The notes below the pieces were generated by a model that made no database searches, was not told the DNA's origin, and was given only the letters and a program-made list of their open reading frames with translations. A stretch of 41,558 nt of DNA from an uncultured Solirubrobacterales bacterium (GTDB taxonomy: Bacteria > Actinomycetota > Thermoleophilia > Solirubrobacterales > 70-9). The position numbers and the translations under genes were made by a program. The first letter of the stretch is position 1. Each line of letters begins with the position of its first letter. Positions 1-41,558 of the stretch are shown here, piece by piece. The stretch spans positions 1 through 41,558 of the forward strand of contig CAITDZ010000129.1 of the NCBI GenBank assembly GCA_903891285.1. Direction: 5' to 3'.

Positions 1-507
1 GAGTCGAGGATCCGCCAGGTCCTGAAAACCCTCGGCGAGGAGCGCTACTCCGCCGGCATCGCCCGGGAGATCGTCGCCAGGCGCCCGCTCGAGACGACCT
101 CAGACCTTGCAGAGGCAGCCCGCGCCGGGATGCCGACCGCGGCCCGGTTCGGTTCGGCCCACCCGGCACGGAGGACGTTCCAGGCGCTCCGCATAGCCGT
201 CAATGGTGAGCTCGAGTCGATCGACGCCGCCCTGCCGATCGCCTGGGACGTGATCCCGGTCGGTGGCCGGATGGGGGTCATTTCCTTCCATTCGCTCGAG
301 GACCGCAGGGTCAAGCGCTTCTTCGCCGGACTCGCCCAGGGCTGCACCTGCCCGCCCGAGATCCCGGTCTGCGTATGCGGGCACGAGCCCGAGGCCGAAC
401 TCCTGACCAGACGCCCGGTGATGCCGTCGGCCGGGGAAGTGGAGCGGAACCCCCGGGCCAGGTCGGCCCGGCTTAGGGTGGCGCTCAAGCTGGAGGAGGG
501 GAACTGA
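1..507 (+). CDS. rsmH: 16S rRNA (cytosine-1402-N4)-methyltransferase RsmH (MraW), C-terminal part; 5' end outside the window
   Basis: Frame is open from base 1 (ESRIRQVLKTLGEERYSAGIAREIVARRPLETTSDLAEA...), with GRMGVISFHSLEDRRVKRFF and the Cys-rich GCTCPPEIPVCVCG typical of RsmH; first gene of a dcw cluster. Confidence 0.95.
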   Translation, partial: ESRIRQVLKTLGEERYSAGIAREIVARRPLETTSDLAEAARAGMPTAARFGSAHPARRTFQALRIAVNGELESIDAALPIAWDVIPVGGRMGVISFHSLEDRRVKRFFAGLAQGCTCPPEIPVCVCGHEPEAELLTRRPVMPSAGEVERNPRARSARLRVALKLEEGN

Positions 508-989
508 TGACCCCTCCGACCCAGGCCGCCTCCGTGCTGCCGGCACCCTCGCGCCGTCGGGCCCCCCGTCCGGCCCCGCGTCCCGCCCGTCACGCCGCAA
601 GGCGGAGGAAGAGCTTCGCCACCCAGTCCGCCCGGGTTGCCCAGGCGGTGGTCGCCCTGCCGGACTCGGGCGCCGTCAAGGGCCTCTCCCGGACCCGCAC
701 CTGGATCGTGGTCATCGCGATCCTCCTGACCGGGCTGGTCGCGGTCAACCTCGTCGCGGTCAGCTTCGGCACCCAGGCCAGCAGGAACCTGACCCAGACC
801 CAGGCGCTCGAGCGACGCAACGCGATCCTCGAGTCGACCGGGATAGCGGCCGTTTCCGTACCCGAGGTGAGAGAGGGGGCGACCGAGATGGGGATGGTCT
901 CGCCCGACCCGACCACGGTCCATTTCGTCGAGCACTCCCCGGAAGACATCGCCGCGGCAGCCCAAAGGCTCGCCGCCGAAGGGGGATGA
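507..989 (+). CDS. ftsL: FtsL-like septum formation initiator / cell division protein
   Basis: Small protein with a basic N-terminus, one TM segment (TWIVVIAILLTGLVAVNLVAVSF) and a coiled-coil-like region; sits between rsmH and ftsI; TGATG overlap with rsmH. Confidence 0.75.
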   Translation: MTPPTQAASVLPAPSRRRAPRPAPRPARHAARRRKSFATQSARVAQAVVALPDSGAVKGLSRTRTWIVVIAILLTGLVAVNLVAVSFGTQASRNLTQTQALERRNAILESTGIAAVSVPEVREGATEMGMVSPDPTTVHFVEHSPEDIAAAAQRLAAEGG

Positions 990-996
990 CCCCCAA

Positions 997-2649
997 GTGA
1001 TCCGCCCCCAGGCTCGGGTCGGTCTCCTCTTCTTCGCATCCCTCCTCCTCCTGCTCGGCCTGTTCGCCCGCTCGTTCTGGCTCCAGGGGGTGAACGGCGA
1101 GGCCTTCGCCCGGGATGCCCAGGGCCAGCAGCAGGAAGTCCTCCAGGTACCGGGCCTTCGAGGGGAGATCCAGGATCGCTCCGGCAGGCCCCTGGCGGGC
1201 TCCGAGCCGGGAATGAGCATCTTCGCGACCCCGTACCAGGTGACGGATGCTCCGAAGCAGGCCGAGGAGCTGGCCAACGCACTCGGGGCGGACCCGACGG
1301 ACGTGCTCGACTCGATCACCGCCGAGGGCGGCTTCTCCTACGTCGAGAAGAAGGTCGACCTGGTCAGGGCGGCAGCGGTCGAGCGGCTGGGTTACGAGGC
1401 GATCGGGCAGCACCCCGACACGATCCGGACCCGGCCCCAGGGTGAGCTGGCGGCCCAGGTGGTCGGCGCGGTATCCCCGGAAGGCAAGGGGCTGACCGGC
1501 CTCGAGCAGCAGTACGACGGGGTCTTACGCGGGGTCGATGGCGAACAGCTGATCGTCCAGGACGCGACCCAGTCGCCGATCTCGTTCGAGACCCTGACCG
1601 ATCCCCAGGATGGCCAGGGCATCCAGCTGACCCTCGACGCGGCGATCCAGGCCGAGGCCGAGCGGGTGATCACCGAGGTGGGGGATGTGAACGATCCGGT
1701 CAACGCCTCGATGGTCGTGCTCGACGCCCACACTTCGGACGTCCTGGCGATGGCCAACTACCCCGGGCTCGACCTCGACCACCTCGAGGATGCCGAAGAG
1801 GAGGACCTCCGGAACGTCGCCACCTCCTACACCTACGAGCCGGGCTCGACCTTCAAGGCGATCACCGTTGCCTCGGCCCTCGAACAGGGCACCGTGACCC
1901 CCGAGAGCGCCTTCACCCTGGCCCCGACCTACACCCTCTACGACCGAACGGTCGAGGAGGCACACCCACGGGGCACGGTCACCTTGAGCGTCGGCGACAT
2001 CCTCGCCCAGTCCTCGAACGTCGGTGCGATCACGATCGGGATGGGGGTCGGGGGCAGGAGCTTCTCGAAGTGGATCGAGCGGTTCGGGTTCGGGAACCAG
2101 ACCGGGGTCGAGTTCCCGGCCGAGGAGCAGGGAATCGTCCCCGCCTACGAGGACTGGTCGGGGACGACGATGATCAACCTCCCGATCGGCCAGGGCCTCT
2201 CGGTGACCCCGTTGCAGATGGCGACGGCCTACGCGGCACTCGCCAGCGACGGCAAGTTGAGGAAGCCCCGGCTCGTCCAGTCGGTGGCCGGACGGGAGAT
2301 CCCGGTCGATCGTGGCAAGGAGGTCGTCTCCCCCGAGACTGCCCTCGAGGTCCGGCGGATGCTCGAAGGAGTGCTCGCAGCGGGCGGTACGGCCTCCGAG
2401 GTCGACGTCCACGGCTACTCGGCCGCGGGCAAGACCGGTACGGCCCAGATCGCCGAGGACGGCGGCTACTCCGAGACCCGCTACGTCGCCTCCTTCGTCG
2501 GGATGGCCCCGGTCGAGGACCCCGAGATCGTCGTTTCGGTGATGGTCAACGAACCGAGCTACGGCTACTCAGGCGGTGAGGTCGCGGCGCCTGCCTTCGG
2601 CCAGATCGCCGAGTTCGCCCTGCCCTACCTCGGGGTACCCACCGACTAG
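997..2649 (+). CDS. ftsI: Peptidoglycan D,D-transpeptidase FtsI (class B PBP), GTG start
   Basis: SxxK (GSTFK), SxN (SSNVG) and KTG (GKTGTAQ) motifs with an N-terminal TM; no PASTA domain seen. Confidence 0.95.
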   Translation: MIRPQARVGLLFFASLLLLLGLFARSFWLQGVNGEAFARDAQGQQQEVLQVPGLRGEIQDRSGRPLAGSEPGMSIFATPYQVTDAPKQAEELANALGADPTDVLDSITAEGGFSYVEKKVDLVRAAAVERLGYEAIGQHPDTIRTRPQGELAAQVVGAVSPEGKGLTGLEQQYDGVLRGVDGEQLIVQDATQSPISFETLTDPQDGQGIQLTLDAAIQAEAERVITEVGDVNDPVNASMVVLDAHTSDVLAMANYPGLDLDHLEDAEEEDLRNVATSYTYEPGSTFKAITVASALEQGTVTPESAFTLAPTYTLYDRTVEEAHPRGTVTLSVGDILAQSSNVGAITIGMGVGGRSFSKWIERFGFGNQTGVEFPAEEQGIVPAYEDWSGTTMINLPIGQGLSVTPLQMATAYAALASDGKLRKPRLVQSVAGREIPVDRGKEVVSPETALEVRRMLEGVLAAGGTASEVDVHGYSAAGKTGTAQIAEDGGYSETRYVASFVGMAPVEDPEIVVSVMVNEPSYGYSGGEVAAPAFGQIAEFALPYLGVPTD

Positions 2650-2666
2650 CTACCTAGAATCAGGCG

Positions 2667-4109
2667 ATGCGGCTCGACCAGATCGCCGGTCGCCTCGAGG
2701 GCGCGAGGATCGAGGGCGACCCCTCGACCGAGGTCTCCGGACTGGCCTACGACAACCGGAAGGTCGAGCCCGGATGGCTCTATTTCTGCGTTCCAGGCTC
2801 AGTGACCGACGGGCACCGTTTTGCACCCGAAGCCGTTTCGGCCGGTGCATCGGCCCTGGTGGTCGATCGCCCCCTTGGGCTAGGGGTTGCCGAGGTGGAG
2901 GTGCCGGACGTCCGTCAGGCGATGGCCCCGATCGCGGCTGAGTTCGAAGCGGATCCGACCGCATCGCTGACCGTGGCCGGGATCACCGGCACCAACGGCA
3001 AGACGACCACCGCCTTCCTGCTCAGGGACCTGCTCGAGGCAGACGGCAGGCAGACCGGTCTGATCGGGACGGTCAGGCAGGTGGTCGGGGGTAGGGATGA
3101 GGAGGTCGAGCGGACCACCCCGGAGTCGGTCGACCTCCAGGCGACCTTCCGTCGCATGCTCGACGAAGGGGATTCGGCCTGCGTGATGGAGGTCTCCTCC
3201 CACGCGCTCGACCAGCACCGGGCCGATTCGATCCGGTTCGACCTTGCCGTCTTCACCAACCTGACCCAGGACCACCTCGACTACCACGGCGACATGGAGT
3301 CCTACTTCCTGGCCAAGCGGCGGCTCTTCGAGATGGGGCCCGGGGTCGCCCTGGTCAATGCCGACGACCCCTACGGCAGGCGGCTGGCCGGGGAATTCGG
3401 CGCAACCACCTTCTCGAGCGCCGGGCAGGAGGCGGATTTCACGGCCCGTGGGATCGAGTTCGACAGGACCGGTTCCCGGTTCACGGTCGACTCCCCGGAT
3501 GGAGAGCTCCAGGTCGAGGTGCCCCTGGCCGGGGCCTTCAACGTCTCTAATGCGCTGGCATCCCTGGCCGGGGCGATCTTGCTCGGGGTCGAGCCGGAGG
3601 CAGCGGTTCGGGGCCTCGCCGGGGCCTCGCCGGTACCCGGCAGGCTGGAGCCGGTCGATGAAGGCCAGGACTTCGCCGTGTTCGTCGACTACGCCCACAC
3701 CCCCGACTCGGTTGCAAACGTCCTCGAGGCGGCCAGGGAGCTGACCCGGAAGCAGCTGATCACGGTGATCGGCGCCGGCGGGGATCGCGACCGGGGCAAG
3801 CGGCCGTTGATGGGCGAGGCGGCCGGGAGGCTGTCCGACCTGACCGTCGTGACCTCGGACAACCCCCGCTCGGAGCCGCCCGAGCGGATCGTCGGGGAGG
3901 TGGCGGCCGGGATCCCGGATGGTTGCGAGGTCGTGATCGAGGTGGATCGGGACGCTGCGATCGGGCGTGCGATCGAGGTGGCGGGCCCGGGGGACACGGT
4001 GGTGATTGCCGGCAAGGGGCACGAACAGGGCCAGGAGTTCGAGGACGGTCGAAAGATCCCCTTCGATGACCGGGAAGTCGCCCGGCGGCACCTCGGGGAG
4101 CGGTCATGA
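2667..4109 (+). CDS. murE: UDP-MurNAc-L-Ala-D-Glu:meso-DAP ligase MurE
   Basis: Mur ligase P-loop ITGTNGKTTTAFLL, VFTNLTQDHLDYHGDMESY, and the DNPR motif (VVTSDNPRSEPP). Confidence 0.95.
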   Translation: MRLDQIAGRLEGARIEGDPSTEVSGLAYDNRKVEPGWLYFCVPGSVTDGHRFAPEAVSAGASALVVDRPLGLGVAEVEVPDVRQAMAPIAAEFEADPTASLTVAGITGTNGKTTTAFLLRDLLEADGRQTGLIGTVRQVVGGRDEEVERTTPESVDLQATFRRMLDEGDSACVMEVSSHALDQHRADSIRFDLAVFTNLTQDHLDYHGDMESYFLAKRRLFEMGPGVALVNADDPYGRRLAGEFGATTFSSAGQEADFTARGIEFDRTGSRFTVDSPDGELQVEVPLAGAFNVSNALASLAGAILLGVEPEAAVRGLAGASPVPGRLEPVDEGQDFAVFVDYAHTPDSVANVLEAARELTRKQLITVIGAGGDRDRGKRPLMGEAAGRLSDLTVVTSDNPRSEPPERIVGEVAAGIPDGCEVVIEVDRDAAIGRAIEVAGPGDTVVIAGKGHEQGQEFEDGRKIPFDDREVARRHLGERS

Positions 4110-5452
4110 TCGACCTCCCGCCCGACCTGATTGCAGATTCCCTCGGTGCCCAGGTCGTCCAGCAGGGCGCATCCGGGGGGCCCACCCGGGCCTCGATCGA
4201 CAGCCGGGCGCTCGAGCCCGGCAACCTCTTCTTCGGCCTCCCCGGCGAGAGGGTCGATGGCGGGGAATTCGCCGGCCAGGCCCTCGACGCCGGCGCCTGG
4301 GGCGTGGTGGTCACACCGGAACGAGCCGCGGAACTGGTCGTCGCTGAGGGGTCAGGGTGGATCTTCTCGACCCCCGATCCACTGCGTGCCCTCCAGGGTC
4401 TGGCCACCGCCTGGCGTCGGGTGCTCGGCGTTCCGGTGCTGGGAATAACCGGCTCGGTAGGAAAGACCAGCGTCAAGGACATCGCCCGGGCGATCCTTCC
4501 TGGACGGGTCCACGCCAACGAGCAGAACCTGAACACCGAGATCGGGCTGCCGCTGACCATCCTCTCGGCCCCCCGAGACAGCGATCTGCTGGTCCTGGAG
4601 ATGGCGATGAGGGGGTTTGGCCAGATCGCCCTGCTTGCCGAGATCGCCGAACCAAACGTCGGGGTGATCACCTGTATCGGGCCGGTCCACGTCGAGCTGG
4701 TCGGCTCGGTCGAGGGGGTGGCGAAGGCGAAGGCCGAGCTGATCGACGGCCTGCCCGAGGACGGCACCCTGGTGGCCCAGGCCGACCCCGGATTGCTCAC
4801 GCCACATCTCGACCGCGCCCCGGCCCTGATCACCTTCGGGGACGGCGGTGACGTCTTCGCCGACGGGGTGGAGGTCTCGGACGGCTCCCTCGAAGCCACC
4901 GTCCACACTCCGGCCGGCCAGGAGCGGTTCTCCTTCCCGTTCTCCGAGCGACACAACCTCGAGAACGCGCTCGCAGCGATCGCGGCCGGAATCGCGCTCG
5001 GGTTCAGCCCGGCGGAGATGTCCGCCGGGACTGGTCGAATACGGCTGTCCAGCCTGAGGGGTGAGCGGGTCGAGCTCCCGGGCGGCGCCGTCTTGATCAA
5101 TGACTGTTACAACGCCAATCCCGTCTCGATGAGGGCTGCGCTGGGGAACCTGGCCTCAGAGCCTGCCGAGACCAGGATTGCCGTCCTCGGGCTGATGGGC
5201 GAGCTGGGGGAGGAGGCCGAGGATTACCACTCCGAGGTCGGGGGAATCGCCCGTGAAGTCGGGATCGACCTGGTGATCGGGGTCGGCCCCGAGGCCGCCG
5301 GTTACGGGCCGGACGTGCTGGTGGACGACCCGTCCGGGGCCGCAGCTGAACTTTCCGGGCGGGACCGGCCGGGGGCCGTCGTGCTGGTCAAGGGTTCCCG
5401 CTCGGCCGGGCTCGAGGCGGTCGCTGAGGCACTCACCGGCAAGGCCGACTGA
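4106..5452 (+). CDS. murF: UDP-MurNAc-tripeptide:D-Ala-D-Ala ligase MurF
   Basis: GITGSVGKTSVKDI P-loop, LEMAMRGFGQIA, INDCYNANPVSMRAAL; ATGA overlap with murE. Confidence 0.95.
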   Translation: MIDLPPDLIADSLGAQVVQQGASGGPTRASIDSRALEPGNLFFGLPGERVDGGEFAGQALDAGAWGVVVTPERAAELVVAEGSGWIFSTPDPLRALQGLATAWRRVLGVPVLGITGSVGKTSVKDIARAILPGRVHANEQNLNTEIGLPLTILSAPRDSDLLVLEMAMRGFGQIALLAEIAEPNVGVITCIGPVHVELVGSVEGVAKAKAELIDGLPEDGTLVAQADPGLLTPHLDRAPALITFGDGGDVFADGVEVSDGSLEATVHTPAGQERFSFPFSERHNLENALAAIAAGIALGFSPAEMSAGTGRIRLSSLRGERVELPGGAVLINDCYNANPVSMRAALGNLASEPAETRIAVLGLMGELGEEAEDYHSEVGGIAREVGIDLVIGVGPEAAGYGPDVLVDDPSGAAAELSGRDRPGAVVLVKGSRSAGLEAVAEALTGKAD

Positions 5453-6432
5453 TGGGCGAGATCGTCATCGGCGGCATGGCGGCGATGCTGCTCTGCCTGT
5501 TCCTCTCGCCGCGGTTCATCCGGATGCTGACCAGGCGGGAGTTCGGCCAGCAGATAAGGGAAGAGGGGCCGACCGAACACCAGGTGAAGGCCGGCACTCC
5601 GACGATGGGTGGCCTGATCATCTTCGTCGCCGTCGCGATCCCCTTCCTCCTCCTCCACGAGGGCGGCAGGGACGGGATAGCTGCCCTGACCGTCTTCGGG
5701 ATTTCCCTGGGTTGCGCTGCGCTGGGCTTCGCCGACGACTACATCAAGATCGTCAAGCAGCGCTCGCTCGGACTCCCGGCCCGTTACAAGCTCCTGGTCC
5801 AGGTCCTGCTGGCCCTCATCCTCTGGTGGGTAGCCCGGCACGAGCTCGGCCTCGAGCCGGAGCTTTTCCTGAGGATCGGCGGCGACGCCAGCATCTACAT
5901 CGGCCCGGTCCTCTACTTCATCCTCGTCTTCCTGGTGATCGCCGGCTCGACCAACGGGGTCAACCTGACCGACGGGCTCGACGGCCTGGCCGCCGGGGCC
6001 AGCGCGATCGTCCTCCTCACCTACACGGCGATCTGTTACGTCACCGTCGGCCAGCAGGACCTCGCGCTCCTGGCCGTCTGCTTCGTCGGGGGGTGTATCG
6101 GCTTCCTCTGGTTCAACGCATTCCCGGCCTCGATCTTCATGGGGGACACCGGATCCCTGGGGTTAGGAGGGGCTATAGGTGCGTTCGCGGTGGTGACCCA
6201 GACCGAAATCCTCCTGATCATCATCGGTGGGATCTTCGTGATCGAGGCGCTCTCGGTCCTGATCCAGGTGTTCAGCTTCCGGACCTTTGGCCGTCGCGTC
6301 CTGATGATGGCCCCGCTCCACCACCACTTCGAGATGATGGCCTGGTCCGAGACCAAGGTGATGCTGCGGTTCTGGATCATCGCGGCGGTCTGTGGTGGGG
6401 TCGGCTTCGCCCTCTACCAGCAGTCGATCTGA
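5452..6432 (+). CDS. mraY: Phospho-MurNAc-pentapeptide transferase MraY
   Basis: GTPTMGGLIIF, FADDYIKIVKQRSLGL, NLTDGLDGLA, MGDTGSLGLGG, APLHHHFE; multi-TM. Confidence 0.97.
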   Translation: MGEIVIGGMAAMLLCLFLSPRFIRMLTRREFGQQIREEGPTEHQVKAGTPTMGGLIIFVAVAIPFLLLHEGGRDGIAALTVFGISLGCAALGFADDYIKIVKQRSLGLPARYKLLVQVLLALILWWVARHELGLEPELFLRIGGDASIYIGPVLYFILVFLVIAGSTNGVNLTDGLDGLAAGASAIVLLTYTAICYVTVGQQDLALLAVCFVGGCIGFLWFNAFPASIFMGDTGSLGLGGAIGAFAVVTQTEILLIIIGGIFVIEALSVLIQVFSFRTFGRRVLMMAPLHHHFEMMAWSETKVMLRFWIIAAVCGGVGFALYQQSI

Positions 6433-6483
6433 GCACGGCTCCCCGGGTGAAGGGATGGCCCGACCCGCGTAGAAGGTGGCTCG

Positions 6484-7857
6484 GTGGAGACCGTCCACCC
6501 ATCGAGGGGCCGACCCCCGCTTCCGGACGGGCCCTTCCTGGTGGTGGGCCTTGCACGCTCGGGCGTCTCGGCGGCCCGGGCCCTGGCCTTTCGGGGTGAG
6601 CAGGTAACGGGGGTCGACGCCGGACGTCCATCCGATCTCACCGGACTCGACGATGCAGGCGTTCCCCATTTTCTCGAGGAAGAGGGCCTGGATCGCCTCA
6701 ATGGCGTCCGGACCGTCGTAAAGAGTCCCGGGGTGCCACAGGACGCAGCCGTGGTCTCGGAGGCACGGAACCGGGGCATCGAGGTAATCGGCGAGCTCGA
6801 GCTCGGCTGGCGGATGGTCGAGGCCCCATTCCTCGCAGTGACAGGCACCAACGGAAAGACCACCACGACCGAGCTGGCGGCCCACCTGTTCAGGGCTGCC
6901 GGTCGTCCGGTCGAAGCGGTCGGCAACGTCGGCAGGCCCCTGACTGCGCTCGCGATCGAATCCGAGCCCGGCGCGACCGTCGTATGCGAGTGCTCGAGCT
7001 TCCAGCTCGAGGACACCTCCGCCTTTGCACCCGAGTGCGCCGTCTTCCTCAACCTCGCGCCCGACCACCTGGACCGCTACACCGACCTCGACGCCTACGG
7101 CAACGCAAAGCTGAGGATCTTCCGCAATCAGGTCGAGGGCGACCTTGCCGTCCTCAACCTCGGTGACCAGTGGCTTGCCGACCGGGAAATCCCCGGTGGC
7201 GCCCGGAGGGTCGGCTTCCTGCCGCCGGGCGAAGGCGACGGTGCAGGAGCGGAGGTGAGGGTCGAGGGTGACGAGATCGAAGTCGAGGGCCGTCCTCTCC
7301 TGCCGGTCGAGCAGGTCGGCCTCATCGGACCACACAACGTCGCAAATGCGATGGCAGCGGCTGCGGCCACCCTCGGTTTCGGGCTTCCTGAAGAGGCGGT
7401 CGCCGAGGGGCTGGCCGGTTTCGCCGGCGTGGCCCACAGGCTCGAACCGGTCGGCGAGGTCGACGGGGTCTTCTGGGTCAACGACTCGAAGGCGACCAAC
7501 GTGACCGCGACCCTTACCGCCCTCGCCTCCTTCCCGGGTGGGACCCGGCTGATCCTCGGTGGTCGCGGCAAGGGGGAGGACTACGGGGCGCTGGCCGATT
7601 CGGTGGCGGAGTCCTGCACCGCCGTCTACCTGATCGGCGAGAACGCCGACGAGATCCGGTCCGCACTGGAGGGGAGCGGCGTCGAGCTGGTCAGGAGCGG
7701 TGACCTGTCGACCGCGGTCGAGGCAGCCGCCCGGGACTCCCAGCCCGGGGAAACCGTCCTCCTCTCCCCGGCATCGGCCAGCTTCGACCAGTTCGGGGAC
7801 TTCGAGGAGCGCGGCGAAAGGTTCAGGAGTCTGGTGGGGGCACTCGATGCCTCGTAG
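6484..7857 (+). CDS. murD: UDP-MurNAc-L-alanine:D-glutamate ligase MurD, GTG start
   Basis: VTGTNGKTTTTELAAHLF, LNLAPDHLDRYTDLDAY, WVNDSKATNVTATLTAL; AGAAGG ribosome-binding site just upstream. Confidence 0.95.
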   Translation: METVHPSRGRPPLPDGPFLVVGLARSGVSAARALAFRGEQVTGVDAGRPSDLTGLDDAGVPHFLEEEGLDRLNGVRTVVKSPGVPQDAAVVSEARNRGIEVIGELELGWRMVEAPFLAVTGTNGKTTTTELAAHLFRAAGRPVEAVGNVGRPLTALAIESEPGATVVCECSSFQLEDTSAFAPECAVFLNLAPDHLDRYTDLDAYGNAKLRIFRNQVEGDLAVLNLGDQWLADREIPGGARRVGFLPPGEGDGAGAEVRVEGDEIEVEGRPLLPVEQVGLIGPHNVANAMAAAAATLGFGLPEEAVAEGLAGFAGVAHRLEPVGEVDGVFWVNDSKATNVTATLTALASFPGGTRLILGGRGKGEDYGALADSVAESCTAVYLIGENADEIRSALEGSGVELVRSGDLSTAVEAAARDSQPGETVLLSPASASFDQFGDFEERGERFRSLVGALDAS

Positions 7858-9199
7858 GGGAAAAGGCTCTCGCGGACCTCGCAAACCGGATGCCCGAACG
7901 GCCCTCCGACCACGTCGGAAGCGACGGTGTCCCCGAAAGACGGAGGACACCCCGGTCGAGTACGGGATCCTCCTGACGGCGACGATGATCCTCTTCGCGC
8001 TCGGCGCGGTGATGGTCTTCTCCGCCTCCTCGACCCGGACGATCCTCGACGACGGCGGGCTCGCCGACAGCGCCTCGTACTTCAGGATGACCCTGATAGC
8101 CGGGGCGATCGGCTTCGTGGCCCTTGCCTGGGCCTCCCGGACGACCCTCGACCGGATCCGCTCGATCACCCCGGCCTTCGTCGGGGTCACTTTTTTCCTC
8201 CTGCTGGTGGTCCTTGTCGCCGGTCGGGAAGTCAATGGCACGACTGGCTGGCTGGTCGCCGGACCGGTGACGATCCAGCCGGCCGAGTTCCTCAAACCGG
8301 CGGTGATCCTCTACGGGGCCTACCTTTTCGCGGATCGTCCCGAACGGGTCCAATCGATCCGGGAGATGGCCCCCTATCTCGGGCTGGTCGGAATGGGTGC
8401 ACTGCTGGTGGTCATCCAGCCGGACTTCGGCAGCGCGATAATCGTGGTCGGCGCCGGACTGATCACTCTCTTCGTCGCCGGAGCCCGGATGCGCGAGCTC
8501 GGGCTGATCGTGGCCCCGGTCGCCGTCCTGGGTCTCCTGGTCACCCTGATCAGCCCCGAACGCAGCGAGCGGATCCTCACCTTCCTCAACCCGGGGGCCG
8601 ACCCTTCGGGTGCCGGCTACCAGGTGCTCCAGGCCGAGATCGCGATCGGATCCGGGGGCATAGGGGGGGTCGGGGTCGGCAACAGCATCCAGAAGGCCCT
8701 CTACCTGCCGGAGGCCCATACCGACATGATCCTCGCGGTGATCGGGGAGGAACTCGGCCTGATCGGGATCACCGTCCTGATCGTCGTCTTCGGTGCCTTT
8801 GCCTTCGCCGGCTTTCGGATCGCACGTGAGGCCAGGGATTCGTACGGCCGTATCCTCGCCGGGGCGCTGACCGGGCTGGTGGTTGCCCAGGCCGCTCTCA
8901 ACATGTACGCGGTGATGGGGATGGCCCCACTGACGGGTGTTCCGCTGCCGCTCGTCTCCTACGGGAACAACAGCCTGATCCTCACACTACTCGCGGTCGG
9001 GTTGTTGCTCAATGTGGCCAAGGGAGGGGCGTTGTCGAGTCGACCCCGAAAGGCCGGGGGGCCCGGTGCGAAACTGAGGGTGATCGAAGGTGATGGAGAG
9101 CGAACGAACGAACTCGGAGCGAGGATCCGGCGGACGCCGCGTCCTGATCGCGGCCGGCGGCACGGCCGGGCACGTCGTGCCCGCCCTGGCCGTGGCTGA
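7847..9199 (+). CDS. ftsW: Peptidoglycan glycosyltransferase FtsW (SEDS family)
   Basis: ORF track opens at 7700, but the likely start is the in-frame ATG at 7847 (MPRRGKGSRG) overlapping the end of murD. SEDS motifs NGTTGWLVAGPVTIQPAEFLKPA, AHTDMILAVIGEELGLIG, GVPLPLVSYGNNSL. Confidence 0.93.
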   Translation: MPRRGKGSRGPRKPDARTALRPRRKRRCPRKTEDTPVEYGILLTATMILFALGAVMVFSASSTRTILDDGGLADSASYFRMTLIAGAIGFVALAWASRTTLDRIRSITPAFVGVTFFLLLVVLVAGREVNGTTGWLVAGPVTIQPAEFLKPAVILYGAYLFADRPERVQSIREMAPYLGLVGMGALLVVIQPDFGSAIIVVGAGLITLFVAGARMRELGLIVAPVAVLGLLVTLISPERSERILTFLNPGADPSGAGYQVLQAEIAIGSGGIGGVGVGNSIQKALYLPEAHTDMILAVIGEELGLIGITVLIVVFGAFAFAGFRIAREARDSYGRILAGALTGLVVAQAALNMYAVMGMAPLTGVPLPLVSYGNNSLILTLLAVGLLLNVAKGGALSSRPRKAGGPGAKLRVIEGDGERTNELGARIRRTPRPDRGRRHGRARRARPGRG

Positions 9200-10223
9200 A
9201 GTCCTGGCGACGGACGGTTGCGAAGTCTCGTTCGCGGGGGCCCGCGGTCGAACCGAGGCCGACCTGGTGCCGGAAGCCGGTTACCCGATCGAGTTGCTCG
9301 ACCTCTCGGGGATCGATCGAAGGAACCCGGTCAAGGCGGCTCGGGCACTCCTCATGGCGGCCCGGGCCCTCCCTGAGGCCGGTCGACTCCTCGATCGGAC
9401 GAAGCCATCGGTGGTGGTCGGTGGTGGCGGTTTCGTCGCCGGACCGGTGGGACTGGCCGCTGCACGGAGGGGAATCCCCCTCGTGCTCACCGAGGCCGAC
9501 CGCAGGCTCGGGCTGGCAAACCGACTGCTTCGCCGGAGGGCAGCCACCCTCTGCCTGGCCTTCCCGATCGAGGGCATCGAAGGAAGCGGGGTCGAGGTCA
9601 CCGGCCGCCCAGTCGAGCGATCGGTGATCGAGGGCGATCGGGCGGCTGCGAGGCGGCGATTTGGAATCGCCCCGGAAAGGAAGTGTCTCCTCGTGACGGG
9701 GGGGAGCCTGGGGGCCCTCTCGATCAATACCGCCTCGGTTCAGGCCTTCGGTGAGGCATCCGCGCGTGATTTCGACGTGATCCACATAACCGGTCGGCGC
9801 GACCACTCCGAAGTCGAGGCCCTGCTCCAGCGGGTCGACGATTCGACCGGGTACCACCTGCTCGAGTACGAACCGAATCTCGGCGACTCGCTGGCTGCCT
9901 CGGACCTCGCCCTATCGCGTTCCGGGGGCTCGGTCTTCGAGCTGGCCGCCACCGGCAAGCCGGCGATCCTGATCCCCTATCCGCATGCCTCGGCCGACCA
10001 CCAGACGGCCAATGCCAAGTGGATGGAGGAGGCCGGCGCGGCCGTCGTCCTCTCCGACGGCGACTTGACCCCCGAGCTGATCGCCGGGTCGGTCAGCGGA
10101 CTCTTCGGGGATCCGGGCCGCCTCGAAGGGATGTCGGAGGCGTCCCGTTCACTGGCCCGTCCGGACGCGGCCGAGCGGGTGGCCCGGGCGGTCGAGCGGT
10201 CAGCGTCGGAGGGCCGCCGATGA
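9090..10223 (+). CDS. murG: UDP-GlcNAc:lipid I GlcNAc transferase MurG (GTG 9090 or ATG 9093)
   Basis: RVLIAAGGTAGHVVPALAVAE, VVVGGGGFVAGPVGLAA, LLVTGGSLGALSIN, YPHASADHQTANA; located between ftsW and murC. Confidence 0.93.
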   Translation: MMESERTNSERGSGGRRVLIAAGGTAGHVVPALAVAEVLATDGCEVSFAGARGRTEADLVPEAGYPIELLDLSGIDRRNPVKAARALLMAARALPEAGRLLDRTKPSVVVGGGGFVAGPVGLAAARRGIPLVLTEADRRLGLANRLLRRRAATLCLAFPIEGIEGSGVEVTGRPVERSVIEGDRAAARRRFGIAPERKCLLVTGGSLGALSINTASVQAFGEASARDFDVIHITGRRDHSEVEALLQRVDDSTGYHLLEYEPNLGDSLAASDLALSRSGGSVFELAATGKPAILIPYPHASADHQTANAKWMEEAGAAVVLSDGDLTPELIAGSVSGLFGDPGRLEGMSEASRSLARPDAAERVARAVERSASEGRR

Positions 10224-11545
10224 GCGGGGACTGGGCCGACCGGAAGATCCATTTCGTGGGAGCCGGGGGGGCCGGGATGAGTGGCCTCGCCCTGGCGGTG
10301 CTCGAGCTCGGCGCCTCGGTCACCGGTTCCGACCGCGATCACTCTTCCTACCTGGAGAGGCTCGAGGCGGCTGGGATCGAGGTCGCGGTCGGCCATGATG
10401 CGACCAACGTCCCGGACGGGGCGGAGGTCGTCCTCTCCTCGGCGATCGGTGACGACAACCCCGAAATCCTCGCGGCCCGAGACGCCGGGCTCCGTATCCT
10501 CCACCGATCCGAACTCTTGGCCGAGGCCTGCCAGGGCCGCCAGGTCGTCGCAGTTGCCGGGACCCACGGCAAGACGACGACTACCGCGATGGTCGCCTGG
10601 GCCCTTCGATCCCTGGGGATCGACTCGGCCTTCTTCGTCGGGGGCGAGGTTCCGGATCTGGGGCCGGGTGGCACACCGACCAACGCTTCGTGGAGCGGCG
10701 AGGGTCCGGTGGTGGTCGAGGCGGACGAGAGCGACGGCAGTTTCCTCAGGCTGGACCCGACAGTGGCGGTGGTGACCAACCTCGAGATGGACCACCACGC
10801 CAACTGGGACGGGATGGCCGCCCTTCGCAAGGCGTTCGCCGAGTTCGTGACCGGAGTCGGAACGGCGGTGCTGCCCGGGGCCGATCCGGCCACCGCCTTC
10901 CTCGACGGACTGGCCTCCGAGACCGTCACGTTCGACCTCGAGGGTCCGGGGCCCGAGGCCCTGGTCCTAAAAGTGCCGGGCAGGCACAACCTGCTCGATG
11001 CCCGTGCGGCCCTCGCTGCACTCCAGGCGATCGGCGTCGAGTCCGATGGTGCGGCAGCGGCACTGGCCGACTTCCCCGGGGTTTCCCGGCGCCTCGAGTT
11101 CAGGGGCGAGATGGGTGGCATCCCCGTCTACGACGACTACGCCCATCATCCGACGGAGGTAAGGGCGACGATCGAAGCCCTGCGCGAGATCGCCCCCGGC
11201 CGGGTCCTCGCCGTCTTCCAGCCGCATCTCTATTCCCGGACCCAGGCCTTGGCGCCCGAGTTCGGCGAGGCGCTGGCCGGAGCCGATCGGGTCGTGGTGA
11301 CCGAGGTCTACCCGGCCCGGGAGGTCCCGGAAGGGGCGCTTGCCGGGGTTAGTGGACTCGACATCCTTCGTGAGACGACCGACCGAAATGGCGGGCGTGG
11401 GGCCTGGTGGGCCCCGGACCTCGAAGCTGCCGACCGGGCCATCCGGAGCATCGCCGGGCAGGGTGATCTCGTGGTGACGATCGGAGCCGGTGACGTTTCG
11501 GGACTGGCCGGGCGCCTCGTGACCGAAGGGGACGGGGAGTCATGA
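10220..11545 (+). CDS. murC: UDP-MurNAc:L-alanine ligase MurC
   Basis: Start trimmed from ORF 10019 to the ATGA overlap with murG at 10220 (MSGDWADRKIHFVGAGGAGMSG); VAGTHGKTTTTAMVAWAL, VEADESDGSF, YDDYAHHPTEV. Confidence 0.96.
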   Translation: MSGDWADRKIHFVGAGGAGMSGLALAVLELGASVTGSDRDHSSYLERLEAAGIEVAVGHDATNVPDGAEVVLSSAIGDDNPEILAARDAGLRILHRSELLAEACQGRQVVAVAGTHGKTTTTAMVAWALRSLGIDSAFFVGGEVPDLGPGGTPTNASWSGEGPVVVEADESDGSFLRLDPTVAVVTNLEMDHHANWDGMAALRKAFAEFVTGVGTAVLPGADPATAFLDGLASETVTFDLEGPGPEALVLKVPGRHNLLDARAALAALQAIGVESDGAAAALADFPGVSRRLEFRGEMGGIPVYDDYAHHPTEVRATIEALREIAPGRVLAVFQPHLYSRTQALAPEFGEALAGADRVVVTEVYPAREVPEGALAGVSGLDILRETTDRNGGRGAWWAPDLEAADRAIRSIAGQGDLVVTIGAGDVSGLAGRLVTEGDGES

Positions 11546-12477
11546 GTTCGTCCGGCAATCGGCACCTTCCGGCCGGGGTCGAGGCGAATCGGCCCCTTGC
11601 GAGATTCACCACGGTGAGGACCGGTGGCACGGCCGACTTCCTGGCGCAGCCCGGGACGACTGCCGACCTGGTCGAAGTTCTCGGGTGGGCAAAGGCGGAA
11701 GGGCTCGTGGTCGGCCTGATCGGCTCGGGGTCGAACCTCCTCGTCGCAGACGACGGATTCCGGGGCCTCGCGATCAAGCTCGACGGCGATTTCTCGATGA
11801 TCGAGAGGGACGGGGAGGTGGTCTCGCTCGGTGGGGCGGTGCGACTGCCCTCGGCCGCCGCCAAGACGGCCGCCTGGGGCCTCGCCGGCCTCGAGTTCGG
11901 GGTCAACATCCCCGGCACGGCCGGCGGGGCGGTCCGAATGAATGCGAATGCATACGGAGGGAAGTTGGCCGACGTGATCGACTCGGTCGAGCTCTGCGAT
12001 GCCGACGGAATCCACCGGGTCGGCCCCGAGGACCTCGACTTCGCCTATCGGAGTTCGAACATTGGACCGGACCAGGTCGTCTCCAGGGTCGACTTCCGAC
12101 TCTCTCCCGACAGCCCCGAGGCGATCCGCGAACGCCTTGCCGAGATGCGGGCCTGGCGAAGGGAGACCCAGCCCTCCGGGATCAAGACCTTCGGGTCGAC
12201 CTTCAAGAACCCGGAAGATCCGAAGGCAGGGGAACGGAGCGCCGGACAGCTGCTCGACGAGGCCGGGTGTCGGGGCCTTCGGATCGGTGGGGCCAGGTTC
12301 TCCGAGGTCCACGCCAACTTCGTCGAGAACATGGGTGAGGCGACCACTGCCGACGTGATCGCCGTGATGTCGGCAGGTCGGGAACGGGTCGCGGAGGAAT
12401 TCGGGGTGGCCCTCGAGCCGGAGGTGCAGGTTCTGGGCGAGGTCGTCTGGCCGGAAGGTTGGGAAGTTGGCCGGTAG
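11542..12477 (+). CDS. murB: UDP-N-acetylenolpyruvoylglucosamine reductase MurB
   Basis: FTTVRTGGTADF, GLIGSGSNLLVADDGF, GVNIPGTAGGAVRMNANAYG, KTFGSTFKNPEDPKAG; ATGA overlap with murC. Confidence 0.95.
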   Translation: MSSSGNRHLPAGVEANRPLARFTTVRTGGTADFLAQPGTTADLVEVLGWAKAEGLVVGLIGSGSNLLVADDGFRGLAIKLDGDFSMIERDGEVVSLGGAVRLPSAAAKTAAWGLAGLEFGVNIPGTAGGAVRMNANAYGGKLADVIDSVELCDADGIHRVGPEDLDFAYRSSNIGPDQVVSRVDFRLSPDSPEAIRERLAEMRAWRRETQPSGIKTFGSTFKNPEDPKAGERSAGQLLDEAGCRGLRIGGARFSEVHANFVENMGEATTADVIAVMSAGRERVAEEFGVALEPEVQVLGEVVWPEGWEVGR

Positions 12478-13285
12478 CGGGGGCGCCGGGAAGGCCCGTT
12501 CCGGAAGGACCTCCGGGGCGGGTCCGGCCGGTGCTGCAACCAGGATTCGGGGGCGGGTCGCCAGGAGACGACGCCTCCGCTTCCTGCTCCTCGGCCTCCT
12601 GGTGCTCCTCCTCGGCCTTGCGATCGCCTGGTTCGTCTGGCTCCGGGACCTTCCGGTCTTCGAAATCCGGGAGGTCCAGGTGACCGGCCTCGAAACGCTC
12701 TCGGGCAAGGACGGCGAGGGCGAGGCAACCGAACTGACCGAGACCGTGACCACGAGTCTCGAGGGAATGACCACCGTCCACGTTCGCCAGGGTGACCTGG
12801 AGGAGGCGCTCGAGCCGTATCCGAGGGTCGCCGGTATCGATGTCCAGACGGATTTCCCGAACGGGGCCACCGCGCGCCTGGAGCTCAGGGAGGACGGGGC
12901 GGTGATCGGCGAGGAGGACGAGGCCGTCCTCGTCGCGACGGACGGAACGGTGCTCGGGCCCGTTGCCGAGGGGGTCGAGACGCTCCCGCTGATTCCGGGC
13001 AAGGCACCTCCGACGGACAGCACATCGCTCGGCGGCCCGAGGCTCTCGCAGGCGATCGTCCTGGGGAGCGTGCCAACTGAGATCAGGCCATTCGTGGTCG
13101 AGAGCAGGATGGGCGAGAAGGGGATAGAGGTCGAACTCTCGAATGGGCTGGTCCTGGTCTTCGGCGACGATTCGAAGGCCGGGGCGAAGTGGAAGGCCGC
13201 GACTACCGTGATCGCAGATCCCGAGCTGGTCTCGGCCCGCTACATCGACCTGACCGTGCCCTGGAGGCCCGCTGTAGGCTCCTGA
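12467..13285 (+). CDS. ftsQ: Cell division protein FtsQ/DivIB, TTG start
   Basis: Basic cytoplasmic tail, single TM, POTRA-like start VFEIREVQVTGLETLSG, terminal YIDLTVPWRPAVG; immediately before ftsZ. Confidence 0.88.
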   Translation: MAGSGGAGKARSGRTSGAGPAGAATRIRGRVARRRRLRFLLLGLLVLLLGLAIAWFVWLRDLPVFEIREVQVTGLETLSGKDGEGEATELTETVTTSLEGMTTVHVRQGDLEEALEPYPRVAGIDVQTDFPNGATARLELREDGAVIGEEDEAVLVATDGTVLGPVAEGVETLPLIPGKAPPTDSTSLGGPRLSQAIVLGSVPTEIRPFVVESRMGEKGIEVELSNGLVLVFGDDSKAGAKWKAATTVIADPELVSARYIDLTVPWRPAVGS

Positions 13286-13331
13286 CCGGCCCGATCGGTC
13301 GCTCAGGGCCCGGAGGCTGCACCTGAAGTAG

Positions 13332-13347
13332 AGGGTTGCCAAACCCT
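13332..13347. repeat. Perfect inverted repeat AGGGTT-GCCA-AACCCT in the ftsQ-ftsZ intergenic region
   Basis: Read directly: agggttgccaaaccct; 6-bp arms, 4-nt loop. Confidence 0.85.
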
Positions 13348-13392
13348 AAAGTGATACTTGAGACTTTGGTCCTGAACGATCGGTTTCGGCCG

Positions 13393-13421
13393 TTGACAGA
13401 TCCGACGCCGTGGCCTACTTT
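13393..13421 (+). promoter_or_regulatory. Candidate primary-sigma promoter for ftsZ: TTGACA - 17 nt - TACTTT
   Basis: TTGACA at 13393-13398, TACTTT at 13416-13421, exactly 17 nt spacer, in the longest intergenic region of the dcw cluster. Confidence 0.75.
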
Positions 13422-13439
13422 GGGCCATCTTCACACCAA

Positions 13440-13454
13440 CCGGGCGAGGCCCGG
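13440..13454 (+). other. Hairpin CCGGGC-GAG-GCCCGG in the predicted ftsZ 5' UTR
   Basis: Perfect 6-bp GC stem with 3-nt loop about 12 nt downstream of the predicted start of transcription. Confidence 0.5.
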
Positions 13455-13507
13455 GGCGAGGCTTCAGCAGCTCGTGGACACCTGAACGAGCGGGATCGGG
13501 AGAAAGC

Positions 13508-14587
13508 GTGGACAACAGTTACCTGGCAGTGATCAAGGTCGTGGGCTGCGGCGGCGGTGGTACCAACGCGGTCAGCCGGATGATCGACGCGGGAGTCCGC
13601 GGCGTCGAGTTCATCGCGGTAAACACCGATGTCCAGGCACTCGAGGAGTGCGACGCCGACGTCAAGATTGCGATCGGCCAGGAGCTGACCCAGGGTCTGG
13701 GGGCCGGAGCGCGCCCTGAAGTAGGGGCCGGGGCTGCAGCAGAGAGCCGCGACGAGATCAAGGAGGCCCTGAAGGGTGCCGACATGGTCTTCGTCACCGC
13801 CGGCGAAGGCGGCGGCACGGGGACGGGTTCTGCGCCGGTGATCGCCGAGATCGCCAAGGAGGAGATCGGTGCCCTGACGGTCGGAGCCGTGACCAAGCCC
13901 TTCGAGTTCGAAGGCAAGAAGCGGATGCAGCAGGCGATCGAGGGGATCGAAAAACTTCGTAACAACGTCGACACCCTGATCATCGTTCCCAACGAGAGAC
14001 TTCTCGAGGCGGTCGAACGCAGGACCACCCTGGTCGAGGCTTTCCAGATGGCCGATGACATCCTCCGTCAGGGAGTCCAGGGGATCACCGACCTGATCAC
14101 GATCCCTGGCCTGATCAACCTCGACTTTGCCGACGTCAGGACGATCATGCGCGACGCAGGTTCGGCCCTGATGGGTATCGGTACCGGCCAGGGGGAGAGC
14201 AGGGCGATCGAGGCCGCCAAGGCCGCGATCACCTCACCGCTGATCGAGGAGTCGATCTCCGGGGCGACCGGGATGCTGCTCAACATCACCGGTCCCGAGG
14301 ACCTCGGACTGTTCGAGGTCAACGAGGCGGCCCAGCTGATCCAGGAGGAAGCCGATCGCGACGCGACGATCATCTTCGGCTCCGTGGTCGACCGTTCGAT
14401 GGTCGATGAGGTCCGGGTCACGGTCATCGCGACAGGGTTCGAAGGCTTCGAGCTGCTCGCCCGTTCCCCGGAGCGGGTACGGCGGCGTTACGAGAGCAAG
14501 AAGCGGGTGCCGGACGAGGAGCGCGACATTCGCGATCTCGAGGTCGGCGACAGCGACATAGACGTTCCCTCCTTCCTCAAGGACTGA
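13508..14587 (+). CDS. ftsZ: Cell division protein FtsZ, GTG start
   Basis: [37 protein letters not shown] tubulin signature, C-terminal [10 protein letters not shown]. Confidence 0.98.
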
Positions 14588-14610
14588 ATCCCCGGCGGCA
14601 GCCGGCCGAC

Positions 14611-14622
14611 TAGGATCGGCCA
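14611..14622 (+). promoter_or_regulatory. -10-like TAGGAT with N6 to GTG of gcvT (candidate leaderless promoter)
   Basis: TAGGAT 14611-14616, cggcca, GTG at 14623. No good -35 seen. Confidence 0.5.
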
Positions 14623-15702
14623 GTGACCGACCAGGGCGAAGAGCCCCGAAAGACCCCCCTCCACGCAGCCCACCTGGAAGCCGGGGCACGGATGGTTCCC
14701 TTCGCCGAGTGGGAGATGCCGGTCCAGTACGACGGCATCCGGGAGGAACACGTCGCCGTCCGGACCCATGTCGGGATGTTCGACGTCTCCCACATGGGAA
14801 GGATCGAGGTCGAGGGTCCGGCCGCTGTCGACCTGCTGATGGCGACGCTCAGCAACGACGCCTCGGCGATCCCGATCAATGGTGCCCAGTACACGCTGAT
14901 GCTCGATGCCGAGGGAGGGGTGGTCGACGACCTGATCGCCTACCGGCTCGGCAACGACCGCTTCCTGCTGGTCACCAACGCTGCCAACCACGCGGGAGAC
15001 CTGGCGATCCTCGGAGCGGCATCCCGGCAGCGTGATGCCTTCGTTCGGGACATCTCGGCCGACCTGGCGATGATCGCGGTTCAGGGGCCGAACGCACGTG
15101 AAGTGGTCGGTTCGGTGCTCGGGGTCGGTCTGCCGGCCCGAAACGGGATACGGGTCGACCAGATCGGCGGGCGACCGGCCTTCATCTGTGGGACCGGTTA
15201 CACGGGGGAGGACGGGGTCGAACTCATGGTGCAGCCCGAGGTCGCGATCCCGATCTGGAACGAGCTGATCGATGCAGGGGTGGTCCCCTGTGGCCTCGGA
15301 GCACGCGACACGCTTCGACTCGAGGCCTGCTTCCACCTCCACGGCAATGACCTCGGTCCGGAGATCGACCCGATCACGGCCGGACTCGCCTGGGCCTGTC
15401 GTACTGGTGGCGGCTACACGGGGGCCGAGCGGGTCGAGGCCCTGCGTCGGGAGGGGCCGGGACGAAAGCTGATCCCCCTCGTGATCGAGGGGGATGGGAT
15501 TCCCAGATCTGGCAACGAGGTACTCGACGGGGAGTCTGTAGTCGGGGTGGTGACCAGCGGAACCCTCTCCCCCTCGACCGGCAAGGGGATCGGGCTCGCG
15601 CTGGTGGAAGCGAATCTCACCGAGAAGGGCACCCCGCTGACCATCGACGTGCGGGGGAAGCGTCGGGCCGCACGCGTATCCTCGAAGCCCCTGTTTTCGT
15701 AG
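14623..15702 (+). CDS. gcvT: Glycine cleavage system aminomethyltransferase (T protein)
   Basis: MFDVSHMGRIEVEGP, GAQYTLMLDAEGGVVDDLIAYR, GTGYTGEDGVEL. Confidence 0.95.
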   Translation: MTDQGEEPRKTPLHAAHLEAGARMVPFAEWEMPVQYDGIREEHVAVRTHVGMFDVSHMGRIEVEGPAAVDLLMATLSNDASAIPINGAQYTLMLDAEGGVVDDLIAYRLGNDRFLLVTNAANHAGDLAILGAASRQRDAFVRDISADLAMIAVQGPNAREVVGSVLGVGLPARNGIRVDQIGGRPAFICGTGYTGEDGVELMVQPEVAIPIWNELIDAGVVPCGLGARDTLRLEACFHLHGNDLGPEIDPITAGLAWACRTGGGYTGAERVEALRREGPGRKLIPLVIEGDGIPRSGNEVLDGESVVGVVTSGTLSPSTGKGIGLALVEANLTEKGTPLTIDVRGKRRAARVSSKPLFS

Positions 15703-15732
15703 CATCTGTCGAGCACGGAAAGGGGTGAGACG

Positions 15733-16128
15733 ATGGCCGAAGCCTCCTACCCGGAAGATCTCCGCTACCACCCGGAACACGACTGGGCCCGTATCGAGGG
15801 TGACGAAGCCGTGCTCGGGATCACCTGGTACGCCCAGGATGCGCTTGGCGAGGTCGTCTTCTTCGATCCCCCGGACGTCGGAACCGAGGTGTCGAAGGAT
15901 TCCCCCTACGCGGAGGTCGAGTCCGTCAAGGCCGTCTCAGACGTTGTCGCTCCGCTCTCGGGCGAGGTGACAGCGGTGAACGGCGATCTCGCCGACGCAC
16001 CGGAGGCGATAAACGCCGATCCCTATGGCGCCGGATGGATGGTCCGGATCCGGATGTCTGATCCGGCCGAGGCCGAGGCCCTGATGGACGCCGCCGCCTA
16101 CGGCGCGAGCCTGGAGGACGGCTCCTGA
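15733..16128 (+). CDS. gcvH: Glycine cleavage system H protein
   Basis: RYHPEHDWARIEGDEAVLGITWYAQDALGEVVFFDPPDVG, lipoyl-lysine motif EVESVKAVSDV; strong RBS (AAAGGGGTGAG). Confidence 0.95.
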   Translation: MAEASYPEDLRYHPEHDWARIEGDEAVLGITWYAQDALGEVVFFDPPDVGTEVSKDSPYAEVESVKAVSDVVAPLSGEVTAVNGDLADAPEAINADPYGAGWMVRIRMSDPAEAEALMDAAAYGASLEDGS

Positions 16129-17552
16129 TGGCCGGTTACACGCCGCTGACCAACGGTGACCGGCAACGGATGCTCGAGCTGCTCGGGCTGGGCAGCGAGG
16201 AGGAGCTGCTCGAGACGATCCCGGACGGGCTGCGGCTGGACAGGCCGCTGGCGATGGACGACGGGCTCCCCGAGGGTGAGGTATTCGAACGGCTGTCCGG
16301 CCTCGCCGCGGCCAACCGGCCACCGGATTCGGAGCCGTCTTTCCTGGGGGCCGGGATGTACGACCACTACGTACCGGCGATCGTCGACGCGATCACTTCT
16401 CGTTCGGAGTTCCTGACTCCGTACACCCCCTACCAGCCGGAGGTCTCTCAAGGGGGACTCCAGGCAATGTTCGAGTTCCAGACCGCGATGTCGGAGCTGA
16501 CCGGTCTTCCGGTGTCGAACGCGGGCCTCTACGAAGGCCCCTCGGCCGCAGCCGCGGCCGCCTACCTGGCGCTCGGGGCTACGGGGCGCAGCAGGGTCCT
16601 TGTCTCCAGGGGCCTCCACCCCCACGCTCGGGAGGTCTTGAGGACCCACGCCGCGGGATTCGGGTGCGAGGTGGTCGAGGTCGGCCTCGAGGGCGGCCTG
16701 ACCGACTTGGGAGCGCTCGAGGATGCGATCGACGGGGAGACGGCTGTGGTCATCCTCCAGAGCCCCAATTTCCTCGGCTCGATTGAGGACGTAGAGGCTC
16801 TCTCCGCCAAGGCCCGCGAGGCCGGGGCCCTGGTGGCCGTGTCGGTCGACCCGGTGACCCTGGGGATCTTGAAGCCGCCGGGTGAGTGTGGGGCAGACAT
16901 CGCCTTCGGGGAGGGGCAGCCCCTCGGAAATCGACTCGATTTCGGAGGTCCCTCCTTCGCCTTCTTCTGTGCCAGGGAGGAGCACCTTCGGAGGATGCCC
17001 GGCCGGATCGCGGGCGAGACCGAGGATGCGGACGGGCGGAGGGGCTTTGTCCTGGCGCTCCAGACCCGCGAGCAGCACATCCGTCGGGAGAAGGCGACCA
17101 GCAACATCTGCACATCCCAGGCACTCAATGCCCTTGCCGCGACGATCCACCTCTCGTGGCTCGGTCGCTCCGGGATCGTCGAGCTCGGCACGTTGCTCGC
17201 CCGGCGAACCGCTGCGGCTCGGGAGCGGATATCCACCCTGCCCGGATTCGAGTTGCTCCACGATGCCCCGGTGGTACGGGAGTTCGCCGTCCGCTCGGTC
17301 GAGGTTCCGGTCGCCGAACTGAGGGCCGGGGGTGATCCCTCGGGCCCGAGGCTGCGGGTCTACCCGCTGGGAAGGGACTACCCCGAGTACGAAGACTCAT
17401 TCCTGGTCGCCCTGACCGAGAAGAGGACTCCTGCAGATATCGATTGGCTGGTCTCCTCCCTGGAAGCCTCCGCTGAGCGGGTGAGGGGCTCTGAAGGCGG
17501 GGCCGGACCAAGAGCAATCCCGGAGCCGGCGATTCTCAGGAGGGCCTCGTGA
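16128..17552 (+). CDS. gcvPA: Glycine dehydrogenase (decarboxylating) subunit 1
   Basis: FLGAGMYDHYVPAIVDAITSRSEFLTPYTPYQPEVSQGGLQAMFEFQTAMSELTGLPVSNAGLYEG. Confidence 0.95.
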   Translation: MAGYTPLTNGDRQRMLELLGLGSEEELLETIPDGLRLDRPLAMDDGLPEGEVFERLSGLAAANRPPDSEPSFLGAGMYDHYVPAIVDAITSRSEFLTPYTPYQPEVSQGGLQAMFEFQTAMSELTGLPVSNAGLYEGPSAAAAAAYLALGATGRSRVLVSRGLHPHAREVLRTHAAGFGCEVVEVGLEGGLTDLGALEDAIDGETAVVILQSPNFLGSIEDVEALSAKAREAGALVAVSVDPVTLGILKPPGECGADIAFGEGQPLGNRLDFGGPSFAFFCAREEHLRRMPGRIAGETEDADGRRGFVLALQTREQHIRREKATSNICTSQALNALAATIHLSWLGRSGIVELGTLLARRTAAARERISTLPGFELLHDAPVVREFAVRSVEVPVAELRAGGDPSGPRLRVYPLGRDYPEYEDSFLVALTEKRTPADIDWLVSSLEASAERVRGSEGGAGPRAIPEPAILRRAS

Positions 17553-19075
17553 ACGGCCCGGGTCCTGCGACCGAGACGCCCCAGCAGGCCGACCGGGCGA
17601 GGACGATCTACGAGAAGTCGGTCCCCGGCCGACGGGCTGCCCAGCTCCCGGAGGACGGTGGCGGACCCTCCCTCGACGAGCTGATCCCCTCGAAGCTCCT
17701 GCGCGAGGAACCACCGGGCCTGCCCGAAGTCTCCGAGCCAGAGATCGTCCGCCACTACAACCGGCTTTCGCGGCGGAACTACGATCTCGATACGGGCCTT
17801 TACCCGCTCGGCTCCTGCACGATGAAGTACAACCCGCGACTCAACGAGAGGGTGGCGGCACTGCCCGGCTACGCCGGGCTCCACCCGGCTTCCGATGACG
17901 GGGATGTCCAGGGGGCCCTCGAACTCATGTACTTGCTGGAAGGGGCGCTGGCCGAGGTGTGCGGCCTGCCCCACGTGAGCCTGCAGCCATCGGCCGGCTC
18001 CCAAGGCGAGCTGGCCGGACTGCTGCTCACTCGGGCCTACCATGACGACAGGGGACGCTCGCCGGGCAAGGTGTTGACCCCGGATACTGCTCACGGCACC
18101 AACCCGGCTTCGGTCGCGATGGCCGGGTACGAGGCGGTCAAGGTGGCGACGGATCCGAACGGAGGGGTCGACCTGGACGACCTGAAGGCGAAGCTGGACG
18201 ACGACGTCGCCTGCCTGATGCTGACCAACCCGAACACCCTCGGGCTGTTCGACGAGAACATCGCCGAGATCGCTTCCCTGGTCCACGAAGTGGACGGACT
18301 CCTCTACTACGACGGGGCAAACCTGAACGCGATCATGGGGCTCGCACGCCCGGGCGACATGGGCTTCGACATCGTCCACGTAAACCTGCACAAGTCCTTC
18401 TCCCAGCCCCACGGTGGTGGGGGGCCAGGTTCCGGTCCGATAGCGGTCTCCGAGGCGGTCGAGCCGTTCCTTCCGGTCCCCCGGGTCGTTCGCTCAGGGA
18501 GCGAGGAGGACCCGGTATTCGAACTCGACCACGACCGGCCGCTCTCGATCGGTCGGCTGAGGGGCTTCCAGGGTAACTTCGGGGTGTTCGTCCGCTCCTA
18601 CGCCTACATCCTCAGCCTCGGCGGGGATGGTCTGAAGGAGGCCTCGACCAGGGCCGTCCTCAATGCGAATTACCTGAAACGGCGACTGGCGGACGGTCGG
18701 GCCGGCAAGTACCTGCCGATCGGCTTCGATCGACCCTGCATGCATGAGTTCGTCCTCTCGGGGGCGCCGCTCAAGAAGGAGCTGGGCCTGAAGACGCTCG
18801 ACCTCGCCAAGCGCCTGCTCGACCACGGCTTCCACCCGCCGACCGTCTACTTCCCCCAGTTGGTCGACGAGGCCGTGATGGTCGAGCCGGTGGAGACCGA
18901 ATCGGTCGAGACCCTCGACGCCTTTGCCGATGCGATCGAGGAGATCCTCGAGGAGGCAGAGCGGGACCCCTCGATCGCGGCCGACGCCCCCTACACGACA
19001 CCGGTCCGGCGCCTCGACGAGGTCCGGGCCACCCGGGAGCCGGTCCTCCGGCAGCCGGTCGGGTCGTCTGCCTGA
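17549..19075 (+). CDS. gcvPB: Glycine dehydrogenase (decarboxylating) subunit 2, GTG start
   Basis: FYPLGSCTMKYNPR-type motif (LYPLGSCTMKYNPRLNE), PLP-lysine region VNLHKSFSQPHGGGGPGSGP; GTGA overlap with gcvPA. Confidence 0.95.
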   Translation: MNGPGPATETPQQADRARTIYEKSVPGRRAAQLPEDGGGPSLDELIPSKLLREEPPGLPEVSEPEIVRHYNRLSRRNYDLDTGLYPLGSCTMKYNPRLNERVAALPGYAGLHPASDDGDVQGALELMYLLEGALAEVCGLPHVSLQPSAGSQGELAGLLLTRAYHDDRGRSPGKVLTPDTAHGTNPASVAMAGYEAVKVATDPNGGVDLDDLKAKLDDDVACLMLTNPNTLGLFDENIAEIASLVHEVDGLLYYDGANLNAIMGLARPGDMGFDIVHVNLHKSFSQPHGGGGPGSGPIAVSEAVEPFLPVPRVVRSGSEEDPVFELDHDRPLSIGRLRGFQGNFGVFVRSYAYILSLGGDGLKEASTRAVLNANYLKRRLADGRAGKYLPIGFDRPCMHEFVLSGAPLKKELGLKTLDLAKRLLDHGFHPPTVYFPQLVDEAVMVEPVETESVETLDAFADAIEEILEEAERDPSIAADAPYTTPVRRLDEVRATREPVLRQPVGSSA

Positions 19076-19085
19076 CCGGATCCCG

Positions 19086-20072
19086 GTGAGGATCTTCTCT
19101 GGCATCCAGCCGACCGGGGAGAAGCATCTCGGCAACTACATCGGTGCGATCAGGCAGTACGTCGAGGGACAGGACCGGGCCGATCCGGCGATCTACTGCA
19201 TCGTCGACCTACACGCGATAACCGTCCCGTTCGATCCGGCCGAGCTCCGGAAGAGGGTCCTCGACACCGCCGCGGTTCTGCTCGCCTCAGGTCTGGAGCC
19301 GGATCGGTGCGTTCTGTTCAGGCAGTCCGACGTCTACGAGCACACCGAGCTCTGCTGGCTGCTCTCGACCGTCTGTGCCCACGGTGACCTCAACCGGATG
19401 CACCAGTTCAAGGAGAAGTCGGCCCGGCAGCGGGAGCTGGTCTCGGCCGGCCTGTTCTTCTACCCGGTGCTCCAGGCTGCCGACGTCCTCGCCTACCGGG
19501 CTGAGGAGGTACCGGTCGGGGAGGACCAGCGCCAGCATGTCGAGTTGATGAGGGAGCTCGCGAGGCGGTTCAACGAGAGGTTCGGTGACGTCCTGGTCGA
19601 GCCCGAGCTCCGGGTGCCCGAGGTCGCGGCCCGGGTGATGGACCTGCAGGAGCCGGAGCGGAAGATGTCGACAACGGTCGGATCGGATTCCGGGCGGGTC
19701 TACCTGCTCGACGATCCCGAGGCGATCGGGAAGAAGTTCGGCTCGGCCGTGACCGATTCCGGACGCGAGGTCCGAAGGGACCCCGAGAAGGCCGGAATCA
19801 CCAATCTGATCGGGATCATGGCGGTCGCCACCGGAAGGGGAGAGGACGAGGTCGAGGCCGAGTTCGCCGAGTCCGGTTACGGCGACTTCAAGAAGGCGGT
19901 GGGCGAGGCCGTTGCGGAATACCTTGCCCCGGTCAGGGAGGCCTATCCGGCAATTCGGGAGGATGAGGAGGGCCTCGAACGAGTCCTCGCCGAGGGAGCC
20001 GGCAGGGCTCGCGAGATGGCCTCGGAGACCCTCGCCGACGCCCGCAGGGCGATGGGGCTCGGCCCGGCCTGA
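19086..20072 (+). CDS. trpS: Tryptophanyl-tRNA synthetase
   Basis: Start trimmed from ORF 18924 to GTG 19086 (VRIFSGIQPTGEKHLGNYIGAIRQYV); class I HxGN motif, MSKS-region KMSTTVGSDSG. Confidence 0.93.
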   Translation: MRIFSGIQPTGEKHLGNYIGAIRQYVEGQDRADPAIYCIVDLHAITVPFDPAELRKRVLDTAAVLLASGLEPDRCVLFRQSDVYEHTELCWLLSTVCAHGDLNRMHQFKEKSARQRELVSAGLFFYPVLQAADVLAYRAEEVPVGEDQRQHVELMRELARRFNERFGDVLVEPELRVPEVAARVMDLQEPERKMSTTVGSDSGRVYLLDDPEAIGKKFGSAVTDSGREVRRDPEKAGITNLIGIMAVATGRGEDEVEAEFAESGYGDFKKAVGEAVAEYLAPVREAYPAIREDEEGLERVLAEGAGRAREMASETLADARRAMGLGPA

Positions 20073-20085
20073 ACGGCGACCAGTA

Positions 20086-20109
20086 GTCGCGGGGTCGGGG
20101 ACTCGCGAC
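20086..20109 (+). other. Hairpin downstream of trpS: GTCGCG ... CGCGAC
   Basis: gtcgcggggtcggggactcgcgac, 6-bp perfect arms; no U-tract, so terminator function is uncertain. Confidence 0.4.
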
Positions 20110-20137
20110 AGGCCAGGCGTTCGACCGGGTCCTTCTC

Positions 20138-20149
20138 TACGCTTGGCTC
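20138..20149 (+). promoter_or_regulatory. -10-like TACGCT with N6 to GTG of scpA (candidate leaderless promoter)
   Basis: TACGCT 20138-20143, tggctc, GTG at 20150. Confidence 0.45.
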
Positions 20150-20905
20150 GTGGCAATTGGGTCCGGACTTGCCGACCTAGACCTCGATCTCGACGTCTTC
20201 GCGGGACCATTCGACCTGCTCCTGACGATCGTCCTTCGGGAGGAGCTGGACCTGCTCGAGGTCGAGCTGGGGGAGGTCGTCTCGGCCTACGTCGAGACTC
20301 TCTCCGAGCGGGGTGAGATCGACCTCGAGGCGACCACCGAGTTCCTGCTGCTGATCGCCTCCCTGCTCGAGCTGAAGTCCCGCCTGATGCTCCCTCAAGC
20401 CGACCCGGAGCTCGAAGGGATGGAGCCCGAAGAGGCTGTCGAGGAGCTGATCGCCCGAATGCTCGAGTACCGGAAGTTCAAGGAGGCCTCGGCCGAACTG
20501 ATCTCGATGCTGGATGCCGCAACGCCGTTCCTCTACCGGGGCGCTCCGCTCCCCCCGGAGCTTCGGCGGGTCGCGGTGGAGGCGGCAACCCAGGCGTACG
20601 ACCCCAACATCCTCAGCTCGGCGATCGGGGACCTGCTGACCCCGCCGGAGGAGATCGAGATGCCACGGATCCCGGTCGCGATCTCCCTGAGGAGGAGGGT
20701 CTCCGCCCTGAGGGCAGCGCTCGCGGCCCGAGCCTCACTCGACTTCGATGAGAGCTTCGGGGCCGAGGCCCGCGAGGTCCAGGCGGTCACCCTGCTTGCC
20801 CTGCTCCAGCTCCACGGGCAGGGAGAGGCAACCTGGGACCAGGATGAGATCTGTGGACCGATCACGATCATCAGGTCGGGAGAGGGTGCCGGTGTCCCTG
20901 CCTGA
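20150..20905 (+). CDS. scpA: Segregation and condensation protein A
   Basis: FAGPFDLLLTIVLREELDLLEVELGEV, LLLIASLLELKSRLMLP. Confidence 0.93.
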   Translation: MAIGSGLADLDLDLDVFAGPFDLLLTIVLREELDLLEVELGEVVSAYVETLSERGEIDLEATTEFLLLIASLLELKSRLMLPQADPELEGMEPEEAVEELIARMLEYRKFKEASAELISMLDAATPFLYRGAPLPPELRRVAVEAATQAYDPNILSSAIGDLLTPPEEIEMPRIPVAISLRRRVSALRAALAARASLDFDESFGAEAREVQAVTLLALLQLHGQGEATWDQDEICGPITIIRSGEGAGVPA

Positions 20906-21506
20906 GCCGCAGCCCGCCGGGAGTCCGGACCGGCCGTCGGACCTCTCCGCGGATCTCGAGGCGCTGCTCTTCCTCGCGCCTTCGCCGGTTTCGGTCGCGG
21001 AGCTGGCCGAGGCCTGTGAAGCCGATGAGGCGGAGGTCGAGACGGCCCTCTCCGAACTCGAGGGACGACTCGGCGACACTGGACGGGGTGTCGTCTTGAG
21101 GCGAGTAGCCGGCGGGATCGCCCTGGCCAGCGCCCCGGAGAGCGAGGATGCGGCGAGGCGGCTCCTCGCCCGGCCCAGAACCCCGCCGCTGACCAAGGCC
21201 CAGGCCGAAACTCTGGCGATCGTCGCCTACCTCCAGCCGGTCTCGAGGCCCGAAATCGCGAGGATCAGGGGCGTCTCCTCGGAGTCCGCAGTTGCCAGCC
21301 TGGGCGAGCGTGGCCTGATCGAGGAGTCCGGCAAGTCCCGGTTCGGGGCCGTCCTCTACCGAACCTCCGAGCTCTTCGAGAGGCTCTTCGGCCTCGAGTC
21401 GCTCGACCAGCTCCCCGACCCCGCGAAGTTCGATCCGGACCCCTCGGACGAGCGGGCGCTCAGGGAGAGGCTCCTCTCGATCGGCGAGCAGCGAGTCGGC
21501 AGCTAG
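20886..21506 (+). CDS. scpB: Segregation and condensation protein B (start GTG 20886 or 20892)
   Basis: Start trimmed from ORF 20748; LEALLFLAPSPVSVAELAEA, LTKAQAETLAIVAYLQPVSRPEIARIRGVSSESAVASLGERGLIEESG; follows scpA. Confidence 0.92.
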   Translation: MPVSLPEPQPAGSPDRPSDLSADLEALLFLAPSPVSVAELAEACEADEAEVETALSELEGRLGDTGRGVVLRRVAGGIALASAPESEDAARRLLARPRTPPLTKAQAETLAIVAYLQPVSRPEIARIRGVSSESAVASLGERGLIEESGKSRFGAVLYRTSELFERLFGLESLDQLPDPAKFDPDPSDERALRERLLSIGEQRVGS

Positions 21507-21518
21507 GCCGGGCCGCCG

Positions 21519-22217
21519 GTGCGCCTCGGGAAGTACCTCGCCCACGCCGGTGTTGCCTCCCGTCGCAAGTCAGAGGCGATCATCGCCGCGGGCAGGGTCA
21601 CCGTGGACGGCCGACAGGTCACCGATCCGGCGTTCGCGGTATCCGGTTTCGAAGAGGTCAGGGTCGACGGGACGCCGGTCGAGTCGGAACCGCGGGAGGT
21701 CTGGATGGTCAACAAGCCCCTCGACGTCGTTTCGACCGCAGACGAACCCGGCCGGCGACAGGCCGTCGTCGACCTCGTTCCGAGCGACCTCCGGCTTTAC
21801 CCGGTGGGTCGGCTAGACGTCGACTCGACCGGCCTGATCCTGGTCACCAACGATGGCGAGCTGGCGAACCGACTCAGCCACCCTCGCTACGAGGTGCCGA
21901 AGACGTACCGGGTCAAGATGGGGCGCCCGGTCAGCGGCCGGATGGTCGAGAAACTCGCCCAGGGGATCGAGCTCGAGGATGGGCCGACGGCGCCGGCCGG
22001 GGTCCGAAGGCTGGGCCCCGACGAAATCGAGGTGACGATCTCCGAAGGACGGAACCGCCAGGTAAGGCGGATGGCCGAAGCCGTCGGCAACCGGGTAACC
22101 GCACTCGAAAGGACCGGGTTCGGCTCGCTCAGGTTGGGCCGTCTGCCGCCGGGCCGCCACCGTCTGCTCGATGAACACGAGGTTGGCCGGCTCTGGAAAG
22201 ATGCCGGAGATGGCTGA
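21519..22217 (+). CDS. rluB: S4-domain rRNA pseudouridine synthase (RluB/RsuA family), GTG start
   Basis: LGKYLAHAGVASRRKSEAIIAAGRVTVDGR (S4), YPVGRLDVDSTGLILVTNDGELANRLSHP, EGRNRQVRRMAEAVG. Confidence 0.9.
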   Translation: MRLGKYLAHAGVASRRKSEAIIAAGRVTVDGRQVTDPAFAVSGFEEVRVDGTPVESEPREVWMVNKPLDVVSTADEPGRRQAVVDLVPSDLRLYPVGRLDVDSTGLILVTNDGELANRLSHPRYEVPKTYRVKMGRPVSGRMVEKLAQGIELEDGPTAPAGVRRLGPDEIEVTISEGRNRQVRRMAEAVGNRVTALERTGFGSLRLGRLPPGRHRLLDEHEVGRLWKDAGDG

Positions 22218-22602
22218 AACCGGGGACAGCCCTGTGGAATCGACCGCTGCCGTGCGCGGCGCGGTCCAGGCGGAAGAGAACACGGCTGAGGCGATCGGAA
22301 AGGCCAGCCGTGAGCTGATGCTCGCCCTGATGGAGAACAACTCGATCGGCCCCGGCGAGATGATCAGCGTCCTCTTCACTGCGACCCCCGACCTCGACGC
22401 CGACTTTCCTGCAACGGCGGCTCGTGAGGCCGGGCTCTCGGAGGTCCCGCTGATCTGCGCGCAGGAGATACCGGTCCCGGGGAAGATGGAGCGCGTGATC
22501 CGGGTCCTGGTCCATTTCAACGCCCCGGAGGGGCACAGGGCGCAGCCCACCTACCTCGGCAGGACCGAGGAACTCCGCGACGACCTGCCTTCGAAGGGCT
22601 GA
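22210..22602 (+). CDS. aroH: Monofunctional chorismate mutase, AroH type
   Basis: AVRGAVQAEENTAEAIGKASRELMLALMENN, SVLFTATPDLDADFPATAAREAGLSEVPLICAQEIPVPG; likely start ATG 22210 (22201 and 22171 also in frame). Confidence 0.92.
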   Translation: MAETGDSPVESTAAVRGAVQAEENTAEAIGKASRELMLALMENNSIGPGEMISVLFTATPDLDADFPATAAREAGLSEVPLICAQEIPVPGKMERVIRVLVHFNAPEGHRAQPTYLGRTEELRDDLPSKG

Positions 22603-22607
22603 TCCTG

Positions 22608-23705
22608 ATGCTCAGGTTCAACCCGAACCTCGAGTCGGTCCCGGGGTACCACCCGGGGTCGCCGAAAGGACGGACGGCTGGCGAGGTCCAGGAGTCCGAG
22701 GTTGCCCAGCTGGCTTCCAACGAATCGCCCTTCCCGCCGCTCGATGGGGTGGTCGAGGCGATCGAGAGGGCGGCGTCGGCGACCAATCGGTACCCCGATC
22801 CCGAAGCCAGCGAGCTGAGGGAGGCCCTTGCGGCATTCCACGAAGTGGACCCGTCCCAGATTGCGGTGGGCAACGGCTCCTGCGAGATCCTCGTGGCGGC
22901 AGGACAGGCGATGCTCTCCCCTCGTCGTGAGGTCGTCTACGCCTGGCCCTCCTTCTCGATCTACCCGACGCTCGCTCCGTTGAACGGGGGCTCGGAGGTC
23001 CGGGTCCCGTTGACCGAGGACGAAACCCACGACCTGCCGGCCATGCTCGAACGGATCCGACCGTCCACCGCAATGGTGATCGTCTGCAATCCGAACAACC
23101 CGACCGCGACCTACCGGGGAGCTGACGAGATCGCCGAGTTCGTCCGATCCGTCCCGGAGGACGTCGCAGTAATCCTCGACGAGGCCTACATCGACTTCCA
23201 GGACCGCGACGATCCCGAGGCTTCGCTGGGGCTGTTCCATGAGCGCGACAACCTGATCATCTTGAGGACCTTCAGCAAATCCCATTCCCTGGCTGGGTTC
23301 CGGGTCGGCTACGCGATCTGCCCACCTTCCTTCAAGGCGGCCGTCGATGCCGTCAGGCAGCCATTCCCGGTCAACGTCCTGGCGCAGGCAGCGGCGACCG
23401 AGGCCCTGCGGCACGGGGACGACGTCCGAGCGAGGATCGCCGAGGTCCAGGCAGAGCGGACCCGGGTCGAAAGGACCCTGGCCGAGGCCGGAATCGCCTC
23501 GAGCGAGAGCCAGGCGAATTTCTCCTGGGTGAAGATAGGGGGTGACCGAAGCGAGGAGGAGGTCGTCTCTGCGATGGCGGGGGAAGGCGTCCTGGTTCGG
23601 GCCGGGACCGTGCTCGGGGCTCCAGGCCACCTCCGCGTCTCCTACGGGACCGAGGCAGAGGACGACCGGATGATCGCTGCCCTGGAGAGGGCCCTCACGG
23701 GCTGA
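22608..23705 (+). CDS. hisC: Histidinol-phosphate/aromatic aminotransferase (HisC-like)
   Basis: ASNESPFPPLDGVVEAIERAA, NRYPDPEASELREALA, CNPNNPTATY, VILDEAYIDF, LRTFSKSHSLAGFRVGYAI. Confidence 0.9.
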   Translation: MLRFNPNLESVPGYHPGSPKGRTAGEVQESEVAQLASNESPFPPLDGVVEAIERAASATNRYPDPEASELREALAAFHEVDPSQIAVGNGSCEILVAAGQAMLSPRREVVYAWPSFSIYPTLAPLNGGSEVRVPLTEDETHDLPAMLERIRPSTAMVIVCNPNNPTATYRGADEIAEFVRSVPEDVAVILDEAYIDFQDRDDPEASLGLFHERDNLIILRTFSKSHSLAGFRVGYAICPPSFKAAVDAVRQPFPVNVLAQAAATEALRHGDDVRARIAEVQAERTRVERTLAEAGIASSESQANFSWVKIGGDRSEEEVVSAMAGEGVLVRAGTVLGAPGHLRVSYGTEAEDDRMIAALERALTG

Positions 23706-23763
23706 AGCTCCGGTCCGGAACGTTCGAAAGGCCGTCAGCGTGGCCGAAACCGCGGGCGGTCCG

Positions 23764-23769
23764 TAGAGT
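23764..23769 (+). promoter_or_regulatory. -10-like TAGAGT upstream of the aroF leader ORF
   Basis: TAGAGT at 23764-23769, 13 nt before ATG 23783 of a short ORF. Confidence 0.4.
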
Positions 23770-23782
23770 TTCCGTAAGACGA

Positions 23783-23803
23783 ATGAAGGAACCGCCCAAA
23801 TGA
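23783..23803 (+). promoter_or_regulatory. Putative upstream ORF MKEPPK* overlapping the aroF start
   Basis: ATG AAG GAA CCG CCC AAA TGA; its TGA (23801-23803) overlaps ATG 23800 as ATGA. Confidence 0.4.
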
Positions 23804-24828
23804 TGATCGTGATGAAAGAAGGAGCCTCCGAGGAGGACGTGGCTCACGTGGTCGACCGGGTCGAGAGCATCGGCCTCTCGGCCCATGTCTCCCGTGGGGA
23901 AGTCCTGACCGTGATTGGCGCCATCGGCAGCAAGGAGGGCCGGGTGGCCGAACTCGGTCTCGAAGGCTCCCCGGGAGTCGACCAGGTCCTGCCCATCATG
24001 AAGCCCTACAAGCTCGCTTCGCGCCAGTTCAAGGAAGGGCGCGACTCGGTCATCGATGTCGATGGAAGGATGGTGGGTGGCGGCAACTTCGGTCTGATCG
24101 CCGGCCCCTGCACGGTCGAGAATCGCGACCAGATGCTCGAGTCGGCAAGGGATGTGGCGGCTGCAGGAGCGACCATGCTGAGGGGTGGTGCCTACAAGCC
24201 CCGGACCTCGCCGTACAGCTTCCAGGGGCTCGGACGCGAAGGCCTTCGCCTGCTGGTCGAGGCACGCGAGGAGACGGGCCTCCCCGTGGTGACCGAGCTG
24301 CTCGACCTTCGTGACCTCGATGACGTCGCCGAGGTGGCCGACGTGATCCAGATCGGCGCCCGCAACATGCAGAACTACTCCCTGCTGACCGAGGTGGGGC
24401 GGACCGGCAAGCCCGTCCTGCTCAAGCGAGGGCTCTCGGCGACGGTCGAGGAACTCCTGATGGCGAGCGAGTACGTGCTCAAGGAGGGCAACGACGACGT
24501 CATGCTCTGCGAGCGGGGGATAAGGACCTTCGAGAACGCCTACCGGTTCACCCTCGACCTGCTCGCGGTCCCGGCCCTGAAGGAGAGCACCCACCTTCCG
24601 GTCATCGTCGACCCGAGCCACGCGCCGGGTAGGCGCGACTGGGTCGAGCCGATGGCTCTGGCCGCGGTGGCCGCGGGGGCAGACGGGATCATCATCGAGG
24701 TCCACAACGACCCTGAGCGTGCGATCTGTGATGCCGCCCAGCAGGTCGAGTCCGGGACCTTCGACGAGCTGGCCGCGAAGATCGAGGCCGTTGCGGAGGT
24801 TGCGGGCAAGACGGTCTCCCGGGCCTGA
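23800..24828 (+). CDS. aroF: 3-deoxy-7-phosphoheptulonate synthase with N-terminal ferredoxin-like domain (type I-beta)
   Basis: [42 protein letters not shown] followed by [49 protein letters not shown]. Confidence 0.93.
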
Positions 24829-24830
24829 GC

Positions 24831-25910
24831 GTGCCCAGGATCGCGGTAATCGGTGTCGGCCTGATCGGCGGCTCGATCGGCAAGGCAGCTCGTGAGCAGG
24901 GCCTCGGAGACGTCGTGGGCTGGGTTCGGGACCCGGCCCGGGCCGAGGCCTGCCTCGGGAGCGGGGCACTCGACGAAGTCGCCTCCACCCTCGAGGAGGC
25001 GGTGGCCGATGCGGAGATCGCATTCAGCTGCGTCTCGGTCGGGGCGCTGCCGGAGGTGACCGGGCGGATGCTCGCCGCGGTCGGGGAGGACACGGTGGTG
25101 ACCGACGTCGGCTCGACCAAGGGCGAGATGGTCGAGCGCTTCGGGGACGACCCGCGATTCATCGGTGGGCACCCTCTTGCCGGGGCCGAGACGGCCGGAG
25201 TCGAGTCGTCACGCGCCGACCTGTTCGACGGGGCGCGATGGCTGCTTACCCCGACCGGGGTGTCCTCGGGAATCCTCTACGACCGCCTCAACCGGTTCAT
25301 CACATCGATCGGGGCCCGTCCAGCGGCGATCGATGCCGCCGAACACGATGACGCGATGGCGGTGGTCAGCCACCTTCCGCACGTCTTCGCCAACCAGCTC
25401 GCCAGCCAGGCACTCGCCGGATCCGAGAGGCTTGGAGCCGTAGCCCCGAGCCTCCGGGACGCGACCCGTGTTGCCGGCTCCAATCCGACCGTCTGGAGCG
25501 AGATCCTCGCAAGTAACGGCGATTCCGTCTCGGAAGCGATAGGAGTCGCGATCGACGGCCTGGAGAGTTCGAGGGCAGTAATCGCTACCGGTGATCCGAA
25601 AGCGATCAGGGAGTGGCAGGAAGGGGCAGCTTCGGCCCGCGCCGCCCTCTCAGCGGTCGAGGGCGCTGGCGAGGCAACCCATGCGATCAGGATCCTCGTG
25701 CCGAACCGACCCGGCGTCCTCGCTCAGGTCGCCCTCGCACTCGGCGAGGACGGCGTGAACATCGTCGACATGTCGCTCGAGCCGGCCTCGGACATGAGTT
25801 CGGGCGCGATCACGGTCTGGGTCGCCGGGGAGGCCGATGTCGGTCGGGCGAGCCGGTCGATCGAGGAGCTCGGGTTCCAGGTTTCCCCTGCCGAAGACGA
25901 AGTCCGGTGA
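24831..25910 (+). CDS. tyrA: Prephenate dehydrogenase with C-terminal ACT domain, GTG start
   Basis: IAVIGVGLIGGSIGKAAREQG, VTDVGSTKGEMVE, GGHPLAGAETAGVE; C-terminal HAIRILVPNRPGVLAQVALALGEDGVNI. Confidence 0.93.
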   Translation: MPRIAVIGVGLIGGSIGKAAREQGLGDVVGWVRDPARAEACLGSGALDEVASTLEEAVADAEIAFSCVSVGALPEVTGRMLAAVGEDTVVTDVGSTKGEMVERFGDDPRFIGGHPLAGAETAGVESSRADLFDGARWLLTPTGVSSGILYDRLNRFITSIGARPAAIDAAEHDDAMAVVSHLPHVFANQLASQALAGSERLGAVAPSLRDATRVAGSNPTVWSEILASNGDSVSEAIGVAIDGLESSRAVIATGDPKAIREWQEGAASARAALSAVEGAGEATHAIRILVPNRPGVLAQVALALGEDGVNIVDMSLEPASDMSSGAITVWVAGEADVGRASRSIEELGFQVSPAEDEVR

Positions 25911-27205
25911 CCGAGGCAGTGAGGTTCGCGGCCTCCGGACCCTTGCGGGGCTCGGTCAGCCCGCCGGCCGATAAGTCGATCTCCCACCGGGCAGCGATCC
26001 TCGGGGCGATGAGCGGGGGTCCGACCGAGATCACCAACTACCTGGTCTCCGATGACACCGAGGCGACCCTGGTTGCGATGGAGGCATTGGGCGCCTCCGT
26101 CGAGAGGGTCGGGGATGGTTCCGGGCATCTGGTCGTGAGCGGGGTGGGGCCGATGGGACCGACCACGGGTGTGCGGATCGATGTCGCCAACTCAGGCACC
26201 CTGCTCCGGCTCCTCCCCGGCTGGCTCGCCGGCTGGCAGGGAGGAAGGTGGGAGGTCGACGGTGACGAGTCGATCCGACGCCGCCCGGTCGATCGGATCG
26301 CCTCCCCTCTCGGCGAGATGGGAGCCCGCATCGAGGCAACTGGTGACCGTTTCCCCCCTCTCGTCGTCGAGGGCTCTGAGCTGTCCGGGATCGAGTACAC
26401 GCTCCCGGTCGCCAGCGCGCAGGTCAAGTCCTGTCTGCTCCTCGCCGGCCTGAGGGCCGGTGGCCCGACGACCATCTACGAACCGCTTCCTACCCGCGAC
26501 CACACTGAACGGATGCTCGGACTTGCCGGGGTCCGACTCGATCGGGAGGGGTCCTCGATCACGGTCTGGCCGACCGAGACGTTCGAGCTCGACTCGGTCG
26601 AGGTTCCCGGGGACTTCTCCTCGGCCGCCTTTCCCCTGGTTGCGGCCCTGCTGGTTCCCGGATCGGAGATCAGGCTGGAGGGAGTCGGCACGAACCCGAC
26701 CCGAACCGGCCTCCTCTCGATTCTTTCCCGCATGGGGGCGGATATCGAGATCGACCAGGGTGACCCCCGCGGAGAGGAACCGGTCGGGTCCCTGGTCATC
26801 CGCCATTCGGCACTCACTGGCACGGAGGTCGGGGGAGCCGAGATCCCCCTGGCGATAGACGAGCTGCCGCTGGTTGCGCTGGCAGCGGGTTTCGCTGATG
26901 GTGAAACCGTCATTCGGGACGCGGGCGAGCTGCGGGCCAAGGAGTCGGACCGGATCGAGACCGTCAGCAAGGCACTGCAGGGCCTCGGGATCGAGGCAGA
27001 ACCGACCCCGGACGGCCTGGTCGTGCGGGGCGGCAATCGTCCGGTGGGGGGCGCGATCGATGCCGAAGGTGATCACCGGATCGCGATGCTCGGGGCAGTA
27101 GCGGGATTGGCGAGCCGTGACGGTGTCGAGGTAAACGGTTTCGAGGCAGCTTCGGTCAGCTATCCGGGATTCGAGCGGGACCTGGCTGGACTGACCGAAG
27201 CGTGA
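25907..27205 (+). CDS. aroA: 3-phosphoshikimate 1-carboxyvinyltransferase (EPSP synthase)
   Basis: Start trimmed from ORF 25613 to GTGA overlap with tyr[55 protein letters not shown]. Confidence 0.95.
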   Translation: MTEAVRFAASGPLRGSVSPPADKSISHRAAILGAMSGGPTEITNYLVSDDTEATLVAMEALGASVERVGDGSGHLVVSGVGPMGPTTGVRIDVANSGTLLRLLPGWLAGWQGGRWEVDGDESIRRRPVDRIASPLGEMGARIEATGDRFPPLVVEGSELSGIEYTLPVASAQVKSCLLLAGLRAGGPTTIYEPLPTRDHTERMLGLAGVRLDREGSSITVWPTETFELDSVEVPGDFSSAAFPLVAALLVPGSEIRLEGVGTNPTRTGLLSILSRMGADIEIDQGDPRGEEPVGSLVIRHSALTGTEVGGAEIPLAIDELPLVALAAGFADGETVIRDAGELRAKESDRIETVSKALQGLGIEAEPTPDGLVVRGGNRPVGGAIDAEGDHRIAMLGAVAGLASRDGVEVNGFEAASVSYPGFERDLAGLTEA

Positions 27206-27224
27206 GGACTCCGATCCCTGGCCG

Positions 27225-27237
27225 TAGAGTGCCGCCG
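27225..27237 (+). promoter_or_regulatory. -10-like TAGAGT with N7 to ATG of the cmk leader ORF
   Basis: TAGAGT 27225-27230, gccgccg, ATG 27238. Confidence 0.45.
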
Positions 27238-27273
27238 ATGACTTCGACCGACCGGGGAGCAGCGAAATGGTGA
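27238..27273 (+). promoter_or_regulatory. Putative leaderless upstream ORF MTSTDRGAAKW* overlapping the cmk start
   Basis: ATG ACT TCG ACC GAC CGG GGA GCA GCG AAA TGG TGA; stop lies inside the first codons of cmk (ATG 27267). Confidence 0.4.
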
Positions 27274-27905
27274 TTGCGATCGACGGACCGGCTGGGGCTG
27301 GCAAGTCCTCGGTCGCGAAGGCACTCGCCGAGCGCCTCGGCTTCACCTACCTCGACTCGGGGGCGATGTACCGCTGCGTCGCCCTCGCCTGTCTCGAACG
27401 GGGTCTCGACCCGGAGGATGCAGCCCTCACCGGCGAGCTGGCCGAGAAGCTCGAGATCGTACCCGGACCCGGGCCGGTGCTCCTCGACGGGACGGACGTC
27501 TCCGGGGAGATCCGCACCGAACGTGTCACAGAGGCAGCTTCACGCGTTTCGATCCACCCGGAGGTCCGGCAGGTGATGGTCCAGGCCCAAAGGGAGCTGA
27601 TCGACACCGGCCGGTACGTGGCCGAGGGAAGGGACATCGGCACCGTGGTCAGCCCCGATTCGCCGCTCAAGGTCTTCCTGACGGCCTCCCCCGAGGTCCG
27701 GGCCGAGCGGAGGGCCCTCGAGGCTGGCGAGGAGCCCGAGTCGGTTCGGCAATCGATCGAACAGAGGGACGAGCGTGATTCCTCCCGCGAGCACGGCAGG
27801 CTCGAAGTCGCCCCCGATGCGGTCGAACTCGATACCTCGGAGCTCGAAATCGATCAGGTCGTCGAACGCATCGCAGAACTGGCGGCCGATCGCGGAATCG
27901 CCTGA
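27267..27905 (+). CDS. cmk: Cytidylate kinase
   Basis: MVIAIDGPAGAGKSSVAKALAERLGFTYLDSGAMYR, YVAEGRDIGTVVSPDSPLKVFLTASPEVRAERR. Confidence 0.96.
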   Translation: MVIAIDGPAGAGKSSVAKALAERLGFTYLDSGAMYRCVALACLERGLDPEDAALTGELAEKLEIVPGPGPVLLDGTDVSGEIRTERVTEAASRVSIHPEVRQVMVQAQRELIDTGRYVAEGRDIGTVVSPDSPLKVFLTASPEVRAERRALEAGEEPESVRQSIEQRDERDSSREHGRLEVAPDAVELDTSELEIDQVVERIAELAADRGIA

Positions 27906-27912
27906 GCGCCTG

Positions 27913-29217
27913 ATGTCCGGTCGGCCCACAGTCGCCGTCGTCGGGTTTCCGAACGTCGGCAAGAGCACTCTTGTCAATCGCCTTGCTGGGGGTCGCGAAG
28001 CCGTGGTCCACGACGAGGCCGGGGTGACCCGGGACAGGAAACTGGTCCCGTGTGAATGGAACGGGATCGCCTTCGACCTCCTCGATACCGGGGGCATCGA
28101 CTCGTCCGACCGCTCCGAACTGTCGGCCGATGTCCGCAGGCAGGCCGGGATGGCTCTCGATGACGCCGATCTCGTCCTGATGGTCGTTGACGGTGGTGCA
28201 GGGATTCGGTCCGGGGAGCTCGACCTCGCCAGGAGGCTTCAGCAGGGCGGTTCCCCGGTCGTGCTCGCCGTCAACAAGTTGGACACCCCTGCCGCCGAGG
28301 CCGCCACGGCCGAGTTCCACGCCCTCGGTCTGGGTGGTCCACTCCCCGTTTCGGCGACACATGGACTCGGGACCGGTGACCTGCTCGATCGTGTGACCGG
28401 ACTGCTCGGGGAATCCCCGGTTGCAATCGAGGAGTTGGACTCCGTCCGGGTTGCCGTGGTCGGAAGGCCGAACGTCGGCAAGTCTTCGCTCGTCAACCGC
28501 CTGCTCGGAACCGAGCGGGTAATCGTCTCGGATGAGGCGGGGACCACCAGGGACTCGATCGACACCGAGGTAGAGGTCGATGGAAGGTCGGTGCTCCTGG
28601 TCGACACGGCCGGGCTACGGAAGAGGTCACGGATTGCCGGCACGGTCGGGGAGTACGCACAGATGAGGACCGACCTGGCGATCGAGCGCGCCGATGTCGC
28701 CCTGTTGGTCTGCGATGCGACCGAGGGAATCCGGTCAGACGATCTGAGGATCGGGGAGAAGGCGATGAAGGCCGGGTGCGCGACCCTCGTCGTGCTGAAC
28801 AAATGGGACGAGACTGAGACCGATATCGATGACGCTCGGGCACGGGTCGCCCGGAAGCTGAGGCTCAGGCCCGAAGTGGTCACCTGCTCGGCGAAGACCG
28901 GCAGGAACGTCGATGGCCTCCTGGTCCGGGCGATCGGACTCGCAGACCGGGCGGCAGTCAGGGTCCCGACCCCCGAACTCAACCGGTTCATCGCCGAGGT
29001 CGCGTCGACGACCCCGCCCCCCTCGAAGAGGGGACGTCGCCTCAACCTGCTCTACGGGGCCCAGATCGGCGAATCGCCACCCCGGTTCTCGATCAAGGTG
29101 AACGACCGGAAACTGGTCTCCCGGGAGTGGTCCTACCACCTCGAGAACCGGATGCGCGAGGAGTGGGGCCTCGACGGGGTCCCGCTGATCATCGACTTCG
29201 CGGGGCGGAAGCCCTGA
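27913..29217 (+). CDS. der: Ribosome assembly GTPase Der (EngA)
   Basis: Start trimmed from ORF 27775 to ATG 27913; two G domains (VGFPNVGKSTLVNRL and VGRPNVGKSSLVNRL) plus KH-like C-terminus. Confidence 0.96.
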   Translation: MSGRPTVAVVGFPNVGKSTLVNRLAGGREAVVHDEAGVTRDRKLVPCEWNGIAFDLLDTGGIDSSDRSELSADVRRQAGMALDDADLVLMVVDGGAGIRSGELDLARRLQQGGSPVVLAVNKLDTPAAEAATAEFHALGLGGPLPVSATHGLGTGDLLDRVTGLLGESPVAIEELDSVRVAVVGRPNVGKSSLVNRLLGTERVIVSDEAGTTRDSIDTEVEVDGRSVLLVDTAGLRKRSRIAGTVGEYAQMRTDLAIERADVALLVCDATEGIRSDDLRIGEKAMKAGCATLVVLNKWDETETDIDDARARVARKLRLRPEVVTCSAKTGRNVDGLLVRAIGLADRAAVRVPTPELNRFIAEVASTTPPPSKRGRRLNLLYGAQIGESPPRFSIKVNDRKLVSREWSYHLENRMREEWGLDGVPLIIDFAGRKP

Positions 29218-29231
29218 TCGGGCGATCCGAA

Positions 29232-29245
29232 TAGGGTTGACGACC
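29232..29245 (+). promoter_or_regulatory. -10-like TAGGGT with N8 to GTG of the metK leader ORF
   Basis: TAGGGT 29232-29237, tgacgacc, GTG 29246. Confidence 0.4.
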
Positions 29246-29281
29246 GTGATCGACGCCACTGCCACGGAGGAACCACGATGA
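29246..29281 (+). promoter_or_regulatory. Putative leaderless upstream ORF (V/M)[10 protein letters not shown] with ATGA overlap onto metK
   Basis: GTG ATC GAC GCC ACT GCC ACG GAG GAA CCA CGA TGA; TGA 29279-29281 overlaps metK ATG 29278-29280; GGAGGAA serves as metK RBS inside it. Confidence 0.4.
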
Positions 29282-30507
29282 GCGATCCCTCACCGCTCGC
29301 CGAAGGCGAGCACCTGTTCACGTCGGAATCGGTTACCGAGGGCCATCCGGACAAGATGGCCGATCAGATTTCCGACGCCGTCCTCGACGCCTGCCTCGAG
29401 CAGGATCCCGGGGCCCGGGTGGCCTGCGAGACCCTGGTCAACACGGGCATGGCCGTCGTCTCCGGCGAGCTCTCGACCTCGGCGACGATCGACATACCAT
29501 CAATAGTCAGGGACACGGTTTCGTCGATCGGCTATGACGATGGCGACCTGCGCTATTCGGCCGACTCGATCGCGGTCCTCGTCTCGATGGACGAGCAATC
29601 GCCGGAGATCGCCCAGGGGGTCGATGCCGGCCTCGAGATCCGGGCCGGCGGCTCGGACGAGGAGTACGACTCTGCCGGCGCGGGTGACCAGGGAATGATG
29701 TTCGGCTACGCGACCGCCGAGACGGACGCCCTGATGCCACTCCCGATCCTGCTCGCCCACCGTCTTGCCGAGAGGTTGGCCGAGGCGCGCAAGGAGGGGG
29801 CGGTCGACTACCTCCGGCCAGATGGAAAGACCCAGGTGACGATCAGGTATCGGGACGGCGAGCCGGTCGCGATCGAGCGAATCCTCGTCTCGACCCAGCA
29901 CGACCCCGACGTCGATCTCGAGACGCGGATCCGCCCTGATATCTGGGAATCGGTCGTCCTCCCGGTACTCGACACGGGCTTCGGCGAGATGGCGGATCGC
30001 GATGCCCTCTACGAGTCGCTCCTGGTCAACCCGACCGGATCCTTCGTGATCGGAGGCCCCGTTGGGGACGCCGGGCTGACCGGGCGCAAGATCATCGTCG
30101 ACACCTACGGAGGCGCAGCTCGCCACGGTGGGGGAGCCTTCTCCGGCAAGGATCCCTCGAAGGTCGATCGCTCGGCCGCTTACGCCGCCCGCTACGCGGC
30201 GAAGAACGTGGTTGCTTCCGGGCTGGCTCGCAGGTGTGAGGTCCAGGTCGCCTATGCGATCGGCGTTGCCCGACCCGTATCGGTGATGGTCGACACCTTC
30301 GGTACCGGAAGGATCCCGGACCGCGAGATCGCCGGGCTGGTCACCGCCGAGTTCGACCTTCGACCGGCGGCCTTCAGGGAGTACCTCGACCTGAACCGGC
30401 CGATCTATCGCCAGACCGCTTCATACGGCCACTTCGGCCGGGACGGTGAGGACTTCACCTGGGAGAAGACGGACCGGGCCGAAAGCCTCTCGGGTTCGAG
30501 CGACTAG
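29278..30507 (+). CDS. metK: S-adenosylmethionine synthetase
   Basis: [64 protein letters not shown]. Confidence 0.97.
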
Positions 30508-30522
30508 ACGGGCCAGGAACCC

Positions 30523-32142
<1,620 letters not shown>

Positions 32143-32144
32143 GG

Positions 32145-34172
32145 TCAGCCTCCCCGGACCTGTTTCCTCGCCGCCTCGACCACTGCTTCGACCGTGAAGC
32201 CGAAGTGCGTCCTGAGGTCCCGGAAAGGTGCAGAGGCACCGAACCCATGCATCGCGATCATCGCTCCGTCGGTCCCGACGAAGCGATCCCACCCGAGGGG
32301 TGAGGCCTGCTCGATCCCGACCCGCGCGGTTATCCCCGGAGGGAGAACCGAGTCCCGGTACTCGGTGTCCTGACGGTCGAAGGCTTCCCAGCAGGGAAGG
32401 CTCACCACCCTCGCCCCGATCCCTTCGCCCGCGAGGACCTCGGCAGCCTCCACCGCGAGGTGTACCTCGCTCCCCGTGGCGATGAGGATCACCTCGGGGG
32501 CACCATCGGGATCGGAGAGCACGTAACCGCCCCGCATCAGCCCCTCGGCAGGGGCAAGGACGGAACGATCCAGGTTTGGAACGTCCTGCCGGGTCAGGAC
32601 GAGGGCGGTCGGCCCGTCGTTCCGCAACAGCGCGTACTTGAGTGCCTCCGAGGTCTCGTCGCCATCCGCGGGGCGGACTACGTCGAGTCCAGGGACCGCC
32701 CTTAGCGAGGGCAACTGCTCGACTGGCTGGTGGGTCGGTCCGTCCTCACCGAGGCCGATCGAATCGTGGGTCAGCCAATGGATGACCGGCAGCTCCATCA
32801 GGGCCGACAGCCTGATTGCCGGCCGGGCGTAGTCCGAGAAGATCAGGTAGGTCGACCAGACAGGGCGCATGTCCCCGAGGGCAAGACCGTTGGAGAGGGC
32901 CGCCGACTCGTGCTCCCTGACCCCGAGGTGGAGGCCCTGGCCGGTTCGTTCGCCAGGCTCGAAGTTCCCCGATACCTCCGGGTCGAGCCCGCTCGAGGCC
33001 GATCCGGTCAAGTCGGCCGACCCGCTCATCAACCAGGGGACGTTCGGGGCGACCGAACGCAGGGCCTTCTGGGCAGCCTTTCGGGTGGCCGTCTCCGAGC
33101 CGGCCTCGAAGCTCGGCAGTTCGGAGTCCCACCCCTCGGGCAGGGATCGCTCGAGCATCATCGCCAGCATCTCCCGCTGCTCGGCAGGCGCCTGCTCGAG
33201 CCTTGCCTGCCACGCAGTCCTCAGTTCGGCACCTCGTTTCCCGATCCCATCCCGGAAGAACTCCGGGACCTCGTCGGGGACGAGGAAGTGGGCATCCTCG
33301 GGCCAACCGTAGGCCTCCTTGGTAAGTCGGGTCTCCTCTTCGCCCAGGGGTGAGCCATGAACTCCAGCCGTATCGACCTTGTTCGGTGAGCCGAAGCCGA
33401 TCTTGCTGTGGACGATGATCAGGCTCGGTCGATCGGCCTCCGCCTTGAAGCCGTCGACCGCGGAGCTGAAGGCCTCGACGTCGTTGGCATCCTCCACGAC
33501 AGAGACGGCCCAGCCCGAGGCCCGGAATCGCTCTCCGACGTCATCGGAGAAGGTGAGGTCCGTACTCCCGTCGATCGAGATCTGGTTGCTGTCGTAGATC
33601 CAGCAGAGGTTCGAGAGCTGCTGATGGCCTGCGAGCGAGACGGCCTCCTGCGAGACCCCCTCCATCAGATCGCCGTCGGAGCAGATCACGTAGACGTCGT
33701 AATCGAAGAGGTCCTGACCGAAGGTCGCCTTCTTCCAGAGCCCCGCCATCGCCATGCCGACCGAGGTTGCGACGCCCTGGCCGAGCGGACCCGTGGTCGT
33801 CTCAACCCCGACGGTCAGGTGGGACTCGGGGTGGCCCGGTGTGGGGGATCCGAGCTGGCGGAAGTTCTTGATGTCCTCGAGCGAGATGGCCGGACTGCCG
33901 TCCGCCCTGGTCACCCCGGTGAGGTGGATCATCGAGTAGAGGAGCATCGAGGCGTGACCGGCAGAGAGCACGAATCGATCTCGGTCTGGCCACCCCGGGT
34001 CGCTCGGGTCGTACCTCAGATAGTTCTGCCAAAGCCTGACCGTGAGCGGTGCCAGCGCCATTACGGCGCCGGGGTGGCCCGAGTTGGCACGGTCTATCGC
34101 ATCGATCGAAAGTGTCCGGACCGTGTCGGCTGCCAGCTGCTCGGTATCACTCGGTCCGCCCGGCTCGTTCAC
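32145..34172 (-). CDS. tkt: Transketolase (proposed start GTG 34172; ORF track uses ATG 34181)
   Basis: RANSGHPGAVMALAPLTVRLW, GPLGQGVATSVGMAMAG, ICSDGDLMEGVSQEA, LGEDGPTHQPVEQLPSLRA. Confidence 0.93.
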   Translation of the reverse strand: MNEPGGPSDTEQLAADTVRTLSIDAIDRANSGHPGAVMALAPLTVRLWQNYLRYDPSDPGWPDRDRFVLSAGHASMLLYSMIHLTGVTRADGSPAISLEDIKNFRQLGSPTPGHPESHLTVGVETTTGPLGQGVATSVGMAMAGLWKKATFGQDLFDYDVYVICSDGDLMEGVSQEAVSLAGHQQLSNLCWIYDSNQISIDGSTDLTFSDDVGERFRASGWAVSVVEDANDVEAFSSAVDGFKAEADRPSLIIVHSKIGFGSPNKVDTAGVHGSPLGEEETRLTKEAYGWPEDAHFLVPDEVPEFFRDGIGKRGAELRTAWQARLEQAPAEQREMLAMMLERSLPEGWDSELPSFEAGSETATRKAAQKALRSVAPNVPWLMSGSADLTGSASSGLDPEVSGNFEPGERTGQGLHLGVREHESAALSNGLALGDMRPVWSTYLIFSDYARPAIRLSALMELPVIHWLTHDSIGLGEDGPTHQPVEQLPSLRAVPGLDVVRPADGDETSEALKYALLRNDGPTALVLTRQDVPNLDRSVLAPAEGLMRGGYVLSDPDGAPEVILIATGSEVHLAVEAAEVLAGEGIGARVVSLPCWEAFDRQDTEYRDSVLPPGITARVGIEQASPLGWDRFVGTDGAMIAMHGFGASAPFRDLRTHFGFTVEAVVEAARKQVRGG

Positions 34173-34179
34173 GCGCGGC

Positions 34180-34185
34180 ATCCTA
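34180..34185 (-). promoter_or_regulatory. -10-like TAGGAT (minus strand) with N7 to GTG of tkt
   Basis: Plus-strand ATCCTA 34180-34185; 7 nt to GTG 34172-34170; overlaps the ORF-track ATG. Confidence 0.4.
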
Positions 34186-34210
34186 ACTGCCGGAGGCGGC
34201 GGTCTGCCGC

Positions 34211-34693
34211 TCAGCCGAGGCCCGGATCGGTGCCCCAGTGGCCACCCTGGCGGACCGACTCGACGACACCCCCCGGATCGGCCACGCCGCCAAAGACGAA
34301 CAGTGATCCACCCGAGCCGGCAGCGGTGTCGAAGTCGACGTCACCGATCCCCAGGACCCTCTCGATGGGGGATTGGGAGTAGGAGACGTTCTGGACCCTG
34401 GCGAGGCGGGTCTCCTCCACCTCACGGGAGAGGACGCCTCGGCTCAGGTGGAGCCGACGGTCGGTGACCGTGTAGGAGGTCGTGCTCCGCTTGGCTATCC
34501 CGGCCAGGACGGTGACTCCGAGCACGATTACGACGACCAGGAAGAGGTCGACGAAACCCCGGCCGAGGACGCTCAGTAGCAGCGCGAGGAATACGGCCAG
34601 GGCGGCGCCCTTCAGGTAGAACGGAATGATCGCCCGCCACGAAGGGTGGCCCTCGTAGATGACCGTTTCACCGGCGTCCAGGGAGAAGCCCAT
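34211..34693 (-). CDS. Membrane protein with bacterial PH-like (bPH2/YdbT-type) domain
   Basis: DAGETVIYEGHPSWRAIIPFYLKGAALAVFLALLLSVL, two TM segments, TSYTVTDRRLHLSRGVLSREVEETRLARVQNVSYSQSPIERVLGIGDVDFDTA. Confidence 0.85.
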   Translation of the reverse strand: MGFSLDAGETVIYEGHPSWRAIIPFYLKGAALAVFLALLLSVLGRGFVDLFLVVVIVLGVTVLAGIAKRSTTSYTVTDRRLHLSRGVLSREVEETRLARVQNVSYSQSPIERVLGIGDVDFDTAAGSGGSLFVFGGVADPGGVVESVRQGGHWGTDPGLG

Positions 34694-34699
34694 TGGCCG

Positions 34700-34705
34700 A
34701 GGATA
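34700..34705 (-). promoter_or_regulatory. -10-like TATCCT (minus strand) with N6 to ATG of the PH-domain gene
   Basis: Plus-strand AGGATA 34700-34705; cggcca; ATG at 34693. Confidence 0.5.
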
Positions 34706-34733
34706 GCCGTGGATCCCCGTCCGGGCACATCCT

Positions 34734-34745
34734 TACCTTGACCAA
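34734..34745 (+). promoter_or_regulatory. -10-like TACCTT with N6 to GTG of priA
   Basis: TACCTT 34734-34739, gaccaa, GTG 34746. Confidence 0.5.
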
Positions 34746-36938
34746 GTGAGAGTCGCCAGGGTCGAGCCGCTGACGACGGCCCGCGCCCTGCGGGGGCCGT
34801 TCGACTACCTGCTTCCGGAGGGTTTCGAGGGGGTGAAGGCAGGAACCGTCCTGGAAGTCCCCTTCGGTCGGCGCAGGGTGGTCGGAGTCGTCATCGAGGT
34901 GGCCGGTTCCTCCGATTTCCCCGAGGACCGTCTGCTCGAGCCGGTCAGGCAGCTCGGTCAGGGGACGACCCCGGAGCTGGTCGATATCGCCCTCGAGGTT
35001 GCCGACCAGTACTGCTCAACCCCGGCGCGGGCACTGGGACTGGTCCTCCCCCCGGGGACCGGCGTGGGAGGCAGGCGGGTCAAGGAGCGGACCGAGAGGA
35101 CCTGCCGGCTCACCCCAGAGGGTTCCCAGGCACTCGAGGACGGCGCCCGGCTCGGAGCGAAGCAGAGGGTTGCACTCGAGATTCTCGGGGGAGGGGCGAT
35201 GAGCACGGCACGGCTGGCCGGAGAGGCCGGGGTCTCTTCCTCTACCGTCAAGCGCCTCGCCGACCGGGGTCTTGTCGAAATTGGTGAGAGGCAGGTCCGG
35301 CGCGAACCCGAGCACCGGGAGGTCGGCAGCGAGAGCGATGGCGCACCGCCTCTGACCGAGGCCCAGGCAGCCGCCCTGGAAAGGATCGAGCGGGCTTTGG
35401 AGAATCGGAGCGGTGGAGGCCCTGCAACCTTCCTCCTAGCCGGCGTGACCGGCTCCGGGAAAACGGAGGTCTACCTCGGCGCGGTCGAGCATGTCCTCTC
35501 CCGGGGTCGCTCGGCGATCGTCCTGGTCCCCGAGATCGGCCTCACCCCCCAGGCGGTCAGTCGTTTCCGGGCGAGGCTCGGCGACACCGTCGCGGTCCTC
35601 CATTCGGGCCTCACCGCAGGTCAGCGCCACGACGAATGGGAGCGCCTTCGCAGGGGGGAAGCGACGGTCTGCGTTGGACCTCGCTCGGCAGTCTTCGCCC
35701 CACTCGAGGACATCGGCCTGATCGTGGTGGATGAGGAACACGACCCCTCCTACAAGCAGGAGTCCGATCCCCGCTACGACGCCCGCCGGGTCGCCGAGAT
35801 GAGGGCCCGCCGGAACGGTGCCGTGCTCGTGCTGGGTACCGCAACCCCACGCCCCGAAACCTGGCTCTCGGCAGAGAGACTCGAACTTCCCGACCGCGTG
35901 GACGGACTTGGGATGCCCCCGGTGGAGGTCGTCGACATGCGCGATGCCCCACCGGGGACCGGGGCGCTCCATCCCTCGACCATCGATGCGCTCGCGACCG
36001 TGAGGGAACGGGGCGAGAAGGCAATAGTGATGATCAACCGAAGGGGCTTCTCCCCATGGCTCACTTGCAGGACGTGCGGGCACCACTGGGGCTGTCCGAA
36101 CTGCGACGTCTCGCTGATCGTCCACCGTGACCCGGACGTACTGGTCTGCCACCACTGCGCCCATCGCGAACCGGTCCCATCCTCCTGCCCCGAGTGTTCG
36201 GGTACCACCCTGGCCAGGAGCGGTGCCGGCACCGAGAGGATCGAGCTCGAACTGAGGGATCTGATGGCTCCGATGGAGGTGTTCCGGCTCGATGCCGATA
36301 CCGGGGCCTCGGGAGCCCACGGCGAGATCCTCGAGCGCTTCGATCGGGCTCCGAGCGCAATCCTGGTTGGTACCCAGATGGTCGCCAAGGGCCATGACTT
36401 TCCCGAAGTGACCCTGAGCGTCGTCCTCGATGCCGATGCGACCCTTCGGTTCCCGGATTTCAGGGCCGAGGAGAGGACTTTCTCGCTGGTGACCCAGCTG
36501 GCCGGGAGGAGCGGTCGGGGTCCGGCCGGAGGGCGGGTGATAGTCCAGACCCTCGCCCCCGGGGCGCCGGCGATTGCCAGGGCCTCCTCACACGACTCGC
36601 CTGGATTCCTCGAGGGGGAGCTGGAGAGAAGGAAGGCCCTGGACTACCCCCCCTATTCCGACCTGATCAGGCTCGTCTTCGCCTGTGAGGACGAGACCAC
36701 GGTCTCTGCGCTCGCCGACCGGGCTGCCCGCGAGATCGCCGACCGGCTGCCGCCCGGCTCGGCACTGCTCGGTCCGGCCCCGATGTTCCGTGCCCGCGGC
36801 CGATACAGGATGAGGATCCTGGTCAAGACCGACGATCGGTCCGGTGCAGTCCCGGCAGTCAGGGGAGTCGTCGAGGAGCTCGGCTCGGAAGGCGCGCTTC
36901 GCGGAGTCGTCCTCAGCGTCGACGTCGATCCCCAGTAG
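34746..36938 (+). CDS. priA: Primosomal protein N' / replication restart helicase PriA
   Basis: LAGVTGSGKTEVYLGAV (Walker A), VVDEEHDPSYKQESDPRYDARRVA, eight-Cys zinc module CRTCGHHWGCPNCD...CHHCAHREPVPSSCPEC. Confidence 0.95.
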   Translation: MRVARVEPLTTARALRGPFDYLLPEGFEGVKAGTVLEVPFGRRRVVGVVIEVAGSSDFPEDRLLEPVRQLGQGTTPELVDIALEVADQYCSTPARALGLVLPPGTGVGGRRVKERTERTCRLTPEGSQALEDGARLGAKQRVALEILGGGAMSTARLAGEAGVSSSTVKRLADRGLVEIGERQVRREPEHREVGSESDGAPPLTEAQAAALERIERALENRSGGGPATFLLAGVTGSGKTEVYLGAVEHVLSRGRSAIVLVPEIGLTPQAVSRFRARLGDTVAVLHSGLTAGQRHDEWERLRRGEATVCVGPRSAVFAPLEDIGLIVVDEEHDPSYKQESDPRYDARRVAEMRARRNGAVLVLGTATPRPETWLSAERLELPDRVDGLGMPPVEVVDMRDAPPGTGALHPSTIDALATVRERGEKAIVMINRRGFSPWLTCRTCGHHWGCPNCDVSLIVHRDPDVLVCHHCAHREPVPSSCPECSGTTLARSGAGTERIELELRDLMAPMEVFRLDADTGASGAHGEILERFDRAPSAILVGTQMVAKGHDFPEVTLSVVLDADATLRFPDFRAEERTFSLVTQLAGRSGRGPAGGRVIVQTLAPGAPAIARASSHDSPGFLEGELERRKALDYPPYSDLIRLVFACEDETTVSALADRAAREIADRLPPGSALLGPAPMFRARGRYRMRILVKTDDRSGAVPAVRGVVEELGSEGALRGVVLSVDVDPQ

Positions 36939-36975
36939 AGGCCATCGAGGGGGTGGGGCGAGGTCGATCGGCGGC

Positions 36976-36988
36976 TACACTCGACCCG
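36976..36988 (+). promoter_or_regulatory. -10-like TACACT with N7 to ATG of def
   Basis: TACACT 36976-36981, cgacccg, ATG 36989. Confidence 0.45.
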
Positions 36989-37615
36989 ATGAGTGAGGAA
37001 GACCGGATCGAGCCTGAAGAGGAGGCCGAGGAGAGCGCTGAGGAGCAGGCGGAGAGGGCCCGCCGACGCGAGGCTGCGATGTCTCGCATCGTCCGTTTCG
37101 GCGACCCTCTTTTGAAGAGCCGGGCCTCGGAGATCACTGAGTTCGGCACCGACCTGGAAGCCGAGGCAGAGGAAATGGTCAGCCTGATGCGGGACGCGAT
37201 CGGCTGTGGGCTCGCCGCCAACCAGGTCGGCCGCCTGAGGAGGCTCCTGGTGATCGAGCCACCCGGCGAGGAGGCCCCGACCGCCCTGGTCAACCCGGAG
37301 GTCGAGTGGCTCTCGGAGGAGCTCGATGAGATGCAGGAGGCCTGCCTCAGCATTCCGGGAATCGCCGTCGACGTCGCTCGTCCGGTCGCTGGACGCTTCA
37401 CCGGGCTCGACCTTTCGGGTGCTGAAGTCCGACTCGAGCTCGAGGGCCTGGCTGCGCGAATCCTCCAGCACGAACTCGATCACCTTGATGGGATCCTGAT
37501 CCTCGACAGGGCCGCCCCCGACCAGCGCAAGGCGGCTCTCGGGGCACTCCGCAGGGGTGAGACCTGGTCCCCTCCCGAGACCGACGGGGAAGCGACCGAA
37601 GAAGCCCTCGCTTGA
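36989..37615 (+). CDS. def: Peptide deformylase
   Basis: GCGLAANQVGRLRRLLVI, EACLSIPGI, LQHELDHLDGILILDR; start trimmed from ORF 36953. Confidence 0.95.
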   Translation: MSEEDRIEPEEEAEESAEEQAERARRREAAMSRIVRFGDPLLKSRASEITEFGTDLEAEAEEMVSLMRDAIGCGLAANQVGRLRRLLVIEPPGEEAPTALVNPEVEWLSEELDEMQEACLSIPGIAVDVARPVAGRFTGLDLSGAEVRLELEGLAARILQHELDHLDGILILDRAAPDQRKAALGALRRGETWSPPETDGEATEEALA

Positions 37616-38535
37616 GCGGCGGAGCCTTCCTCGGCACGACACCGTTTGCGGCCACGGTGCTGGACCGACTCGCCGCCTCGGACTTCAGGCCATCGCTGGT
37701 CGTCACCCTCCCCGATCGGCGACGGGGGAGGGGCAGGCGGGAGGAGCCCTCCGCGGTTGCCGAGCGGGCCGGTGATCTGGGCCTCGACGTGCTGAAGAGC
37801 GAAGACGTGAACGCAGATGCCGACCGCGAACGAATCGTCGCCGCAACCGAAGGCGTCGGCTGGGCCTCGATCTGTGCCTTCGGACAGCTGATCAGGGAGC
37901 CCCTGCTCTCAGAGGCCCCGATGCTGAACGTCCACCCGTCCCTGCTCCCGAGGTGGCGGGGGGCCGCACCGATCGAGAGGTCGCTGATGGCCGGTGACCG
38001 GGAGACCGGAGTGAGCGTGATGAAGCTGGCCGCCGGTCTAGATTCCGGTCCGGTCGCGCTGGTCGAGACGACCCCGATCGACGAGGAGGAAGACTTCGGT
38101 GAGCTTTCGGAGCGCCTCGCCGCGATCGGCGGCGACCTGCTTACGCGGGCGCTCGACCTGGCGGTGAACGACTCGATCGCCTGGGCCGAGCAGGACGACT
38201 CCGAGGCGACCTATGCGGAGAAGGTCGAACCCTCCGAACGGCAGATCGATCCGACCCGGAGGGCGGCCCGGTGCCATGACCTGGTCCGGGCCCTGACCCC
38301 GCACATCGGCGCCTGGGTGGGCCTCGTTGACGGTGGTCGGCTCGGGGTGACCGGATCGAGACTCGATCCTTCGAGTGCCCCTGGCCCGGGCTCGTTCGTC
38401 GAGGACTCGGGGAGGCTCCTCCTGGGTTGTGCTGACTTCGCCCTCGAACTGATCACGGTCAAGCCCGAGGGTCGCTCGGAGATGGACGCCGCTTCCTACC
38501 TCAGGGGCTACGGAGTTCCGTCGTCCGCGACCTGA
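37612..38535 (+). CDS. fmt: Methionyl-tRNA formyltransferase, TTG start
   Basis: GAFLGTTPFAATVLDRL, MLNVHPSLLPRWRGAAPIERSLMAGDRETGVSVMKLAAGLDSGPV; TTGA overlap with def. Confidence 0.93.
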   Translation: MSGGAFLGTTPFAATVLDRLAASDFRPSLVVTLPDRRRGRGRREEPSAVAERAGDLGLDVLKSEDVNADADRERIVAATEGVGWASICAFGQLIREPLLSEAPMLNVHPSLLPRWRGAAPIERSLMAGDRETGVSVMKLAAGLDSGPVALVETTPIDEEEDFGELSERLAAIGGDLLTRALDLAVNDSIAWAEQDDSEATYAEKVEPSERQIDPTRRAARCHDLVRALTPHIGAWVGLVDGGRLGVTGSRLDPSSAPGPGSFVEDSGRLLLGCADFALELITVKPEGRSEMDAASYLRGYGVPSSAT

Positions 38536-39920
38536 TGGCCGGACTCACAGTCGAACGGCAGGTCGCCCTGGCGGTCCTGCGGAGGACCTTCGAGGACGGT
38601 GAGTTCGCCGAGCGGGCATTTCGCGAGGAGGTTCAGCGGCTGGGCCTCGAGGGCAGGGAGCGGGCAAGAGCCCAGTTCTTCTCCTTCGGGTCGGTCCAGA
38701 GGAAGGGAACCTCTGACCACATCGCTGCGGAGTTCAGCCGGAACCGCACCTCGCGGCCGGGTCCTGCCGTCGCCGCGGCCCTCCGCCTCGCCCTCTTCGA
38801 ACTCTTCTTCAGCCGCGACCCGGCCGAGCACGCGGTGGTCGACCAGGCGGTCAAGTACGTCAAGGACTCAGGAGAGGGCCGAGCCGGGGGGTTCGTAAAC
38901 GCAATCCTCCGCCGGGCGATCCGGGAACGGGCCGGCATCGAGCAGCGGCTTTCACGGGACGATTCACCTGCCGAGCTCGCCTTTGCCTGCTCGCTCCCCG
39001 AGTGGCTTGCCCGGCTGTGGTGGGAGGAGTTGGGGCCGGAACGGGCCAAGTCGGTCGCCGCGGCCATCAACCTGGCCCCGGAGCGGTGCATACAGCTGAA
39101 TCCCGAGCAAGTCGGACGGGAGGGACGGGAGCTCTCGACCGTGCTCGATCGGCTGGTCGACGACGGTGCCGAGGCACTTCCGGCCGAAGGTCCGTGGCCG
39201 CTTGCCCCCGAGGGCCTGTTCACGGTCGAAGGGAGCCTTGCCCCGGCCGAGGAGCTGGCAGCCGAAGGACTCTTGACGATCCTCTCCCGGGGGTCTGCCG
39301 CCGTGGTCGAGGTGCTCGGGCCGGAGGACGGTGAGAGGGTCCTCGACCTCTGTTCGGGACCGGGCACCAAGACGGGCCTGATCGCTGCCCGGGTCGGGCG
39401 GTACGGGAACGTGGTCGCGGTCGAGCCCGAGTCCGATCGAGCCGATGACGTCGCGGCCCGGGTCGAGGCGCTCGGGCTGCACAACACCCTGGTGGTCGAG
39501 GCGGACGGCCGCGAAGGGGAGATCCTGGCCGATTTCGACCGGGTGCTGGTCGATGCGCCCTGTTCCGACCTCGGGGCACTGGCCTCGCGCCCCGATGCCC
39601 GCTGGCGGAAGGGACCCGAGGTGGTCAGTCGCCTGGTCGACCTGCAGGCAGAGCTGCTCGACCGTGCGGGTGGACTGGTCGAGCCGGGTGGCACCCTGGT
39701 CTACTCCACCTGCACGATCTCGCGGAGGGAGAACAGCGATCAGGCCGTGGCCTTCGCTGCCAGGTCGGGACTCGTTATCGACGATCTCGGGAAGCTCTCA
39801 CCTGGGCTGGCGGACACCAGTGACTCGCGATTCCTCCAGATCCTGCCCGACCGCGACCGGACGACCGGATTCTTCATCGCCCGCTTTCGCAAGCGTGAGG
39901 CTCCGAAAGCTTCTGGATAA
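38535..39920 (+). CDS. rsmB: 16S rRNA (cytosine-967-C5)-methyltransferase RsmB (Sun/Fmu)
   Basis: NusB-like N-terminal domain; VLDLCSGPGTKTGLIAA, VLVDAPCSDLGALASRPDARWR, GGTLVYSTCTISRRENSDQ. Confidence 0.94.
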   Translation: MAGLTVERQVALAVLRRTFEDGEFAERAFREEVQRLGLEGRERARAQFFSFGSVQRKGTSDHIAAEFSRNRTSRPGPAVAAALRLALFELFFSRDPAEHAVVDQAVKYVKDSGEGRAGGFVNAILRRAIRERAGIEQRLSRDDSPAELAFACSLPEWLARLWWEELGPERAKSVAAAINLAPERCIQLNPEQVGREGRELSTVLDRLVDDGAEALPAEGPWPLAPEGLFTVEGSLAPAEELAAEGLLTILSRGSAAVVEVLGPEDGERVLDLCSGPGTKTGLIAARVGRYGNVVAVEPESDRADDVAARVEALGLHNTLVVEADGREGEILADFDRVLVDAPCSDLGALASRPDARWRKGPEVVSRLVDLQAELLDRAGGLVEPGGTLVYSTCTISRRENSDQAVAFAARSGLVIDDLGKLSPGLADTSDSRFLQILPDRDRTTGFFIARFRKREAPKASG

Positions 39921-40186
39921 TGGCGCCGGTGGAAGGAGCACCTGAAGGAATGGCCGACGGGGGGCCGGCTGGAAAGCCGGTCGGAGCCGAGTGCCCGGAA
40001 TGCCGGGAGCCCTGGCTGCGGCCGACCCAGCTGCCCGGGCGGCTTCGGTGCGTCTACTGCCTGACCAGGTTCGAGCTCGTATCCCACTGCCCGGAGTGCG
40101 GAAACCACCAGACGATCGTCAGGATGAGCACGGTCGAGGACATGAGCTGTCGCAGCTGTTCCGGTTCGATGCTGAGGCCGGTATGA
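39920..40186 (+). CDS. Small double zinc-ribbon protein of unknown function
   Basis: 88 aa with four CxxC pairs: CPEC, CVYC, CPEC, CRSC; TAATG overlap with rsmB and ATGA overlap with rpe. Confidence 0.8.
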   Translation: MAPVEGAPEGMADGGPAGKPVGAECPECREPWLRPTQLPGRLRCVYCLTRFELVSHCPECGNHQTIVRMSTVEDMSCRSCSGSMLRPV

Positions 40187-40878
40187 ACGCGGGAGGGGAA
40201 GAGAGGCCGCCGGCCTTCCAGGGTCGACGGATCGCGCCATCCATCCTCTCGGCCGACTTCTCCCGTCTCGGCAGCGCCCTCGACGAGGTCCTCGGGGCAG
40301 GCGCCCGGGTTATCCATTTCGACGTGATGGACGGTCGGTTCGTGCCCCCAATAACGATCGGTCCGGTCGTCCTCTCTTCGATTGCCGAAAAGGTCCACGA
40401 GGCGGGCGGGGTGGTCGACGTGCACCTCATGATCGAGACCCCGGAGCGTCAGTTCGGGGAATTCGCGAAAGCGGGAGCCGACTCGATCACCTTCCATGCC
40501 GAAGCGACGGATGACCTCGAAGGTGCGATCGGCGCGATACACGGGGTGGGCTGCCTGGCCGGGGTTTCGGTCAAGCCCGACACGCCGATCGACGCGATCG
40601 AGGCTGTGGGTGGGATCGTCGACCTCGTCCTCGTGATGTCGGTCGAACCCGGCTGGGCCGGCCAGGCCTGGATCGAGGGTTCGGACGCCAAGCTCGGTCG
40701 GGCCCGGGAGGTCGCCCCGGGGGCGATCATCGAGGTCGACGGAGGCATCGACGGCGATACCGCCCCGCTGGCGAGTGCTGCCGGCGCCGACCTGCTGGTT
40801 GCGGGGTCGGCGATCTTCGGCGCACCTGATCCCGCTGCCGCATACGTCGCGATCCGCGACGCGGCGGATGCCGTCTAG
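40183..40878 (+). CDS. rpe: Ribulose-phosphate 3-epimerase
   Basis: Start trimmed from ORF 39991 to ATG 40183; IAPSILSADFSRLGSAL, HFDVMDGRFVPPITIGP, VDVHLMIETPE, VMSVEPGWAGQAWI, EVDGGIDGDTA. Confidence 0.95.
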   Translation: MNAGGEERPPAFQGRRIAPSILSADFSRLGSALDEVLGAGARVIHFDVMDGRFVPPITIGPVVLSSIAEKVHEAGGVVDVHLMIETPERQFGEFAKAGADSITFHAEATDDLEGAIGAIHGVGCLAGVSVKPDTPIDAIEAVGGIVDLVLVMSVEPGWAGQAWIEGSDAKLGRAREVAPGAIIEVDGGIDGDTAPLASAAGADLLVAGSAIFGAPDPAAAYVAIRDAADAV

Positions 40879-41558
40879 GGCGCTCCCTCCTCGAATCCGG
40901 CCAGCTTCGTCTCGATCTGCTCCGGGGTTCCCTCGAGCGGGAGGTCGGCCTCGACCTCCCGCGGCCTGCGGTAGATCAGGAAGAGGGAACCCAGCAGGAT
41001 CAGGGCGGTCAAGGTGAACCCGACCTCGACCCGGAGCGAGCCATTCGAGATGACGGGGAGCAGCGTCCAGACGATGAAGAAGACCGCACAGGAGATCCAG
41101 CGGATCCCGGCTCGCCTCGCCTGTCCCTGGGCCAGGCAGGCCTGGTTCACCGTCACCGCAGCCAGGTAGAGACCCATGCCGGCGGTGACGATCAGCAGAT
41201 CGGACCGGTAATAGGTGAACTTGTCCGAGAAGGCGAGCTGCATCAGCTCCGGCCCCGCTATGACCACGACGACCGCGGTGAAAGCGGTGAACCCGAGAAC
41301 CGCGAGCAGGACCATCCTGACCGAGTGGTGGAACTCGCGTTCGGACTCCGGCTCGTGACTGTGGTGGAGGGCGGTCAAGTGGGGGAGGATGCTGGTCGAT
41401 ACGGCTTGGAACAGCTGAAGGGGTGCCCTGGCGATCATTAGGACGTTGAAGATGAACCCGGCCGCTGCGACGCCTTCGATGCCCCTGATCAGCAGGGGAC
41501 CTGCATTGAGGAAGACCTGCTCACCGACCATGATCAGGAAGACGGAGCCGACGAAGCC
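40875..41558 (-). CDS. C-terminal part of a multi-TM polysaccharide/MurJ-MATE-like flippase; 5' end outside the window
   Basis: Repeated TM segments (GFVGSVFLIMVGEQVFLNAGPLLIRG, VVVVIAGPELMQLAF, AVTVNQACLAQGQARRAGIRWISCAVFFIVW); frame open to the window end. Confidence 0.7.
   Translation of the reverse strand, partial: GFVGSVFLIMVGEQVFLNAGPLLIRGIEGVAAAGFIFNVLMIARAPLQLFQAVSTSILPHLTALHHSHEPESEREFHHSVRMVLLAVLGFTAFTAVVVVIAGPELMQLAFSDKFTYYRSDLLIVTAGMGLYLAAVTVNQACLAQGQARRAGIRWISCAVFFIVWTLLPVISNGSLRVEVGFTLTALILLGSLFLIYRRPREVEADLPLEGTPEQIETKLAGFEEGAP

What the first reader, a model, noticed from the sequence alone, without database searches (positions are those of the whole stretch)
2655..36989. Window-wide leaderless-mRNA architecture: TANNNT placed 6-8 nt before start codons
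At most apparent transcription-unit starts I find a -10-like hexamer at near-constant distance from a start codon: murE TAGAAT-N6-ATG; gcvT TAGGAT-N6-GTG; scpA TACGCT-N6-GTG; priA TACCTT-N6-GTG; PH gene (-) TATCCT-N6-ATG; def TACACT-N7-ATG; tkt (-) TAGGAT-N7-GTG; cmk leader TAGAGT-N7-ATG; metK leader TAGGGT-N8-GTG. If A and T are each about 16% here, TANNNT is expected at roughly 0.4% of positions, so such regular placement is unlikely by chance. It would put the transcription start on the first base of the start codon. Leaderless transcripts are known to be common in actinobacteria such as mycobacteria. No consistent -35 is visible.
Basis: partly seen in the sequence, partly recalled or inferred. 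Interest (0 to 1): 0.7.

Follow-up and report, generated by a model that had tools for sequence, protein, structure and literature searches.

The report
Leaderless genes in an uncultured actinobacterium
Many genes in this actinobacterial genome have their promoter box placed so that the messenger RNA should begin exactly at the start codon, a "leaderless" layout already well known in other actinobacteria such as mycobacteria, so the pattern is real but of a known kind.

Summary
All nine TANNNT/start pairs exist at the stated spacings. The window is one contig of a 1.75-Mb MAG in the Solirubrobacterales (Thermoleophilia).

In a test that does not depend on chosen starts, TANNNT ends 6-7 nt before 67 of 881 in-frame ATG/GTG/TTG but only 5 of 1,079 out-of-frame ones in 0.51 Mb of the same genome (Fisher P ~1e-18). 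The peak recurs in five further genomes of the order, is strongest at divergent genes and weak inside operons, requires RTG, excludes Shine-Dalgarno (SD) sites, and has no -35 consensus. Streptomyces-type DNA shows the same peak; Clostridia do not.

Seven cases (murE, gcvT, scpA, priA, PH gene, def, tkt) are best read as leaderless genes. The other two (cmk, metK) are leadered genes with SD whose transcripts start with an 11-codon leaderless mini-ORF ending in a 4-nt overlap with the gene. Such "coupled" uORFs exceed chance in the order (13 vs 2.3).

This matches published actinobacterial biology (Zheng 2011; Cortes 2013; Shell 2015), extended here to Solirubrobacterales. Transcription start sites are inferred, not measured.

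The parts
2655..2669 (+). murE: TAGAAT -10 (2655-2660), 6-nt gap, ATG start 2667; no SD; internal promoter in the dcw cluster, 17 nt after the upstream stop
14611..14625 (+). gcvT: TAGGAT -10, 6-nt gap, GTG start 14623
   Evidence: the overlapping ARAGORN tRNA-Lys is not supported by Rfam
20138..20152 (+). scpA: TACGCT -10, 6-nt gap, GTG 20150, the only ATG/GTG/TTG found in the open frame near the coding boundary
34734..34748 (+). priA: TACCTT -10, 6-nt gap, GTG start 34746; TANNNT 6-11 nt before the start in 10 of 10 Solirubrobacterales homologues read
34691..34705 (-). PH-domain gene: TATCCT -10, 6-nt gap, ATG start 34693; gap 6 in all 7 homologues read although the hexamer varies; divergent from priA
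36976..36991 (+). def: TACACT -10, 7-nt gap, ATG start 36989; L028 homologue has TAGAAT-N7-ATG
34170..34185 (-). tkt: TAGGAT -10, 7-nt gap, GTG start 34172 (the ATG at 34181 lies inside the hexamer); same TAGGAT-N7-GTG in G010 (L165)
27225..27273 (+). cmk leader: TAGAGT -10 (27225-27230), predicted leaderless uORF ATG 27238-27273 (MTSTDRGAAKW) ending GTGA on cmk codon 2; SD-like GGAG upstream of cmk start 27267/27270
   Evidence: L026 also has a uORF ending on the cmk start
29232..29281 (+). metK leader: TAGGGT -10 (29232-29237), predicted leaderless uORF GTG 29246-29281 ([11 protein letters not shown]) ending ATGA on metK ATG 29278; SD GGAGG lies inside the uORF
   Evidence: uORF kept only in near-identical G008 (L107)

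Best explanation
The hexamers are -10 elements of promoters of the housekeeping type. RNA polymerase starts 6-8 nt downstream of the -10 box, which at about a third of transcription-unit starts in this genome and its order places +1 on the A or G of the start codon (or within a few nt of it). The mRNA is leaderless, has no SD, and is probably translated by ribosomes that recognise a 5'-terminal AUG/GUG. Other transcription units have the same -10 30-100 nt upstream of the gene and often use an SD. In a small subset, including cmk and metK here, the leadered transcript itself begins with RTG and opens a short leaderless uORF that ends on the start codon of the SD-bearing gene, probably coupling the two. 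Shown here: spacing, frame dependence, codon dependence, genomic context, SD exclusion and conservation. Inferred: the transcription start sites, leaderless translation, and coupling.
For: Gap 6/7 before in-frame starts 37/30 of 881 against 2/3 of 1,079 out-of-frame starts in the same genome; the same peak in G010, G018, G020, G026, G028 (Fisher P 1e-18 and 7e-27 for own and G010). The codon at that position matters: ATG 105, GTG 69, TTG 16 and CTG/ATC/GTC/GAC/GCG 1-3 per 1,000 in-frame codons. Divergent genes 30.5% against internal genes 6.1% (P 7e-25). Strong SD near any candidate start in 9 of 271 leaderless genes against 78 of 218 genes with a distal -10. PH gene gap 6 in 7 of 7 homologues and priA gap 6-11 in 10 of 10, with variable hexamers. 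Positive control (Streptomyces, Micromonospora, Frankia, Cellulomonas) shows the peak; Clostridia do not. TANNNT near 12 bp upstream of the start is the published leaderless signature (PMC3160421), experimentally matched in M. tuberculosis (PMC3898074).
Against: No RNA data exist for this MAG. Gaps of 8-11 nt are also enriched, so some transcripts may carry 1-5 nt leaders. Part of the SD exclusion is mechanical, because the hexamer occupies the SD position (the any-start comparison avoids this). murE, gcvT and scpA upstream conservation could not be read. A few individual assignments (roughly 4 of 67) are expected to be chance.
Confidence: 0.93

Rival explanations
1. Chance matches of a loose motif to start codons in a few reader-selected places.
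Against: Out-of-frame starts and non-start codons in the same regions show the motif at background rate; the pattern is conserved in homologues.
Confidence: 0.01
2. TANNNT there is a translational or coding signal (for example an atypical ribosome-binding site, or stop-codon TAG/TAA debris of the upstream gene) rather than a promoter.
For: Many hexamers begin TAG, and SD is absent at these starts.
Against: The signal is strongest at divergent genes, where no upstream stop codon is expected, and weak inside operons; TAC/TAT hexamers are common; genes with the same hexamer farther away often carry SD.
Confidence: 0.03
3. The transcripts are mostly near-leaderless, with 1-5 nt leaders, and are not strictly leaderless.
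For: Excess at gaps 8-11, and a flat 6-11 profile in G028.
Against: Sharp onset and maximum at gap 6-7 in the window's genus, and dependence on RTG at that position.
Confidence: 0.15
4. The cmk and metK leader ORFs are chance RTGs at a purine +1 and are not translated.
For: The metK uORF is absent from other genus members outside G008; peptides are not conserved.
Against: Gap-6-9 uORFs with 1- or 4-nt overlap number 13 against 2.3 +/- 1.5 in shuffles, 0 of 200 reaching 13; coupled leaderless uORFs are experimentally supported in mycobacteria (PMC4633059).
Confidence: 0.35

Closest known systems
TA-led (leaderless) genes of Actinobacteria, Zheng et al. 2011 (PMC3160421)
   Same: TANNNT near 12 bp upstream of the start codon, weak middle positions in high-GC genomes, coexisting with SD-led genes
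   Different: That paper's text does not name Rubrobacter or Conexibacter, though its genome set may have included them; the present lineage is a Solirubrobacterales MAG
Leaderless transcriptome of Mycobacterium tuberculosis and M. smegmatis (Cortes 2013 PMC3898074; Shell 2015 PMC4633059)
   Same: TANNNT -10, about a quarter of transcripts leaderless, ATG or GTG required at +1, coupled leaderless small ORFs in front of annotated genes
   Different: There proven by TSS and ribosome mapping; here inferred from sequence. RbpA (Pfam PF13397) is not found in any of 41 genomes of this order, while CarD-like proteins are present in most relatives

Membership tests
Actinobacterial leaderless gene architecture | TANNNT -10 ending 6-8 nt before an in-frame start codon, above chance | tested here: met
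Actinobacterial leaderless gene architecture | Enriched at transcription-unit starts, depleted inside operons | tested here: met
   30.5% divergent against 6.1% internal
Actinobacterial leaderless gene architecture | No Shine-Dalgarno at these starts | tested here: met
   0 of 271 at the leaderless start; 9 of 271 at any candidate start
Actinobacterial leaderless gene architecture | RTG (ATG/GTG) required at the 5' end | tested here: met
   TTG strongly under-represented, P 2e-10; other codons at background
Actinobacterial leaderless gene architecture | TSS at or within 5 nt of the start codon | not testable with these tools
   no RNA data for this MAG or its order
Coupled leaderless small ORFs (Shell 2015) | RTG at the TSS opening a short ORF whose stop overlaps the downstream start codon, above chance | tested here: met
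   13 against 2.3 +/- 1.5, 0 of 200 shuffles; +1 position inferred
Coupled leaderless small ORFs (Shell 2015) | Translated | not testable with these tools
   needs ribosome profiling or reporters

The most novel reading that the evidence does not exclude
Solirubrobacterales, an actinobacterial lineage in which RbpA is not detected, use the full mycobacterial-type programme: RTG-dependent leaderless initiation from -35-less promoters, and a class of leaderless mini-uORFs whose 4-nt overlap drives or gates translation of SD genes such as cmk and metK. This would make the programme old in the phylum and independent of RbpA.
Probability: 0.45. Interest if true: 0.45.

Novelty: new member of a known kind. 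Interest (0 to 1): 0.3.

Why it matters
It extends a gene-start architecture measured in mycobacteria, corynebacteria and streptomycetes to a mostly uncultured class. It also gives a practical rule for correcting gene starts in such MAGs, and suggests that leaderless initiation and coupled leaderless uORFs are old in the phylum and do not need RbpA.

Tried and rejected
The first gene model converged poorly and a later one appeared to pick the wrong frame in the GC-richest genomes; it was retrained from the own-genome model. Two ARAGORN tRNAs (9414-9504 +, 14594-14670 -), one overlapping the gcvT promoter, were rejected because Rfam finds no RNA family in the window. The idea that metK itself is leaderless was rejected: genus relatives have a TAGGCT-like -10 about 70-90 nt upstream and an AAGGAGA-type SD. 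A -35 search found no consensus. Literature searches for leaderless genes in Thermoleophilia, Conexibacter, Rubrobacter and Acidimicrobiia found no TSS study in the held library.

Full report
What was checked. A regular-expression search found all nine hexamer-gap-start strings at the stated spacings. In the window, 7 in-frame starts have gap 6 or 7, with about 0.5 expected from out-of-frame starts.

Where it comes from. The window is contig C129 of a 1,750,735-base MAG in 242 contigs, 87% complete. The nearest named MetK homologues are Solirubrobacterales MAGs (75 and 69% identity), so the organism most likely belongs to Thermoleophilia, Actinomycetota.

Start-independent test. A codon-usage gene caller was trained on the held DNA. 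For every gene, all in-frame ATG/GTG/TTG near the coding boundary were compared with out-of-frame ones in the same zone. In 0.51 Mb of the own genome, gaps 6 and 7 gave 37 and 30 in-frame hits of 881 starts, against 2 and 3 of 1,079 out of frame; the onset is sharp, with 1 hit at gap 5 (Fisher P 1e-18). G010 (same genus) gave 60 and 42 of 1,205, against 5 and 4 of 1,490. G018, G020, G026 and G028 (other genera and families of the order) also show an in-frame excess from gap 6 on. Streptomyces-type loci show it too; Clostridia do not.

Signature of leaderless initiation. The peak depends on the codon: ATG 10.5%, GTG 6.9%, TTG 1.6%, all tested non-start codons 0.3% or less. That parallels the RTG requirement found experimentally in M. 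smegmatis (PMC4633059). It is found at 30.5% of divergent genes, 18.2% of same-strand genes with at least 25 nt of spacing and 6.1% of tightly packed genes. No strong SD occurs at the 271 leaderless starts (partly mechanical), and only 9 of 271 such genes have a strong SD at any candidate start, against 78 of 218 genes whose -10 lies farther upstream. There is no -35 consensus.

Conservation of the window's cases. PH gene: gap 6 in all seven homologues read, with hexamers TATGCT, TATGTT, TAGGCT, TATCTT and TACGCT. priA: TANNNT 6-11 nt before the start in all ten homologues. tkt: TAGGAT-N7-GTG in G010. def: TAGAAT-N7-ATG in L028. Some of these loci are the same genomes seen through different collections (L027 and L127 carry identical sequence), so the independent number is slightly lower. 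The homologues of murE, gcvT and scpA could not be read. For scpA the GTG at 20150 is the only ATG/GTG/TTG in the open frame near the coding boundary.

The two 'leader' cases. cmk and metK have SD-like sites and a -10 36-40 nt upstream of their ATG; in relatives, metK is clearly leadered. In both window leaders the RTG at the predicted +1 opens an 11-codon ORF that ends in a 4-nt overlap with the gene start (GTGA on cmk codon 2, ATGA on metK). Across 260 leadered TANNNT promoters in six genomes there are 13 such arrangements, against 2.3 +/- 1.5 in dinucleotide shuffles of the leader (0 of 200 reach 13). As a second control, 13 fall in the four gaps 6-9 against 17 in the 28 gaps 12-39. Mycobacteria have the same class, called 'coupled' small ORFs (PMC4633059). 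The metK uORF is not conserved outside the closest genome, so a peptide function is unlikely; coupling or reinitiation is the likelier role, at moderate confidence.

Relation to known biology. TANNNT about 12 bp upstream of the start as the mark of leaderless genes, with more than 20% of genes in Actinobacteria, was published in 2011 (PMC3160421) and agrees with TSS mapping in M. tuberculosis, where 26% of genes with a primary TSS are leaderless (PMC3898074). A later gene-start paper treats leaderless transcription as characteristic of Actinobacteria (PMC9581028). No paper found in the held library maps TSSs in Thermoleophilia. One difference from mycobacteria: the RNA-polymerase-binding protein RbpA is not found by its Pfam model in 41 genomes of the order, nor in 9 further members of the class, while short CarD-like proteins are present in most relatives.

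Verdict. It is a new lineage of a known kind of gene architecture.

Noticed in passing
window 27238-27273 and 29246-29281: Leaderless mini-uORFs with 4-nt overlap onto cmk and metK; the class is above chance in the order (13 against 2.3).
   Followed up: yes
window 34693-34746: PH gene and priA are divergent leaderless genes with only 52 nt between their start codons and 28 nt between their -10 boxes, so their upstream promoter regions must overlap; the divergent pair recurs in relatives (L165, L027, L028, L121).
   Followed up: partly
window 9414-9504 (+) and 14594-14670 (-): ARAGORN tRNA-Pro and tRNA-Lys calls lie in or overlap protein genes and have no Rfam support: probable false positives.
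   Followed up: yes
G000 and 40 relatives: RbpA (PF13397) not detected in any of 41 Solirubrobacterales genomes, and found in only 14 of 150 genomes sampled across the phylum; CarD-type proteins of about 200 aa are present in most relatives but not seen in the incomplete own genome.
   Followed up: partly
G028 (loci L230-L235): Gap distribution is flat from 6 to 11 nt rather than peaked at 6-7, hinting at looser start-site selection or short leaders in that family.
   Followed up: no
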